Shown: positions 1 to 52,455 of the stretch, piece after piece
Layout of the letters: the number at the start of each line of letters is the position of its first letter
Numbering within the stretch: position 1 is the first letter of the stretch
Virus record (IMG/VR): IMGVR_UViG_3300001533_001980
Location: 1-52,455 of that record
DNA: 52,455 nt
Direction: 5' to 3' (one strand)
Source of the DNA: a virus
Translations under genes and position numbers: made by a program
The notes under the pieces: generated by a model
What the model was told of the DNA's origin: nothing
What the model saw: the letters and a program-made list of their open reading frames with translations, nothing else
Databases searched by the model: none

Positions 1-1
1 A

Positions 2-433
2 CGATGGTTAATTGACTCGGATGGCGTTCAGAGTGTCGGCTGGCAATCACGATGGTTAATTGACTCGGATGGCGTTCAGAGTGTCGGCTGGCAATCACGA
101 TGGTTAATTGACTCGGATGGTATTCAGAGTGCGGATTGGGATGAGCGATGGTTACTTGATGGCTTTCAGGGAGCTAGTGTGGATTGGGATGAGAGATGGC
201 TAATTGCCTCGGATGGTATTCAGAGTGCGGATTGGGATAAACGATGGTTAATTGCCTCGGATGGTACTCAGAGTGTCGGCTGGCAATCACGATGGCTTTA
301 TGACTCGGATGGTACTCAGAGTGCGGATTGGGATGAGCGATGGCTTTATGACTCGGATGGTACTCAGAGTGCGGATTGGGATGAACGATGGTTAATTGAC
401 TGGGATGGTACTCAGAGTGCGGATTGGCACGCT
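2..433 (+). repeat. 48-bp in-frame tandem repeat array
   Basis: Nine imperfect 48-bp units begin at about 2, 50, 98, 146, 194, 242, 290, 338 and 386. Two variants alternate, one encoding VGWQS and one encoding ADWDE or ADWDK. The first two units are identical, which suggests recent duplication. The array continues off the left edge. Confidence 0.9.
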
Positions 434-601
434 CGGTATTTGTTCGCTTCTGACGGAACGACAGTCGTCCTTAATTGGTCGAGCCGAGCGGGTCACATTT
501 CAGATCCAACGGGTGGAGCGACGAATGATGCCGAAGCACGTACGGCAATCGGGTTAATTATCGACGCTCTCGAAGGATATGGTCTCTTGGCGACATCGTA
601 G
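2..601 (+). CDS. Tail-fibre-like protein, 3' part, tandem 16-residue repeats
   Basis: The frame is open from the left edge, so the start lies outside the window. It encodes about nine tandem 16-residue (48-bp) units of the type SADWDERWLIDSDGTQ. A second unit type has SVGWQS in place of SADWDE. The D-W-x-x-R-x-L plus D-x-x-G spacing resembles repeat stalks of phage fibres and surface proteins. After the repeats the end contains DPTGGATNDAEARTA and a helical tail ending ALEGYGLLATS, a C-terminus I know from phage head or tail fibre proteins. Role inferred: virion fibre or appendage. A GTG at 179 could act as an internal start, but nothing requires it. Confidence 0.7.
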   Translation, partial: RWLIDSDGVQSVGWQSRWLIDSDGVQSVGWQSRWLIDSDGIQSADWDERWLLDGFQGASVDWDERWLIASDGIQSADWDKRWLIASDGTQSVGWQSRWLYDSDGTQSADWDERWLYDSDGTQSADWDERWLIDWDGTQSADWHARYLFASDGTTVVLNWSSRAGHISDPTGGATNDAEARTAIGLIIDALEGYGLLATS

Positions 602-626
602 GTTATCTTAATTTGAGGAGGACAGC

Positions 627-920
627 ATGGAAGCGCAGGAAAAACGAAACAGGGCGGCTTTGATGCAGGACAGGAATGAACGGCGCAAGATGGATCAGAT
701 ACGTCGCTCGGCTATGATTTTGGCTGAATATCAGCACCGTGAAGACCCGGACGTAAAATCCATGCTGGACGAGATGTCGGAGTTGCGCGTAAGAGGCGAA
801 TCTCTTCGTGTCCAAATGAGAGAAGCGCAGGGCGAATTAGCCCAAGCGCGAAGTAGATTTGAAGCCAACCTGGAGCAATACATCCCAGAGGAGCTTCGGA
901 TTTTGTCGAAAAAGGTGTAG
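627..920 (+). CDS. Small coiled-coil protein
   Basis: 97 residues with a strong upstream GAGGAGG. It is almost entirely charged and helical (Glu, Arg, Gln, Met rich), with a coiled coil predicted by eye over residues 45-90. It lies between a fibre gene and a baseplate-type gene, so a structural or assembly role is possible. I do not recognise the family. Confidence 0.7.
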   Translation: MEAQEKRNRAALMQDRNERRKMDQIRRSAMILAEYQHREDPDVKSMLDEMSELRVRGESLRVQMREAQGELAQARSRFEANLEQYIPEELRILSKKV

Positions 921-922
921 AA

Positions 923-1390
923 ATGAGCCTTGAGGTAACCTACGATACCGATCAGCTTCATCCGGGTGAGATGCTCGGGATTGTCACCCCGGAGTCGGAG
1001 ATGATCGGGACAGTTAATTATTTTCGATCCACATCAGGAGGGATAACCGTGCCGCACTATAGAGTAGACCTGTATGTCGGAAACAACCGCACGATTAGGG
1101 TTTTCGTCAAGGATGACGATCTCAATATTGTCAATCTGACCGGAGCCACGCTCGTGCTGACCGTGCGCAAGGAGACAGGTGGCGTTGTTTCCTTTACCAA
1201 GAGCACCGCCGTTCCAGGAGAGGGGGCTATTGGATCTGCCGACGAGGGCGAATGTCTCTTCTACATTCTACCGGCAGATACCGCCTCTTTAGAAGGGCAA
1301 TACATCTTTGACGTGTCCCTAACCACTGCTGCGTCAAGCACCTATACTGTCTTGGAAGGTATTCTTAATCTTCTCCGGCCAGGAAGCTGA
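923..1390 (+). CDS. Phage baseplate/BppU-type Ig-like structural protein
   Basis: 155 residues, starting 2 nt after the preceding gene. Residues 45-155 have the beta-rich layout of N-terminal domains of phage baseplate upper or receptor-binding proteins: a segment containing NLTGATLVLTVR, a loop with charged or acidic residues, then FYILPADTASLEGQY and a final strand ending YTVLEGILNLL. This fold usually serves as a connector in baseplates or neck fibres. No catalytic motif is visible. The neighbouring fibre gene fits a virion role. Confidence 0.6.
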   Translation: MSLEVTYDTDQLHPGEMLGIVTPESEMIGTVNYFRSTSGGITVPHYRVDLYVGNNRTIRVFVKDDDLNIVNLTGATLVLTVRKETGGVVSFTKSTAVPGEGAIGSADEGECLFYILPADTASLEGQYIFDVSLTTAASSTYTVLEGILNLLRPGS

Positions 1391-1396
1391 CTTCGG

Positions 1397-1409
1397 GTGT
1401 ATAATCTGG
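1397..1409 (+). promoter_or_regulatory. Promoter-like GTGTATAAT motif
   Basis: GTGTATAATCTGG lies in the 32-nt gap before the SNF2 gene. The perfect TATAAT (1400-1405) has no clear -35 box. The same GTGTATAAT string recurs at 4786, 17526 and 42369, each time ahead of a gene. Confidence 0.5.
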
Positions 1410-1422
1410 CTGGAGGGATTGG

Positions 1423-3174
1423 ATGCCATATCTGTCTATTGAAGGCGGCAATACAATTGTCGTCGAGGATTGCTACGACCAGCGTAAGATTGTGAGTGAC
1501 ATTGGGGGACATTGGGATTTCATCTCAAAGGTCTGGAATGTCACATTCACCTTATACAATCTTCGCTTTCTCCTGAACCACATGGATGGTCTTAGTCTTG
1601 CGGATGATGTCGGCGAGCGAATCAAGGAGCAGGAGGACAAGGAGGTTAAACTTGCCCGCCTTCACGACATGTCCAAGACGGATATCCCCATCCGTCTTAG
1701 AGTTCCGGGTCTTAATGTCTCCCCTTACAACTACCAGCGATACGGCATCATGTTTGCCGTTACTAATGGGTCGGGCATCTTGAATGCGGACGAGATGGGA
1801 TTGGGGAAAACCATACAGGCAATTGCTACGGCTATCTATTTAAAGGATAGGGGCTTGGCTAAAAACGCTTTGTGCATCACACCGGCATCTCTAAAGTTTA
1901 ACTGGCCCATAGAGATAGAGAAGTTCACTAACGAAAAGTATGTCGTCATCGATGGTTCTCCAGACGAGAGAATTGCACAGTGGCTCAGGGATGATGTGTT
2001 TTTCTATGTGGTGAATTATGAATTGATTTTGGAAGACCTATTCGGAGGTCGCGATCATGAGCCGAAGAAGGGTGACAAGCCAGAGGCAATAGCTCGCAAG
2101 AAAAAGTTGAAGTCAGCCGCTGAAAAGAGGGAGAGGATTCTGGGTCCAATCCGTAGGCGTATCTGGGGGTTCATAGTCTGTGACGAATGCCATGCGATTC
2201 GGAATTCAAGCTCCAAACGAGCGCAGAACGTAAAATCGCTTCGCTCACGATTCCGAATGGGACTTACTGGCACCCCGATTGATGGAAGGCTAGAAGAGAT
2301 GCACGGCATCATGGACTGGATTGCTCCGGGACTGCTTGGATCCAGAACAAGGTTCTTTCAACGGCACGTGAAGACTGATTTTTACGGAAAAGTGACGGGC
2401 TACAAGCGGATAGACGAGGTAAGGGAACGCATTCAGCCGTTCTTCATCAGGAGACTAAAGCAGCAAGTGTTGCATGATTTGCCAGACAAGATTTACGAAA
2501 ATCGTGTCGTACTCCTTTCCCCCGAGGAGCGTAAGATATACGACGCACTGGCCAAGGGCGGGCACGAGGCTACGGAAGACGCTCAGGCTATAGTCGCGGC
2601 TATTCGGTGTAAACAGTTTTGTGACTATCCAGCCTTGGTTGATGATACATGCAAGCGGTCGTCCAAACTGGATGCGTTGCGGGATGTACTCGAAGAGGTC
2701 GCCGTCCAGAACAGCAACAAGGCGATTATGTTTACGCAATACAAGACAGTCTTGGATTTTCTCGTATCATTGTTGGAGGATATGGGGTTGCAATATCTCA
2801 GGATTGACGGAGACACGCCCAAGAAGGTCAGAGCAGAGATGCAGGCGGTTTTCAGGGACGACCCGTCCATTGATATGATGATTGGAACTGACGCTATGTC
2901 CACCGGTTTGAATCTTCAAGCTGCCAGCTATGTTATCAATTATGATGATTTCTGGTCTCCTTCGATAATGGATCAGAGGGCCGACCGATGTCACCGTATC
3001 GGGCAGAAAGAGGTTGTAACGGTTGTCAGTTTCATTTGCAGAAACACTATAGAAGAGCGCATTCGTTCGGTCATACGCCAGAAGTCCAGGGTGACCGCCG
3101 AAGTCCTGGGCGACGATTTGGAAGAGATGGTACTGCAAAGATTAGGTCCTAAAGAGATTGCGAAGTTGCTATAA
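1423..3174 (+). CDS. SNF2-family DNA-dependent ATPase/helicase
   Basis: 583 residues. SF2 motifs are all visible: motif I DEMGLGKTIQ (about 123-132), motif II DECH (about 253), motif III LTGTP (about 281), and motif VI QRADRCHRIGQ (about 517-527). The first 60 residues resemble the HARP-like domain seen in SMARCAL1-type annealing helicases. Such phage enzymes are thought to remodel forks or displace bound proteins. A GGAGGG ribosome site precedes ATG 1423. Its stop overlaps the start of the DnaB-like gene by one base (TAATG), so the two are translationally coupled. Confidence 0.9.
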   Translation: MPYLSIEGGNTIVVEDCYDQRKIVSDIGGHWDFISKVWNVTFTLYNLRFLLNHMDGLSLADDVGERIKEQEDKEVKLARLHDMSKTDIPIRLRVPGLNVSPYNYQRYGIMFAVTNGSGILNADEMGLGKTIQAIATAIYLKDRGLAKNALCITPASLKFNWPIEIEKFTNEKYVVIDGSPDERIAQWLRDDVFFYVVNYELILEDLFGGRDHEPKKGDKPEAIARKKKLKSAAEKRERILGPIRRRIWGFIVCDECHAIRNSSSKRAQNVKSLRSRFRMGLTGTPIDGRLEEMHGIMDWIAPGLLGSRTRFFQRHVKTDFYGKVTGYKRIDEVRERIQPFFIRRLKQQVLHDLPDKIYENRVVLLSPEERKIYDALAKGGHEATEDAQAIVAAIRCKQFCDYPALVDDTCKRSSKLDALRDVLEEVAVQNSNKAIMFTQYKTVLDFLVSLLEDMGLQYLRIDGDTPKKVRAEMQAVFRDDPSIDMMIGTDAMSTGLNLQAASYVINYDDFWSPSIMDQRADRCHRIGQKEVVTVVSFICRNTIEERIRSVIRQKSRVTAEVLGDDLEEMVLQRLGPKEIAKLL

Positions 3175-4793
3175 TGTCCACATTCGATTACACTGTTGAA
3201 CTTGAGCGGTCTTTGCTCAAAATCGTAAGCTCCAGCTCTATGCAGGCTCGGAGGTACATGCATCGCGTCCGGGAGTCGCTTTTCACGTCGGAGGAACGGA
3301 AGTTTATCTTCAATGTCCTCAAAAAATCTCTTGATGTGACTGGTCAGCTAGCCACTCGCAAAGTGTTTGAATATGAGGTTGGTAAGCGTGTAGAGGATAG
3401 TGACCAGCAGTACTTTGTGGGAGAATGGAATCTGGTTGACGCGGTGGACACGCAAGACGCTCCTGAAGTACTGTTGGACAAATTAGAAGAAGCTAATACT
3501 GGTCGCGACATCGTGAAGCTGGGTGCGGAAGTCGATGCGCTGCTTGAGGGAGGGCGAATTGCAGAGTCCCTAGCCCATCTAAAGAGGCGATCTCTCTCCA
3601 TCGGTGGCAAAACGGACGATAGGCCGCTTGTTGAATTGACAGATTATCAGAATCGCGAACAGACGCTATTGGATAAGATAAAAAATCCAGATAAGTATCG
3701 TGGAATACAGACAGGATTTACCGCTTTCGATAATTTTGGTGGTGGATTGTTTCCCGGAGAGTTGACTCTTATCGCTGGTCTTACGGGGACTGGAAAATCT
3801 ACACTCGTCAGACAGATAGTGGCGAATGTCGTCACACATCCGCTCAATTTTGGCGCGAATGTGCTGTATGTCGCTAATGAGGAATACCTGGAGCAGGTAG
3901 AGCATAAGTTCGACGCTAACTTCTCAGAAGTGCCATATTTGGATTTCAAGCGTGGTAATATTTCGGATGAAGATATCGATAAGTGGCGCAATTGCATGCA
4001 GAAGTGGGAGCGCAACGGTAAGCCCAACGGTAGGGTCTTTATCAAGGAAGTTCCTGCCTTTACGGATGTTACTCTGGTCGAGCAAGCATACCGTCAGTGC
4101 GAGGCAAGGGGAATCAAGATTGGATTGATTATCATCGACCATCTTCCACATATCAAACCAATCCAACAGGTATGGGGGGAAAATGATGAGATGAAAAAAG
4201 CGGCGTCGGATTGCAAAGACTTAGCTCGCTCCTTGAGGGTGCATGTAGTGATTCCGACGCAGGCAGCGACCGAAGTCATGAAAAAGCAAGAGCGGGGAAG
4301 ACGGGGTAGTAAGTTGGATGTATATGGGTCGAAGGGACAAGTCCATGTCGCGAATACATTCATTTTGATAACCGAAACGGGCAAGGATGACGCTCAGCAG
4401 TGTGCCAATGAGTGGGACAAGGATGTTCTTTGGCTTGTCGATATCAAGAAAAACCGAGACGGACCTCCATTTTATTTTCGTGCTAAGCACAAGGTCAAGA
4501 TAGGACGGATTGAAGAGATACTGGGAACGGGGCAGAAGGGCGATCCTCTCGAAGACAAGGAAGATGACCCTCATCCGACCGTCAATCTCATTAAGAAGGA
4601 TGAGGCTATCGCCGACTCTGAGCAATCCGATGCTGTGAATTCGGCAATTGCGGATGGAGATGATGTGACGGAACCGGATGGCGGGGGCAATAAGACTAGC
4701 GATCCTGTCGAATTCGACGTTGGAATCAGGATGGGCGTGATTCGCAGGATGAGAGAGAGAAAAGCGAACGCATCTCGTAACTCAAGTGTATAA
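3174..4793 (+). CDS. Replicative DnaB-like helicase
   Basis: 539 residues. The RecA-like C-terminal domain starts near residue 175 with a FTAFDNFGGGLFPGEL segment. Walker A is GLTGTGKST (about 203-211) and Walker B is GLIIIDH (about 317-323), followed by a QAATEV-type helicase loop. The N-terminal 150 residues are helical, as in DnaB N-domains. About 110 acidic, low-complexity residues form the tail. Probable role: 5'-3' unwinding at the phage fork, working with the primase encoded two genes downstream. The next promoter-like motif overlaps its stop codon. Confidence 0.88.
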   Translation: MSTFDYTVELERSLLKIVSSSSMQARRYMHRVRESLFTSEERKFIFNVLKKSLDVTGQLATRKVFEYEVGKRVEDSDQQYFVGEWNLVDAVDTQDAPEVLLDKLEEANTGRDIVKLGAEVDALLEGGRIAESLAHLKRRSLSIGGKTDDRPLVELTDYQNREQTLLDKIKNPDKYRGIQTGFTAFDNFGGGLFPGELTLIAGLTGTGKSTLVRQIVANVVTHPLNFGANVLYVANEEYLEQVEHKFDANFSEVPYLDFKRGNISDEDIDKWRNCMQKWERNGKPNGRVFIKEVPAFTDVTLVEQAYRQCEARGIKIGLIIIDHLPHIKPIQQVWGENDEMKKAASDCKDLARSLRVHVVIPTQAATEVMKKQERGRRGSKLDVYGSKGQVHVANTFILITETGKDDAQQCANEWDKDVLWLVDIKKNRDGPPFYFRAKHKVKIGRIEEILGTGQKGDPLEDKEDDPHPTVNLIKKDEAIADSEQSDAVNSAIADGDDVTEPDGGGNKTSDPVEFDVGIRMGVIRRMRERKANASRNSSV

Positions 4794-4798
4794 TGGGT
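4786..4798 (+). promoter_or_regulatory. Promoter-like GTGTATAAT motif
   Basis: GTGTATAATGGGT spans the stop codon of the DnaB-like gene and lies 47 nt before the next start (4833). TATAAT is at 4789-4794. No good -35 box was seen. Confidence 0.45.
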
Positions 4799-4832
4799 GG
4801 ATGGGATCAATTCATAGTCAAAGGAGAACAAG

Positions 4833-5807
4833 GTGAGTAATTCGGAGCATGCATTGCTGGGGCATCAGGAAATAGGCAATTCGTTCGATGGCGTCTACTA
4901 TGTAGAGCGGGTTTCCGTCAAGCAAACGAAGCAGAGCAAGGACTACTTGGACCTTGCGCTGAGGGACAAGTCGGGCTCCCGCTTTTTGAAATTCTGGGGC
5001 ACTGTTGATGGTCTACAGAAGGGTGATTGGGTATTCGTGTCAGCAGGAGTCGAAGAATATATGGGAAATCCGAGCGTTATCGTCAAGAATATAGAGATCG
5101 TGAGTGAGCCCGACGACTTGTCTCCCTACATGCCTGTTTATGATGATGTCGAGAAATATGCTGGGGATTTCGATATCATCCGAGAAGAACTGAAACGATT
5201 GGAAGAAAGTGGGGGAGGCAATACCGCTGGGACACTAGTTGACGAGGTGTATGGCAATTCCAAGTTTTTTGAACGGTTTGTCGTTGCTCCGGGTGGCACA
5301 GGCTCGCACTATGGCAGACGTGGAGGATTGCTAGCCTGTACCGTCCGTGCCGCAGACGGTTGTATCAAGGTGGTGGACAACTATCGATTGACCAATCGTG
5401 ACAAGTCAATTTTGATTGCGTCTGCGCTTCTGTGTCGCATTGGTGCTATTGATGCTTTCGAGTTTCAGGACTGCGCCCCGGTCGAGACAAAGCGTGGAAT
5501 CCTGTTGGGCTTGAACAATCTTACCATGACTCGCGTGTCGTCCGCGCTCAAACGGGTCATCGCTGCATTTCAGAAAGACGGCAAGGTTCCAGACCAGGAA
5601 GTCATCATTAGATTGCTTCATGCGATTACGGCATATAATGGACGGGGCGTCATTCCGTCAACGACCGAGGCTCTCATCCTTCAATCGGTCGTCCGCATGG
5701 ACTCCGAGATAGTGGATGCCATAGAATTTATCGAGCGTGATGTGAACAAGGGAGAAGAGTTCACAGCGTACGACCCGGTATTGCGCCGTCGTTATTACGT
5801 GGGGTGA
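4833..5807 (+). CDS. OB-fold plus degenerate HD-domain protein (YhaM-like)
   Basis: 324 residues, GTG start after AAGGAGAAC. Residues 10-95 look like an OB-fold nucleic-acid-binding domain. Residues 130-300 follow the layout of YhaM/CBF1-type 3'-5' exonucleases, including GGLLACT and ALLCRIG, but the expected GGLLxHT His and the HD pair are replaced by Cys and Cys-Arg. The later STTEALILQSVVRMDSEI segment also matches the family. A catalytically dead, nucleic-acid-binding accessory factor is inferred. It lies between the helicase and primase genes, so a replication role is likely. Confidence 0.65.
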   Translation: MSNSEHALLGHQEIGNSFDGVYYVERVSVKQTKQSKDYLDLALRDKSGSRFLKFWGTVDGLQKGDWVFVSAGVEEYMGNPSVIVKNIEIVSEPDDLSPYMPVYDDVEKYAGDFDIIREELKRLEESGGGNTAGTLVDEVYGNSKFFERFVVAPGGTGSHYGRRGGLLACTVRAADGCIKVVDNYRLTNRDKSILIASALLCRIGAIDAFEFQDCAPVETKRGILLGLNNLTMTRVSSALKRVIAAFQKDGKVPDQEVIIRLLHAITAYNGRGVIPSTTEALILQSVVRMDSEIVDAIEFIERDVNKGEEFTAYDPVLRRRYYVG

Positions 5808-5814
5808 GCATCGC

Positions 5815-6936
5815 ATGCCCGACTGGAATTTAAGCATTCGGGAGCAGCTTCGGTATAAGCGCATTGACTGGCTTATGCCGTCTGTCGATGTCCGCGCTAT
5901 CCTTGAGAAGCTGGATGTTGGGGATATCTCTCCTATACGGGGCGGCGAAATAAGGGCTAGGTGCCCAGACCATGCCCTGTTCGTAGGGCGAGAGTCTTCC
6001 GACCCAGCGTGGGCTATAAACGTTGATACCGGAGAGACGTTCTGCTTTACAGAAGGCAGGGGAAGCAATCTCGTTTGGATCGTAAGTCGGATGCTTGACT
6101 GTCACCCCCGTGAGGCTGTTAAATTCCTGATGCAGGTGGACTCTGAAATCGCGGAGTCCACCCTCCAACTTGCACAGAACAAGAAGTTTCGCAAACGAAT
6201 TGTCCCGTCGGTGTTCTGCGAGTATGGAGTCGAAGGGGAACCCATTCCAGCCGTTCGTGGTTTAGATGCCATCAGGCGTGATATGGAATTCCCATACATG
6301 ACGCCCGAGGCTTATGATTTTTTCATGTATCCTCCGGGAAAACAACCGACCCTGATTCGGCGCGAGACGGTTGACCGCTACAAAGTATTCTTTCACACAT
6401 GGGGGGATTATGCGAATCGTGTAATTATTCCGTTTGTTCAGAAAGGGGATCTGGTTGCCTTCTGCGCTATTGATATTCTTGGGAAAGATAAATGGCTCGC
6501 CGAACATCCGCTCAAGAAAGAGAAAGAATACAAGAAGGTCATGTACCCGTTCAACTCTATCTTTGCTGGTGGGTCTCTTCTACCGAAGCCGAGCGGATTC
6601 TTGTTCGGGTTTGACGATTGCACGCGGGGGTGCGATATTCTTTTTCTAGTCGAGGGTGCCCGTGAGAAGATGAAACTATTGCAAGAGGGGTTCCCAGACT
6701 CCGTGGCCATCCTTGGGGGATATCTAGGCGAGGGACAGTTCTCCCTCATCACGGAGATTGCGCCAAAGCGAATCGCCTTGATGTTTGATGGCGACAAAGC
6801 GGGGCGGCTGATTACCGACCGGGTTCATGACAGGCTTAGGCGGAACTATATTGATGACAAGATAATACGCTGCAAGGTGCCGAATGGCAAAGACCCGAAG
6901 AACTTGCAAGCATCTGATATTCAAGCACTTATATGA
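5815..6936 (+). CDS. DnaG-like primase
   Basis: 373 residues. The N-terminal region has a CHC2-like site, CPDH (about 50-53) and FCF (about 76), but the fourth ligand expected in a CxxC/G pair is not obvious (FCFTEG). The catalytic TOPRIM domain is clear: LVEGAREKMKLL (about 279) with the catalytic Glu, and LMFDGDKAGR (about 322-331) with the DxD pair. It makes RNA primers for lagging-strand synthesis. It is shorter than bacterial DnaG (about 580) and lacks a visible helicase-binding C-domain, as in several phage primases. Confidence 0.85.
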   Translation: MPDWNLSIREQLRYKRIDWLMPSVDVRAILEKLDVGDISPIRGGEIRARCPDHALFVGRESSDPAWAINVDTGETFCFTEGRGSNLVWIVSRMLDCHPREAVKFLMQVDSEIAESTLQLAQNKKFRKRIVPSVFCEYGVEGEPIPAVRGLDAIRRDMEFPYMTPEAYDFFMYPPGKQPTLIRRETVDRYKVFFHTWGDYANRVIIPFVQKGDLVAFCAIDILGKDKWLAEHPLKKEKEYKKVMYPFNSIFAGGSLLPKPSGFLFGFDDCTRGCDILFLVEGAREKMKLLQEGFPDSVAILGGYLGEGQFSLITEIAPKRIALMFDGDKAGRLITDRVHDRLRRNYIDDKIIRCKVPNGKDPKNLQASDIQALI

Positions 6937-6962
6937 ATTGTGACATTTTATTCAAGAAAGTG

Positions 6963-6990
6963 TTGACAGTCGTGGGACGAGTGATGTAAT
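6963..6990 (+). promoter_or_regulatory. Sigma70-type promoter TTGACA-16-TGTAAT
   Basis: A consensus TTGACA (6963-6968) is followed after 16 bp by TGTAAT (6985-6990). It lies in the 115-nt gap between the primase and the sigma-like gene. It is one of the few good two-box promoters in the window and would be read by the host housekeeping sigma. Confidence 0.65.
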
Positions 6991-7051
6991 TTCTTCCCCA
7001 TAGGCATTTATACTGGGCTGGCCGATTATCGGCAAACTGCTGGAGGGCACT

Positions 7052-7912
7052 ATGAGGCGGGGTATCTTGGACGCTACGGGCGGCAATATTGAGGGCAAGA
7101 CGGGCACTTTTGATGACGATGCAAATGCGATTTGGGAAGCATATCTCAGGGACGTGCAGGAGATTAAGAGCCATCCGGCAACCACTTTCTGTATGGACGC
7201 AAAACCGTTCCAAGTTTTGGCGAATTCTGTCTGGGGAGAATACGTCGATGACCTGAGGCTTGGCGAATTTTCACTGAACGATAATTTTGAGGTCAGAACC
7301 CGTTTCCCCGTTACGCAAGAGTTCATGGTAAAGTCCATAGTCGCTGCTCGAAACGGAGAATCTACCCCACATCCTGCCCTGCGGCACTTCGAGCGTGCCC
7401 TGCACGAATCCACAGATCGAATGGTGCTGATGATTGCATCCAAGTATGCAGTCAACTCTTCCGACCAGAAGGACGATTTGGCGCAGGATTGTTTCTCCCG
7501 CATTTGGGCAAAACTTGACAAATACGACGAGGGGAGGGCGAAATTCACGACCTGGGCGTGGCATCTTTGTTCTAATCTTCTTAAAAGGAAGTATCGCAAC
7601 CAGCAGAAACTTAAAAGCAGAGAATCCGTTGAACCGTTTGACGAGATAGAGAGGAAGGCAGTTGCGGTTGAAGACTGCCAATACAAGTCCATTCTTTCAG
7701 CCGAATTTGCCGGGGCGGTGAGGGAGTTGGGGATCCGCTATCCAAAGTGGAGAGACTTCGTGTATGAATTGCTCGGAAACCCCGATTGTGGGATTGTTGC
7801 GGATAAGATACGGCTGTCCCGCGCGGCTTCTATTACTGGAGTCGAAAAGGAAAAAGCAAAGTATTTCTTTAGGCGAATAGTCCAGCCATTTTTGAGTGCA
7901 AGGTTCAGTTAA
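7052..7912 (+). CDS. Sigma-70-family-like transcription factor
   Basis: 286 residues, start ATG 7052 after CTGGAGGG. Residues 110-190 match sigma region 2: a helix ending with SSDQKDDLAQDCFSRIWAK, a segment KYDEGRAKFTTWAW, then SNLLKRKYRNQ, which is where the -10 element is contacted. The first about 100 residues are unfamiliar. The C-terminal 90 residues could be a diverged region 4. Probably a phage sigma that redirects host RNA polymerase to later genes. The perfect upstream promoter fits early expression by the host enzyme. Alternative: an ECF-type anti-host factor. Confidence 0.7.
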   Translation: MRRGILDATGGNIEGKTGTFDDDANAIWEAYLRDVQEIKSHPATTFCMDAKPFQVLANSVWGEYVDDLRLGEFSLNDNFEVRTRFPVTQEFMVKSIVAARNGESTPHPALRHFERALHESTDRMVLMIASKYAVNSSDQKDDLAQDCFSRIWAKLDKYDEGRAKFTTWAWHLCSNLLKRKYRNQQKLKSRESVEPFDEIERKAVAVEDCQYKSILSAEFAGAVRELGIRYPKWRDFVYELLGNPDCGIVADKIRLSRAASITGVEKEKAKYFFRRIVQPFLSARFS

Positions 7913-7926
7913 AGAAGGGAATAAAC

Positions 7927-8346
7927 ATGCAAGCTAGTCAACCGGACTGTTTCGGGATACTGTGGGACGATACCGATCCGCAGTGTGCGAGGTGTGGTAT
8001 CAAGAGTTATTGTGAGCGATCCACGAAGAGACGCGGTAGCGGGGCACCTCCACCAGCCGAACCGGAGCCCAAATTGTCTGTGATTACCACGGAGAAGGAA
8101 CTCGAACCGACAAGTCCCTTGGACTATTTGCTAAAAAGTATTGAAGGCCGATACGACAGGGAGGACAGAATTGGGGAGAATGCCATCGCTCACTTCTTCA
8201 GGAAAAACGGAAGCAATATCATCCTCGTGACCGAATCCAAGGTTAGTGGCCGGATAAAGGTGCAGAAGAAGGGCTATGAGCGCATATTCGACGCCATCGA
8301 GTCTCTCGATCACGCAGAAGAAATTCTGGGGATTGTTCTCTCGTAA
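7927..8346 (+). CDS. Cysteine-motif protein of unknown function
   Basis: 139 residues. The N-terminus has CFGILW, then DPQCARCGIKSYC, a likely zinc site. A closely related pattern (CFGTID, DPDHPECKECPLRDKC) occurs in the small protein at 13730. A Pro-rich linker (40-50) separates this from an alpha/beta C-terminal domain of about 80 residues. The stop codon overlaps the next start (TAATG). The family is unknown to me. Confidence 0.6.
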   Translation: MQASQPDCFGILWDDTDPQCARCGIKSYCERSTKRRGSGAPPPAEPEPKLSVITTEKELEPTSPLDYLLKSIEGRYDREDRIGENAIAHFFRKNGSNIILVTESKVSGRIKVQKKGYERIFDAIESLDHAEEILGIVLS

Positions 8347-9251
8347 TGAGAGCGACGGCATTCCCCTATTACACGCCGCCGTTCGCAGAATACAATGTGG
8401 CGCAGCAAGCCGTTGTCCCCTTCTTGGATAAAGACTTGAACCTCGTTGTATCCTTCGCAACGGCGTCAGGAAAGACCGTGTTGGGCGAGGCGTGCTTCGG
8501 ATTTCATCTCCAGACTGAAACAGACTGCCGCGTTGCCTACGTGTGTCCATTTAAGAGTCTGGCAGCGGAGAAATTTCAGGATTGGAAGAACAATCCGCAA
8601 CTCAATGGGGGCGGGGTCGTTCTGTCTTCTACTGATTCAGATGCTGGGGTTAAAGACCATGAGTCGGCTCGGGTTGCCGTGGTAACGTGTGAATCGTTTG
8701 ACGCCAAAACCCGATCCAGGGCTTATAGAAATTGGCTTGGAAGCCTGGCGTGCGTCGTCTGGGACGAGGTACACTTGATAAACGACAAGAGCAGAGGGGG
8801 AGCTATTGAGTCATCCATGATGCGACTGACGGACATCAACCCTGCCGCCCGGATCATTCTTCTTTCTGCAACCATGGGGAACGCTATGGAGTTGTCCAAA
8901 TGGGTGAAATCTCTGAATGGCAAGCAAACCAAATGTATAGTGAGCGAGTGGAGACCATCCCGAATAGATATGGATTATGTTGTGGTTGCCGATGAGAGCG
9001 AAAAGATTGATGAGGCGGTACGTCTGGTATCTGAATCTTCTGGGAAAATCATCGTGTTCGTCCATTCCAAGGTGACGGGGAATGAGATTCTGAATAGACT
9101 TCGGGCACTTAAAATACGGTGTGCATTTCATAACGCCTCCAAGCGGCCAAAGGCCAGGGCAAAGATGGAAGAACTGTTTAATGACAGCATGTCTGGTTTC
9201 AATGTACTTGTTAGTACGTCTACACTGGGAGCGGGAGTTAACATAGGCTAA
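8346..9251 (+). CDS. Ski2-like SF2 helicase, N-terminal part (split gene)
   Basis: 301 residues. Motif I is TASGKT (about 40-45), motif II is WDEVH (about 139-143), motif III is LSAT (about 173-176), and motif V is TSTLGAGVN (about 291-299). It stops right after GVNIG, so motif VI and everything beyond are missing. The missing part is encoded at 9902-10909. After the stop, the +1 frame reads AKIAIVIQ, which resembles the strand expected next. Ski2/Hel308-type enzymes are 3'-5' helicases acting on forks or RNA. The two halves may assemble in trans, or this may be a broken gene. Confidence 0.8.
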   Translation: MRATAFPYYTPPFAEYNVAQQAVVPFLDKDLNLVVSFATASGKTVLGEACFGFHLQTETDCRVAYVCPFKSLAAEKFQDWKNNPQLNGGGVVLSSTDSDAGVKDHESARVAVVTCESFDAKTRSRAYRNWLGSLACVVWDEVHLINDKSRGGAIESSMMRLTDINPAARIILLSATMGNAMELSKWVKSLNGKQTKCIVSEWRPSRIDMDYVVVADESEKIDEAVRLVSESSGKIIVFVHSKVTGNEILNRLRALKIRCAFHNASKRPKARAKMEELFNDSMSGFNVLVSTSTLGAGVNIG

Positions 9252-9322
9252 AATCGCTATTGTGATTCAGATGCAAAGAGACATCCCGAACGGGTTACTT
9301 CTAGGATTAGGAAGGCTATCGT

Positions 9323-9898
9323 ATGAATCTTGAACAATTGAAGAAGAAGTGCTTGGAGTGTACAGAATGCCCTGTAGGCGGACGTGATATCAATGGACAT
9401 CTGTCAAATGTGTTCTCCAATATGAATACAGATTTCAAGGCGATGGTTGTTGGACAGAATCCGGGTCGTGATGAAGTGGAGCAAGGCATACCGTTTGTCG
9501 GAGTTTCGGGCAAGTTCTTCGATAGTGCTATCGAGACAGTTGGGCTTTCCCGTGATGATTTCTACATCAGTAATGTGGTGAAATGCTACACCCCTAACAA
9601 TCGGACACCAAGCGATACTGAATTGGAAAACTGCCGGAAGTTTCTTGACATTGAAATAAAATTAATAAAGCCCCCACTTATCGTCGCGCTTGGATCCCTT
9701 GCATTCCGTCAGCTCACTGGAATGAGGGGGATTATGAAGCATCATGGGAGTCCCATTCTATCATTGAGGTACGGGGTGCCCGTGATTCCGCTGCTTCACC
9801 CAAGTCCACTGAACACCAATCACCCTGACAGGCGTAGAATGTTTATAGATGGGCTAAAGAAGGTAAAGAGTGTATGGATATCCTGGGGATCGGACTAG
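9323..9898 (+). CDS. Uracil-DNA glycosylase superfamily (family 4-like)
   Basis: 191 residues. The N-terminal CLECTEC cluster, with later Cys in VVKCYTP and ENC, fits the [4Fe-4S] ligands of family 4/5 enzymes. The catalytic pocket motif is GQNPGRDEVEQGIPFVGVSG, and the DNA-intercalating motif is HPSPL (about 159-163). It removes uracil from DNA or acts as a polymerase-associated UDG-like protein. It sits exactly between the two parts of the split helicase, as an inserted gene would. A weak ribosome site (AGGAAGG) precedes ATG 9323. Confidence 0.85.
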   Translation: MNLEQLKKKCLECTECPVGGRDINGHLSNVFSNMNTDFKAMVVGQNPGRDEVEQGIPFVGVSGKFFDSAIETVGLSRDDFYISNVVKCYTPNNRTPSDTELENCRKFLDIEIKLIKPPLIVALGSLAFRQLTGMRGIMKHHGSPILSLRYGVPVIPLLHPSPLNTNHPDRRRMFIDGLKKVKSVWISWGSD

Positions 9899-9901
9899 AT
9901 A

Positions 9902-10909
9902 ATGGCAGACAGGATCATAGTTGTTGGGGCGAAGCGTGCTAGGCAAATAGTTCCCGCGTCCGAGATAGCGCAAATGTGCGGCAGAGGAGGGCGAAAGCAT
10001 GGCGGAAAAGCTTGCCGCGCAACAGTCATTGTGGAATCTGAGTTAGAAGATGAGATTATGGAAGGTATGGCTGATGGTGGAAACTTCAAAGTTAGTTCAT
10101 CTTTGGGGGATTCAAGCATGGTGGCGTTTCATATCCTTCCCGAGATAAGCCATCAGACTGTAACCGATGAGAAGACGGCTGAATCGTGGTACCGGCGTAG
10201 CTTCGGAGCCGCACAGGGAATCACTCCGGATTTCAAAGAGGTTTTTGATTTATTACGGGACGTGCAGGCTGTTACCTTGCGTGATGGCAAGTTTGAAGTT
10301 ACCGACGTGGGCAGAATAGCCGCACGGTTATATTTTCACCCGGCTGATGTGTGGGCGTGGAAAGACAACTTCGACACTATTTTTAAGTATCAGATTGAGG
10401 ACAACGATATAGCTGTTGCATGGGCGATGGGGACCGTTCCTTGCACCCGTATATCCGGAGATTTTGGGGATAAGTATTGGCCGGTGGTCGAGGAAACTAA
10501 AAATGAAATACCGCCCATTCTTGAGAAGTCGAAGGGTACAATCGTAACAATAACACTGTGGAGATATATCCTCGGGGGACCTTCTGTTGGTAAGATGCGT
10601 AATCAGGCTTTGTGTTTGAGAGATAACGGAAGTCGCATCTGTCAGGCATTGATAGATTTGGACTCCGCAATGGAATGGAGAAAGCAAACGTTTTTGAAAG
10701 AATTGGCGTGGCGACTCAAAGGGGGCATTCCATCGTATCTCGCCCCCCTATGCTGTCTTCCAGGCATAACCAAGGGGCGGGCTCGGTTTCTGTATGACCA
10801 GGGGTTTACCTGCCGTGGTGAAATTGCGGAGCGGTATCACAACTTAGAGGGAGATGTGGATGAACTGTTTTTGAAAGCGTTGAGGAACATCGCACATGGA
10901 TTTTGCTGA
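9902..10909 (+). CDS. Ski2-like SF2 helicase, C-terminal part (split gene)
   Basis: 335 residues. It begins MADRIIVVGAKR and reaches motif VI QMCGRGGR at about 24-31, exactly where a Ski2/Hel308 helicase continues after motif V. The rest has the winged-helix and helical-ratchet layout of that family, and the end (CLPGITKGRARFLYDQGF) looks like a helix-hairpin-helix. ATG 9902 is 4 nt after the UDG stop, with only a weak GGGGAT ribosome site. Without the N-terminal part it cannot hydrolyse ATP. See the part at 8346. Confidence 0.75.
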   Translation: MADRIIVVGAKRARQIVPASEIAQMCGRGGRKHGGKACRATVIVESELEDEIMEGMADGGNFKVSSSLGDSSMVAFHILPEISHQTVTDEKTAESWYRRSFGAAQGITPDFKEVFDLLRDVQAVTLRDGKFEVTDVGRIAARLYFHPADVWAWKDNFDTIFKYQIEDNDIAVAWAMGTVPCTRISGDFGDKYWPVVEETKNEIPPILEKSKGTIVTITLWRYILGGPSVGKMRNQALCLRDNGSRICQALIDLDSAMEWRKQTFLKELAWRLKGGIPSYLAPLCCLPGITKGRARFLYDQGFTCRGEIAERYHNLEGDVDELFLKALRNIAHGFC

Positions 10910-11387
10910 TAGAGCCGTATCTGCTTTCGAGCGTGCGATTGAGGAAGGGAGGTTATCCAACCGCCATATCAGGGATGTGTTAAAATGCGAAAATGCAGAT
11001 ACGGGGTGCCTTAGCAAACATCTGTATTCTACTGATTCGATGGTGAGGCGCGGAGTCGCGAGGGTTATCGGAGGGGGATCTAAAGACCTTACTCCACTTC
11101 TCGATGCGGCTATGAGAGAGCGTGACCCACTAGTCTTGAGAGAGATGATTAGTATTTTGGGAAAGCGAAAGAGTGGGGCTCTGGTGATTGAGGGGATGAT
11201 CAGGTCGGATGACGCCCTTGTGAGGGAGGAAGCGATTTCCATGCTGAGACGGTCTGGAAACGCGGAATCGCTAGTTCCGTTACTTTTCGACAAGGACGAT
11301 GCTTTGGTGAGTAGAATAAAACGGTACCTACATGAGCAAAAAAGAGAACAGCGACCAGAGGGCTCCAGTCCCGGAAAACCCTGTTAG
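10896..11387 (+). CDS. HEAT-repeat-like protein
   Basis: 163 residues, overlapping the helicase end by 14 nt. Repeated helical pairs such as STDSMVRRGVARVIGGG, RDPLVLREMISILGKR and SDDALVREEAISMLRRSG are typical HEAT/PBS-lyase repeats used for protein or DNA binding. The C-terminus overlaps the next gene in another frame. Function unknown; tight coupling to the helicase suggests a partner role. Confidence 0.6.
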   Translation: MDFADRAVSAFERAIEEGRLSNRHIRDVLKCENADTGCLSKHLYSTDSMVRRGVARVIGGGSKDLTPLLDAAMRERDPLVLREMISILGKRKSGALVIEGMIRSDDALVREEAISMLRRSGNAESLVPLLFDKDDALVSRIKRYLHEQKREQRPEGSSPGKPC

Positions 11388-12042
11388 TGGTTTTCAGATG
11401 ACTGTCTGTATTTTGGCGCGTCAACTTGGAATAGATAAGATATCGGAAGTTTTCCACTATGTGGAGATTCTATCGGATGCGTGTGATCGTTATATATTCG
11501 AGGATGTTCACAAGGTATCTCCTAAGAAAAAAACAGATACCGAGCGCAAACGATTCATCGCTGTATTTAAGTCTCGATATTTGCAGTTCACTGACTATGA
11601 GTATGATCGTGCGATTACCGGGGTCGATAGTCGCATGGTGGATCAAACAATCAAGGGGCTCGAAAAGGACGGTTTTACGCTGGATGAATATCTTAGGTGG
11701 GCGTTTGACGATTTCTATGTCGAAAATCCAAAGTTCTGTCCTCCTACTATCAAGCAGGTATGTAGTAGTTTCGTGATAGAGCGGTTCCGATTCCTTAATC
11801 GCGATAAGATGAAACAGAAATACCGGGACGAGTTGAACAGAAAAGAGGGCATGTCCCTTATTGGTCGCGGGCGGGTTCTTTTGAGGACGGCAAAGCAAGC
11901 AGGTATGGAGGAAAAAAGAGAACAAGTCAAAAAAACGCTCTCGGAGTATGGGGCGAGGAGTATAATCTTAGGTGAATTCAGAAGGCGGATAGAATTATTC
12001 GAGGCAGAGGCTGTGGGTTGGGCATTAAACAAGGAGACATAA
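11332..12042 (+). CDS. Hypothetical helical protein in the replication cluster
   Basis: 236 residues, starting inside the end of the HEAT-repeat gene. It is mostly helical with basic patches (ERKRFIAVFKSRY, LNRDKMKQKYRDEL) and has no recognised motif. Its place next to helicase, UvsY-like and SSB genes would suit a helicase loader or mediator, but that is only context. Confidence 0.55.
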   Translation: MSKKENSDQRAPVPENPVSGFQMTVCILARQLGIDKISEVFHYVEILSDACDRYIFEDVHKVSPKKKTDTERKRFIAVFKSRYLQFTDYEYDRAITGVDSRMVDQTIKGLEKDGFTLDEYLRWAFDDFYVENPKFCPPTIKQVCSSFVIERFRFLNRDKMKQKYRDELNRKEGMSLIGRGRVLLRTAKQAGMEEKREQVKKTLSEYGARSIILGEFRRRIELFEAEAVGWALNKET

Positions 12043-12043
12043 G

Positions 12044-12634
12044 GTGGCAAATGTGATCGAAAATATAATGGCAACATGTGATGGCTTGGGAGACATGAAG
12101 CTTTGCGGCATCAAGCTGGAAGATGCCAGTCGGGACTTACTTAACGTAATGGATGGGTTTCTCGATCAGCATGTGGCAATGCAGCCCGCAGCCATGGCTT
12201 ACTACCTAACCCTCAAAAAGACCGCGAAACGGCGACTTGACAATGCCCATGCGGCCCACGACAGATGGGAAAAGAAACTGTATGCGCTGTCCAAAGCCGC
12301 CGTCGAGTCTGGCACAACTGCTAAATCGGCTATAAAGGTAGAGGACGTTAAGGCCCGATTCATTGTCGACAACGAACCGGAAATCGAGAAGTGGGAGGCA
12401 AGGATCGGCAGGGCGCAGGAGGAATATGACACTTTGGACGCATGGTGTGAGGCGTGGAAGCAGAAATCGTTCTCTTTGAGGGAGTATATATCCATAGAGG
12501 AAGACGAGAGATTCGGTGGAAGCGATTCTATAGCGGAAAACCGGAAAGGAGGGAATGCACGGACGGATGACGATCAACGCATTGACAGGGTTCGTCAAAT
12601 GATCCGAAAAAAAAGGAACCAGTCTACAGTCTAG
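12044..12634 (+). CDS. Possible UvsY-like recombination mediator
   Basis: 196 residues, GTG start right after the preceding TAA, with AAGGAGA upstream. Residues 60-150 form two long helices around VEDVKARFIVDNEPEIEKWE and EYDTLDAWCEAWKQKSFSLREY. This matches the layout of the T4 UvsY core, in which a central acidic/valine segment is followed by a helix and a K-x-x-F/Y ending. The next genes encode a gp32-like SSB and RecA, the proteins UvsY bridges in T4. Assignment is by layout and context, not strong identity. Confidence 0.4.
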   Translation: MANVIENIMATCDGLGDMKLCGIKLEDASRDLLNVMDGFLDQHVAMQPAAMAYYLTLKKTAKRRLDNAHAAHDRWEKKLYALSKAAVESGTTAKSAIKVEDVKARFIVDNEPEIEKWEARIGRAQEEYDTLDAWCEAWKQKSFSLREYISIEEDERFGGSDSIAENRKGGNARTDDDQRIDRVRQMIRKKRNQSTV

Positions 12635-12719
12635 TGAGTACAATATAAATGGGCTGACCAGGCAGCAACGGGCTGACGAGGCAGCGAGGCGACAAAGCAA
12701 CAAGATACAGGAGATAGAC

Positions 12720-13688
12720 ATGTCAACGTTAGACAAAATCAGGAAACTCAGATCCAGCAATCCGCAAGGCGGCAACGCCAAACTACGGGGAATTTTTCAC
12801 ACGTGGAAAGACGGCGACAACATCGTCCGTCTTGTGGGCGAATTCCTCGAAACGAAAACCCACTTCATTGCACCTGCGCCGAAACGCGGTGAACGCGGTC
12901 TGTGTCAGCAGGTGGCCTTCTCTGGCAACGATAAGATGCCGCAGGTCATCAACTGTCTGGATTGGGACGTGAAAAAGGAAGAGGAACGACGGGGTGGATG
13001 CCCAATCTGCCGCCTTCACGCCATTGCCAGGCAAGTGTTGAAGGACGAATGCACAGAAGAAGAAAGGAAATTGTTCGACAAATTAAGGCAGGACACGGCC
13101 CCCCGGACACTTTTAAAGTGGAACATTCTCGACAGGGATGATCCATTCGTGTTGTCTGTGGAGGATGGCGCGGAACGCAAGGTTTTGGGTTTCAAAATTG
13201 CGAGCGTTGGAAAAGAGGCGTGGGCCGATATTGATGGTATTTTCGATCAGATGGGATTCGATATCTCTGACGTGGAAGACGGGATCGACATCTGTGTGAC
13301 CAAGGCAAATAATGGCACGAGGGTCGCTTATTCCGCTAAGGCGGTCATTGATAAGTCCACAAAGCCTCCGTCTGCGAAGATGACGCCCCTTACGGACGAA
13401 GAGAAACAGCTCGCAAGGCACGACCTTGAGCAAATTTGCGGGAAATACGTCGAAGCGAGGCGCATTCTCGATGCCCTCCACGAAGATTACCGAGATCTGC
13501 TGGAGGTCAATGACGGAGCCGGTGACGATGTCTCGCTTGGCGTAGACAGCGACGAGGCTGACGATGCGGAAACGGAAGCCGCGCAGTCCGCTGTGTCCGA
13601 AGACGACGGTGATGGTCTACTGTCTGGTACGATTCCGACGAATAAGGTTCGGCGCACTCCTGTCAAAGAGGGCTCGGAAAAAAACTGA
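12720..13688 (+). CDS. gp32-like single-stranded DNA-binding protein
   Basis: 322 residues, ATG 12720 after ACAGGAGAT. A basic N-terminus precedes an OB-type core. A zinc site is suggested by Cys near 78, CPIC (about 94-97) and His near 100, as in T4 gp32. The last 70 residues are strongly acidic (for example DDVSLGVDSDEADDAE), the usual tail of SSBs that recruits partners. It coats template strands during replication and recombination. The order mediator-SSB-RecA is coherent. Confidence 0.75.
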   Translation: MSTLDKIRKLRSSNPQGGNAKLRGIFHTWKDGDNIVRLVGEFLETKTHFIAPAPKRGERGLCQQVAFSGNDKMPQVINCLDWDVKKEEERRGGCPICRLHAIARQVLKDECTEEERKLFDKLRQDTAPRTLLKWNILDRDDPFVLSVEDGAERKVLGFKIASVGKEAWADIDGIFDQMGFDISDVEDGIDICVTKANNGTRVAYSAKAVIDKSTKPPSAKMTPLTDEEKQLARHDLEQICGKYVEARRILDALHEDYRDLLEVNDGAGDDVSLGVDSDEADDAETEAAQSAVSEDDGDGLLSGTIPTNKVRRTPVKEGSEKN

Positions 13689-13729
13689 CATTGGCCTCTC
13701 CCGATAAGGAGGGGCCGGTCGGAGAGGAT

Positions 13730-13873
13730 ATGAAACCCAAACCGGGTGCCGATTTCGCTGGTTCATTGGCAAAACCGGAGGACTTTATGTGCTTTGGCAC
13801 GATTGATCCTGATCATCCGGAGTGCAAGGAATGCCCTTTGCGTGACAAGTGCGCGGCGGAGTCATCCCAGTAG
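13730..13873 (+). CDS. Small cysteine-motif protein
   Basis: 47 residues, start ATG 13730 after GGAGAGGAT. A longer frame begins at TTG 13691, but the ribosome site favours 13730. The C-terminal half carries CFGTID, DPDHPECKECPLRDKC, a likely zinc-binding module that also occurs at the N-terminus of the protein at 7927. Function unknown. Confidence 0.55.
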   Translation: MKPKPGADFAGSLAKPEDFMCFGTIDPDHPECKECPLRDKCAAESSQ

Positions 13874-13885
13874 AAAAGAAATGAG

Positions 13886-13905
13886 GGGCGGCCTTCGGGC
13901 CGCCC
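13886..13905 (+). terminator. Hairpin terminator
   Basis: GGGCGGCC and GGCCGCCC form a perfect 8-bp stem around a stable TTCG loop, followed by TTCCCTT. It lies between the small Cys protein and recA, and would end or attenuate the SSB transcript. Confidence 0.75.
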
Positions 13906-13923
13906 TTCCCTTGAGGCGTAAAA

Positions 13924-15081
13924 ATGAGTAGCAAATCTGAATCAAGAGAATCTCGCATATCTCGTATCTGCTCAGAAATCAATAAAAGCGATTGGGGAGG
14001 AGAGGACAACAATGCTGTAACGTGGCTGGGGTCACGAGAAACGGTATCCATTCCGCGTTGGTCCTCTGGGTGTCCGGCATTGGATGACGCCCTTGGGGGC
14101 GGATGGCCGAAGGGCCGGTTCATTGAATTTTTCGGACCACCCAGCGGCGGAAAAACCACAGCTTGTTATCACGCTATTGCGGAACATCAGAAAGCGTTTC
14201 CAGATGAAGATTGTGGACTTGTGGATTCTGAATTTACTTTCGATGAGGAATATGCGCAGGCTATTGGGGTAAATACTAAATATCTCATTGTTCATCAACC
14301 TGAACACGGGAAACAAGCTCTCAATGTACTTGGGATGTTCATCAAGATGGGATTGGGGCTGTGCGTTGTGGATTCGGTAGCCGCATTGACTACGAAGGAA
14401 GAGTTGGAGGGGGATGTCGGCAACATTCAAGTTGGCGCTCAAGCTCGTATGATGTCTACTGCTCTTAAGCGGTTGACCGCAGAAGCGGGACTGCGGCACA
14501 CATCGGTTATCTGGACCAACCAGATTCGAGAGAAGATCGGCGTCAAGTGGGGAAATCCCGAAACCACGCCAGCGGGTCATGCTCTTAAGCATTATGCGTC
14601 CATCCGATGTCGTTTTAATCATATTGGCAACATCAAAGAGGGTGATGAAATAGTATCATCCAAGACTCGTGCGGATGTTCAAAAAAATAAAACTTCAGCA
14701 CCATTTCGCCGTGCGGAGTTCTGTATTACATTTGGCATAGGCATTGATATAGTTGCGGCTATCCTTGACGACGCGATTGCCTATAAAGTGGTTGACAAGA
14801 GGGGTTCGTGGCTCTCTTTCGAGGGTGAACAACTTGGTCAGGGAAGGGCAATCGTATTGTCCATGTTGCGGTCAGACGCGGCAATGACGGATCGAATTCG
14901 GAAAGCACTTGAAGATAAGAAGTTGCTAATCGAGACGGGAGGCAAGACCATCAACGTAAGTGAGAAAGAAACTGCTGGCAAAGAGATCAAGAGACCAAAA
15001 AGGACTCCCGTGATGGACGAAGTGGATCAAGACGAGATTGGAAGTTCGGACGGCGCGGAGGTGTATGTCGAAGATGCGTAG
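13924..15081 (+). CDS. recA: RecA/UvsX-type recombinase
   Basis: 385 residues. Walker A is GPPSGGKTT (about 73-81), Walker B is LCVVDSVAAL (about 143), followed by GAQARMMSTALKRL and the NQIREKIGV plus GNPETTPAGHALKHYAS segments of RecA loops L1/L2. It pairs homologous DNA and supports recombination-dependent replication. The tail is acidic and Lys/Glu rich. The stop lies inside the start region of the FEN nuclease gene, so the two are coupled. Confidence 0.92.
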   Translation: MSSKSESRESRISRICSEINKSDWGGEDNNAVTWLGSRETVSIPRWSSGCPALDDALGGGWPKGRFIEFFGPPSGGKTTACYHAIAEHQKAFPDEDCGLVDSEFTFDEEYAQAIGVNTKYLIVHQPEHGKQALNVLGMFIKMGLGLCVVDSVAALTTKEELEGDVGNIQVGAQARMMSTALKRLTAEAGLRHTSVIWTNQIREKIGVKWGNPETTPAGHALKHYASIRCRFNHIGNIKEGDEIVSSKTRADVQKNKTSAPFRRAEFCITFGIGIDIVAAILDDAIAYKVVDKRGSWLSFEGEQLGQGRAIVLSMLRSDAAMTDRIRKALEDKKLLIETGGKTINVSEKETAGKEIKRPKRTPVMDEVDQDEIGSSDGAEVYVEDA

Positions 15082-16027
15082 CCGTCCAAAACTGTTACTG
15101 ATAGATGGCAATAATATGGCTCATCGGGTCTTCTGGGCACAGCGAAAAAGAAGACCCGATGGGACATCCTCGTCTGGACTGTCGTATCATGGAAAGGAGG
15201 TTGACCTTGTTTACGGGTTCTTCCGTCAACTGATCCATTTGCACAAGAAATATCCGGAGCATTTTCGCATTATCGTATGGGACGGTGGATATGACAGGAG
15301 ACTTGCCGAATCTACTCGGGGAGTAGAGGCGGGCATAATTCCTTCTGCTTACAAACAACCACGGCGGGCGTCCCAAGAGGAGAAGGAGAACGATCCCGAC
15401 CAGATTAGCTTGCGAGAACAAATGCAAGAAATCAAGTTCGCGCTTGACCTTGTAAAGTGTCTACAGGTCACAATGCAAGGATGCGAGGCTGACGATATCA
15501 TTTATACATATGCGAGAACGTATGCACTATGGGACGCGGACTGCGTTGTCGTTTCCACGGATAAGGACTTCATGCAAGTTCTTGATGGAAATACAATCAT
15601 TTACGATGCTATGAATAAAGAGGTTTGGAGCGAGCAGCGATTTAAACTTGAATTCGGTTTCTCTCCTCGCTTGTGGGTTGATGCCGGTGCCCTTATGGGG
15701 GAAGTTGGTAATTCCAAGGACAACATATTCGGGGTGGACGGATGGGGTCCCAAAACATCCTACGCATATGTGTCCAAGTATGGAGACATTGATTCTATTA
15801 TTGCCTTTATCGAGTCTAAGGCGGCAGGAGAGAGGGGAAAGAAAGAGCAGGTGCTTCTCGAACAGGTGCCAAGGTTGAGACTGGCCAAATCTTTGAAACA
15901 GATGGATATCATCCCGGAAGTGCCCAAGCCCCGTTGTCCGCCTAGGGACGCGGATGCGATTAAATCGTTCTTCTTGGAATGGGGGTTTGCCAGCTTGCTA
16001 AAGGAGGTGGACAGATTAGTGATGTGA
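15065..16027 (+). CDS. 5'-3' exonuclease (FEN/Pol I N-domain type)
   Basis: About 320 residues. Starts at ATG 15065 and ATG 15074 both overlap recA. Metal-binding motifs are LLLIDGNNMAH near the start, GCEADDIIYTY (about 143) and VVVSTDKDFMQVL (about 164). The helix-turn-helix DNA grip is seen in GNSKDNIFGVDGWGPKTS (about 222-240). It fits T5 D15/T4 RNase H type enzymes that remove primers and flaps. Confidence 0.85.
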   Translation: MSKMRSRPKLLLIDGNNMAHRVFWAQRKRRPDGTSSSGLSYHGKEVDLVYGFFRQLIHLHKKYPEHFRIIVWDGGYDRRLAESTRGVEAGIIPSAYKQPRRASQEEKENDPDQISLREQMQEIKFALDLVKCLQVTMQGCEADDIIYTYARTYALWDADCVVVSTDKDFMQVLDGNTIIYDAMNKEVWSEQRFKLEFGFSPRLWVDAGALMGEVGNSKDNIFGVDGWGPKTSYAYVSKYGDIDSIIAFIESKAAGERGKKEQVLLEQVPRLRLAKSLKQMDIIPEVPKPRCPPRDADAIKSFFLEWGFASLLKEVDRLVM

Positions 16028-16632
16028 GTACATATATTGAAATGAGACGGAAGGCAATCATCCTGGACAACAAGGGAGATTACAATCTTGCGGAGTCGCA
16101 GATGAACCCTGCTATTTTTGACGAATTCATCAGGTCACTTAGGCGAGAGAGTTTACCAACTGTCGTATGGGAGCCATTTGCCAACTCAGTTTCCAGAAGC
16201 AGATTACTAGAGTCTGCTGTTGATGCTGGTGCGGTTCTCATATCCCAATCCATTAATCCGAAAGACAGCCGCATTTTGTCAGCAGATTCGACAGTCACGG
16301 GTCCTGGGGTGCAAATCGGGGGCATTCTCTTCCATCCTCCTTACTACGGCTCCGCGCCTATCTCGAATGATAGACGGGATGTCGCTCTGTCAGTTTCATC
16401 GGGCACCTATCTGAAAAGACTGGGGTGCGTTATAGACCAGGCTGAACCGTGGATGGTGCATAACGGTATGGCTTGCGTTATTGCCCGAGATTACCGTATA
16501 CATGGGGAAAGAATCAGGTTAGATTTATGGATGCTTGAATTGTTCGAGTCAAAAGGGTACTGTTTAATCGATGTCTGGAAGAGCGAGCCTGATGTCGTTT
16601 TAATTTTGACGGGAGCGCCTAAAAAGCAATGA
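16024..16632 (+). CDS. Probable DNA methyltransferase-like protein
   Basis: About 202 residues. GTG 16024 overlaps the preceding TGA, and AGGAGG lies at 16002-16007. The frame is open from 15979. A central FHPPYYGSAP segment resembles the catalytic (D/N/S)PPY motif of amino-methyltransferases, with His at the first position. It is followed by a helix and a VHNGMACVIARDY strand as in that fold. A clear SAM-binding FxGxG motif is not visible. It may methylate phage DNA or be a diverged, inactive member. Confidence 0.5.
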   Translation: MSTYIEMRRKAIILDNKGDYNLAESQMNPAIFDEFIRSLRRESLPTVVWEPFANSVSRSRLLESAVDAGAVLISQSINPKDSRILSADSTVTGPGVQIGGILFHPPYYGSAPISNDRRDVALSVSSGTYLKRLGCVIDQAEPWMVHNGMACVIARDYRIHGERIRLDLWMLELFESKGYCLIDVWKSEPDVVLILTGAPKKQ

Positions 16633-17204
16633 ATCCATTTGACGGAATGAAAATAGGAATCGTGGGAACTGCCGGTACGGGTAAAAGCTCTCTCGCTCGT
16701 GCCCTATCCCAGTCTCTTGGTTTGCAGCTTCTGGAAGCAAAGGTCATAACTCAGGATATTCTCGACCGAGACGGGTACGACCACACATCGGGGATACAGG
16801 TAGAGCGGTTTCTTGCTCATACGGGACGGCAAAATGAGATACTTCGCCGAACTATGGAGATGGAGGATTCATCTACCGACGGCTTCGTCAGTGATCGGAC
16901 GGTAGTGGATTTGGCGGCTTATGTCGTAGCCGAACTTTATAATGCAGATATCGACGGACTGAAGCACATCTTTAGTACTTGTCGGAGGAGAGTTGAAAAC
17001 TACACTCACATGTTTTTCTGCCCATGGAAGGATAAGCCGTTTGAGAACAACGACAAGCGCACTCTTAATCCTTGGTATCAGTTCAAAATACATGCCCTAG
17101 AGATAGGCATTCTTGATTCATGGGATAGAGAATTTTGCGTTGTAGGGGTCGAGGGAACGGACGAACGTGTCCAGTGCATAACTGAAATGTTGGCAGGGAA
17201 GTAA
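16629..17204 (+). CDS. P-loop nucleotide kinase-like ATPase
   Basis: 191 residues, overlapping the preceding stop. Walker A is GTAGTGKSSLARAL (about 13-26). A DRTVVDLAAY segment (about 95) and a C-terminal ExD-type strand are as in NadR/AAA_28 and phage deoxynucleotide kinases. Likely role: nucleotide or deoxynucleotide phosphorylation for the precursor pool. The exact substrate cannot be read from sequence. Confidence 0.6.
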   Translation: MNPFDGMKIGIVGTAGTGKSSLARALSQSLGLQLLEAKVITQDILDRDGYDHTSGIQVERFLAHTGRQNEILRRTMEMEDSSTDGFVSDRTVVDLAAYVVAELYNADIDGLKHIFSTCRRRVENYTHMFFCPWKDKPFENNDKRTLNPWYQFKIHALEIGILDSWDREFCVVGVEGTDERVQCITEMLAGK

Positions 17205-17226
17205 TAGCGAAGGAAGGAGTCATAAA

Positions 17227-17493
17227 ATGGCTTACAGGGCAAACATAACGGATAAGCAGCAGGTTGATATCGAGCGAGCACAGGACGATTCCGCAATTCG
17301 GTTTCCTTGGTTTGATGGCAAATCGCAACAGGCAGGGGCAGTTAAGGGCGTCAGGGCTTTAGATGCACAGCCGAATGGTGGGGACGGAGAGCAGACGAGC
17401 GATGCTCGTAAGATGGTCAGTGGCAGCATTGCGGGAGGAATAGGGTCGCACGACGACCATCCGTCCCGCTTTGAGACCCCAGGAAAAGCTTGA
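17227..17493 (+). CDS. Small Gly/Asp-rich protein
   Basis: 88 residues, with AAGGAGTC before ATG 17227. Composition is polar and probably disordered (GGDGEQTSDARKM). No family recognised. The stop lies inside an AAGCTTGAA/TTCAAGC hairpin (17487-17508) that may act as a weak terminator. Confidence 0.5.
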   Translation: MAYRANITDKQQVDIERAQDDSAIRFPWFDGKSQQAGAVKGVRALDAQPNGGDGEQTSDARKMVSGSIAGGIGSHDDHPSRFETPGKA

Positions 17494-17525
17494 ACGAATT
17501 TTTCAAGCATTTAGCATCCTCTACC

Positions 17526-17538
17526 GTGTATAATGCGG
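17526..17538 (+). promoter_or_regulatory. Promoter-like GTGTATAAT motif
   Basis: GTGTATAATGCGG lies in the 157-nt gap before the zinc-ribbon membrane gene. TATAAT is at 17529-17534. A second, different element follows at 17606, so this gap holds two possible control sites. Confidence 0.5.
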
Positions 17539-17605
17539 CATGAGGGAAATATGATTTTTGCTTTTTGCCGCCAATCTCGCTTTCGGAATATATCTACGTT
17601 TTATT

Positions 17606-17633
17606 TCAGAATCCTGACGCCGTTGTGCAATGA
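17606..17633 (+). promoter_or_regulatory. 28-bp element TCAGAATC-N11-GTGCAATGA, copy A
   Basis: First of six copies with identical 11-nt spacing. It ends 17 nt before ATG 17651 and is followed by AGGGGCGTGAGGA, which includes the ribosome site. A T-rich tract precedes it. Conservation is in the two outer blocks, not in the spacer. Likely a promoter or regulator site; an alternative is a recombination site. Confidence 0.65.
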
Positions 17634-17650
17634 AGGGGCGTGAGGACGAA

Positions 17651-18784
17651 ATGAGTGAGATGTATCATTGCCCGAATTGCAGAAAAGCAACAGACGCAAG
17701 CCAAATCCTTGTGATGAATGGGATTGACGATGTTTTAACAGTCAAGTGCGCATGTGGCTGGGCGGATACCCCGCTTGGAGTTCCCGCTCCCACTAATTGC
17801 TTTGTTGACTTTTCCATGTCAAATGGAACGTCCATTCGGTGCGTCGCAATTGTCCGTGACGGAATCAGGGTGGGCGTTGGTGCCATTTACGGACTAGAAA
17901 AGAATATACACGAGTGGCGTGCCTTCCAGGTACATGGCTCGTCTGTTACGGCTTTTCGATTCGATACGTCCAAAATATCGGTTATCCAGACGACGAGCAA
18001 GACCGAAACAGATTTTCACGGATGGCTCGTTGGGTTTGGTGGACTGGGTATGTTCAAACTCGGCGCGGATTCGGATACAGTAACCACTGGTAGTACCGAG
18101 TCCCAAGACATATTTTCCGTGTTGACCGTGGAATTAGATGATGGGTCTATTCGCCAATTGAAGTGGGACACTGTCGTATCGTGGTCTGGGCGGCTTATGG
18201 ACGCGGAAAAACAAATCCGTGAATACGTAGACTTAACACCTAAATGGCTATATGTGTGTCCGGCTTGCGGGAATCGGCATTTGAATGCTGATAATTGCAA
18301 CGTAGTCAGACTTGTTTGTGGCGGGTGTTCAGAGACATTTCTGGGAAGTGAGATGTGCCCTGTCTTGGTGGTACAGCCGTTTGTGGACAAAGCGGTACGG
18401 CAATTGATGGGGGCGACGCGGGATAAAAATAAACCACTAGCGGGTTGGGCTACATACGCAGCAGTTAGTTGTTGGATATGTGCATTCCTATGCTTAATTT
18501 GGCTCGCAATGCCGATCATCGCCTTTCTTTTCTTTTGCGCCGGTCTCACAGTCCTTATTATTAAGAAGGAGGTGGGGCTGTTTCCGCAGAATTACATCAA
18601 GAATAATCAGTCATCGATGGATTGTTCTAATTTTCGCAAAGCCCGGTCTGAACTCGAATCAATTCGCGCAAGCAATGCGATACTGAGTAACGATCTAAAA
18701 CCAGTATCTCGACTTGCGCAACGGATACTAAAAGATCAATTTGGAATCAATAAACCGTCGGAAGCTGCTTTTGGTGAAATATGA
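17651..18784 (+). CDS. Zinc-ribbon protein with C-terminal membrane hairpin
   Basis: About 377 residues from ATG 17651 (GTGAGGA site). An in-frame ATG at 17630 falls inside the conserved 28-bp element and would add seven residues. Zinc ribbons: CPNC plus CACG near the N-terminus, and CPACG plus CGGC near 203-225. Two membrane segments span about 265-310 (SCWICAFLCLIWLA and AFLFFCAGLTVLII). The middle is beta-rich. Possibly a membrane-anchored nucleic-acid or protein binder. The next gene has the same plan in smaller form. Confidence 0.6.
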   Translation: MSEMYHCPNCRKATDASQILVMNGIDDVLTVKCACGWADTPLGVPAPTNCFVDFSMSNGTSIRCVAIVRDGIRVGVGAIYGLEKNIHEWRAFQVHGSSVTAFRFDTSKISVIQTTSKTETDFHGWLVGFGGLGMFKLGADSDTVTTGSTESQDIFSVLTVELDDGSIRQLKWDTVVSWSGRLMDAEKQIREYVDLTPKWLYVCPACGNRHLNADNCNVVRLVCGGCSETFLGSEMCPVLVVQPFVDKAVRQLMGATRDKNKPLAGWATYAAVSCWICAFLCLIWLAMPIIAFLFFCAGLTVLIIKKEVGLFPQNYIKNNQSSMDCSNFRKARSELESIRASNAILSNDLKPVSRLAQRILKDQFGINKPSEAAFGEI

Positions 18785-19296
18785 TTTTTAAGTGCAAGCA
18801 TTGCAACCGTGATGTCAAAGTGCCCGTAGAGTGTCTTGGTTTGGATGGGGAATGTCCTTATTGCGGCATGGCGGTCAAATTCGGCCCGCCGGTTCTCCGG
18901 GAGCCACCTTCTTTATTTAAGAAGCAATTATCTTGCCGCTATAGTCCTAAGATTTTTTTAATTGCCCTACTGGTAGTTGCTGCATCGCTTGTGTGCATCT
19001 TTGAGCCCGATAGCAATACTAATTCTTCGCGCGGCGCATCATTGCGGAGATACAGTGATACGCAACGGTGGAATAAAGCCCGAGTATACGTCCAAGCGTA
19101 TCTAAGGGGTGACCCGTGTGTGAGGATACGCCTGCCGACGCATAACGATGCTTATAGTGATGGAAAAGGAGGTAGTCATTACATGGTGTCGGGATATCTG
19201 GAATGTCAAAACGTATATGGAGCGATGATTCGCAAGCGATATGTCGTTCGGATGGATATGAAGGATTTGTCCCTGTTGGAACTGTCTCTCCGGTGA
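18781..19296 (+). CDS. Small zinc-ribbon membrane protein
   Basis: 171 residues, overlapping the preceding stop (ATGA). An N-terminal ribbon with CKHC and CPYCG, one membrane segment (about 59-75, FLIALLVVAASLVCIF), and a C-terminal domain containing Y-V-Q-A-Y-L-R and H-Y-M-V-S-G-Y. The design matches bacterial zinc-ribbon membrane proteins of unknown role, so a host origin is possible. It is co-transcribed with the gene at 17651. Confidence 0.55.
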   Translation: MIFKCKHCNRDVKVPVECLGLDGECPYCGMAVKFGPPVLREPPSLFKKQLSCRYSPKIFLIALLVVAASLVCIFEPDSNTNSSRGASLRRYSDTQRWNKARVYVQAYLRGDPCVRIRLPTHNDAYSDGKGGSHYMVSGYLECQNVYGAMIRKRYVVRMDMKDLSLLELSLR

Positions 19297-19342
19297 TTTC
19301 CTTTGAACCGTAGTGGGTAAACATTTATTTTCAAAAAGGTGG

Positions 19343-19371
19343 TTGACACCAAATCGGTTTCGTGATAGGTT
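19343..19371 (+). promoter_or_regulatory. Promoter TTGACA-17-TAGGTT
   Basis: A perfect TTGACA (19343-19348), a 17-bp spacer, and TAGGTT (19366-19371), 9 nt before the start of the 42-residue gene that precedes TnpB. A similar TTGACA box lies at 44902 before the TnpB relic, so this could be a TnpB-element left-end feature. Confidence 0.5.
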
Positions 19372-19379
19372 CTTGAAAA

Positions 19380-19508
19380 ATGAATAAGCACGCACAAGCA
19401 TTAGGCAGGCTGGCAAAGGGGAAGCCGAAGACTTTGACGAAAGCTGAAATCGACAGGAGAACCAAGCAGCTTGCCGAATCTCGCAAGAAGAGATGGTCCA
19501 AGAAATGA
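19380..19508 (+). CDS. 42-residue basic protein
   Basis: It encodes MNKHAQALGRLAKGKPKTL and ends AESRKKRWSKK. The pattern of Ala-Leu-Gly followed by Thr-x-Ala-Glu and a terminal AxxRxxRW is common in small phage and plasmid proteins of unknown function. Its stop overlaps the likely TnpB start (ATGA at 19505), so the two are coupled. Confidence 0.5.
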   Translation: MNKHAQALGRLAKGKPKTLTKAEIDRRTKQLAESRKKRWSKK

Positions 19509-20560
19509 TTGTCCGAACACTCAAACTCAAGCTGACGAAATCCCAGGAGGTCACTCTTGATGGCTGGCTTTGGAATCTTACTGGCGTATGGAATTTTGCG
19601 ATTCGCAAGATAGAGTTGGATGCTCGTGACAAGGTTTACCATTCACAGAATTACCTTCGGAATCTACTCTCTAATCACTCCAGTCGGTTAGGTATACCCT
19701 CTCACACATTGCAGGGCATGCTTTCACAGGCGTATCTGGCGTGGCAAAGATGTTTCCAAAAGAAAGCCAAGAAGCCAAGGCTCAAGGGAAACCGAAATAA
19801 ACTGAATTCCATTCCCTTCCCTGATCCATTACGACCACCCAAGGACAACAGGATTGCCATTCCCGGACTTGGCAAGGTTAGATGCTACAAGCAAGACTTG
19901 CCGGAAGTCAGAATCAAGTGCGGCAGAATAGTAAAGCGGGCTTCGGGTTGGTATTTCTGTCTCTGGATTGATACGGTGCATTCATTCCTCGTTCAAGATA
20001 CTGATAAAGCCGTTGGGATTGATCCAGGTTTCGATACCCTGCTTACCCTGTCCGACGGAACAAAGATAGAGAATCCCCGTGAGTTACGTAAGGGAGCGGC
20101 AAGGCTTGCTCAAGCCCAACGAGAACATGACAAGAAGTTGACAGCAAGGTTGCTTGATCGGCAAGCAAACAGAAGGCGTGACAGAAATCACAAAATCTCA
20201 AGGAAACTGGTCGAAGAAAACAAGACTATTTACTACAGCGATGACAACTTCAAAGGAATGGCAAGGAGATTCGGAAAGTCGGTTACGGAAGCAGGGTTGA
20301 ACCAACTGATTGCTATGATGAACTACAAGGGCACTGCAAGCGGTAGAGAAGTTATTCCAGTCAATTCATTTAGAACCACCATGACTTGCTCGGCTTGTGG
20401 GGCCTTAAGTGGCCCTACGGGATCGAGCGGGCTTGCGGTAAGGAATTGGGAATGTTCTGCTTGTGGGGCAGTTCACGACAGGGATATCAACTCTGCCGTG
20501 ACAGTTCTTAATACTGGGCTGGGAATCAGCCACGAGAGGAGATTAAGCAATGCAGCCTAA
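19505..20560 (+). CDS. tnpB: TnpB-like RNA-guided nuclease homologue, altered RuvC site
   Basis: 351 residues from ATG 19505 (ATG 19493 adds four). RuvC-I is GIDPGFDTLLTL with Asp at about 173. The RuvC-II segment is IYYSDDNFKGM, where family members have E at the position of Ser 245. The zinc ribbon is CSAC and CSAC, and RuvC-III is HDRDINSA with Asp. The missing Glu suggests a nuclease-weak or dead protein unless a neighbouring Asp substitutes. TnpB cuts DNA with a guide from the element's right end. No tnpA is nearby. The right-end hairpin is at 20571. Confidence 0.85.
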   Translation: MIVRTLKLKLTKSQEVTLDGWLWNLTGVWNFAIRKIELDARDKVYHSQNYLRNLLSNHSSRLGIPSHTLQGMLSQAYLAWQRCFQKKAKKPRLKGNRNKLNSIPFPDPLRPPKDNRIAIPGLGKVRCYKQDLPEVRIKCGRIVKRASGWYFCLWIDTVHSFLVQDTDKAVGIDPGFDTLLTLSDGTKIENPRELRKGAARLAQAQREHDKKLTARLLDRQANRRRDRNHKISRKLVEENKTIYYSDDNFKGMARRFGKSVTEAGLNQLIAMMNYKGTASGREVIPVNSFRTTMTCSACGALSGPTGSSGLAVRNWECSACGAVHDRDINSAVTVLNTGLGISHERRLSNAA

Positions 20561-21533
20561 TCCACATCAGGAATCTGCCGGGACTTGCTCCGGGCGGAGA
20601 TTCAGTTTTGCTTTTTATACAGATACGCACATTACCGGTGTATCCCCGAGGCATCGAGTAGACGATTTCCCGCGTTCTATTCTGGACAAGATTAGAGAGG
20701 TCTATTCCGTAGCGGAAGATCGTGGATGCGAGTTCCTGGCCTTTGGAGGGGATTTTTTCAACACCCACAGGATATTCTCCTACGAGATTCTCGGGAATGT
20801 TATGGATATTGTTGGCGGGTCTCCTTTGCCGACTTATGCCTGTATCGGCGAACATGACCTGTATGGACACAGTCCAAAGACATACGAATCATCGACACTG
20901 GCATTTTTTGCCAAACGGTGTCCCCAATTCACTAATTTATTTAGCCCGGTAGAGGTCGCGACTGGTGTCTGGTTGCACGGCAAGCATGAATGGGAGCCGG
21001 TGGGAGTTATCGATAAGCCAGAACACGCGATTGACCGTGCGGTCTATAATATTCTTGTTTGTCACGAATTGATTACGAATCGGCAGGCTCCTTTTGATGT
21101 AACCCATACGAGTGTCTTTCAGAATTGCCCATACGATCTGGTGGTGTCGGGTGATTTGCATAACGGATATGATCCCCACGAAGTCAATGGGACATGGTTT
21201 TGCAATCCAGGGGCTATTGCACGCCGCTCTATATCTGATATGTGGAGTCCAACCGTGGCAATTATAGAAATTGAAAAGGGCATCCCGCCCATTTTTGACA
21301 TGGTGAGGCTGAAATCCGCTCGCCCTCACGACGAAGTATTCGGAGAGGGCATCGCGGAGGTTGCCTTGACAAAAGAAAACAAGGAGAGGGATGGGCACGA
21401 GTTAGCCGAAGAGTTGATGAAATTTGAAGTAGAATCGGTAGACGTACATGACCTTATCCAGAAAGCCGGGAGGGCAAAAGGAATTAAGGAGCCGGTGTTA
21501 CACTACCTATCTACTAAAAAACCAGAAGAATAA
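20550..21533 (+). CDS. sbcD: SbcD/Mre11-like metallophosphoesterase
   Basis: 327 residues. Motifs: YTDTHITG (about 30), GGDFFNTH (about 67), GEHDLYGH in place of GNHD, CHELIT, and SGDLHNGYDPH. These are the metal ligands of Mre11-type nucleases. Residues 1-18 are encoded by the TnpB gene end and its right-end hairpin, so the native start has been replaced. The annotated ATG overlaps the TnpB stop. The partner ATPase would be the SbcC/Rad50-like protein at 42398, 21 kb away. Confidence 0.85.
   Translation: MQPNPHQESAGTCSGRRFSFAFYTDTHITGVSPRHRVDDFPRSILDKIREVYSVAEDRGCEFLAFGGDFFNTHRIFSYEILGNVMDIVGGSPLPTYACIGEHDLYGHSPKTYESSTLAFFAKRCPQFTNLFSPVEVATGVWLHGKHEWEPVGVIDKPEHAIDRAVYNILVCHELITNRQAPFDVTHTSVFQNCPYDLVVSGDLHNGYDPHEVNGTWFCNPGAIARRSISDMWSPTVAIIEIEKGIPPIFDMVRLKSARPHDEVFGEGIAEVALTKENKERDGHELAEELMKFEVESVDVHDLIQKAGRAKGIKEPVLHYLSTKKPEE
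20571..20603 (+). mobile_element. IS200/IS605-type right-end hairpin
   Basis: GAATCT and AGATTC pair, with inner CCGG/CCGG pairing around GACTTGCT. This is the right-end/omegaRNA hairpin form of IS200/IS605 elements and lies just after the TnpB stop. It is inside the reading frame of the sbcD-like gene, so the element's end now encodes that protein's first residues. Confidence 0.65.
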
Positions 21534-21553
21534 AATAACAGTGGAGGCGAGAG

Positions 21554-22804
21554 ATGAGTGAAGACGATAGAGATGGCATTTTTTCAGGAGAGGATGAGTT
21601 TGGCGGCTTTGAGACCGACTTCGGTGATTTGGATGGAGATAATATGTCCGAACTCGCAGCGGATGAAGAGGATGGCGCGGGCGACGAAGAGGGGAGCAAT
21701 GTAGGTAACTGCGAAGCGGATAAGGTAGCAGAGAACGAATCCGAAGTCGCTAAGCCTGTTCAGGCAAAGAAGACTCGACTCAGGAAGACAGCAATAAAGC
21801 CTACGACAGCAGTCCAGAAGATTGTTAAGGAGATGATGCGAAAGGCGGGAATCGATACGTTGCCGAACCTTTCGCATCTCATGCGAGATAAAGAGGGGAT
21901 GCGGGTATCCGTATCCGATATCGCCCTGTTCACCGAGCCTCCAGCCGACGACGCATTGTCTTCCATTGCCGAGAAGATACCCAATCGCAATATCGTCAAT
22001 TTAAGTGCCGAGCTGGAAAGGAAGCGTATCGTTCTGATCGGCACCGAAATTCTGAAGGCTGGTCGTATGTACCAACCGATTCAGGTTGCGGATATCGTCG
22101 AGAATGGAAAGCCGACTGGAAATCTCCAGTGTACAAGTGGAAGGCACAGGCTGGCGTTCATTGCCTTGGCTTACGGATCGAATGCTAACATTCCGGTGTA
22201 TGTCGAAAATATGACATTAAACGAGGCGAGAGACGCCGTTGTCGTCGCGAATCAGGCAAGACGCACGCAGACACTTGAGAAGGCTGAGCATGCCGTTCTT
22301 GGAGCCGTAGGCGGCAATGCTGATGCGGAACAAAAGGCCATTTACGACGCTACGGCAACAAACAAGACGGGGGCTCGCAAGTATTGTCTATACAGCGTAT
22401 TCGAGAAGGGGTACCCGTCCAAGTTGGAGTTCTCGATATCGACGACTCCATCTCGTAAGGGCGGAGGGCTTACCACGGTGAGTAATATAGAAAGCTTCTG
22501 GAAGTTAGCACTCACCTGGACGAAAGATATGTCGTGGAAGAAGTTTGATAGCGCCCTGAAAGGCTCCATTGTCTTCTTGAATGGCGTGGTCTCGTCCATG
22601 CAGAAAGATGAGGCTTTCGATCCGGCTCAGCATTTGTCAGCGATGACTCTTTCGGCTATTGGCAAATGGTATCGGGCTTATGTGGATATGGTCGGTATCC
22701 CCAATCCCGATGCCGTGGCTAAGGCAGTTGTCGGGATGGGCGATATTGGTCGGCAGAAGTCCGATACTACCTATCAGGCACTAACCGAAATGATGCGGTC
22801 GTAG
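21554..22804 (+). CDS. ParB-like domain protein with acidic N-terminus
   Basis: 416 residues, with GGAGGCGAGAG before ATG 21554. Residues 1-65 are acidic and disordered. Residues 140-240 look like a ParB/Srx nuclease-type domain: a YQPIQVADI strand, TSGRHRLAFIALAYG and NIPVYV. The following NEARDAVVVANQARRT helix is as in ParB. The rest is helical. It could bind DNA in segregation or regulation, or be a ParB-type NTPase. No ParA is visible nearby. Confidence 0.6.
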   Translation: MSEDDRDGIFSGEDEFGGFETDFGDLDGDNMSELAADEEDGAGDEEGSNVGNCEADKVAENESEVAKPVQAKKTRLRKTAIKPTTAVQKIVKEMMRKAGIDTLPNLSHLMRDKEGMRVSVSDIALFTEPPADDALSSIAEKIPNRNIVNLSAELERKRIVLIGTEILKAGRMYQPIQVADIVENGKPTGNLQCTSGRHRLAFIALAYGSNANIPVYVENMTLNEARDAVVVANQARRTQTLEKAEHAVLGAVGGNADAEQKAIYDATATNKTGARKYCLYSVFEKGYPSKLEFSISTTPSRKGGGLTTVSNIESFWKLALTWTKDMSWKKFDSALKGSIVFLNGVVSSMQKDEAFDPAQHLSAMTLSAIGKWYRAYVDMVGIPNPDAVAKAVVGMGDIGRQKSDTTYQALTEMMRS

Positions 22805-22819
22805 CGTCGTGGGTAGCGA

Positions 22820-22849
22820 CGGGGCTGTCCTTGCATAAGGACAGCCCCG
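22820..22849 (+). terminator. Strong hairpin after the ParB-like gene
   Basis: A perfect 13-bp stem, CGGGGCTGTCCTT with AAGGACAGCCCCG, around loop GCAT. It begins 16 nt after the stop codon. No T-run follows, so it may be a Rho-assisted terminator or RNA-stabilising end. Confidence 0.6.
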
Positions 22850-23041
22850 CCGAGATGGGTTGGGAGCGAGGCTACAGAACAGACTTCGGATGTTTTGCTT
22901 GTTTTAACAAAAGGGAAACCCAAAACCTTCAATCCAATTCAAGAAAAATGCTATCGCCTTTAGGTTTGCGCCCATAGGAGTACCGGTATCGGTTGATCGT
23001 GACGCAAAGCGTTGTGTTACTTCCTCCGGTACCATGTTGTG
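22850..23041. other. Non-coding gap of about 190 nt
   Basis: This stretch between a hairpin and the next start has A-rich tracts but no convincing promoter boxes or ORF with a ribosome site. Nothing else was recognised in it. Confidence 0.4.
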
Positions 23042-23701
23042 ATGATTGTCATATGTTCACAGCAAGCGTTAAATCCAGCAGGAGTTGCTCGGGTATGCCG
23101 TGAAAATCCCAGCGAAGAAGTTTATGCGCTACCCTGGGTGACGAATTCGAGTGAGTTAGATGAAAACTTCAAGGCTAACAGGACAAGTCCGAATCGGATG
23201 CTGCCGTGTGTCCCAAACAAGGAACACGCGGAAGGGGAAAGTCTGAATTTCTATGACCGCCTTGAAGACGATGCTTTCGGAACTATGGCGGATGCCTTGG
23301 CCCACGGAGCACTGGTTCTCAATGAGATAATGAAGCCTTCGTGCGAGAGCGCATTCTACGGAAGGGTGTTATCTCCGGGGTGGGTTCCTAACTCTGTCGC
23401 CATTATGAACAGCACGACGGCGGATCGTCTCATCCCATGTGAGCCCTTATCCGCTAGGCTATACGCCATGACGACGGTGCCAGTTATGGTGAAATGTACG
23501 AGTGATTTCAAAGAATCGACGGGATGCTCGGTCGAAGAAATTCCAGTTTTGTTGGCAACAGATTTCATTCCGCGCATCGGGGCTTTTATGCAGTTCTACA
23601 AGTTGTTTTCGGGAAAGGACTGTGTTTTTTCCGCCCCCATCGAGGACTTTTCTGGTCATTTACCCCTCCGGTGGAGGTATAATCGGGCATACAAGGTGTG
23701 A
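23042..23701 (+). CDS. Hypothetical protein upstream of the polymerase
   Basis: 219 residues from ATG 23042 (the frame is open from TTG 23012). The N-terminus, MIVICSQQALNPAGVARV, resembles a Rossmann-type first strand and helix. No catalytic motif is recognised. The stop is 1 nt from the polymerase start, and the promoter-like GGTATAAT (23676) lies in its last codons. Confidence 0.5.
   Translation: MIVICSQQALNPAGVARVCRENPSEEVYALPWVTNSSELDENFKANRTSPNRMLPCVPNKEHAEGESLNFYDRLEDDAFGTMADALAHGALVLNEIMKPSCESAFYGRVLSPGWVPNSVAIMNSTTADRLIPCEPLSARLYAMTTVPVMVKCTSDFKESTGCSVEEIPVLLATDFIPRIGAFMQFYKLFSGKDCVFSAPIEDFSGHLPLRWRYNRAYKV
23676..23684 (+). promoter_or_regulatory. Promoter-like GGTATAAT
   Basis: TATAAT at 23678-23683, 19 nt before the start of the N-terminal polymerase gene, within the upstream coding sequence. 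It is related to the GTGTATAAT sites. Confidence 0.4.
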
Positions 23702-23702
23702 A

Positions 23703-25334
23703 ATGCTAGAAGACTTCTACGATAAGTATGACGTTCCCATTGGGGATAGGATTCCATTGGAGAAAAATATCCTCCTCGTGGTTCCGTCCCCCAAGTACGA
23801 CATATCGGAAGCGGTGAATGGACTGGGAGTATCTCGCTATGAGGTTGCCGTTACGTGGCCCAAAGACTCGATTGACATGCTCGCCGAAATTTGTGCGATG
23901 AAACCCAAGTTCGTTATCCAGTGTGGGCGCGGAATCACTCGCAAATTCCCCGCTGCCGAGACGGATGCGGAATTTAAGTGCTTTCGAGATAGGGCAATAG
24001 CCGCGACCGCTGATTCATTTGTCGGGCTTCACCACCATGACGAATTCAGCATTCGTGATGGGCTGGGGACGGTGAAGAGTCTGGTGGAATTGCTAAAAAA
24101 ACAGCGTCGATCTTTCTGTTGCGTGTCGAATCACGGGACGGTTGGCGGGTGGGTTCGCCAATATAGAGCGTGCAAGAGCGCGGGAGTGAAGCCAATTTTT
24201 GCCATGGAGGCGTATGTCTCCTCGTACCGGGGAGACGATGCCGAGCGTAAGAAAAAACATCGCAAGGCAAACCATCTTCTCTTGATTGCCAGGACGAGAG
24301 AGGGGTTCGACAACATCATTCGCATTCACAATGACGCGCAACTCAATGGGTTCTATTACAGTCCTCGTGTAGACCGAAAAGCAATTCGCAAGTGGGGCAA
24401 GGGCATATGTGCGACTTCGGCGTGTATGAAAGGCGAATTGCCCGAACTTCTCATGGAGAATCAATACCATCGCGCTCGCCGTCTGTATGAATTTTACGCT
24501 AAGTGTTTTGACCAGTTCTACATTGAGGTTCAGATTATCGAATGCGAGATGCAACGGGAGGTCAATCGAAGGCTTGTCAAGTTCGCACAGGACGTAGGGG
24601 CACCTTTGGTGATTGGTTGCGACTCCCATTACCTTGAGCCAGAACACGATTCTACCCACAACATTCTCATGTGTATTCGTCAGGGCAAGACTGTTATGGA
24701 GCAGAAGGAGCGTGACGATATTTGGGAATTCGACGTTGGAAACCTCTACTATCGAAATGCAGAGCAAGTTCGCCGTGGATTCTACAAGCCCTTCAAGGAG
24801 AAGGGGGCGGACTCAGAATCTCCTGCATTTTGCGACGATGTATTCACGGATGAAGTGTTCGAGTCCGCTATGGCGAATACTCGACTTATTGCCGTGGATT
24901 CCGAGATTATTGAGCTGGATTCTACCATTCGGCTACCTTGTCTGTATCCTGACGGGCGCAGTATTTTGCGCAATAAGGTCAACGATGGCTTCAGACGCAG
25001 GGGGCTCGATAATGGGTCGTCATATCTGGCTCAAGATGGTAAAAAAGTGAAGATTCCAGCTCAAGCATATATAGACAGACTGTGTATGGAGTTCGATGTC
25101 ATAACCAAGTTAGGATGGACGGACTATTTCCTGATCGTTGAAAAGATTGTCTCTGACGCCAAGGCAAAATACGGAGAATGGGTTGTTGGGATGGGGAGAG
25201 GAAGTGCAGCCGGTTCGGTGGTGTGTTATTGCCTTGGGATTACAGATGTAGATCCGCTCGTACATGGTCTTCTTTTCGAGCGATTTCTCTCGGCAGACAG
25301 AGTTGGAATTTCCGCTTGCTCTTTTGAGGTGTGA
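23703..25334 (+). CDS. dnaE: DNA polymerase III alpha-like, N-terminal part (PHP + first palm)
   Basis: 543 residues, ATG 23703 after AAGGTGTGA. The PHP domain begins near residue 108 with GLHHHDEFSIRDG, and VSNHGTV and CDSHYL supply further PHP residues. The palm start is present: YIDRLCMEFDVITKLGW, then GMGRGSAAGS (about 496-505), then GITDVDPLVHGLLFERFL. It ends 15 residues later, before the catalytic PDIDxDF motif. It therefore supplies PHP and nucleotide-binding parts but no catalytic Asp. The missing part is encoded 4 nt downstream. Confidence 0.9.
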   Translation: MLEDFYDKYDVPIGDRIPLEKNILLVVPSPKYDISEAVNGLGVSRYEVAVTWPKDSIDMLAEICAMKPKFVIQCGRGITRKFPAAETDAEFKCFRDRAIAATADSFVGLHHHDEFSIRDGLGTVKSLVELLKKQRRSFCCVSNHGTVGGWVRQYRACKSAGVKPIFAMEAYVSSYRGDDAERKKKHRKANHLLLIARTREGFDNIIRIHNDAQLNGFYYSPRVDRKAIRKWGKGICATSACMKGELPELLMENQYHRARRLYEFYAKCFDQFYIEVQIIECEMQREVNRRLVKFAQDVGAPLVIGCDSHYLEPEHDSTHNILMCIRQGKTVMEQKERDDIWEFDVGNLYYRNAEQVRRGFYKPFKEKGADSESPAFCDDVFTDEVFESAMANTRLIAVDSEIIELDSTIRLPCLYPDGRSILRNKVNDGFRRRGLDNGSSYLAQDGKKVKIPAQAYIDRLCMEFDVITKLGWTDYFLIVEKIVSDAKAKYGEWVVGMGRGSAAGSVVCYCLGITDVDPLVHGLLFERFLSADRVGISACSFEV

Positions 25335-25338
25335 ACGC

Positions 25339-27627
25339 ATGACATCTATTGAAAAACTGATAGAAATATGTGATGCGAGGTTGGTTGAATTAGGGTTATC
25401 ATCCGAGTATCGCGTTAGAATGGAAGACGAGGTTCTCCACCTTGAGAGATGGCATGATTACGGCAATCGAGACATGGCGGCTGAGCTTTTGAGCAAGATG
25501 GGCAATTCCCCCGTTCCGTCAAATAAGTCTGGCTCCTTGATATTGTTTCTTATGGGGATTTCGTCGGTTGATCCAATAGAACATGGCATCCCGATGTCCA
25601 GTGCGACAATCAGGAGCGGAGACGCTCCCGACATAGATAATGATTTTGACCCACGATATAGAGAGGACATTAAGCGTCATATCGTGGAGTCATTCGGGGA
25701 AGAGCGTGTCTGCTCGATTGGATCGTATCAAACCTATCGAACAAGTTCCGTGCTGACCGATGTAGCCCGAACGCTCGGTCTGGATATTCATGAGATTCGG
25801 GCTATAACTAAAAAGATTCAACCATTGCAGTCTTTCGAGGACGAAGAGGGGCAAGAGCAGAAGGTTGATGATATGAGTTTTGATGATTTATGCGAGCATT
25901 ATCCTGACCTGAAGGCATACCTTGAAAAGTATCCAGCGGTACGGAGGCACGCAGAAGTTCTCCGCAATCAAGTCAAGAACATGGGGACGCACGCAGGGGG
26001 CGTAATTATATCAGACCTCAATTTGCAAGGGCGAATACCTGTTCTATATGATAAGCCATCCAGTGAATCCAGAAAGATCATTTCGGCATGGGCTGAGGCA
26101 CCCGGCAAGAGCGAAGATTTGAGCGAGGTAGGACTTGTAAAATTCGATATTTTAGGGCTGAACACCCTTTCTGTTATATCGGACTGCATGGCACTGATTG
26201 AGAAAACGAGGGGCAAGAAAATAACAAGGGAGCAAGTTCCGATTGACGACAGGGAATCAATTCGCACTTGCTCTCGTGGTGACTTGGTGGGAATCTTTCA
26301 GCTTGAAAATCCAGCGACATTACCGGTGGCAAGGGAGGTGGCCCTTGAGACTCTTGGCGACGTTTCCGCTTTGACCTCTCTCATTCGCCCCGGACCAAGA
26401 GACATGGGGATGGATATGGAGTATGCTCGACGCAAGCATGGTCATCCCTACGTTATGCCTGATTTTCTAAAGCGCATGCTGGCAGACACATACGGAACAG
26501 TGGTTTTTCAGGAGCAGGCGATGTCTGTCGCACAGAAGATAGCGGGTCTTTCCAAGCCAGAATCTTACGGATTTGTTAAAGCAATCGCTAAGAAGCTGAA
26601 AGACAAAATGGCATCATTTCATCAGAAATTCAGAGATGGTTCCAAGCCACTACGAGATTCTGGCGAGCTGACTATGGAAGATGTTGATGCGATTTACAAT
26701 TTGCTGGAGACTTTTGCAGGATATGCGTTCAACCGGGCACATGCCGTCTCATATTCAGCTATTAGTACGATTCAGTTATGGTTAAAATACCATTATTTTC
26801 CCGAATTCTTGTGTGCCCTCATCAATAATACCGATCCTGGCAAGAAGAAACATGGTTCTTCCAATATCATGGTGGATTACATAAATTATTCTCGTCGAAG
26901 AGGCGTTGCTGTGCTCGGACCCCATATAAGTAAGAGCAAGGGGAGTTTCACGCTAGACAATGGAGATATTCGTTTTTCGCTGGGGCACATCAAGTACGTG
27001 GCGACTATGGCAAATGTAATCGAGTCGTTTCAGCCCATCGTCAGCATGGAGGATTTTCACGAAAGGGTGAAAGTAACGAGCGTAGGAAAGACGGGGCGCA
27101 AAACAAGTCGGAGACCTAACAAGCGGCAAGTGGAGAGTCTTATTGCGGCTGGTGCTTTTGACCATTTAGGGACTCGCAATGATGTAGCAGCGAAATACTA
27201 TGAATTAAGAAAGGGCAAGGAGGAAGATCCCCCGGAGAGAACTGATGATGAATGGGTAAATATGGAAAAAGAGGTAATTGGGGTATGCCTGTCAAAAGAA
27301 CCACTTTACAAACAGTATGAAGAACTCATTCGCAAGAATAAGTGGACGGCGATTCATGGGATAAGTGACAAGAAGAAAGTCCGGGTGTTCGGCAAGGTTG
27401 AAAATATTAGTCCTCATACGTCCAAGGCTGGCAACTCAATGTATATAGTAGTCCTTGGTGATGGTTTGGACGTTATGAAATTTTTCGTATTTGCTGGCGG
27501 CATGGAGTTCTTCCGTGAGAATGTTAAGATTGGGAATATCGGAGCGTTTCCACTGGATAGGTTTGACGACTCGGATACCCGTTTTTTTGATGATCGGGGT
27601 AATGTTGAAATTCTCAAAATGAAGTAG
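25339..27627 (+). CDS. dnaE: DNA polymerase III alpha-like, C-terminal part (catalytic palm, fingers, OB)
   Basis: 762 residues, ATG 25339 with GAGGTGTG upstream. Catalytic Asps are in PDIDNDF (about 97-103) and KFDILGL (about 270). Fingers motifs follow (LIRPGPRDMGMDMEYARR, FQEQAMSVAQKIAG, YAFNRAHAVSYS), then an OB-fold near the end. The first 90 residues are a diverged second copy of the segment that ends the upstream gene: SEYRVRMEDEV, then SNKSGSLILFLMGISSVDPIEHG, with the GRGSAAGS motif lost. The two proteins probably form one polymerase. Confidence 0.9.
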   Translation: MTSIEKLIEICDARLVELGLSSEYRVRMEDEVLHLERWHDYGNRDMAAELLSKMGNSPVPSNKSGSLILFLMGISSVDPIEHGIPMSSATIRSGDAPDIDNDFDPRYREDIKRHIVESFGEERVCSIGSYQTYRTSSVLTDVARTLGLDIHEIRAITKKIQPLQSFEDEEGQEQKVDDMSFDDLCEHYPDLKAYLEKYPAVRRHAEVLRNQVKNMGTHAGGVIISDLNLQGRIPVLYDKPSSESRKIISAWAEAPGKSEDLSEVGLVKFDILGLNTLSVISDCMALIEKTRGKKITREQVPIDDRESIRTCSRGDLVGIFQLENPATLPVAREVALETLGDVSALTSLIRPGPRDMGMDMEYARRKHGHPYVMPDFLKRMLADTYGTVVFQEQAMSVAQKIAGLSKPESYGFVKAIAKKLKDKMASFHQKFRDGSKPLRDSGELTMEDVDAIYNLLETFAGYAFNRAHAVSYSAISTIQLWLKYHYFPEFLCALINNTDPGKKKHGSSNIMVDYINYSRRRGVAVLGPHISKSKGSFTLDNGDIRFSLGHIKYVATMANVIESFQPIVSMEDFHERVKVTSVGKTGRKTSRRPNKRQVESLIAAGAFDHLGTRNDVAAKYYELRKGKEEDPPERTDDEWVNMEKEVIGVCLSKEPLYKQYEELIRKNKWTAIHGISDKKKVRVFGKVENISPHTSKAGNSMYIVVLGDGLDVMKFFVFAGGMEFFRENVKIGNIGAFPLDRFDDSDTRFFDDRGNVEILKMK

Positions 27628-27646
27628 AAAATATAAGGAGGAGAAG

Positions 27647-28003
27647 ATGCTGGAAAAAGACACACTGATCAGGGTACAGACGAGGACGAAGGAAGATATT
27701 TTCGGAGACTGCCTGTACAAAATCGTCGAGACCGGAGTCTCGATGCCGGACCCATCGGGACAGGACTGCCTCGTGGCAGACGGTGTTAGGTGCGTGATGC
27801 TTGGGGGCTCTGGACCTTCGGCTCGCAAAGGCTTCGAGGTTATGGATCGAGAGCCCACCATCCAAGCCAACATCCGCGAGGGAATTACGGAAATCATTAC
27901 AGATGACAAACGTGCTGAAATTTTGGCATACTATGAAGATCGGGCAAAGGACGGAACTCCTCGTCGGGTGGCTCATGGTGGCTCTGGCGTCTTAGAACTA
28001 TGA
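27647..28003 (+). CDS. Conserved-looking small phage protein
   Basis: 118 residues, with AAGGAGGAGAAG before the start. A central CVMLGGSGPSARKGF segment is distinctive, and the C-terminus has GGSGVLEL. Probably a small enzyme or binding domain; I do not know its role. It follows the polymerase gene and ends at a hairpin. Confidence 0.55.
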   Translation: MLEKDTLIRVQTRTKEDIFGDCLYKIVETGVSMPDPSGQDCLVADGVRCVMLGGSGPSARKGFEVMDREPTIQANIREGITEIITDDKRAEILAYYEDRAKDGTPRRVAHGGSGVLEL

Positions 28004-28010
28004 TGTCGAA

Positions 28011-28045
28011 TGGGGCAGGTTAGTAAACGTCACTTACCTGTCCCA
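28011..28045 (+). terminator. Hairpin terminator-like stem
   Basis: TGGGGCAGGT pairs with ACCTGTCCCA (10 bp with one G-T), loop of 15 nt, followed by TTTGGG. It lies between the small protein and the glycosyltransferase cluster. Confidence 0.55.
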
Positions 28046-28064
28046 TTTGGGAAATGGAAATGGG

Positions 28065-28955
28065 ATGGTAACGATTGTAATTTGCTATCGAGCTGGAACA
28101 TCGGAAATGTTGAAGGTATGCTTGTCTAGTCTTCAGCGGCATACGAAACAGGAGGTTGCCTGTGCCGTTGTCACGACCGATGTAGATGATGGGCTTGTCT
28201 CACTCCAGAAGGAGAATCAATTCTCCCTATTTGAAGTGGATGTTCCTGACGATCCCGCATCCCGTATTCATGGAAACATGCTCGACAAAGTAATTCCCTC
28301 CGAAATAACGACAGAATACGTCCTGACTTTGGACTCTGACTGCTTTCCGGTGGCTGATTACTGGCTTAGAGATTTACTGAAAATGATGGATGATTCACGG
28401 CTGGTTGGTATCTTGCATCCTTGGGCACCACCGCCTGACGACATGGCTAAGAGCAAGATGACATGGCGAATTCGCTCGCAGCGTTGTTGGAATGGAACCC
28501 ATGTCGCCTGCCAAATGATTCGGACGGCTGATTACAAAGAGCTTCAATCTTGTGGTGTGAATTACGCAGGAGGGGACGATACGGGATTGCTTGTTCCGAT
28601 GCAGGCGGCGGCTAAGGGATGGGGCATATCTGGCTTCCGACCTACACGCTGTCCACTTCCTTCTGCGAATGGATCGCATTTCGATCCGGAGTACAATCGA
28701 ACATGTTGTGTTATTTTTGGCGATAAGATGTGTCATGTCGGATCATATACGCTATCCAAGTGCGGGATCGAAAAACGCGATTCTGCCACGTTCGAGTGGT
28801 CGGTTGGGCGTATATTGGCTGATAACGGTGCTGAATTTTTGCTTGAAGATCGACTTTCTCACCGCTACCGATTCGACTCAGAAGAAGAAGTTTCCAAGTA
28901 TGATATGGGTATTATATTTGGCGCCTGCGCCGACGGACGAACTCTTAGGGGATGA
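28065..28955 (+). CDS. GT-A family glycosyltransferase (GT2-like)
   Basis: About 296 residues from ATG 28065 (TTG 28047 is also in frame). Strand MVTIVICYRAG and the helix CLSSLQRHT start a GT-A fold. The metal-binding DxD is in TLDSDCF (about 93). The acceptor region contains NYAGGDDTGLLVPMQA. It transfers sugar from a nucleotide sugar to DNA, protein or glycan; the acceptor is unknown. It is the first of three GT-like genes together with a dUTPase-fold gene. Confidence 0.7.
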   Translation: MVTIVICYRAGTSEMLKVCLSSLQRHTKQEVACAVVTTDVDDGLVSLQKENQFSLFEVDVPDDPASRIHGNMLDKVIPSEITTEYVLTLDSDCFPVADYWLRDLLKMMDDSRLVGILHPWAPPPDDMAKSKMTWRIRSQRCWNGTHVACQMIRTADYKELQSCGVNYAGGDDTGLLVPMQAAAKGWGISGFRPTRCPLPSANGSHFDPEYNRTCCVIFGDKMCHVGSYTLSKCGIEKRDSATFEWSVGRILADNGAEFLLEDRLSHRYRFDSEEEVSKYDMGIIFGACADGRTLRG

Positions 28956-28967
28956 CAAACAAGGAGA

Positions 28968-29858
28968 ATGGCTATGAATTTTCCATTCGGAGAAATTAGC
29001 GGAACTTACGAGATTTACAGGAATCAGCAATTGGATAATGAGTTTCGCTTAGACTGCGAAGTGACATTCATGGAGGATGGGAAGACCGCAGAGAAATTGG
29101 AGTGGAGCGTCGATGGCGGAATTCTTCGCTTGAGGGACGGGGATGGAACCGTGGCTTATGAATTCATTGGCGTCGAGATGGTCAACGGGATTGTTGCGGC
29201 GTCCGGGTTCTACCGATACCAAGGCGTACCTGAGCGGGTTGTCATGTGTAAGAGGCTTCTGCTATCTGAAGTGAAGTGGCGTATTTGTGTTTCGTCCCAT
29301 CCTAAGAATGAGAAGGATGTGATGCCTAAACTGATCAAGTCTATGAAACAGGCGGGGGTTGACTTGTCTGCGGTAACAGTTGTGGTTGGCAGTGTTCCGT
29401 ATGCAGAGGCATTCAGTAGAAAAAGTTCTGATGGCATTTCGTATGTCTCCACGGATATCAACCTGAAGGGACTAACGTCTTTATCAAAGGTGTGCAACGA
29501 GGGCGTGGAATACCATTTTATGATGCACGACACTTGCACGGTAGCTGAAGATTTTATGGCTCGGATGGGTGCGATAAGTTTGGGATTGCATCCTGATATC
29601 GTCCTATTTCGTCCTCCATCGGAGGGATTGGACATGGGCGTCTACTCAGAGTCCTTCTTGGAAGAGCAGGACGACCTTGTATCCATCCAAGACCGGGATC
29701 GGTTCGATACTTTGTGGCGGCGAGCAGAGGTTGCCGTCATCATGCCGGGAATCAAGGTGGTAAGGAGTCCACAAGACCACTATCACAACAAAGTTCTCCG
29801 TGCGGAATGGAAAATGTCCCGAGTCGGCGTTTCCAAACTCAAGAGAATAGGGAGATAA
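28968..29858 (+). CDS. Possible glycosyltransferase-like protein with extra N-domain
   Basis: 296 residues, AAGGAGA upstream. Residues 1-95 form a beta-rich domain of unknown type. From about 103, VKWRICVSSHPKNEKDV followed by a helix and VTVVVGS resembles a GT-A start, and HFMMHDTCTVAEDF is at the place of a DxD region. Less certain than its neighbours; it is placed here by layout and position. Confidence 0.45.
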   Translation: MAMNFPFGEISGTYEIYRNQQLDNEFRLDCEVTFMEDGKTAEKLEWSVDGGILRLRDGDGTVAYEFIGVEMVNGIVAASGFYRYQGVPERVVMCKRLLLSEVKWRICVSSHPKNEKDVMPKLIKSMKQAGVDLSAVTVVVGSVPYAEAFSRKSSDGISYVSTDINLKGLTSLSKVCNEGVEYHFMMHDTCTVAEDFMARMGAISLGLHPDIVLFRPPSEGLDMGVYSESFLEEQDDLVSIQDRDRFDTLWRRAEVAVIMPGIKVVRSPQDHYHNKVLRAEWKMSRVGVSKLKRIGR

Positions 29859-29860
29859 GT

Positions 29861-30265
29861 TTGATCTCTTTATCGTTGAAGGTGCTTGACGAAAACGCGG
29901 GACGACCGTGTGGCAACCCATTCAAGGTCAGGGCGGTATGGGAAAACCCGCTCTGTACGATACAGGGCTTTCGAGAGATAGGTACGGGGTTGGCTGTTGG
30001 TCTCGGGAGGGATATGTCCTTCCACGTCGAATCTCTCATTGGAGGCGTTTATGTGCTAAGCCACAGAATAGCCCAGGATGGGGAGATTATAGTCGCCGTA
30101 ATTAACACTCGCGGGGCAAGCGTGAAGGATCTGGGAGGCGAAGCAATCGAGTTCGCCACCATCAGCATAGTCGAACAGTCTATCAAGCCAGTACGATTCA
30201 TAGAGGCGAAAGATGGGATGCGTGTCATTGTGGGCGGTCCGAAGGAGATAGGGAAAGATGTCTGA
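29861..30265 (+). CDS. dUTPase/dCTP-deaminase-fold protein
   Basis: 134 residues from TTG 29861 with GGGAGAT 5 nt upstream; the frame is open further up. The strand-rich middle (GLAVGLGRDMSFHVESLIGG, DGEIIVAVINTRG, EFATISIVEQS) has the order of trimeric dUTPase-fold proteins. The usual catalytic motifs are not clearly preserved, so it may bind rather than hydrolyse nucleotides, or be a structural version of the fold. It lies between two glycosyltransferase genes. Confidence 0.45.
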   Translation: MISLSLKVLDENAGRPCGNPFKVRAVWENPLCTIQGFREIGTGLAVGLGRDMSFHVESLIGGVYVLSHRIAQDGEIIVAVINTRGASVKDLGGEAIEFATISIVEQSIKPVRFIEAKDGMRVIVGGPKEIGKDV

Positions 30266-31478
30266 CTTGCCAGTCATATCCGTCTTTGGAGTCTCCGAAA
30301 TTAAGCTGGAAACTCCCGGTCCGGCACCCGGATTTGAGACAAGGGAGTTGGATTGCCGATGTCACCTAACGGATGACGAACTGCCGAAGATATTGTCCGA
30401 AGACAAACCGGTAGCCATTGTCTCCATCGGGGAATCCCGTCAAGGGTTTCCGAACTTGGGATCTGCTCCGTTCTTTATCAAGCGAAAGTGGTTGCACTTT
30501 GGACCTAATGATGGACACGATGTTATAGGTCGGGATGTCTTTCGGTGTTTCCTGCGTAATGTATTGGAAAGAAGAAGTCCGATACCTCTTGTGAGTGTTT
30601 TTACGCCTGCCTATAAAACGGGAGACAAGATTTTGCGTCCTTTCCACTCCCTGTTGTCTCAAACGTACGCGGATTGGGAATGGATTATCATGGATGACTC
30701 TGATGACGATGGGGAAACGTTTGCGTTGCTCAAGGATTTGGCATCTCGTGACCATCGCATACGGGTATACAAAGAGTGCAGGCATTCAGGATCAATAGGA
30801 GATGTCAAGAGGGCGGCTTGTGATTTGGCAAGGGGGGCTATTCTTGTCGAACTTGATCATGACGACCAGCTTACACCGCAATGTCTACAATGGCTTGTAT
30901 CGGGTTACAGCAAACATCCTGATGTTGGATTCATCTATACAGATTTTGCCGAGTGTTCGGAGGGTGGGGACAGCGTAGAATATAGTCCCGGCTGGGGATT
31001 CGGATATGGCAGCTACAGGAAAGAGAATCATAACGGTATGATTTATTCAGTCGTAAATTGCCCCCATATCAATGCTAAGACAATTCGACACATCATCGCA
31101 GCTCCAAACCATGTTCGATCTTGGAGAACAACTGCATATAGAGCAATGGGTGGGCATAACCCAATAATACACGTCGCTGACGATTATGAAATCCTCATTC
31201 GTACATTTTTATCAACTCGTATGGGGCATATTCCAAGGATGGGATATATTCAATATCGGAATCAAGATGGAAACACTCATCGGGCAAGGAACAAAGAGAT
31301 TCAAAGGCTTGTGCGGTATTTCTCAATTGCGTATGACGCCAGCATTCATCGAAGGCTGATAGATCTGGGCGTAGACGATTTTATTTGGGATTCTGAAAGA
31401 AAGCAGCCATCGTTTTTCCGATTGAGAATGCCGAATCAATCCGTAGAGTCTCACTGCACGGTAACGATAGATGTGTAG
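30258..31478 (+). CDS. GT2 glycosyltransferase with N-terminal extension
   Basis: 406 residues. The GT2 domain starts near residue 113: LVSVFTPAYKTGD, SLLSQTYADWEWIIMDDS, and ILVELDHDDQLTP with the DxD-like motif (near 200). VADDYEILIRTF is the acceptor/catalytic region. The first 110 residues are an extra domain. It overlaps the dUTPase-fold gene by 8 nt. Probable substrate: DNA or a virion/host glycan. Confidence 0.75.
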   Translation: MSDLPVISVFGVSEIKLETPGPAPGFETRELDCRCHLTDDELPKILSEDKPVAIVSIGESRQGFPNLGSAPFFIKRKWLHFGPNDGHDVIGRDVFRCFLRNVLERRSPIPLVSVFTPAYKTGDKILRPFHSLLSQTYADWEWIIMDDSDDDGETFALLKDLASRDHRIRVYKECRHSGSIGDVKRAACDLARGAILVELDHDDQLTPQCLQWLVSGYSKHPDVGFIYTDFAECSEGGDSVEYSPGWGFGYGSYRKENHNGMIYSVVNCPHINAKTIRHIIAAPNHVRSWRTTAYRAMGGHNPIIHVADDYEILIRTFLSTRMGHIPRMGYIQYRNQDGNTHRARNKEIQRLVRYFSIAYDASIHRRLIDLGVDDFIWDSERKQPSFFRLRMPNQSVESHCTVTIDV

Positions 31479-31701
31479 TAGGGAGCCAGCGTGTCCTGCT
31501 TGCGGAAAGACGGCAAGAAAGCAACGCCGGTGGTCACTCGGACAGTCAAGGGCGGCAAATGAGTGGGCGTACATTTGTCCTGATTATCCATCCTGTGACA
31601 CCTATGTTGGCTGCCATCCCGGCACTGACATTCCGCTAGGAACGATGGCGGGGCGGGAATTGCGTCTACTTCGCAAGAAAGCCCATGACGCATTCGATTG
31701 G
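31471..31701 (+). pseudogene. Zinc-finger protein (DUF3268-like), 5' part, interrupted
   Basis: It has CPACG, CPDYPSCDTYVGCH and the GTDIPLGTMAGRELRLLRKKAHDAF segment of small phage zinc-finger proteins known as DUF3268. The match ends at AFDW (31701), where the frame enters the TnpB element and stops at 31728. The missing end is encoded at 32909-33088. Deleting 31702-32908 would rejoin the codons as FDW-LWKSGRMTR. Confidence 0.7.
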
Positions 31702-31763
31702 GTATACGAATTTTTCCTCAAAAGATAGTCGACTATAGTGATGTATGGTGATATCTTGGTATT

Positions 31764-31826
31764 ATGAAATTGAGCGAATATGCCCGACACAAGACAATTG
31801 TGATAGATGATGCGAGCAAAAAATGA
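31764..31826 (+). pseudogene. Relic of IS607 serine transposase tnpA
   Basis: A 20-codon frame, MKLSEYARHKTIVIDDASKK, whose first residues match the HTH start of IS607-type TnpA. The rest of the transposase is absent. Its stop overlaps the tnpB start (ATGA), the order seen in intact IS607 elements. Confidence 0.5.
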
Positions 31827-32899
31827 CAATCACCCGTACATCCAGATTTGCTTTGAAGTTTTCCAATTCTGGAAAGCGAAAGCAACTGCTTGATTTCGTC
31901 AATGAATATGTCAAGGTGGTCAATGCCATCATTGAACTGCTTTGGCAGGGCAAGGTTTTCAAGGGATCATTCGTATCAAAAGATATTCTATCACAAGTTG
32001 ACACTTGGCTTTCAGCAAGAGCATTGCAGGCTTGCGGCAAACAGGCTTTACAAGCGGTCAAATCACAACGAAAGCGCAGGAAGAAAACAATGCCTGTTGT
32101 CAGGTCTCAAACGGTTGAACTTGACCAGCGTTTTGTTTCCTTCATTGATGCCGATTCATCCTTCGATGAGTTTGTGAAGTTTTCGTCACTTGGGAACAAA
32201 CTAATTGTCGTTTGTCCGATCAAACACCACAGGCACTACAACGACCTTGTCTCTCGTGGTTTCAAGCGATCTAAGTCAACAAGGCTTACTGTCGTTAATG
32301 GCAGCCTGTATCTCGATGTCATACTCGAAAGAGAAGCCATACCCATTAAGTCAGGCAAAACCATCGGGATTGACATGGGTATCAAGAAACTGATGGTTGA
32401 TTCAGATGGCAATGAGTACGGCAAGGACATTGAAAGACTGCTGGACAAAGCTAACAGAAAGCAGTTCAAGTCTAGGGCGTTTGACAGGGCTTTAGCCGAA
32501 AGAGATGCCTATATCAATGCTGCCGTCAAGCAATTACCTCTTGCCAATGTCGTCATTGAAGATTTGGCAGGCTTGGACAAAAACACTAAGAAAAGGCTTA
32601 GAAAGCCATTCAGAAAGAAAGTCCATCGCTGGACTTATGCTAATCTCATAAAGTCGGTGGAAAGATATACAGAAGTAGTTGGAGTCCAATGTCTGCATGT
32701 CAACCCGGCTTATACATCGCAGACCTGTAGTAAATGCGGGTTTATTCACAAGTCAAACCGAGATGCTGAGTTATTCGAGTGTGGGAATTGTGGCTACACA
32801 GCGGATGCAGACTTTAATGCGTCTTTGAATATCTTGAATCGGTCACTGGCCCAGCAAAATATGGTCGCTGGAAGTACGAAAGCAAACATTCAACTATGA
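31823..32899 (+). CDS. tnpB: TnpB RNA-guided nuclease, intact catalytic triad
   Basis: 358 residues. RuvC-I GIDMGIKKLMVD (Asp about 184), RuvC-II VVIEDLAGLD (Glu about 246), zinc ribbon CSKCG and CGNCG, and RuvC-III ADADFNAS (Asp about 330). All three acidic residues are present, unlike the TnpB at 19505. The sequence is of a different subfamily. The omegaRNA would come from its 3' end, with a guide starting at about 32909 in the split zinc-finger gene. Confidence 0.88.
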   Translation: MTITRTSRFALKFSNSGKRKQLLDFVNEYVKVVNAIIELLWQGKVFKGSFVSKDILSQVDTWLSARALQACGKQALQAVKSQRKRRKKTMPVVRSQTVELDQRFVSFIDADSSFDEFVKFSSLGNKLIVVCPIKHHRHYNDLVSRGFKRSKSTRLTVVNGSLYLDVILEREAIPIKSGKTIGIDMGIKKLMVDSDGNEYGKDIERLLDKANRKQFKSRAFDRALAERDAYINAAVKQLPLANVVIEDLAGLDKNTKKRLRKPFRKKVHRWTYANLIKSVERYTEVVGVQCLHVNPAYTSQTCSKCGFIHKSNRDAELFECGNCGYTADADFNASLNILNRSLAQQNMVAGSTKANIQL

Positions 32900-32908
32900 A
32901 GTTTGCAA

Positions 32909-33088
32909 CTATGGAAGTCGGGAAGGATGACTCGAACGGGTGCCTATCGGGAATTGGCTCGCATCCTTGAAATACCGCCCGAGCGGTTTGATAAAGACGC
33001 CCATATCGCCCGCCTTGACAGTGATCAATGTTGTGCCGTTATATCCGCCTTCAATTCCATGCGACCGTGGAAAGTGCCCCGTTTCTGA
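32909..33088 (+). pseudogene. Zinc-finger protein (DUF3268-like), 3' part, interrupted
   Basis: It starts LWKSGRMTRTGAYRELARIL and contains HIARLDSDQCCAVI, the usual C-terminal half of DUF3268 proteins (a GMTRxxAYxxLA helix and an I-x-x-x-D-x-x-Q-C motif). It is separated from its 5' part by the TnpB element. A TTG at 32903 could start a short product. Confidence 0.65.
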
Positions 33089-33095
33089 TTTTATC

Positions 33096-33123
33096 TCAGA
33101 ATCTACTGCGACTTGTGCAATGA
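33096..33123 (+). promoter_or_regulatory. 28-bp element TCAGAATC-N11-GTGCAATGA, copy B
   Basis: It follows the zinc-finger gene stop by 7 nt and precedes the gene at 33172. A GATTTTATC tract lies upstream and AGGAGCGTGAGG downstream. The spacer shares TGCGACTT with copy C. Confidence 0.65.
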
Positions 33124-33171
33124 AGGAGCGTGAGGGTATTCGGTTGTGTCGTCAAAAAAGGATAACTCGGA

Positions 33172-33543
33172 ATGAAAATCAGAATGAACCACACCTCAAT
33201 AGGCGATGGATACCTGACCACGGATCATCCATCCAGCAGCTATAATATCCCTGTATTTGTGGACGATGACGGGAATGCGTATGGACCCGGTGACAAATTT
33301 CCACGATTCAATTGCAATGTCGGGTATCTTCATCAAGCGGAGGAGGTGGAATACACAGCCGAAGAAATTCAGTGGGTGCATGACTACATCGTGCGCACTA
33401 ATTTAAGCGATTGCGAGACGAGAACAGGAGCCAGAATGGATAGCCGTTGGCGGGTTTGGCTATTCGGTGAGACATGGAAAACAGCAGGGCAACTTGCCGA
33501 GATTGAGCGGATCAATGGCAAAAAGATGATTCGCAACCGGTAA
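33172..33543 (+). CDS. Hypothetical small protein
   Basis: 123 residues, ATG 33172 after AAAAAAGGATAACTCGG. It contains VDDDGNAYGPGDKFPRF and a helical C-terminal half. No family recognised. It is bounded on both sides by copies B and C of the 28-bp element, so it forms a 457-bp unit. Confidence 0.5.
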   Translation: MKIRMNHTSIGDGYLTTDHPSSSYNIPVFVDDDGNAYGPGDKFPRFNCNVGYLHQAEEVEYTAEEIQWVHDYIVRTNLSDCETRTGARMDSRWRVWLFGETWKTAGQLAEIERINGKKMIRNR

Positions 33544-33552
33544 CTGATTTTT

Positions 33553-33580
33553 TCAGAATCCATTGCGACTTGTGCAATGA
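33553..33580 (+). promoter_or_regulatory. 28-bp element TCAGAATC-N11-GTGCAATGA, copy C
   Basis: Located 9 nt after the stop of the preceding gene. It is followed by AGGGTTGTGAAGA and then, 39 nt on, by a GGAGGAAGC-ATG start at 33619. Confidence 0.65.
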
Positions 33581-33618
33581 AGGGTTGTGAAGATCGAACC
33601 CCGTCGGCAGGAGGAAGC

Positions 33619-33699
33619 ATGAAGACAGCAACAGAGTTTTGGGAGGCGCAGCAGTTAGCTAAAGACGAGGTTGTTGGCAATTCTGGAGGTGGACAATGA
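33619..33699 (+). CDS. 26-residue ORF
   Basis: MKTATEFWEAQQLAKDEVV... with a good GGAGGAAGC ribosome site. An in-frame ATG inside the copy C element (33577) would add 14 residues. The stop overlaps the next start (ATGA). Confidence 0.4.
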   Translation: MKTATEFWEAQQLAKDEVVGNSGGGQ

Positions 33700-33959
33700 A
33701 CTACACAAAGACCGTATTGATGCCGATTGACGTTCCTGACTGCGGGTACTGTCGGGAGCCGGGAACCCCGTATCGCATCTGCGAGCACTTCGACAACGAG
33801 GGCGGGCACCCTACGTGCGAGCTAAACTTGGGGTCGCTAAAGTATGCCGATGACGGTGGAGTGCGGAAACCGGTCGGTGTGCTTCACTTGCTGGCGCATC
33901 CTTCACCCTTCGCGGTGAAGCGAAGCGGAACTCCCGATAGCGGTGGAAGGAGTTGTTAG
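33696..33959 (+). CDS. Small Cys/His protein
   Basis: 87 residues, GGAGGTGG upstream. CGYC and CEHF...HPTCEL suggest a zinc site in the first 45 residues. The last 25 residues are low complexity and may be out of family. Function unknown. Confidence 0.45.
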   Translation: MNYTKTVLMPIDVPDCGYCREPGTPYRICEHFDNEGGHPTCELNLGSLKYADDGGVRKPVGVLHLLAHPSPFAVKRSGTPDSGGRSC

Positions 33960-33961
33960 GC

Positions 33962-34186
33962 ATGAATTGGCGACCGAGACAGACTGCGCCTACAGACGGC
34001 ACCCCATTCCTTGCTGCGTGGTTGAGTAACGTCGTCATCGCGTACCGCAATACCGACGTTGACGGGTGGCAGGAGTGGCCCGACGGCGACTTCGAGGATG
34101 TGCCCGGTGAGTGGACTCACTGGATGCCACTTCCTTCTCTGCCGAACACCCAAGCTGACTTTTGCGAAAGGAGCGAAGCGGAATGA
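33962..34186 (+). CDS. Small phage protein, DUF551-like
   Basis: 74 residues. It begins MNWRPRQTAPTDGTPFLAAW and has a WTHWMPLPSLP segment, the paired signature of widespread small phage proteins (WRPIxTAPKDGT and WMPLPxxP). Function unknown. The stop overlaps the next start. Confidence 0.6.
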   Translation: MNWRPRQTAPTDGTPFLAAWLSNVVIAYRNTDVDGWQEWPDGDFEDVPGEWTHWMPLPSLPNTQADFCERSEAE

Positions 34187-34662
34187 GCATAAAATCAAGC
34201 GACTTGTTCGCCGTTGGCGACGAGGTACAGATCAAGGTCGGTGCGTCTGCGTGGATGAAGGAGCATAACTACTGGATTGCCGATTGGCCGGAGTCTATTG
34301 ACGGTATGGCGGGAGTTATTGCGAACGACTACACGCAGTACGCCGGAAACGACTGCCACTACGAGGTTGTGATTGAAGGCGTGACCGGGTGCGGTGTGCA
34401 TCCGCAATGGTTGACGGCGAACGCGGCTGATTTGATCGTGAAGACAGGTGAATCGAATTGTTGTCACGAAGACTTCATCTGCTGTGGCCGCGAGATGACT
34501 CCTACAGGCTTTCAATTTGGCAACGGTTGGGAGTGTGACGTTTGCGGACACCGTGAGTTCGACGTAGCATCGTTCAAGATGGGCGGCAACTACGAAGAGT
34601 ATTTGAGGACGAGCGACAATGCCTGTGCTACCTTCCCCGTTCGTGTTCAGGATCAAGGGTAA
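34183..34662 (+). pseudogene. Hypothetical protein with 3' end altered by an insertion
   Basis: About 159 residues from ATG 34183 (AAAGGAGCG). The middle has a KOW/SH3-like strand pattern, and the end holds CCHEDFICCGREM and CDVCGH zinc ligands. At 34600-34624 it enters the 25-bp direct repeat, and past it reads 12 foreign codons before a stop. With the right-hand repeat (39212) the native end would be EYLRTSDNA then stop. The host gene is thus nearly intact; the insertion falls at its last codons. Confidence 0.6.
34600..34624 (+). repeat. 25-bp direct repeat, left copy
   Basis: Starts TATTTGAGGACG and ends GCGACAATGCCT; identical to 39212-39236. It marks the left boundary of the GC-rich restriction-modification insert. 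Confidence 0.9.
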
Positions 34663-34693
34663 CCTCGCTTTGCTCGGTCGCTAGAGAATTCGA

Positions 34694-34828
34694 ACCACGG
34701 ATTACACTGAGCACACGGATTAATGTGTAAACATCTATCCTGAAACACCTTGCGAATCATTTTGTCACTGGCTACAAGCAGTGCCCATAACCCCATCCCG
34801 AATCCGTGTATTCCGAGTAATCCGTGGT
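34694..34828. repeat. Imperfect inverted repeat pair
   Basis: ACCACGGATTACACTGAG begins the left arm (34694-34721), and the right arm (34800-34828) is its near reverse complement ending TAATCCGTGGT. They enclose about 80 nt with no gene. Such ACGGATTAC repeats are scattered in some bacterial chromosomes, supporting a host origin of the insert. Confidence 0.65.
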
Positions 34829-34901
34829 CAGAAAATCCCCCATCCACAACAGTTTTCTCTTGACGGTGCATCCCCGTCACGCGGTTACAGGTTCCCATAC
34901 A

Positions 34902-35057
34902 TTACTGCGCATCATTGCACGGGGTGGTGGAGACCTCCAAGTCGGCGGCAATGGCCTTCATCGGGGCGCCCCTTGCCTTCCGCCAGGACCGCAGCGCGTG
35001 CCCGAGCTTGGCTCGCGCACAGTCGCGGTTTTCGTTCTGTCGTTGTTCGCCTCGCAT
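34902..35057 (-). pseudogene. Truncated XRE-type HTH fragment
   Basis: 51 residues. LGHALRSWRKARGAPMKAIA then ADLEVSTT matches the first half of a Cro/C1-type helix-turn-helix, then breaks off. It lies just downstream of the restriction-modification gene, where such regulators or controllers often sit. Confidence 0.45.
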
Positions 35058-35073
35058 GGCTTCATGCTCCCCA

Positions 35074-38000
35074 TCAAAAGAAAGGCGCGCATTCGCGCTT
35101 GCCGTCAAACGCCTCCGGCCAGCCGCCGTGCGCCTCAATGGTCTGGTCTATGGCGTTCATCAGCCGGATCGTCTCGTGCAAGGCGACGACGATTTTCTGG
35201 TAGTGCTGGATGTCGGCGTAGTCGAGGGTGCGGCCCTTTCGGTCTTTGAGCCACTTTTCGCAGACCTGGTAGCCGCCGACGCGGAAGTTCCAGACGTCTG
35301 CCGGAATGCCGCCGAAATATTGGGTGGCGTTGATGTGGACGCGGCCGGTGGGGTCGGGGGACGCGGACGGTAATGAGGAGAATGCAGGCGGGACGCCCGC
35401 ACCACTTTCTTCCGACGGCAGGCAAGATGCCTGCACCACGTTAAAGATGACTCGGTCAACTTCGTTGGTGCCTTTTTCGGGGAAGTCGGTGATGAAGTGA
35501 TCGAGATTGGGGGATTGCAGGAGATGCAGGGCGACGAGGTCGACGCCATGTGCGGCGAGGCGGAAGAAGAGGTCGTGGTCGGCGGTGAGGGGCAGGCGCG
35601 GGAAGTCGATTTTGAGGAATTCGGCGTAACGCTCGCGATAGGTCGGCGAATGGAGGATGGCGTAGGCGTAGTGGAAGATGTCTTCGGGCGTGAACCGGGC
35701 GGGTGCTGACGCTGACGCGGCGGGCGCAGCGACAAACGGGATGCCAAGCCGCTTTTCGAGATCGGCTATGAACTTTGGATTCAGGTTCGGACGTCGCCCG
35801 CCGGAGATATCAAGCTCGTCGCCCTCGGGGTGGAGGTAGAGGGGGAAAGCGGTGTTGATGTCGTAGGCGGCAACGGACTTATGAGCCGCCAGCGCGTTTG
35901 TGCAAAGAAGCCCGAACGGTTCCTCGGTCTTGCGGGTGGTTAGTATCGCCAGATTGTCGCCGTCGGGATGGAGGTAGAGGGGGAAAGCGGAGGTTATCTC
36001 ACGCGTGCGATTTGACACGCTACAGCATTCGGAAATAGCAGACGAACAGAAGACATGGACATAGTCACCGGCAATCACTTGGCGGCAGGCCAGTAGCGAA
36101 AGGTTGTCGATGGTCATGTGTCGCATGACCGGGCGTGCCGGCGTGCCGATGAATCCGCGCGATTGGCCGCTGTACCAGGTGTGGCGAAGGTCGAACGGGC
36201 GATACAAGATCGGCTGGAAACAGGTGTCTTCGCGGTTTTTGGCCACATCCGCCTTGGCTTTGGCGACTTGCCAGTCGCGGCTGTCTTTGTGCAGATCATA
36301 GCGGGTGCGGATCGCGTTTTCGTCGAGTGTGCGGAAATCCTCCACGACTCGCCGGATGCCTTCTTTCGTGAAATGGATGGATAAACGATCACGCTCGGTT
36401 TTGACGGCATTACCGGAAACCGTGAAGACCTCGCGCAAGGACCAGCCGCGCTCGTATTCTTCCCGGCTGCGGTCGTCCTTGGGCACGAAGAAGTGATAGG
36501 GCTCGTTCGGGGCGAGTTCGGTCCAGGGGGTGGTTTCGGCGTCGTTTTCCCAGAGCCAGTGGTATTTGCCGCCGACGAGCCGGTCGTCTTCGTAGAGGGC
36601 GCGGCGGCCCCAGAGGTCGGCGTGGTATACGCGGGCCAAGGTAGACGCGGCGTCACGCCGCGTTGGAACGAGGCGGGACGCCGCGTCTACTTTGTTTTTC
36701 ACCGCCAGGAGGATGGATACGCCGACGGTGATGTCGAAGACGTTTTCGTCCTTGCCGCCGTCGGGAGTCCTTTCCTTCTTCTTGGAACTGCCATGCAGGT
36801 TGAGGACATAGATTTCGTCGAAGGATTCGAGCAGGCTTTGGCGCATGCGGCGATGGGTGATGCCGTCGAGGTAGCTGTTGTTGGTGATGAAGCCGACGAT
36901 GCCGTGGCCGGTCTGGTCAATGCGCCATTGGGCGAAGCGGATGAACTTGATGTAGTCGTCGTCGAGGTTGAGCTTCTTCTCGTTGAGGTCGCGTTTGTAG
37001 TCGGCCAGCAGCCCGAGAATCCAGGGGTTGCGGTTCATCTGGCCGAAGTTGGAATAGGGCGGATTGCCCATGACGACCATGATCTCGCGGTCGCGCTTGA
37101 TTTCGGCGGCGGCGTTGGCTTCGCGCGAAATGAACTGGCCGAGCAGCATCTCGGAGCGCTTGGCGGCTTCTTCGAGGGTGTTGGTGAGGTAGATGCCGAG
37201 CCGCTGGTCGCTGCCGAAGGTGTAGCCGGTGGTTTCGAGTTGCATGCTGAGCTTGAGGTGGGCGACGGCATAGGGGGCCATGAGCAGTTCGAAGCCGAAC
37301 AGGCGCGGCAGGAGATGGCGGCCGACATAGCCGTCCCTCACGCCGCGCTGACGCTGGAACGCCTCCTGGATACGCTCGATGGCGAAGTACAGGAAGGTGC
37401 CCGTGCCGGTGGCCGGGTCGAGGATGAGGGTGTTTTCGTCGGCCAGTCCCCTGGGACGGTCGAGGCGGGTCTTGAGCAGCCAGTCGAGCGAGCGGACGAT
37501 GTAGCGGACGACGGGTTCGGGGGTGTAGAAGACGCCGCGCACGTCGCGCAGGGCCGGATCGTAGGCGGCCAGGAAGGTTTCGTAGAAGTGGACGACGGGG
37601 TCTTCGCGGCCTTTGCACTTGCCGAAATCGCGCAGGATTTCGCCCATGTCGGCGTGCGCGAGCAGGGCGACCATGTCGTTGACCGCCCAGGCGATGGTGT
37701 CGGGCATGCGCGCACCAGCGATCTGCTCGAAGAGCAGGCGCAGGAAGGGATTGGTGCGCGGCAGGTACTGGGCGGCGGAGAGGCGGGAGAAGGGCTTGCT
37801 GGGGGCCTGTGCGCGGGCGGCGAAGAGGCCGTAGGCCAGCGTCTGGGCGAACATGTCGGCGAAGGCGTGCTCGTCGAGATCGGGAATCAGGGTCTCGCGA
37901 AAGGCGGTCAGCCATTCGTTCAGCCAGACATCGGGAGTGCCATAGCCGGGCATGGTCTCGTGGACGGCCCGCGTGTCGGCGGACTTCTGCCGCTCCTTCT

Positions 38001-38559
38001 CGTCCCGCAGCGTGGCCAGCAGGAGGTCGCGCAGCATGCGCGTGAACCCGGCCATGTGGCGGGCCAGATCACGGGCCGTGGAGACAGTCAGGGCGGGCTG
38101 GGTATAGAACGCCGTGAGGAAGGCGGTGAGTTGCGCCGCGCCGTCGGGCACGGGCTTGAGACGCCCCTTGGCATCGAAATCGGCCACGCGCAGGGTCAGC
38201 CGCTTCTCGCCGGCGGCATACCAGCGGAATTCAAGGTAATCGGTCAGCACCCAGTTCGGCAGGGTGGCATAGCGCAGGAACTGCCCACCGTTCGGCCCCT
38301 TGCCGCGCTCCATCTCATCGAGGTTGACGCCGACATCCTTGGTCTCGATATGCCCGACCGGCACACCATTGCGCGTGATGTTGAAATCCGGGGCGCCGCA
38401 GGCGATGCGGCGGGGCTCGTTGGTGGCGACGATGCCGGGGTCAACGGCTTCGAGCAACGCCTTCAGCGCCGGGCGGTGCGTATGCTCGGTGGCGTCACCG
38501 CGCTCGATATTCGCGCGCAGGTCGCGTATGTAGTCGCCGAATGTGCTATGGTTGGGCAT
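35074..38559 (-). CDS. Type ISP-like restriction-modification enzyme (nuclease + N6-adenine MTase + TRD)
   Basis: 1161 residues from ATG 38559; the frame is open from 38712, but the MPNHSTFGDYIRDLRANI start fits the family. N-terminal PD-(D/E)xK-type nuclease: GAPDFNITRNGVPVGHIETK (about 55-75). Methyltransferase motif I DPATGTGTFL (near 370) and motif IV NPPYSNF (near 490). The C-terminal half is a target-recognition region. No helicase domain is present, unlike LlaGI-type ISP enzymes, so it is a single-chain enzyme that cuts and methylates. Two palindromic insertions lie in frame within it. Confidence 0.8.
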   Translation of the reverse strand: MPNHSTFGDYIRDLRANIERGDATEHTHRPALKALLEAVDPGIVATNEPRRIACGAPDFNITRNGVPVGHIETKDVGVNLDEMERGKGPNGGQFLRYATLPNWVLTDYLEFRWYAAGEKRLTLRVADFDAKGRLKPVPDGAAQLTAFLTAFYTQPALTVSTARDLARHMAGFTRMLRDLLLATLRDEKERQKSADTRAVHETMPGYGTPDVWLNEWLTAFRETLIPDLDEHAFADMFAQTLAYGLFAARAQAPSKPFSRLSAAQYLPRTNPFLRLLFEQIAGARMPDTIAWAVNDMVALLAHADMGEILRDFGKCKGREDPVVHFYETFLAAYDPALRDVRGVFYTPEPVVRYIVRSLDWLLKTRLDRPRGLADENTLILDPATGTGTFLYFAIERIQEAFQRQRGVRDGYVGRHLLPRLFGFELLMAPYAVAHLKLSMQLETTGYTFGSDQRLGIYLTNTLEEAAKRSEMLLGQFISREANAAAEIKRDREIMVVMGNPPYSNFGQMNRNPWILGLLADYKRDLNEKKLNLDDDYIKFIRFAQWRIDQTGHGIVGFITNNSYLDGITHRRMRQSLLESFDEIYVLNLHGSSKKKERTPDGGKDENVFDITVGVSILLAVKNKVDAASRLVPTRRDAASTLARVYHADLWGRRALYEDDRLVGGKYHWLWENDAETTPWTELAPNEPYHFFVPKDDRSREEYERGWSLREVFTVSGNAVKTERDRLSIHFTKEGIRRVVEDFRTLDENAIRTRYDLHKDSRDWQVAKAKADVAKNREDTCFQPILYRPFDLRHTWYSGQSRGFIGTPARPVMRHMTIDNLSLLACRQVIAGDYVHVFCSSAISECCSVSNRTREITSAFPLYLHPDGDNLAILTTRKTEEPFGLLCTNALAAHKSVAAYDINTAFPLYLHPEGDELDISGGRRPNLNPKFIADLEKRLGIPFVAAPAASASAPARFTPEDIFHYAYAILHSPTYRERYAEFLKIDFPRLPLTADHDLFFRLAAHGVDLVALHLLQSPNLDHFITDFPEKGTNEVDRVIFNVVQASCLPSEESGAGVPPAFSSLPSASPDPTGRVHINATQYFGGIPADVWNFRVGGYQVCEKWLKDRKGRTLDYADIQHYQKIVVALHETIRLMNAIDQTIEAHGGWPEAFDGKRECAPFF
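35388..35434. repeat. Paired palindromes inside the R-M coding sequence
   Basis: GCGGG-ACG-CCCGC (35388-35400) and GCAGGCA-AGA-TGCCTGC (35418-35434) form two hairpins 17 nt apart. On the minus strand they encode VQASCLPSEESGAGVPPA in frame. The form is that of interspersed palindromic repeats that insert in coding regions. Confidence 0.65.
36641..36690. repeat. 14-bp inverted repeat inside the R-M coding sequence
   Basis: GTAGACGCGGCGTC (36641-36654) and GACGCCGCGTCTAC (36677-36690) are perfect inverted repeats around a 22-nt loop. On the minus strand it encodes VDAASRLVPTRRDAAST, a stretch that looks foreign between methyltransferase and recognition segments. Confidence 0.7.
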
Positions 38560-38707
38560 AAGGTGACAAGCGACCTTCCAGTTCCGAGATATTCTCCGAT
38601 ACATGTGCCAACAAATCGTCAGCCGTCGTCCATTCGGGGTCTTCCAGATCGGCTCTGGCATAGGCCAGCCAATCGCGGGGATTCCAGGAGTCAGTCTTTC
38701 TCGGCAA
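38546..38707 (-). pseudogene. Truncated HEPN-domain ORF
   Basis: About 53 residues if read from TTG 38707: TDSWNPRDWLAYARADLED, then DDLLAHVSENISELEGRL. It resembles the first helix pair of HEPN proteins that pair with MNT nucleotidyltransferases, but the RNase motif (R-x4-6-H) and the second half are missing. It overlaps the ends of both neighbours. Confidence 0.35.
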
Positions 38708-39050
38708 GACACACCCCCTCACGCAGGATGGTTTCGAAAAAAGGATCGCGAATGTGGCGTTTCTCGGCCAAACGTTCCAGAGATATCGGCACCTGGTTCA
38801 AGGCAGGCTTGTTGCGGATGCGTCCGATGGCCCGGCGCAGGGTGCGTGCCGTCGACTGTTGCGTCTCGATCCCGTTCGTGACGATACACAGGTCGATATC
38901 GCTTTCCGGCGCGTTCTCGCCACGCGAATACGATCCGAAAAGCAAAACGCGCTCGACATGCAGGACCTCATCGAATGCCTGAATGCACGCCTGCAATCCA
39001 TCCGCATGCGCGTGCAACGCTTCCGCCATTCGTTCTGATCGAACTTTCAT
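38691..39050 (-). CDS. MNT-type nucleotidyltransferase
   Basis: 119 residues from ATG 39050 (frame open from 39122). The signature GSYSRGENAPESDIDLCIV gives the GS-x10-DxD site of the Pol-beta nucleotidyltransferase superfamily. In MntA-HepT systems this protein is the antitoxin that modifies a HEPN toxin. Here the downstream HEPN-like ORF is truncated, so the pair is probably broken or the ORF is used differently. Confidence 0.75.
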   Translation of the reverse strand: MKVRSERMAEALHAHADGLQACIQAFDEVLHVERVLLFGSYSRGENAPESDIDLCIVTNGIETQQSTARTLRRAIGRIRNKPALNQVPISLERLAEKRHIRDPFFETILREGVCLAEKD

Positions 39051-39211
39051 CGTTTTCTCTAATTCACGAGGCACTTCGCGTCGGCAAGACAACACAGCTC
39101 CGCCTTGTGCTAATCTCGCCAACCTAAGCCATCCCTAAATCGATGGCAAGGTTTGTTTGCTGACAGTTTTTTTGCAGACCTGCAGAGTATCTTGCAAAAC
39201 CCACTGGTAAC

Positions 39212-39236
39212 TATTTGAGGACGAGCGACAATGCCT
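39212..39236 (+). repeat. 25-bp direct repeat, right copy
   Basis: Identical to 34600-34624. Read with the left host gene it restores EYLRTSDNA and a TAA stop (39235-39237). Confidence 0.9.
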
Positions 39237-39325
39237 AATGCACGGTTTACGAGCGTACCGCTATTGGCGTGTCATCCGATGTGCGTCAGATACAACGACT
39301 GGTTAGAAGGCAGAGGTACCAACCT

Positions 39326-39890
39326 ATGAAATTGGGCGACAGAATAAAGCGATACGAGGCGGTAAGCCACTACACAGCAACCGGCAGAACTCCGCTGATG
39401 ATTCGGGTGGACGGCAGGGCTTTTCACACGTTCACGCGAAGCATGGACAGGCCGTTTGACCAGAATCTGATCGACGCGATGGTGAATGCGGCCCGCGATG
39501 TTGCTGCCGAAATGCAGGGCTTCAAAGCGGCTTATATTCAATCCGATGAGGTGACGTTCTGCGTAACCGACTACGACAGGATTGAGAGCCAAGGCTGGTT
39601 CGACTACGACTTGATGAAAGTGGTGTCAATTTCAGCAGCACTGATGGCTGTGAGGTTTATCCGGCACCTGGGCACCGCAAAGACCCCTGTGTTTGATGGG
39701 CGGGCTTTTTCGGTGCCAGGCGACCGACCTGACGCCGCAGCAGAAGAACGGTACGTTCTTGATTCAGGGCGAGGACGGCATTGCAGAGCGACACGACATT
39801 CTGCCGACCTACGACGCTGTAAACGCTGGAATTGGCACCCTGTTTGAGATGCCTTCTAACACGGCATTAACCAACAAGGAGAATATATGA
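39326..39890 (+). pseudogene. Decayed Thg1-like tRNA-His guanylyltransferase
   Basis: Residues 1-130 (MKLGDRIKRYEAV, RTPLMIRVDGRAFHTFTR, then AYIQSDEVTF with the catalytic carboxylates) clearly match Thg1, which adds G to the 5' end of tRNA-His by 3'-5' polymerisation. After FSVPGD the frame shifts: the matching C-terminal piece (DLTPQQKNGTFLIQGEDG, HDILPTYDAVN) is in another frame at about 39730-39890. The central about 80-100 residues are missing. An internal deletion with frameshift is inferred. The nominal stop of the N-terminal frame is at 39847. Confidence 0.65.
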
Positions 39891-40012
39891 GCCTTGTTGT
39901 CTTCTGGTTTGCCTACGCAGACCCGTCGGGGGAGAATTCTTTCAGAATCTTAACTCTCTCGTGCAATGAAGAGGGAGAGGACACGATAGACGGCAAAACT
40001 AAGGAGCACTGA
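39887..40012 (+). CDS. 41-residue ORF overlapping a 28-bp element
   Basis: MSLVVFWFAYADPSGENSF..., ATG 39887 after AACAAGGAGAAT. Copy D of the 28-bp element lies inside it, encoding FRILTLSCNEE. It may be a real small gene or chance. Its stop overlaps the next start. Confidence 0.4.
   Translation: MSLVVFWFAYADPSGENSFRILTLSCNEEGEDTIDGKTKEH
39942..39969 (+). promoter_or_regulatory. 28-bp element TCAGAATC-N11-GTGCAATGA, copy D
   Basis: It ends 42 nt before ATG 40012, followed by AGAGGGAGAGG. It is the only copy inside a plausible small ORF. Confidence 0.6.
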
Positions 40013-40212
40013 TGAAAGTAATGCGAGACTGGGCGGACAATGAAGAGCTTATGGTTGCGGTTACTGAGGCAATGAGTACCGGCGACATTGCCGATGAATT
40101 CGGGGTGGAGGTAGACGCCCGAAACGAGGAAGGCTCTTACGGCGAGCGGGGCTACATCGAACTGAAGTACGACGGGCGCAGGTTTCGTCTGGCGTTGGAA
40201 GAATTGCTTTAG
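40012..40212 (+). CDS. Hypothetical 66-residue acidic protein
   Basis: AAGGAGCACTG precedes ATG 40012. It contains ELKYDGRRFRLALEELL at the end. No family recognised. Confidence 0.5.
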   Translation: MKVMRDWADNEELMVAVTEAMSTGDIADEFGVEVDARNEEGSYGERGYIELKYDGRRFRLALEELL

Positions 40213-40239
40213 AAAGCAAGAAAGAAGCCGAGCAGGATA

Positions 40240-40596
40240 ATGAGAATGTGGATGGTCAATCCTGTGTGGCTCTGTATGCAGCACCTTTCTGGTGAGCATA
40301 ATGAGATCCACAAACACAGGCACAATTTCGAGAAGGGGCATTCGATTGCGGGGCGTATCGCAATAAACGCCTGTGAGCCGATATCCATGAAAACGCGACA
40401 TGATGAGCTGGAAGCAGAGATACAGCGTAGGGCCAGGGTTGCCGGACGGAAGCCCCCGCATAGCCCGTATGAGATTCCTGACCTGTCTTATCTGTCTGAC
40501 GAACATCGGCAGCTTGACGACGATGTTGGGCTCCACGAGAACAATAAGCCCTGCGTTGAAGGTATGCGAAATCTGTCCTTCTCACGCCCCCTTTGA
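40240..40596 (+). CDS. Pyrimidine-dimer glycosylase/endonuclease V-like protein
   Basis: 118 residues. MRMWMVNPVWLCMQHLSGEH, an IHKHR segment, and RHDELEAEIQRR match the pattern of bacterial and phage proteins annotated as pyrimidine-dimer DNA glycosylase/endonuclease V (LCxxHLxGEHxExH then RHxxLxxEMxRR). These excise UV dimers. The assignment is by motif memory only. The stop is followed after 23 nt by copy F of the 28-bp element. Confidence 0.55.
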   Translation: MRMWMVNPVWLCMQHLSGEHNEIHKHRHNFEKGHSIAGRIAINACEPISMKTRHDELEAEIQRRARVAGRKPPHSPYEIPDLSYLSDEHRQLDDDVGLHENNKPCVEGMRNLSFSRPL

Positions 40597-40619
40597 CAGT
40601 TCAAAGATTGATTAAATTC

Positions 40620-40647
40620 TCAGAATATCATGTCTGTTCTGCAATGT
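40620..40647 (+). promoter_or_regulatory. 28-bp element, copy F (diverged: TCAGAATA-N11-CTGCAATGT)
   Basis: Same spacing as the other five, with three changes in the conserved blocks. It precedes an AGGAGG site and ATG 40668. Confidence 0.5.
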
Positions 40648-40667
40648 ATACAATAGGAGGACACGAT

Positions 40668-41261
40668 ATGAGCTATGAAAATTCACCAGCTTGCAAGCTT
40701 CTCTGTAGCCAATGTGTAATCTGTGGAAGGCCACTTGTTGACGCAAGAAGCTGTCAGATGGGAGTGGGTCCTGAATGCGTCAAGCGCATCGATGTGGATA
40801 TTACGGGCGGGATTGATGAAGGGACTCGCAAGGTCGCCAATAAGTACATTTACGATGCGGCTGTTGCAGCCCAAGAAGGGCGGATTGAAGAAGTTCTTCG
40901 GTGCGCGGAAACTATCGAGGGCATGGGATTGGAAAGTCTTGCCGACAAGATCCGTCATCGCTTTAAAAAGGCAGCAGAGCGCGAATCTTCTATCGTCATC
41001 GAATCCGACGGCGTCTTCTACAGAGTGAAGACTCCGTTTCGACGTGGCGACAAGAAAGCCTTCGTCGCTGCATGGCGCAAGATTCCGGGCAGGCGGTATC
41101 GAGACGAAGTCAACTTCGTTCCTATTAGTCAGAAGAAGGCTCTGTGGGAACTGTTGCGGGAATTCTTCGGTGGCAAGTATGGGCGTGGACCCAAGGGCGT
41201 GTTCCGCATACCCCAGCCGGAGCCGAAGCCCGTTCAAATGGAATTGGGCGTGACGGCATAA
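40668..41261 (+). CDS. Zinc-finger plus HARP-like domain protein
   Basis: 197 residues from ATG 40668 with AGGAGG 7 nt upstream; the frame is open from 40593. CVICGRPLVDARSCQMGVGPEC (about 16-37) is the DUF6011-like zinc finger common in phages. The C-terminal half, from GVFYRVKTPFRRGDKKAF to a W-x-x-L-x-x-F segment, resembles the HARP-like module at the N-terminus of the SNF2 protein (1423). Possibly a DNA-structure-binding accessory factor. Confidence 0.55.
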   Translation: MSYENSPACKLLCSQCVICGRPLVDARSCQMGVGPECVKRIDVDITGGIDEGTRKVANKYIYDAAVAAQEGRIEEVLRCAETIEGMGLESLADKIRHRFKKAAERESSIVIESDGVFYRVKTPFRRGDKKAFVAAWRKIPGRRYRDEVNFVPISQKKALWELLREFFGGKYGRGPKGVFRIPQPEPKPVQMELGVTA

Positions 41262-41307
41262 GTGGTGGAAATCCCCAAGGGCGTTCCGTAACATAAGGAG
41301 AAAGACG

Positions 41308-41460
41308 ATGGCCCATTTGATCGACCCCGAACAGTGAATGCAGGCATGGATGAAAACATGGGTACTGGCGAAGTACGCCTCCGGCAAAGAAGAGTGGCTG
41401 GAGCAGCACGTATGCGATTACGCATGGCAAACCGGGCAGATGGACGGATTGCGGACGTGA
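41308..41460 (+). pseudogene. Small ORF with an in-frame TGA
   Basis: MAHLIDPEQ, then TGA (41335), then MQAWMKTWVLAKYASGKEEW... in the same frame to a stop at 41460. AAGGAGAAAGACG precedes the first ATG. A TGG-to-TGA change is likely. The downstream 40-codon part has its own ATG at 41338. Confidence 0.4.
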
Positions 41461-41578
41461 CGTTTCAGGCCGTCACGCTTGCGCGAATGATTGCCCGTGA
41501 GTAGCGCCAACGAAAGCATGAAGCGCGGCGAGCCGTCGCTCGCAGGCGTGATGAACCAAGCAACGCAGAGTGATTCCG

Positions 41579-41606
41579 TCAGAATCTCGGTCGTTTGGTG
41601 CAATGA
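41579..41606 (+). promoter_or_regulatory. 28-bp element TCAGAATC-N11-GTGCAATGA, copy E
   Basis: It abuts the start of the next gene (ATG 41607 or 41613). If it is a promoter, the mRNA would be leaderless or nearly so. Confidence 0.6.
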
Positions 41607-42140
41607 ATGGTTATGAATATCGTACTTAAAAGACGGGACGGGATCGAGTTTTTCGTCGCATGCGTTAAGAAAAACGGGATATATCGTGTTCTCGGTAAGT
41701 ATGTTTCTTTATCGGGAAACCTGAGAACGATCAGCGAGGACGGACCTTACGGTTCCGAATTGGAAGCCAGACGGAGGTGCCAGTCTTTGGCAAAGAACAA
41801 ATTACGCAAAAAAGATTTCGTGAGAATCCCTGTCGAGAAAATACCCAATGAAATCATACCATTTCTTGAATTTCCTACTAACATGCAAATAACTCCGCAG
41901 GAAATGATTCAGATGATAGCCGAAGTTCGTCTCGAACGATATGTCGTTTTCAAGGACGCGAGGGGACTGGAGGATTTTTTCGATATCGGAGTTGAATACC
42001 TCGCCAGGATTACGGACGATGATGACTCTCTGCTAGTGTATGATCGATTCGGAAAACCTCGAAATTGTTTCATAGCAAGGATGGAGTCCATCTCCCTAAC
42101 CGATGAGGCTAAGAAGGTGGAAGGAATGGGGGTATTGTGA
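41607..42140 (+). CDS. Hypothetical protein
   Basis: 177 residues (ATG 41607; ATG 41613 is equally possible). No ribosome site is visible because copy E of the 28-bp element directly precedes it. The N-terminal 60 residues are beta-rich (EFFVACVKKNGIYRVLGKY, then GSELEARRRCQSL) and are reminiscent of small phage domains with a strand-turn-helix end. The second half is alpha/beta. No family assigned. Confidence 0.5.
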   Translation: MVMNIVLKRRDGIEFFVACVKKNGIYRVLGKYVSLSGNLRTISEDGPYGSELEARRRCQSLAKNKLRKKDFVRIPVEKIPNEIIPFLEFPTNMQITPQEMIQMIAEVRLERYVVFKDARGLEDFFDIGVEYLARITDDDDSLLVYDRFGKPRNCFIARMESISLTDEAKKVEGMGVL

Positions 42141-42164
42141 GTGAGGAGAATTTACGGTCATTGA

Positions 42165-42341
42165 ATGCTTGAACACTGCTTTGCCGTTGAGGGCTTATCG
42201 CCCTTAACAACGTCTGAAGCAGGTCAATGCCCGAAGTGTGGGGCGTGCAAAAGTAAGGATATCCTCCAAGATTCATCACCTTTGGACCGTGACTTAGTTT
42301 GTGCCAAGTGCGGTACGACATGGGGACGAACTATCTGGTAG
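42165..42341 (+). CDS. 58-residue zinc-ribbon protein
   Basis: ATG 42165 to TAG 42341. CPKCGACKSKD and CAKCGTTWGRT form a two-knuckle zinc ribbon. It ends just before the promoter-like site for the SbcC-like gene. Likely a small nucleic-acid-binding protein. Confidence 0.55.
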   Translation: MLEHCFAVEGLSPLTTSEAGQCPKCGACKSKDILQDSSPLDRDLVCAKCGTTWGRTIW

Positions 42342-42368
42342 AAAATTCGCACAAGTTTCCAATTTGCC

Positions 42369-42381
42369 GTGTATAATGCAA
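42369..42381 (+). promoter_or_regulatory. Promoter-like GTGTATAAT motif
   Basis: GTGTATAATGCAA lies 17 nt before the SbcC-like start; TATAAT is at 42372-42377. Upstream is AT-rich, but a -35 box is unclear. Confidence 0.5.
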
Positions 42382-42397
42382 GTGGAGGAGACCGCGA

Positions 42398-43861
42398 ATG
42401 CTGAAATCAATTGAACTTTGGGATTTTGAATCGCACGAACACACCTTGCTCGATGGACTATCTGATGGTTTGAATGTCGTCTGCGGACCATCAAATTCCG
42501 GGAAAACCAGTGTGGTCAGAGCCTTGCGGCTTGTTGCCTGCAATGATTTTGATCCAGCTTCCGTGAGGATAGGAGCGAAAAATTGCCGAGTCAGGGTTAC
42601 GACTGACAAGGGGGTCGTGCAGGTCACACGAGGAAAGGATAACCTCTGGGAAGTATGGAATGGCGACGGGAGTGGACCGGCGACTCATACGCTCAGGAGT
42701 CCCGGAGTCGCCGTCGTGCCCCAGGCTTCGGAAGTTATCGGCATAGGGACGGTGAAGCTTGGGGATGTGAATGTCCCCGTCAACATCATGGAGCAGCTCG
42801 AAACTCACTTTATGCTGGCTGGAATTGGGGATGATAAGGCGACTGGATCAGTTCGCGCTCAGGTGATTGATGAAATTTCAGGGCTTTCTGGAATAGAGAG
42901 TGTCATCAAGGCTGTTAGTCTGGATATCCATCGTGCTGGTCGAGAAATCAAGCAGTCCGAGATGCAAATGGGCGAACTCAATGAGCACGTTCACGACGAA
43001 GCCGAAATAGACAGGGAAAACAGGATACTGGATAAAGCCAGTAAGCACCTTGACGAGCAGAAGAAGGCTCTTGAAGTTATAGATGTCGCCAACGACTTTT
43101 TGAGACAGTGCAACTTGCTGGACGAGCAGGTGTCCGATTTGAAGAGGCGATTGGCGGTTATACCTAACGCTAAACTTGCGGAGCAGCATATCGGAAATGC
43201 GATTCGTGCCAACGAAAAAGTGCGTCAGGCTGAAGACTTGCTAGAAAAGTTCAAGTTTGCGAACGGTGAGATTGAAAGAATAGCCAAGTCGATTGCTCGT
43301 ATTCCAGACCATGCAGGGGCTACCGCCCATCTTGATAGGGCTCGGGAGTTCGCCAGCAAGTTGAGAGTGGCAATGGAAATTCTCGACGAGGTGGTCCAGA
43401 TTGACGAAGAACTGGACGTTAAGGGGAAACGGCTGAAGGGATTGTCGGCAGTATCTACCGTATCGAAACACCTTGATGCGGCAGAGCAAGCCGTTAGCAA
43501 ATTGAAAATTGCCAAATCTATACTGGATGGGTGGCAATCGGCAGACGATGAGGTTAGGCTGATTGAGGGTAGGCTGGAAAAATTGTCCGCAGTGTCTGCC
43601 ACGCCAACGTATATCGAGAAAGCAGAAGTGGCTGTCAGAAGGTTGATGGTTGCCGAATCCATACTGGATAAATGGCGATCAGCGGATGAGGAAGTCAGGC
43701 TTCTTGGACGCAGGATTAAGGACAATGGTGAATTACTAGACAGGGCAATTTCAGAACAAAATGAGATACTGAAGTCCATCAAGGTTTGTCCGTTGAATCC
43801 GGCACATCCTGTCTCCGAGGATTGTTTGAAGGGTCTTGAAATAACTTCCCCGTTTCAATAG
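42398..43861 (+). CDS. SbcC/Rad50-like ATPase, N-terminal lobe and coiled coil only
   Basis: 487 residues, AGTGGAGGAGACC upstream. It begins MLKSIELWDFESHEHTLL with Walker A GPSNSGKTS (about 30-38). From about 170 to 470 it is coiled coil with internal repeats (SKLKIAKSILDGWQSADDEV resembles RRLMVAESILDKWRSADEEV). The end has CPLNPAHPVSEDC, a possible hook-like Cys pair. There is no signature or Walker B half, so ATP hydrolysis would need another chain or a dimer of a different kind. Partner: the SbcD-like protein at 20550. Confidence 0.75.
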   Translation: MLKSIELWDFESHEHTLLDGLSDGLNVVCGPSNSGKTSVVRALRLVACNDFDPASVRIGAKNCRVRVTTDKGVVQVTRGKDNLWEVWNGDGSGPATHTLRSPGVAVVPQASEVIGIGTVKLGDVNVPVNIMEQLETHFMLAGIGDDKATGSVRAQVIDEISGLSGIESVIKAVSLDIHRAGREIKQSEMQMGELNEHVHDEAEIDRENRILDKASKHLDEQKKALEVIDVANDFLRQCNLLDEQVSDLKRRLAVIPNAKLAEQHIGNAIRANEKVRQAEDLLEKFKFANGEIERIAKSIARIPDHAGATAHLDRAREFASKLRVAMEILDEVVQIDEELDVKGKRLKGLSAVSTVSKHLDAAEQAVSKLKIAKSILDGWQSADDEVRLIEGRLEKLSAVSATPTYIEKAEVAVRRLMVAESILDKWRSADEEVRLLGRRIKDNGELLDRAISEQNEILKSIKVCPLNPAHPVSEDCLKGLEITSPFQ

Positions 43862-43867
43862 AAGGGA

Positions 43868-44392
43868 ATGAAGATGAGAAAGTTTATCGGTCACAAAATG
43901 CGTTTTATGGTGGATGGCGGCAAAGTCGAGGGCGAATTCCTTGGAGAAGGGCAAGGAGACGAAAAAGGAACCATTCTGGTAAAGGATGCCAACGGTGTGA
44001 CTTGGCGCGTTCCGAAAGGCAAAATCGGCATATTTACATACGCTGACCCAAAGGATGAGGCATCAGATTTTGTGCCGTTTATGGTCTTGCGCTGTGTCAA
44101 TCAGGCGACGGGGTGCCCTGGCGTCAAATTTGTTAAGGAGGGAGCGGGATTCAAGCGATCCGACTTTTCTTTGTTTATGGACAATTGTCCGTGCAAAGAA
44201 GAATCATGCCGGTTTGGTAGTGCCGGAGAATTGAGAAGCGTGGATGGGGAACTGCTGCGAGAAATGTTAGCTGATACATTGTTTGGGAAATATCCAGAAA
44301 AGAAAGGTAAGTCAAATGGACACAGACCAGCAAGTAAAAAGGTTGAACGCGCTGAGGATGAAAGCTCAGGATGCGGCGGCGCAGAGCAGTAG
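43868..44392 (+). CDS. Hypothetical Cys-containing protein
   Basis: 174 residues, AGAAGGGA before ATG 43868 (ATG 43874 is also possible). A beta-rich first half (GEFLGEGQGDEKGTILVKD, then TWRVPKGKIG) resembles an SH3/KOW-type barrel. NCPCKEESCRFG lies in the middle. It overlaps the following gene. It probably works with the SbcC-like protein, by position only. Confidence 0.5.
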   Translation: MKMRKFIGHKMRFMVDGGKVEGEFLGEGQGDEKGTILVKDANGVTWRVPKGKIGIFTYADPKDEASDFVPFMVLRCVNQATGCPGVKFVKEGAGFKRSDFSLFMDNCPCKEESCRFGSAGELRSVDGELLREMLADTLFGKYPEKKGKSNGHRPASKKVERAEDESSGCGGAEQ

Positions 44393-44657
44393 GCTAGAGG
44401 GAGAATTTGCAAGCGCAAAAAAGCGCCGGGATGCTGTGGAAAAGGAGTGCAAGGACAAATTGGATTGCCCGGTTAGCGGTCTCGGCGAATTGATAAGCGA
44501 ATTCAAAGAGATTGTAGAAACGGAAGCCGCAAATGCAGAGATAGTCCTTGGCATTAGGGAGGGCATTCTGAAAGTCCCTTCGGATGATTCAGTTTGTGCG
44601 GATAGGCAGGACGACGAAGACGAAGGCGATGATGATCCTGATGGACTATTGGGATGA
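44316..44657 (+). CDS. Coiled-coil protein with acidic tail
   Basis: 113 residues from ATG 44316, inside the end of the preceding gene. QQVKRLNALRMKAQDAAAQ then RLEGEFASAKKRRDAVEKEC is a coiled coil; the last 20 residues are acidic. I have seen proteins of this plan beside phage SbcC-like ATPases, but the role is unknown. Confidence 0.5.
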   Translation: MDTDQQVKRLNALRMKAQDAAAQSSRLEGEFASAKKRRDAVEKECKDKLDCPVSGLGELISEFKEIVETEAANAEIVLGIREGILKVPSDDSVCADRQDDEDEGDDDPDGLLG

Positions 44658-44755
44658 CGTTCAAGGACGATCCGCAGTGGGGAATATGTTGTGACGGGAT
44701 TAGATTCGAGTGGTTCACGGAAATGGCTGTTTTGGATATTGAAGCGAGAGTTTAA
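44654..44755 (+). CDS. 33-residue ORF
   Basis: MTFKDDPQWGICCDGIRFEW..., start overlapping the preceding stop (ATGA). It is followed directly by the TnpB relic. Function unknown. Confidence 0.4.
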   Translation: MTFKDDPQWGICCDGIRFEWFTEMAVLDIEARV

Positions 44756-45443
44756 ATGACATGGAATTAGAACACCTGTCTCCCAGCAGGATCGGCACCT
44801 TCGATCAATGCCACTGAGAGTTAGCATCCGCTTACGTGGGTGAACGGGAAAGTCCATGATTTCAATCGTGGGATGAAGGTGAACAGGGCTAATAATTTTT
44901 GTTGACAGAATATAAGAAACCCTGATACCTTGTTCTCCAGTGAAAGCAATCAAAGTCAGAATCTACCCCGGACAAAGGGCAAAGGGAGTTGATATCCAAG
45001 ACCTTGGACATATTGTCAGGTGATAGAGGTTCTGAAACAAAAACCTGCCTACACTTCACAGAGATGTCCTGCTTGTGGAAAGGTGTCACAGAATAACAGA
45101 AAAGGTGAGAGTTTTCGATGTACTGACTGCAACTATTCACAAGATGCTGATACGGTTGGTGCATTGAACATTCTCCCAAAAGCCTTACAGTTAGTGGGTA
45201 GCTTAGAGTCACCCATGCTTTACAAAGCAGTCGCATAGCTTTCTATGCTTTTGCTAACTCTCTCCAGCAAGCCGTTATAGATTTGGACTCAGCCTTCTCT
45301 CACTTTTTCAGAAAGGACAATTCGTTTCCACGGTTCAGGAACAAAAGGAATGCCCGGCAATCCTACAGGGTACCACAAGGTTTTAATGATTGCGCAGCGG
45401 CTCACGAGGGTGTAAAAAGCAAATTCAGAAGAAAAATAAAATG
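44756..45443 (+). mobile_element. Scrambled relic of a TnpB element
   Basis: TnpB pieces occur out of order: an N-terminal start (VKAIKVRIYPGQ, from GTG 44940), then the C-terminal zinc ribbon and RuvC-III end (CPACGKVSQNNRKGESFRC, then DADTVGALNILP, 45020-45238), then a middle piece (SLQQAVIDLDSAFSHFFRK, then FPRFRNKRNARQSYRVPQG, about 45240-45390). A TTGACA box (44902) and possible omegaRNA-like sequence precede them. The native order would be start, middle, end, so deletion plus rearrangement is needed. Confidence 0.7.
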
Positions 45444-45509
45444 AGGGGCAATTGCTCCGAAATTGATCCAGATAATATGGATGTGGAAAATAAAGAAGGC
45501 GAGGGTGAC

Positions 45510-46103
45510 ATGGCACACAGCAGCCAACAAATTGTACGCACTCCCGTAGAGCCTGTTTTCATTGGGCTCGATTTGAGCTTATCGTCGACTGGTTTCTGCC
45601 GGAAACAGGGCGCGGATATCTCGGTAGAGACCATCAAGACAGATCCACGAACGGCCGAAAATGATTTGTCACGACTGCGATACATTGTCAATGCATGTAT
45701 GAGCCGCATACCCGATAACACCCGCATCATTTGCCTGGAAGACTACTTCACTCCGTCGAACCGGGGGCAGATCGGGAGCGCACTCAAGCTCGTGGCGCTT
45801 GGCACGGTCATGCGCATGACATTGTATGAGGCGGGGATGCCTTTCTACGTTGTGTCTCCGAGTGTATTGAAGAAGCATATCACCGGCAAGGGAAACTCCC
45901 AAAAGGACTTGATCGTCAGGGAGGTTTACAAGAGATACGGAATAGATGTCAAGGACAACAACCAAGCCGATGGGTGTGTTTTAGCCCACATTGCAGAACA
46001 GATTGCAATGGGGACCGATGGGTGTCCTGCCTTCCAAAAGGAGTGCATTGAAAGGCTGACTTCGGGAGAGATTGGAAAATCGTATAACTGTGGAGGGGAA
46101 TGA
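45510..46103 (+). CDS. RuvC-like Holliday-junction resolvase
   Basis: 197 residues from ATG 45510 (GCGAGGGTGAC upstream). The frame is open from 45390, and ATG 45477 and 45441 are alternatives, but the upstream codons come from the TnpB relic. Catalytic segments: FIGLDLSLSSTGF (first Asp), RIICLEDYFTP (Glu), and KDNNQADGCVLAHIA (final Asp). It resolves recombination or replication junctions before packaging. Confidence 0.75.
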   Translation: MAHSSQQIVRTPVEPVFIGLDLSLSSTGFCRKQGADISVETIKTDPRTAENDLSRLRYIVNACMSRIPDNTRIICLEDYFTPSNRGQIGSALKLVALGTVMRMTLYEAGMPFYVVSPSVLKKHITGKGNSQKDLIVREVYKRYGIDVKDNNQADGCVLAHIAEQIAMGTDGCPAFQKECIERLTSGEIGKSYNCGGE

Positions 46104-46255
46104 TGGAACAGTTGCTTCTCCACCTTGTCGGCGACTATATTTTCCAGAGCCATTGGATGGCTACTGAGAAGACGAGACACTCATATCCGGCATTATACCA
46201 CGCGATCATATACTCATTGCCTTTTTTTGTTAATAGGCTCGCCATTTGTGCATAA
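46100..46255 (+). CDS. DUF3307-like membrane protein, truncated
   Basis: 51 residues, MMEQLLLHLVGDYIFQSHWM, then HAIIYSLPFFV. It matches the N-terminus of DUF3307 membrane proteins (HLLxDFxxQ-x-x-WM) and ends early, just after a run of seven T. A frameshift at that run or true truncation is possible. Its start overlaps the resolvase stop. Confidence 0.45.
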   Translation: MMEQLLLHLVGDYIFQSHWMATEKTRHSYPALYHAIIYSLPFFVNRLAICA

Positions 46256-46291
46256 ATTACGCAGCTCTGAAGTGGCTGTAGGGAGGATGGG

Positions 46292-46504
46292 ATGCCAAGA
46301 AAATTCGTAACTGGAGACAGTCATAATATCGTAGTGGAGTGCCATCCGTGCGTGGTCAAAGTGGAGTGCCAGGTGTGTGGGGCACCCGTGGCGATTTCGA
46401 TCCCGCACGTCGGAGACATCCTGTGTCCCAAGTGCTCCGAATCGGCAAGTTATAGTGTGAGAACACGACTATTGCCCGAGGCAGTCGAACAGGACATCTC
46501 GTAG
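46292..46504 (+). CDS. Small zinc-ribbon protein
   Basis: 70 residues, GTAGGGAGGATGGG upstream. CQVCGAPV and CPKCSES give a two-CxxC ribbon. Its end overlaps the end of the minus-strand HNH gene by 36 nt (convergent). Confidence 0.5.
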   Translation: MPRKFVTGDSHNIVVECHPCVVKVECQVCGAPVAISIPHVGDILCPKCSESASYSVRTRLLPEAVEQDIS

Positions 46505-47437
46505 GGTGAAAATCGGGATGGACATGCGCCGTCTCATCTCGAAGTGGCACATGCCCAAGTCCTTTTCGTATTTCATTCCAACCCATGAAGTAGATTCGCA
46601 TGCTCGCTGAAGGGAACTGAGCACCATGCTCGGCCTATCCGTTTTGATTCCGAATCCGATTCTCAGCTTATCAAGCGAAATGCGATAGAATTTACGCCCG
46701 CCCTGATGACTGAGTGACCATCGAAGCATGAGCGTCAAAAGGTTATTTGTGTGTACTCCTTCGATGGGAAAGAACCATGGATTGCACAGCAGTCGTTCGG
46801 TGTAGGTGGGCGAGATGTGAACCTCAACCTTGTTCCCGTTAATGTGTTTGCCAGCCAATACGTCGATGCGCTCCAGAGAGGCACATGCGTTGTCAAATGA
46901 CTTATTGAAAGACGAGCCCGGTTTTTTGCCTAAAATTTCTGCGAATCTCCTCCTGTTCAGTTCGATGATTCGGGACTCCATCTTGCCATTTAAGATATAC
47001 CACCCCAGTCCGAAAAGAACTTGCATCCCGATAAGGCTAAGGGATTTAGGGTTGTCGTCTTTCGTAGAATACGACAAATCAAACCAAAAAACACGCGGAA
47101 TTGTGGTCCAGTCTTGCACTTGAAGATTGGCAGGCGAAGTGGCGGCTATTCTTCCAGGATGCCTTTTTTTGTGACATCCGGAGCATAGAGTGACGCAATC
47201 CACGCGGTCATCCTGGTGCATGGCTAGCGAATGACTGAAGACTTCTGAAATGTCACCGTATAGATTCCACAATCCCAGCAGGATATGATACAAGCTGGTG
47301 GTATGATGGCACGCAAGTCCTTCGTCCGAATCACAGCAAAAGCACCATGCTGACCGATTCCTACGCACCCAGTCTTGGTAGACCTTGGACGAGCGAACCC
47401 GTCGTTCGAGAATTTTTAACTTTTTTGATGCGTTCAT
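46469..47437 (-). CDS. HNH-type protein with helical C-terminal domain
   Basis: 322 residues. The N-terminus has CFCC, then CHHTTSLYHILLG, and CSGCHKKRHPG, a treble-clef HNH-like site. The remaining 200 residues resemble winged-helix replication-initiator or regulatory domains, with no second nuclease motif. It is the only minus-strand gene outside the restriction-modification insert. Could be a homing endonuclease or a DNA-binding regulator. Confidence 0.55.
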   Translation of the reverse strand: MNASKKLKILERRVRSSKVYQDWVRRNRSAWCFCCDSDEGLACHHTTSLYHILLGLWNLYGDISEVFSHSLAMHQDDRVDCVTLCSGCHKKRHPGRIAATSPANLQVQDWTTIPRVFWFDLSYSTKDDNPKSLSLIGMQVLFGLGWYILNGKMESRIIELNRRRFAEILGKKPGSSFNKSFDNACASLERIDVLAGKHINGNKVEVHISPTYTERLLCNPWFFPIEGVHTNNLLTLMLRWSLSHQGGRKFYRISLDKLRIGFGIKTDRPSMVLSSLQRACESTSWVGMKYEKDLGMCHFEMRRRMSIPIFTLRDVLFDCLGQ

Positions 47438-47442
47438 GCTTT

Positions 47443-47448
47443 ATTATA
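47443..47448 (-). promoter_or_regulatory. Perfect -10 hexamer just before the HNH gene
   Basis: On the minus strand TATAAT ends 5 nt before the ATG at 47437. If used, the mRNA would be almost leaderless. No matching -35 was found. Confidence 0.35.
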
Positions 47449-47459
47449 TACCGCAAATA

Positions 47460-47493
47460 GGATTTGCAGTGACAAAATGTGGGATTTGCAGTG
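47460..47493. promoter_or_regulatory. Operator-like 12-bp direct repeat
   Basis: GGATTTGCAGTG occurs at 47460-47471 and 47482-47493, 22 bp (two helical turns) apart, between divergent genes. It suits cooperative binding of a regulator controlling the HNH gene and the operon starting at 47629. Confidence 0.55.
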
Positions 47494-47535
47494 CAGAACA
47501 AAACGAATAAAGTCCGCTAGCAGTGCATTTGAGAT

Positions 47536-47543
47536 GGTATAAT
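47536..47543 (+). promoter_or_regulatory. Promoter-like GGTATAAT
   Basis: TATAAT at 47538-47543, 86 nt before the start at 47629. Likely promoter for the late structural run. Confidence 0.4.
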
Positions 47544-47628
47544 CCTTTTTTCTTTGTCCATATTCCCCCTGGGAGTGGAGATAGTGTGTGTTTTTTTTGA
47601 TATTGGGGGCACTGGTAGGAGAATCCAT

Positions 47629-48048
47629 ATGGACTACGAAACAATAGCAAGGCGAATTGCCAGGGATAGTGGACACGAGTCGGTCATGGAATTTGATGAT
47701 ACCCTCAGCGCCGTAATGGGGAATTTTGACGGTTACGCCTCGGATGCGGTGGACTTCACGGATGAGCAAAGGCGCAAGGATGGTGCCCCCAGTGAAGAGT
47801 TGGAATCAGCACTGAGACACCTGCGCGATATGGCGGATATGGCATTCTCGCTTGAAGACGCCAATCTCGAAAAAAGAATCACTGATATCTTGAAGACAGT
47901 GGGCTCGACATTGCGACGAGCGATTTCAGCAGAGCAGGGGTTTATGGACGAAGTTCGTAAATACAAAGATTTTGCCAAGGATGCCGGAGGGGTCATAGAG
48001 CGGCTGGGCAGGCAGCTAAAACAACTTGACCACGGAACTATGTCGTGA
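47629..48048 (+). CDS. Probable virion-associated helical protein
   Basis: 139 residues from ATG 47629 (GTAGGAGAATC); the frame is open from 47554. It begins MDYETIARRIARDSG, a motif shared in variant form with proteins at 48758, 50113 and 51467. The rest is long helices. Function unknown; first gene of a run likely to be structural. Confidence 0.5.
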   Translation: MDYETIARRIARDSGHESVMEFDDTLSAVMGNFDGYASDAVDFTDEQRRKDGAPSEELESALRHLRDMADMAFSLEDANLEKRITDILKTVGSTLRRAISAEQGFMDEVRKYKDFAKDAGGVIERLGRQLKQLDHGTMS

Positions 48049-48308
48049 GACCTCGGGAATATTACCGTATGTCCAGTAACAAAGACAGAAACGTGACCGA
48101 TCTAGTGTCGGGAACATTGAGAATCCGACGCTCACTGGACGGGTTGTACAAGGAGCTGATTTGTTTGGGTGCGAAGGTAAAGTATCTGGAACCGGTAGGT
48201 CCGATGGTGGCGGATGCGATAAATGAAATGATTGAGGCGGAGTTGGCACTCAAACGGGTGGTGGATACGGGCAACGACTGGACGAGAAATCGCGGAAGTG
48301 CGAAATGA
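48045..48308 (+). CDS. Small helical protein
   Basis: 87 residues from GTG 48045, overlapping the preceding TGA; ATG 48069 gives 79 residues. It contains TLRIRRSLDGLYKELICLG and a helical end. Function unknown. Confidence 0.45.
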   Translation: MRPREYYRMSSNKDRNVTDLVSGTLRIRRSLDGLYKELICLGAKVKYLEPVGPMVADAINEMIEAELALKRVVDTGNDWTRNRGSAK

Positions 48309-48334
48309 GTCGTAAAAATAAAAGGAGTGCGAAA

Positions 48335-48742
48335 ATGAGTGACAATGTCGATGTACCATCAATGGAGCCAAATTACACTGAGCCTATCTATATGCCAGTC
48401 GAGCCCGCAGCAGCAGAAGTAGCAGCAATTAAACCCGAAATGAAAGCCAAGGCAAACGACGCGGAGGTAGTCGTCAAAGAAGGTCTTGTTGTGGTGTCCA
48501 TACAAATTGACCGTGGCGATATGGGCGATGTTGATTTCAAAAAACACCTTTACGCTATGGACTTCAGGGCTCGAAACATCACACGCACGATGCTAAAAGG
48601 TGCGGGCGTCAAAGACGATCGCAAGTTTCCCTCCGAGTTCGACAAGGAAAAAAGCGTGATTGTGCTCAGTAAGGCTGTCCCAGAGGGGTCAGAAGAGTCG
48701 CTCTGTAAATTCATCGACAAGGCATTAGAAGATAACGCATAA
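48335..48742 (+). CDS. Hypothetical protein with Pro/Ala-rich N-terminus
   Basis: 135 residues from ATG 48335 with a strong AAAGGAGTGCGAAA; a longer frame starts at 48305. Residues 1-45 are low complexity. The C-terminal domain (VVVSIQIDRGDMGDVDFKK, then FRARNITRTML) is alpha/beta. Function unknown. Confidence 0.5.
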   Translation: MSDNVDVPSMEPNYTEPIYMPVEPAAAEVAAIKPEMKAKANDAEVVVKEGLVVVSIQIDRGDMGDVDFKKHLYAMDFRARNITRTMLKGAGVKDDRKFPSEFDKEKSVIVLSKAVPEGSEESLCKFIDKALEDNA

Positions 48743-48757
48743 ATCAAAGGAGTTCAA

Positions 48758-49210
48758 ATGAATAGGGATAAAGAGATTGCCGAGCGGATAGCGAGGTCGG
48801 TTACGGCTGATGCTGAGTATTACAAAAAGCAGCTTGAGAGTGCCTTGCACACATTCGCATATGTGCCTTTCGAGTATGCTTGGAATGACGACGGGACACA
48901 GCGAGATGTCAAACGCAAGAGGGAGCAGATCGAGTCCGAAATCAACGATTTGATCAACATGCTTCCAATCCCCACCAAGTTTGTGGTCATTGGGCTAGGC
49001 AAGCCTGTTGAATTTAACAGCGAGGAAGAACTTGTACGGGGGATGAAGAAGCTGGGCATACGCCAGACAGGGAGCAGCCCATCTGGCGGTCGCCTGCGCC
49101 CCGAATTGTGGGACAAGCCTCAATTTGATAAGTTGCTTGGACCGATGTATGGCGGGGCTAAATCTGTCCGGTACGAGACGAGTGCGGTTTACGACGAACT
49201 TAGCAAATAG
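48758..49210 (+). CDS. Hypothetical protein with IAERIA N-terminal motif
   Basis: 150 residues, AAAGGAGTTC upstream. It begins MNRDKEIAERIARSVTADA, then helices and a short Gly/Ser linker (TGSSPSGGRLRPELW). It shares the N-terminal motif with the gene at 47629. Probably virion-associated. Confidence 0.5.
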   Translation: MNRDKEIAERIARSVTADAEYYKKQLESALHTFAYVPFEYAWNDDGTQRDVKRKREQIESEINDLINMLPIPTKFVVIGLGKPVEFNSEEELVRGMKKLGIRQTGSSPSGGRLRPELWDKPQFDKLLGPMYGGAKSVRYETSAVYDELSK

Positions 49211-49219
49211 GAGAGCACA

Positions 49220-50119
49220 ATGAGAGAGATTTTAGCGTCCAAGAGGGTTGCGGGTGATCGGGTATTGCGGCGGTTTGCGGCATTGTATGAAGAGTTTGAT
49301 GACTACAAGAACACAAGCAGAGAGCGGCGCGACGAAATCAGGGATGAAGCCGTGGATTTGCGTCGTGACGTTGCAAAAGAGTATGTTGAATTCATCGTCA
49401 CGTACTTGAGGGCACAAAGAATCTCCGATCCAGCCAGTGTGTTTCTTGGCTCACTGGACATGAATGTCTCCGATGCCATTACGAAGAAGTATTTCGGAGG
49501 AGATGAACCAGATTTTTTGAGCCGGTTCCGATCCATTGCTCCAAGGGGTAAAGCCATTGGCATCAAGCCGTTAATGAAGTCAGCATTTGACAAACATTTT
49601 GGAAGGGGTGCCTTCGAGCGGGCTGTTGCGGCTAACAAAGGCATTCGATCATCGGTCAAGACTGCTACTCGGGGAGAGCCATTATCCGTTTTCGACGTAA
49701 ATACCGCCGAAGACTTTGCTCGGGAAATAGAGAGGGGAGTGAAAGCACCTTTCGTCGGAACCTGGGTGTCTGCGTTGGGTGGAGATATGCGAGTCGCAGT
49801 TGTGCTGACCGTCTCACTCGATCCGAGGGATGAATGGACAAACCGAATTCTTGAAAACTCCCGCTATGCCCGTTTTAGAATCGATAACGACGGTGTGATA
49901 TCCAACTTTTTAGGTGGCGGTTACGGATTCATCAAGAGGTTTCGCAAGTCGGTAGTCAAGGATGCTGCTGACGCAGTGAGAATCCTCAATCGGTGGGTTA
50001 AAGCTAATCAGCGGGTGGCCACAGCCAGTATTGCGAGTGATATTCTGAAGATTGCTCGCGACGTAGCTGCGATATCCACCCTTCCCGTTGGAAGATTGGT
50101 CGGCAAGGGAGCATGTTGA
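49220..50119 (+). CDS. Probable structural protein with HFGRGAFE motif
   Basis: 299 residues, AGGAGAGCACA upstream. The N-terminal 90 residues are coiled coil. HFGRGAFERAVAANKG (about 130) recurs in the small ORF at 50694. The C-terminal half is alpha/beta. No enzyme motif. It overlaps the next gene start. Confidence 0.5.
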   Translation: MREILASKRVAGDRVLRRFAALYEEFDDYKNTSRERRDEIRDEAVDLRRDVAKEYVEFIVTYLRAQRISDPASVFLGSLDMNVSDAITKKYFGGDEPDFLSRFRSIAPRGKAIGIKPLMKSAFDKHFGRGAFERAVAANKGIRSSVKTATRGEPLSVFDVNTAEDFAREIERGVKAPFVGTWVSALGGDMRVAVVLTVSLDPRDEWTNRILENSRYARFRIDNDGVISNFLGGGYGFIKRFRKSVVKDAADAVRILNRWVKANQRVATASIASDILKIARDVAAISTLPVGRLVGKGAC

Positions 50120-50691
50120 CTTTGAGCATGGACATAAGAACTACGTCAAGAAAATTGGTTGAAAATAGAATGAAAAGAGAACAAGAGATAGCTGGTCGGG
50201 TGGCTGGGCGAATTCACAAGTCATTCAAGGGCGATGTTAGTGCTCACAGGCTGCTGGACGAGACAGGTAGCTTCAGGGGTGCCCTGTACGCCTTGGCGGG
50301 GATAGTGAGAGATTATTTCGATGGAACCGTGTCCAGGAAGATGTCTATGGCGATCATGGGCGTTGGCGACACGGTAAGAAGAATGGAGGATGCCGAAATG
50401 TCAATGGCTGCTTCTGCAAAGACTGGTGTGTCGTCATTTGTCGATCCGGAGGGAAAGCCGAATCTGAATCGGCGGGCGATTGCCGTTTTCAGGAAGAAGT
50501 TTAACGGTTTTATGGCTGGGATTGACGAGGTGAGGTATCGGCTTGGCGAAGTCGACGATAACATCACGAGTGACTCAAAGTTGCAGGACGCCAAGGACGA
50601 GTTGCTGTTTTTGGCGATTGCCGCCGAAGACCTGGCTTTGTCGTTAAAGCTTGCTGCAAAATCATACAGGCAAACAGCAGAGAATCTGTAG
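50113..50691 (+). CDS. Hypothetical protein with IAGRVAGRI N-terminal motif
   Basis: 192 residues; ATG 50113 overlaps the preceding stop, and ATG 50128 or 50170 are possible. MKREQEIAGRVAGRIHKSF appears near the start. Helical throughout. A member of the motif-sharing group at 47629, 48758 and 51467. Confidence 0.5.
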   Translation: MLTLSMDIRTTSRKLVENRMKREQEIAGRVAGRIHKSFKGDVSAHRLLDETGSFRGALYALAGIVRDYFDGTVSRKMSMAIMGVGDTVRRMEDAEMSMAASAKTGVSSFVDPEGKPNLNRRAIAVFRKKFNGFMAGIDEVRYRLGEVDDNITSDSKLQDAKDELLFLAIAAEDLALSLKLAAKSYRQTAENL

Positions 50692-50693
50692 AT

Positions 50694-50798
50694 ATGGGCG
50701 AGGCGATAACCAAAATACTCCGCAAGTATACTCGGACCTTGCACTTCGGGCGAGGGGCTTTTGAAGAAGCGGTGTCCGCAAACAAGAAGGGAAGGTGA
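50694..50798 (+). CDS. 34-residue ORF with HFGRGAFE motif
   Basis: MGEAITKILRKYTRTL then HFGRGAFEEAVSANKKGR. The ending matches the segment in the protein at 49220. It may be a real small protein or the remains of a duplicated gene. Confidence 0.45.
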   Translation: MGEAITKILRKYTRTLHFGRGAFEEAVSANKKGR

Positions 50799-50802
50799 TG
50801 GT

Positions 50803-51318
50803 GTGAGTCGAATGGCTGCTGAAATCGTAAAGTTCAAGGGATTCAACCTCGAATCTGACGCATTCACGGAATCGATGGGGATATTGGAACGTGATCGTTC
50901 TCATTACGCTAAAATTGTCAATACGGCGGCAGACATGATGCTTGGTGGCGGTGCGAAGCGCGCACTCATCGTCGTGGCACCCCTTGCTAGAAAGTGGCTG
51001 ATGTCGGGAGGAAACCTTGAAAAGCTGTTGGATCGTGTGCCGGAACTCAGTGAACCTGCGATGATCGGCGGCTCCCGGTTTATCGACATGATGGGAAAGA
51101 TCATAGCCAAAGGGATCATCACGGATATTTACGAGAGTCCATACAGCTACCGACGTGTTATCGAGCCGGAAATCTTTGCCGAATTCGAGAAGATATCGCA
51201 AGAGCGTGGCAGGCAGAAGCTCAGGAATATGCTTGAGAGAAGAGGAATTGCCAGCCAAACGGGTAAGGCACGCAGGGGCACGCATACGGTTGCGGCACGG
51301 AATTTGGCGGGAATCTGA
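50803..51318 (+). CDS. Hypothetical structural-run protein
   Basis: 171 residues from GTG 50803; ATG 50812 is possible. It begins VSRMAAEIVKFKGF. Middle helices with a GGAKRAL segment; basic C-terminus (RRGTHTVAARNLAG). Function unknown. Confidence 0.45.
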   Translation: MSRMAAEIVKFKGFNLESDAFTESMGILERDRSHYAKIVNTAADMMLGGGAKRALIVVAPLARKWLMSGGNLEKLLDRVPELSEPAMIGGSRFIDMMGKIIAKGIITDIYESPYSYRRVIEPEIFAEFEKISQERGRQKLRNMLERRGIASQTGKARRGTHTVAARNLAGI

Positions 51319-51320
51319 AT

Positions 51321-51494
51321 ATGGGCAGCAAGGCAGAGCGCACGAAGCCGGGTAGTAAGCTGGACTTCAGAGTCACGTATGACATGGGCTCGAAGAAGTG
51401 GACGAACGACCGTCCTGGTGATGGCAAGGGAGATCCGGAGTCCAAGGAGGACCTGTTGGTGAGTATGTGGCTGGGAAGGGCGACAAGGGCATAA
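51321..51494 (+). CDS. 57-residue ORF
   Basis: MGSKAERTKPGSKLDFRVTY, charged and Gly-rich, starting 2 nt after the preceding stop. It overlaps the next gene start by 28 nt. Function unknown. Confidence 0.4.
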   Translation: MGSKAERTKPGSKLDFRVTYDMGSKKWTNDRPGDGKGDPESKEDLLVSMWLGRATRA

Positions 51495-52369
51495 AAACAG
51501 CCGTGGAGGCCCTTGAGACGTATGCGGGGACGGATGTAGCCAAGACAGTCGTGAGGGCTATTTATGAGGCTGTGAGCGGTAATGACAATAAGATGAAGCA
51601 GGGCGTTGGAATTGCTAAGGACCATGCGAATCGGAATAGGAAGGCAAGTGCCATGATGTTTACAGTCAAGGATATCAAGAGGGCTGCGAGCAAAGCTCGT
51701 GTCAGGTTTGACGGCAAGGGGCAGGGCGGTAGCAGGGCTGTTCCGGGATATACGTGGTTTATCCGTGTTCCGGGAATTACCATCACGAGAAGCAACACGG
51801 GGGAGATGCAGCTTAAGACCTACGATGACGGCTCCCCAGCCACTCTTACTCCCGGAGATGACGATGTACGCTCGGTTGAGGGCATTGATGATTTCAATTC
51901 TCTGGTGTTGGCTTTGAAGAAGATGAAACAGGATATGTTGGATTCGCATGATTCAAAAAAAGTGAGTAATAGGATTGACAGGATTGCTAGCAGAGTGGCG
52001 GCAGGTTTAGATAATCTTATTGGGGAGCAGTTTCTCGCTCGGGAAGATGATGTTGTCCAAGCCATTCGAAAGGTTTTCGGGAATGTCAGAGTCAAGAATG
52101 CAAAGAGTTATTCCACGGACGCCTCATTTCTGATGGAGACAGCGAATAGAACGATTGTTGTTAAACTAACTGACACCAACAAGCGTCGTCAGAAGCTATC
52201 CGTCTGGGCGTCTATCGTCGGTCGCAGGGATGGATTGTCGAAGGTAGTAAACTTCACAGGTTTCGGGAATATGGGGCGATTGCTGATCAAGGCGTCAGAT
52301 GAACTTTTGACTACTCTTATTGGGTATGACGCTCTTACGCCGGAAGGTATGAAGGAAATGGCGTGGTAG
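51467..52369 (+). CDS. Hypothetical structural-run protein
   Basis: 300 residues, GTG 51467 with GGAGGACC upstream; ATG 51651 is a shorter option. The middle contains NRIDRIASRVAAGLDNLIGE, a version of the motif at the N-termini of neighbouring genes, followed by an alpha/beta domain. This suggests a fusion of two modules. Function unknown. Confidence 0.5.
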   Translation: MAGKGDKGIKTAVEALETYAGTDVAKTVVRAIYEAVSGNDNKMKQGVGIAKDHANRNRKASAMMFTVKDIKRAASKARVRFDGKGQGGSRAVPGYTWFIRVPGITITRSNTGEMQLKTYDDGSPATLTPGDDDVRSVEGIDDFNSLVLALKKMKQDMLDSHDSKKVSNRIDRIASRVAAGLDNLIGEQFLAREDDVVQAIRKVFGNVRVKNAKSYSTDASFLMETANRTIVVKLTDTNKRRQKLSVWASIVGRRDGLSKVVNFTGFGNMGRLLIKASDELLTTLIGYDALTPEGMKEMAW

Positions 52370-52455
52370 ATGCCCAAAAGATATTGCACATATCAGGTAC
52401 AACTATAGGAAAAACCTATGGTACGTTGCAACACGGGCGGCTATCGACCTCGGAC
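52363..52455 (+). CDS. 5' part of the next gene, cut by the window edge
   Basis: From GTG 52363, overlapping the preceding TAG, the frame stays open to the edge: VDAQKILHISGTTIGKTYG..., with AAGGAAAT upstream. Too short to identify. Confidence 0.45.
   Translation, partial: MVDAQKILHISGTTIGKTYGTLQHGRLSTSD

What the first reader, a model, noticed from the sequence alone, without database searches (positions are those of the whole stretch)
17606..41606. Six copies of a 28-bp element TCAGAATC-N11-GTGCAATGA ahead of accessory genes
Copies lie at 17606, 33096, 33553, 39942, 40620 and 41579, all on the + strand and with identical 11-nt spacing. Five match both blocks fully; 40620 differs at three positions. 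The blocks do not vary at codon third positions while the spacer varies freely, so selection is on DNA or RNA. Each copy sits before a gene or gene pair, often followed by an AGGG-GTGAGG ribosome site. It may be a promoter for the phage sigma or a regulator site. It also marks the edges of units in the 33-42 kb region, as a modular insertion or recombination site would. Read in one frame it encodes R-I-x5-C-N, usually followed by E, so a peptide explanation must be tested.
Basis: seen in the sequence. Interest (0 to 1): 0.85.

Follow-up and report, generated by a model that had tools for sequence, protein, structure and literature searches.

The report
Promoter family of an uncultivated phage
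The repeated 28-base element is real and is most likely an "on" switch (promoter) that a large uncultivated phage places in front of its accessory genes, probably read by the phage's own sigma factor; in related phages all copies have changed in step, so a phage transcription code can be followed from sequence alone.

Summary
In detail: five exact copies plus one with three mismatches, all on the + strand with an 11-nt gap; 0.17 expected by chance. It is a DNA signal: the peptide frame and RNA structure readings fail.

The closest relative (G005, 139.6 kb; polymerase 65% identical) has seven copies in which GTGCAATGA has mostly become CGCAATGA. De novo searches in two more distant relatives found their own versions: TTGGATTT-N13-GTAATACA (G003, about 15 copies) and CCTTATTC-N13-GTAATGTA (G009, 12 copies). 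The 40 sites align in register: G-AAT is nearly invariant, other letters are clade-specific, and an A/T-rich tract lies just upstream. Orthologous genes carry the element at the same place.

This is promoter anatomy: A/T-rich tract, -35, fixed spacer, -10, gene. The likeliest reader is the single ECF-like sigma factor (7052-7912), conserved in the family, acting with host RNA polymerase. That step is inferred: a second conserved motif (class B), and relatives that have the sigma but no detectable copies, keep rivals alive. Closest known: phiEco32 (tAATGTAtA) and phage 7-11 (GTAAtg-16-aCTA). A recombination-site role is not supported.

The parts
17606..17633 (+). element copy 1 (-35 TCAGAATC 17606-17613, -10 block GTGCAATGA 17625-17633); before gene 17651-18784 (377 aa, no clear family)
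33096..33123 (+). element copy 2; before gene 33172-33543 (123 aa)
   Evidence: shares 43 nt at 84% with copy 3
33553..33580 (+). element copy 3; before a 26-codon frame at 33619 and gene 33696-33959 (87 aa)
39942..39969 (+). element copy 4; before genes 40012-40212 (66 aa) and 40240-40596 (Pfam Pyr_excise, pyrimidine dimer DNA glycosylase)
40620..40647 (+). element copy 5, imperfect (3 mismatches); before gene 40668-41261 (family 1, DUF6011), whose orthologues in G005, G009 and G003 also carry the element
41579..41606 (+). element copy 6; before gene 41613-42140 (family 2); ATG lies 13 nt after the first G of GCAATGA, as in G009
7052..7912 (+). ECF-like sigma factor, the proposed reader of the element (Pfam Sigma70_r2, E 2.7e-12)
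6964..6993 (+). possible host-type promoter of the sigma gene, TTGACA-N18-TAATTT
   Evidence: consensus match only

Best explanation
Each copy is a promoter. Host RNA polymerase core carrying the phage's own ECF-like sigma factor (7052-7912) binds the left block as a -35 element and the right block (GYAATRNA) as a -10 element, helped by the A/T-rich tract just upstream, and starts transcription roughly 6-8 nt after the -10 block, so that an accessory gene or small gene set is transcribed. The sigma gene itself is probably first transcribed from a host-type promoter, giving a cascade: host sigma, then phage sigma, then accessory genes. Shown here: the sites, their fixed spacing, strand, position before genes, conservation with clade-specific drift, the A/T tract, and one sigma region 2 protein per relative tested.
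For: Six copies against 0.17 expected. Seven copies in G005, about 15 in G003 and 12 in G009, all on the strand of the genes they precede; the G003 and G009 versions came out of a dyad search that did not use the window motif. The 40 sites align in register: G0 40/40, A+2 38/40, A+3 40/40, T+4 40/40, A+7 37/40, T-15 39/40, while +1, +5, +6, -1, -16 and -19 are set by lineage, as expected for sites that follow a changing protein. The 12 nt upstream are A/T-rich, 0.727 against 0.551 at random upstream positions, 0 of 2000 draws. Orthologues of two gene families carry the element in three or four phages. No sigma-70-type promoter excess at 30-43 kb: 2 found, 7.6 in shuffles. Exactly one sigma region 2 match in each of six relatives, no multi-subunit RNA polymerase; the sigma profile matches SigW and SigE. 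In the stretch shared by window and G005 both keep this element, while class B is kept only in G005. Precedent: host RNA polymerase with a phage sigma at mapped promoters of phiEco32 and 7-11 (PMC8948821).
Against: No transcription data. The element was not detected in G002, G007, G011, G014 or G015, which carry the sigma; G011 and G014 are fragments and lack the accessory cluster, but G002, G007 and G015 are long. Sigma region 4 is not recognised by Pfam PF08281 in the sigma genes, and the candidate -35 helices differ between window and G005 although TCAGAATC is identical. Class B is conserved across the family and could be the sigma's target instead. Two copies are a duplication.
Confidence: 0.6

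Rival explanations
1. It is a promoter, but the left block is bound by a separate phage activator (as MotA does at T4 middle promoters), with a modified or other sigma reading the right block; the phage sigma reads class B or another class.
For: Class B (ATAATTCTTTGATAT ... ATAGGTRG) is conserved across phages that share the sigma; the element is undetected in several sigma-bearing relatives; candidate -35 helices differ between window and G005.
Against: The right block GCAATG is not a sigma-70 -10 element in the window; no candidate activator was identified; window and G005 share sigma and this element while the window has no class B match.
Confidence: 0.22
2. It is a binding site (operator) for a phage or host regulator near promoters that are otherwise unrecognised, rather than the promoter itself.
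For: Two conserved blocks with a fixed gap also fit a DNA-binding protein; an exactly 11-nt gap puts the blocks about two helical turns apart.
Against: The blocks are not an inverted repeat, all copies are in the gene orientation, and no host-type promoters above chance lie in the region. The A/T-rich tract and the -10-like GTAATGTA of G009 fit a core promoter better.
Confidence: 0.1
3. It is a recombination, insertion or module-boundary site.
For: Copies lie between units of variable accessory genes; copies 33096 and 33553 are a duplication.
Against: No inverted or terminal repeats at tested copies; real insertions nearby have other boundaries; copies precede orthologous genes in relatives at the same position; all copies changed together between lineages.
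Confidence: 0.04
4. It is a conserved peptide or an RNA structure.
For: Read in one frame, the five exact copies give R-I-x4-C-N-E, and four of them end in a stop 11 codons after the R codon.
Against: No synonymous change at AGA, ATC, TGC, AAT or GAA in the exact copies; in relatives the same positions read R-N, S-N or G-N, and many copies have stops between the blocks; two window copies have stops 3-4 codons upstream. Mean folding z-scores per phage lie between -1.16 and -0.01.
Confidence: 0.01

Closest known systems
phiEco32 gp36 (ECF sigma) middle and late promoters, consensus tAATGTAtA (PMC8948821)
   Same: Phage-encoded ECF-type sigma with host RNA polymerase; a few highly conserved copies before non-early genes. 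The G009 right block GTAATGTATG is close to tAATGTAtA.
   Different: phiEco32 promoters have a single block and no -35; gp36 lacks region 4. The window's sigma has no specific similarity to gp36 (hhalign probability 1.3%).
Salmonella phage 7-11 gp47 late promoters, GTAAtg-(16)-aCTA (PMC8948821)
   Same: Two blocks with a fixed gap, eight promoters, read by a phage sigma with a region 4.
   Different: Block sequences and spacing differ; the sigmas align only over a short region 2 stretch (hhalign probability 25.6%).
Bacterial ECF sigma promoters (SigW, SigE)
   Same: The sigma profile's best solved relatives are ECF sigmas; a -35 block, near-fixed spacer and -10 block are the usual layout (general knowledge).
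   Different: The usual ECF -35 AAC motif and CGT-type -10 (general knowledge) are not seen; matches to ECF structures are weak.
T4 middle promoters (MotA box plus sigma-70 -10; general knowledge)
   Same: Two-block phage promoter.
   Different: The right block here is not a sigma-70 -10 element in the window, G005 or G003; no MotA-like protein was identified (not searched for specifically).

Membership tests
Promoters read by a phage-encoded ECF-like sigma (phiEco32 / 7-11 kind) | The phage encodes a sigma factor with region 2 | tested here: met
   Sigma70_r2 E 2.7e-12 in the window; one match in each of six relatives
Promoters read by a phage-encoded ECF-like sigma (phiEco32 / 7-11 kind) | Repeated conserved blocks at fixed spacing upstream of genes, in gene orientation | tested here: met
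Promoters read by a phage-encoded ECF-like sigma (phiEco32 / 7-11 kind) | A region 4 able to read a -35 block | tested here: inconclusive
   Pfam r4_2 not found in the sigma genes; a confident C-terminal helical domain is predicted, but the fold matches are weak
Promoters read by a phage-encoded ECF-like sigma (phiEco32 / 7-11 kind) | Transcription starts a few nt downstream, dependent on the sigma | not testable with these tools
   needs RNA 5' ends or in vitro transcription
phiEco32 gp36 or 7-11 gp47 sigma family | Specific sequence relationship of the sigmas | tested here: not met
   hhalign probabilities 1.3% and 25.6%, short generic region 2 stretches
Host sigma-70 promoters | TTGACA / TATAAT hexamers in the accessory region | tested here: not met
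   2 matches at 30-43 kb against 7.6 in shuffles, none at the copies
Promoters of a phage-encoded RNA polymerase | A multi-subunit RNA polymerase gene in the phage | tested here: not met
   PF00562 absent from six relatives while all 14 control genomes rang; the window itself is a fragment
Promoters of a phage-encoded RNA polymerase | A single-subunit (T7-type) RNA polymerase gene in the phage | tested here: inconclusive
   PF00940 gave nothing, but no control genome rang either
Recombination or insertion site | Inverted or terminal repeats, element at insertion boundaries | tested here: not met
Peptide-coding repeat | Codon-level conservation in an open frame | tested here: not met

The most novel reading that the evidence does not exclude
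An undescribed phage family carries an ECF-like sigma lineage whose two-block promoter specificity has changed between lineages (TCAGAATC..GCAATG, TTGGATTT..GTAATA, CCTTATTC..GTAATG), with all copies in each genome changing together, beside a second, nearly constant promoter class: a natural series of sigma-promoter co-evolution.
Probability: 0.5. Interest if true: 0.65.

Novelty: new member of a known kind. Interest (0 to 1): 0.5.

Why it matters
If right, it assigns regulation to otherwise anonymous accessory genes in a family of large uncultivated phages. It also gives several sigma-promoter pairs of graded divergence for testing how a sigma factor's specificity evolves while all its sites stay in step, and shows that such expression units can be recognised without culturing the phage.

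Tried and rejected
Exact IMG/VR scan of the motif: one hit, inside a coding gene of an unrelated phage, taken as chance. A single-sequence sigma query found no relatives; the profile did. EM seeded with the pooled motif found nothing convincing in G002, G007, G011, G014, G015, G008 or G010, nor did pairwise comparison of upstream regions. Peptide and RNA-structure readings rejected. A multi-subunit phage RNA polymerase was not found; the T7-type search was uninformative. Terminators in the accessory region are not above chance, 11 against 12.8, so promoter-gene-terminator 'moron' units are not shown. Host not identified.

Full report
1. Observation. reproduces the six copies at the given coordinates: five exact and one (40620) with three mismatches, all +, all with an 11-nt gap; 0.17 matches are expected by chance. 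The window is an IMG/VR virus record of 52,455 bp with nothing beyond it. The exact pattern occurs in only one other IMG/VR contig, inside a coding gene of an unrelated phage.

2. Relatives. The window's DNA polymerase III alpha retrieves a family of large phage contigs. Protein comparison shows that most of the window is syntenic with G005 (139.6 kb, inverted) and, for the core genes, with G002, G003/G004, G007, G009, G011, G014 and G015. All of these encode the sigma homologue next to the same replication genes.

3. The element in relatives. G005 has seven copies, all on its main coding strand, as TCAGAATC-N11-[mostly C]GCAATGA; one weaker copy (42116) lies just upstream of its sigma gene. 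A dyad search that did not use the window motif found TATTCTG-N11-GTAATGT in G009 (12 copies) and TTGGATT-N14-GTAAT in G003. In G003 this was one of many significant dyads and was picked because of its layout, so that case leans on its intergenic positions and on the orthologous genes. Aligned on the G of GYAAT, the 40 sites share G0, A+2, A+3, T+4, A+7, G+10, A-17 and T-15. Other positions are set by lineage: +1 is C in window and G005 but T in G003 and G009; +5 is A only in G003; -1 is T in the window, mostly C in G005, G in the other two. The register of the left block between distant phages is less certain, and four G003 sites fit a spacer one base shorter.

4. Position. Family 1 genes (window 40668, DUF6011) carry the element in the window, G005, G009 and G003; family 2 genes (window 41613) in the window, G009 and G003 but not G005. 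For family 2 the distance to the ATG is identical in window and G009, so short that the mRNA may have almost no leader (inference). The 12 nt upstream of the left block are A/T-rich (0.727 against 0.551; 0 of 2000 draws), where an UP element would lie. The 30-43 kb region has fewer sigma-70-type matches than shuffled DNA.

5. What it is not. In the R-I frame of the exact copies AGA, ATC, TGC, AAT and GAA never vary synonymously, the residues are not kept in relatives, and many relatives' copies have stops between the blocks. Folding energies are close to shuffled values. No inverted repeats at the copies tested. Real insertions nearby are bounded by other sequences.

6. Reader. Each of six relatives has exactly one sigma region 2 match. 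The profile's best solved relatives are SigW and SigE. The AlphaFold model is confident for region 2 and for a C-terminal helical domain but weak overall (mean pLDDT 71.6), and sigma factors dominate the fold matches, all at weak E-values. No multi-subunit RNA polymerase was found. Upstream of the sigma gene host-type promoters are plausible (TTGACA-N18-TAATTT in the window, TTGACA-N17-TAACTT in G005, TTGAAA-N16-TATAAT in G003), which suggests a cascade from host sigma to phage sigma to accessory genes.

7. Doubt. Class B (ATAATTCTTTGATAT ... ATAGGTRG) is nearly constant in the family but has no match in the window, and could be the sigma's target elsewhere. Window and G005 share the sigma and this element while only G005 has class B, which favours the present assignment. 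The sigma-bearing relatives without detectable copies, and the dissimilar candidate -35 helices of window and G005, weaken it. Hence about 0.85 for 'promoter of some kind' and 0.6 for 'promoter of this sigma'.

8. Known systems. phiEco32 gp36 promoters (tAATGTAtA) and phage 7-11 gp47 promoters (GTAAtg-16-aCTA) are experimentally mapped phage-sigma promoters (PMC8948821; see also PMC4331800, whose earlier 7-11 prediction differs). The G009 right block is close to the phiEco32 element, but the sigmas are not specifically related and the present element has two blocks. It works like those systems; membership in those sigma families was tested and not met.

Noticed in passing
G005 (e.g. record positions 69243, 91093, 118303, 131521, all -), G009:3790, G006:4492 and 17038, G012:8259 and 15818, G002:44529: Second conserved motif, class B: ATAATTCTTTGATAT followed by about ATAGGTRG, just before genes in many members of the family; no match in the window. 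Probably another promoter class.
   Followed up: partly
window 34600-39236: About 4.6 kb block with a 1212-aa methylase-like gene on the - strand, between 25-bp direct repeats TATTTGAGGACGAGCGACAATGCCT: looks like an insertion with a long target duplication.
   Followed up: partly
window 31471-33088: A gene homologous to G005 17027-17449 is interrupted by a TnpB-like (IS605 OrfB) gene at 31823-32899; another TnpB-like gene (Cas12f1-like TNB domain) lies at 19493-20560.
   Followed up: partly
window 23502-27627: DNA polymerase III alpha is in two overlapping parts that both encode the GRGSAAGS...GLLFERFL stretch; in G005 a homing-endonuclease-like gene lies between the parts, and G006, G012 and G014 also have it split.
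   Followed up: no
window 7018-7051: Conserved small hairpin GCCGATTATCGGC just before the sigma gene, with similar GCCGA...TCGGC in G005, G011, G007 and G003; phage 7-11 also has a hairpin before its sigma gene. Possible control of sigma expression.
   Followed up: no
window 39325-39889: tRNA-His guanylyltransferase-like (Thg1) frame, by eye only, apparently shifted near 39700.
   Followed up: no
window 1-220: 48-bp tandem repeat ACGATGGTTAATTGACTCGGATGG... at the left end of the record.
   Followed up: no

Follow-up and report, generated by a model that had tools for sequence, protein, structure and literature searches.

Two adjacent phage genes encode the halves of a putative two-chain DnaE-type polymerase, with a palm segment present in both and a probable origin by homing-endonuclease-type insertion

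Two genes at positions 23703-27627 of a viral contig of 52,455 nucleotides (IMG/VR record IMGVR_UViG_3300001533_001980, here called the window) encode the two halves of a family C (DnaE-type) replicative polymerase, and a segment of the palm occurs in both of them. We consider it probable that their products form one polymerase by non-covalent assembly and that the gene was split by a homing-endonuclease-type insertion. Polymerase activity, an assembled complex, a role for the extra segment and mobility of the inserted unit are what we infer from the comparisons described here.

The upstream gene (23703..25334, + strand) is an open reading frame for a protein of 543 residues with a PHP domain and the N-lobe of the palm. 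It matches DnaE of Thermus aquaticus (Taq) and, in Pfam, PF02811 (2.6e-35) and the N-terminal part of PF07733 (1.7e-28). Pfam places the PHP domain at 24027..24533 (+). Nine residues that we take from general knowledge of PHP domains to be its metal ligands (H110, H112, D119, H144, E169, H191, C241, D307, and H309) are invariant among relatives (alignment A3), with D307 and H309 lying outside the Pfam match. The palm N-lobe follows at 25056..25304 (+; PF07733 positions 20-99) as the first copy of the duplicated segment, and it includes an intact GS motif, GRGSAAGS, at 25194..25217 (+), which is kept in relatives. The GS motif binds the triphosphate of the incoming dNTP. The protein ends in GLLFERFLSADRVGISACSFEV and a stop codon; comparison of the junction with the unsplit L013 and L017 identifies a tail, VGISACSFEV plus stop (25302..25334, +), in place of PDPPDIDxDF. 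An initial annotation, made from the sequence alone, had correctly placed this end before PDIDxDF, but counted 15 residues after GLLFERFL where there are 14.

The downstream gene (25339..27627, +) is an open reading frame for 762 residues with its ATG at 25339, and encodes the catalytic strands of the palm, the fingers, and a helix-hairpin-helix (HhH) domain. It likewise matches Taq DnaE and covers PF07733 positions 68-260, PF17657 (fingers, 7.8e-38; 26164..26643, +), and PF14579 (HHH, 2.7e-12; 26902..27177, +). The first two catalytic aspartates are those of PDIDND (25627..25644, +), aligned to PDIDTD of Taq DnaE; the third is Asp270 of VGLVKFD (26146..26148, +), aligned to LGLLKMD and invariant in alignment A2. 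The alignment to family C polymerases that had been proposed for both proteins thus matches each of them to Taq DnaE, and together with the sequence it bears out the earlier observation that GRGSAAGS is found only in the first chain and the catalytic aspartates only in the second. The genes are separated by four nucleotides and lie in different reading frames. Since a Shine-Dalgarno-like GAGGTG (25326..25331, +) stands 7 nt 5' of the ATG, the second gene can be translated by itself. Between them the two open reading frames cover PF07733, PHP, fingers, and HhH, and so amount to a complete enzyme; the PHP domain, the GS motif, the three catalytic aspartates, the fingers, and the HhH domain of family C are all there, and only the single polypeptide is not.

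The second chain does not simply continue where the first one stops. Its residues 1-96 (25339..25626, +), which we call the head, repeat the palm N-lobe in diverged form. About 32 model positions of PF07733 occur in both chains (curated model), and in the C half of L015, a relative of the window, the model is matched from position 4 to 260. Residues 22-32 of the window head read SEYRVRMEDEV and residues 64-83 SGSLILFLMGISSVDPIEHG. With PDIDxDF removed, the heads of the window and L015 match a palm profile of 19 DnaE sequences collinearly over 86 columns (hhalign P 9e-8, score 44.8), the best of 200 column-shuffled control heads scoring 21.2. In hmmsearch the window head alone reached an E value of 1.1e-4 (Z=1000); among 3000 shuffles the lowest E value was 0.031. 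When the first 104 residues of the C half, PDIDND still included, were used as a tblastn query, residues 7-103 matched DnaE of Cronobacter phage Ss1, which is intact (35%, E 5e-6). Judged by these profile and sequence comparisons, the window head is homologous to the palm N-lobe; the initial annotation had described some 90 residues as a second version of the region before PDIDxDF, and its own caveat, that they might be unrelated to the palm, falls away. The head of L044 alone displayed no significant similarity to the palm.

Loss from the two copies is reciprocal. The head lacks the GS motif, a degenerate helix SNKSGSLILFLMGIS (25519..25563, +) replacing GRGSAAGSLVxYCLGIT in the alignments, and the N gene lacks PDPPDIDxDF. 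The heads of the window and L015 also contain a Trp (RWHDY and AWNRY) that is found in their own polymerase clade (GWADY), the residue being Phe in the other DnaEs examined. This clade-type Trp suggests that the head began as a copy of part of the polymerase gene of that same clade.

Close relatives were drawn from IMG/VR contigs. In L009, L010, L016, L017, and L019 the polymerase is a single unsplit gene, and in L014 it is one open reading frame with an intein-like insert. In trees of the N half and of the C body alike, the unsplit L013 is sister to the window (identity 77/71%) and the unsplit L017 to L015 (72/71%), each with 100% bootstrap. The window junction, FLSADR followed by PDIDNDFDPRYRE, matches L013 on both sides, where the uninterrupted sequence reads FLSVDRPDPPDIDNDFDPRYRE, and the flanks of L015 match L017 at the junction. 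L015, which is 54-57% identical to the window, shares with it both tail and head, and neither is present in the two unsplit sisters. Because the sisters match up to the junction and tail and head are shared elsewhere, the segment is a defined unit (tail and stop, the nuclease in one case, start and head) that is present or absent at a single codon. It behaves like a precise homing-type insertion, with the pattern expected of homing-type elements.

In L015, the tail SGVRACTFEL and its stop are followed by a Zn-finger-like open reading frame of 79 residues, a nuclease-like one of 248 residues, and the C half, whose head of 102 residues is 43-45% identical to that of the window. The 248-residue product matches a PHROG HNH-endonuclease profile (1.5e-12) on its Zn-finger part and other profiles on its nuclease-like part, and its Zn fingers recur in the L012 nuclease gene (E 1e-8). 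An endonuclease gene between the halves is present in L015 and in the more distant L089 and absent from the window, where the nucleases of L015 and L020 have left no significant trace; neither the L015 gap nor the window gave an Rfam match to a group I or II intron. The link to homing endonucleases, made by the precise site, the lack of the unit in the relatives closest to each carrier, and the nuclease gene in L015, had been missing from the initial annotation. That no intein is seen at either end holds up: neither window protein was assigned to an intein family by Pfam or PHROGs, and a tail of 10 residues and a palm-like head leave no room for intein parts at the break.

The heads of the window and L015 (43% identity) are more diverged than their flanks, so a recent transfer is unsupported, and an old insertion with later losses is possible as an alternative to spread by transfer. 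Compared with the unsplit sister L013, pN/pS is 0.16/0.84 for the N half and 0.13/0.87 for the C half; for the head, compared between the window and L015, pN is 0.44 and pS 0.74. In both halves and in the head, pN is far below a saturated pS: N half, C half, and head are all maintained as protein, under purifying selection. The constraint on the palm lobe of the N half equals that in unsplit relatives.

A search for the same split point, which had been proposed, returned the reciprocal layout in L015, L089, and L036, the last two being unrelated phages split at the same codon. In L089, which belongs to a different DnaE group, the N half ends in FERFLNPAR and a tail of 40 residues; then come an endonuclease open reading frame (PHROG endonuclease family, 7.8e-47, with a weak LAGLIDADG signal) and a C half with a head of 92 residues (YSNPQSSTVLYVIGLT) preceding CDIDIDID. 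PF07733 is covered from 1-104 and from 69-260, overlapping as in the window. In L036, a contig of 158 kb, the N half ends in FERFLNPARKTRLKFF; the order of the halves is reversed, with some 4 kb between them, and the C half has a head of 83 residues preceding ADVDCDF. In all four contigs (window, L015, L089, and L036) the GS motif is confined to the N half, and only the C half has the Asp positions (PDIDxD/PDVDxD-type and KxD). Compared jointly with the palm, the heads of L089 and L036 gave P 4e-4, which is only suggestive of a palm origin. Searching viral contigs for further carriers of the head returned L015 again and no others, isolate phages had intact palms without heads among the matches listed, and a scan of species genomes found three loci, with unsplit genes only.

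These observations suggest how the two-chain enzyme could have come about and how it could work. A homing-endonuclease-type element would have inserted at a fixed codon, after FLxxxR and before PDID, delivering the stop of chain 1, an endonuclease gene (which L015 has and the window lacks), and, for chain 2, a new start with a palm-derived head. On this view the palm N-lobe persists a second time, in decayed form, as residues 1-96 of chain 2, and the surroundings of PDIDxDF likewise at the end of chain 1. Chain 1 would contribute the PHP nuclease and the GS-bearing palm lobe, and chain 2 the three metal-binding aspartates, the thumb, the fingers, and the DNA-binding HhH domain, so that the active site would be put together across both chains. 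The head may substitute for the missing lobe during folding of chain 2, dock chain 2 to chain 1, or both. A bolder version, to which we give tentative credence, takes the unit to be a mobile homing-endonuclease cassette with its own reassembly module, made up of a decoy palm lobe, a stop codon, and an endonuclease gene, around which the split polymerase works as two chains. If true, selfish elements would have a third means of residing in an essential gene, beside introns, which use RNA splicing, and inteins, which use protein splicing.

Other explanations have to be weighed against an insertion of the homing type. In a plain fission, about 100 codons would have been duplicated in tandem within the gene and the copies would then have decayed in complementary fashion, the endonucleases being later passengers. 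The Trp signature, by which the head comes from the clade's own palm, agrees with this, as do the window without an endonuclease and the distant, reversed halves of L036; but the insertion codon is identical across several lineages, two of these have a nuclease-type open reading frame between the halves, and the window and L015 have tail and head that their unsplit sisters lack, which together make the fission unlikely in our view. The initial annotation, right about a polymerase in two genes whose palm segment is duplicated and whose losses are reciprocal, had tentatively derived it from recombination of two dnaE-like genes. Strong divergence between the two copies speaks for such a hybrid, yet the Trp in the head is specific to the clade, the contigs contain no second dnaE, and the flanks on either side of the junction are from one lineage; a hybrid origin is very improbable.

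Chain 2 might also be a polymerase by itself, its degenerate head standing in for the palm lobe, with chain 1 a separate PHP nuclease whose palm remnant serves only for docking. We find this quite unlikely: the head covers the entire palm N-lobe (PF07733 4-260 in L015), so that chain 2 might fold unaided, but the GS motif has gone from all four heads and is retained in all four N halves, and the palm lobe of the N half is under no less constraint than in unsplit relatives. That the arrangement is an artefact of sequencing or assembly, or a pseudogene in decay, is barely credible, although the contig is metagenomic and the genes are in different frames, since the independent contig L015 repeats tail and head, the open reading frames are long and intact, and pN is far below pS. 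A sequencing frameshift, which the initial annotation had named as a danger to its reading, cannot produce a duplicate. A programmed +1 frameshift fusing the window genes, possible in principle, was rejected as a candidate; L015 and L089 carry a nuclease gene between the halves.

With DnaE/Pol III alpha as known from, for example, T. aquaticus (2HPI), the window can be aligned over PHP, GS motif, three Asp positions, fingers, and HhH; it differs in having two chains and the palm N-lobe twice, each copy without what the other keeps. Splitting of genes by homing endonucleases is known. In Aeh1 nrdA/mobE, T4 gene 60/mobA, and Aeromonas phage 25 gene 43A/43B an essential replication gene is likewise cut by a nuclease gene into two open reading frames without splicing, and both Aeh1 NrdA and gp43A/B of Aeromonas phage 25 keep their activity in two pieces (PMC2988022; for split-site structure, see PMC11646218). 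In contrast to these, the window gene is of family C and cut between the GS motif and the catalytic Asp, and the duplicated, reciprocally decayed segment at the break is its own; the passages of PMC2988022 consulted mention none, and we found no description of such an interface. Fractured split-intein genes (Dassa et al. 2009, cited in PMC10448857) have, as do L015 and L089, a nuclease-type open reading frame between halves of a phage replication gene. L020 and L031 are apparently of this kind, the gene being broken at the GS loop into split-intein-like halves and nuclease genes lying between these, and so apparently are L012/L013, by split-intein/nuclease units in the fingers (intein calls by eye). 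The junctions of the window and L015 differ from that description in being without intein halves.

The dnaE of Cellulophaga phages phi13:1, phiST, and phi19:2 (gp38/gp39 of phi13:1) is likewise split after LLFERFLxxxR and before PDID, but its C half has about 19 residues before PDID and no palm duplicate, and the tail of its N half is about 54 residues long. Actinophages (Weasels2, MortySmith, BiteSize, and Send513) also make a family C polymerase from two or more genes; unlike in the window, their splits lie near the PHP/palm boundary, and in Weasels2 the whole palm is in one chain without a duplicate. Other split DnaE genes (Cuke, Weasels2, Staphylococcus phage VPHSA2, and L074-L076) break at other places, and the sequences of Cuke, Weasels2, and VPHSA2 contain no duplicated palm segment.

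How the halves of enzymes split by homing endonucleases reassemble is a question raised in the field (PMC2988022). Here the break passes through the active site of a replicative polymerase, with a decayed interface copy on each half in several phage lineages, and one gene pair makes the question testable. That unrelated phages share this layout, in two cases with a DNA-cutting gene between the halves, suggests how essential enzymes may survive splitting, and naturally evolved two-part polymerases could be useful for controllable DNA synthesis. A search of the four contigs brought up no further polymerase of family A, B, or C and no DnaQ-type exonuclease; as the contigs are possibly incomplete, a second polymerase may be encoded elsewhere. 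The window, a phage-like contig, also encodes SNF2 and DnaB helicases, a Toprim primase, a sigma factor, and RecA.

In Cellulophaga phage phi13:1, the dnaE gene (gp38/gp39; locus L054) is broken in the same codon region as the window polymerase, and its N-terminal half ends in the tail YKLTLEDGSIVELPEGTVVKIIRNKKEISIFIHDIIEGDDLIKY. Judged by eye, this tail looks like the latter half of an intein N-part that lacks the catalytic start; it is possibly a non-splicing relic that keeps both halves together.

Relatives of the window polymerase in the viral loci L020 (2097-8379), L031 (7992-15877) and L012 (8612-13600) appear to be fractured by split inteins. The apparent fracture points lie either within the GS loop, at GRG^S, or within the fingers, at TYQEQ^C. 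The polymerase halves are separated by nuclease ORFs with TnsA-like or Vsr-like motifs, and the gap in L020 also holds an ORF resembling, by eye, an MT-A70-type methyltransferase. In other viral contigs (L074, L075 and L076), the break in the family C polymerase gene falls within the fingers or close to them, and a DnaQ-like exonuclease ORF lies inside or adjoining the polymerase gap.

Chain 1, the product of the N-terminal polymerase gene in the window, carries a domain of about 100 residues ahead of its PHP domain (residues 1-105; window 23703-24020), which is conserved across the clade and gave no Pfam match.

Elsewhere in the window, a minus-strand gene (35074-38712), running against the strand of most window genes, encodes a Type ISP-like restriction-modification enzyme of 1212 aa, with a Type_ISP_C match at 6.6e-87 and an N6-methylase domain. 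It is overlapped by a plus-strand ORF of 829 aa (36493-38982) for which no family match was found. Two TnpB/IS605 OrfB-like genes are located at 19493-20560 and 31823-32899, both with a Cas12f1-like TNB domain.
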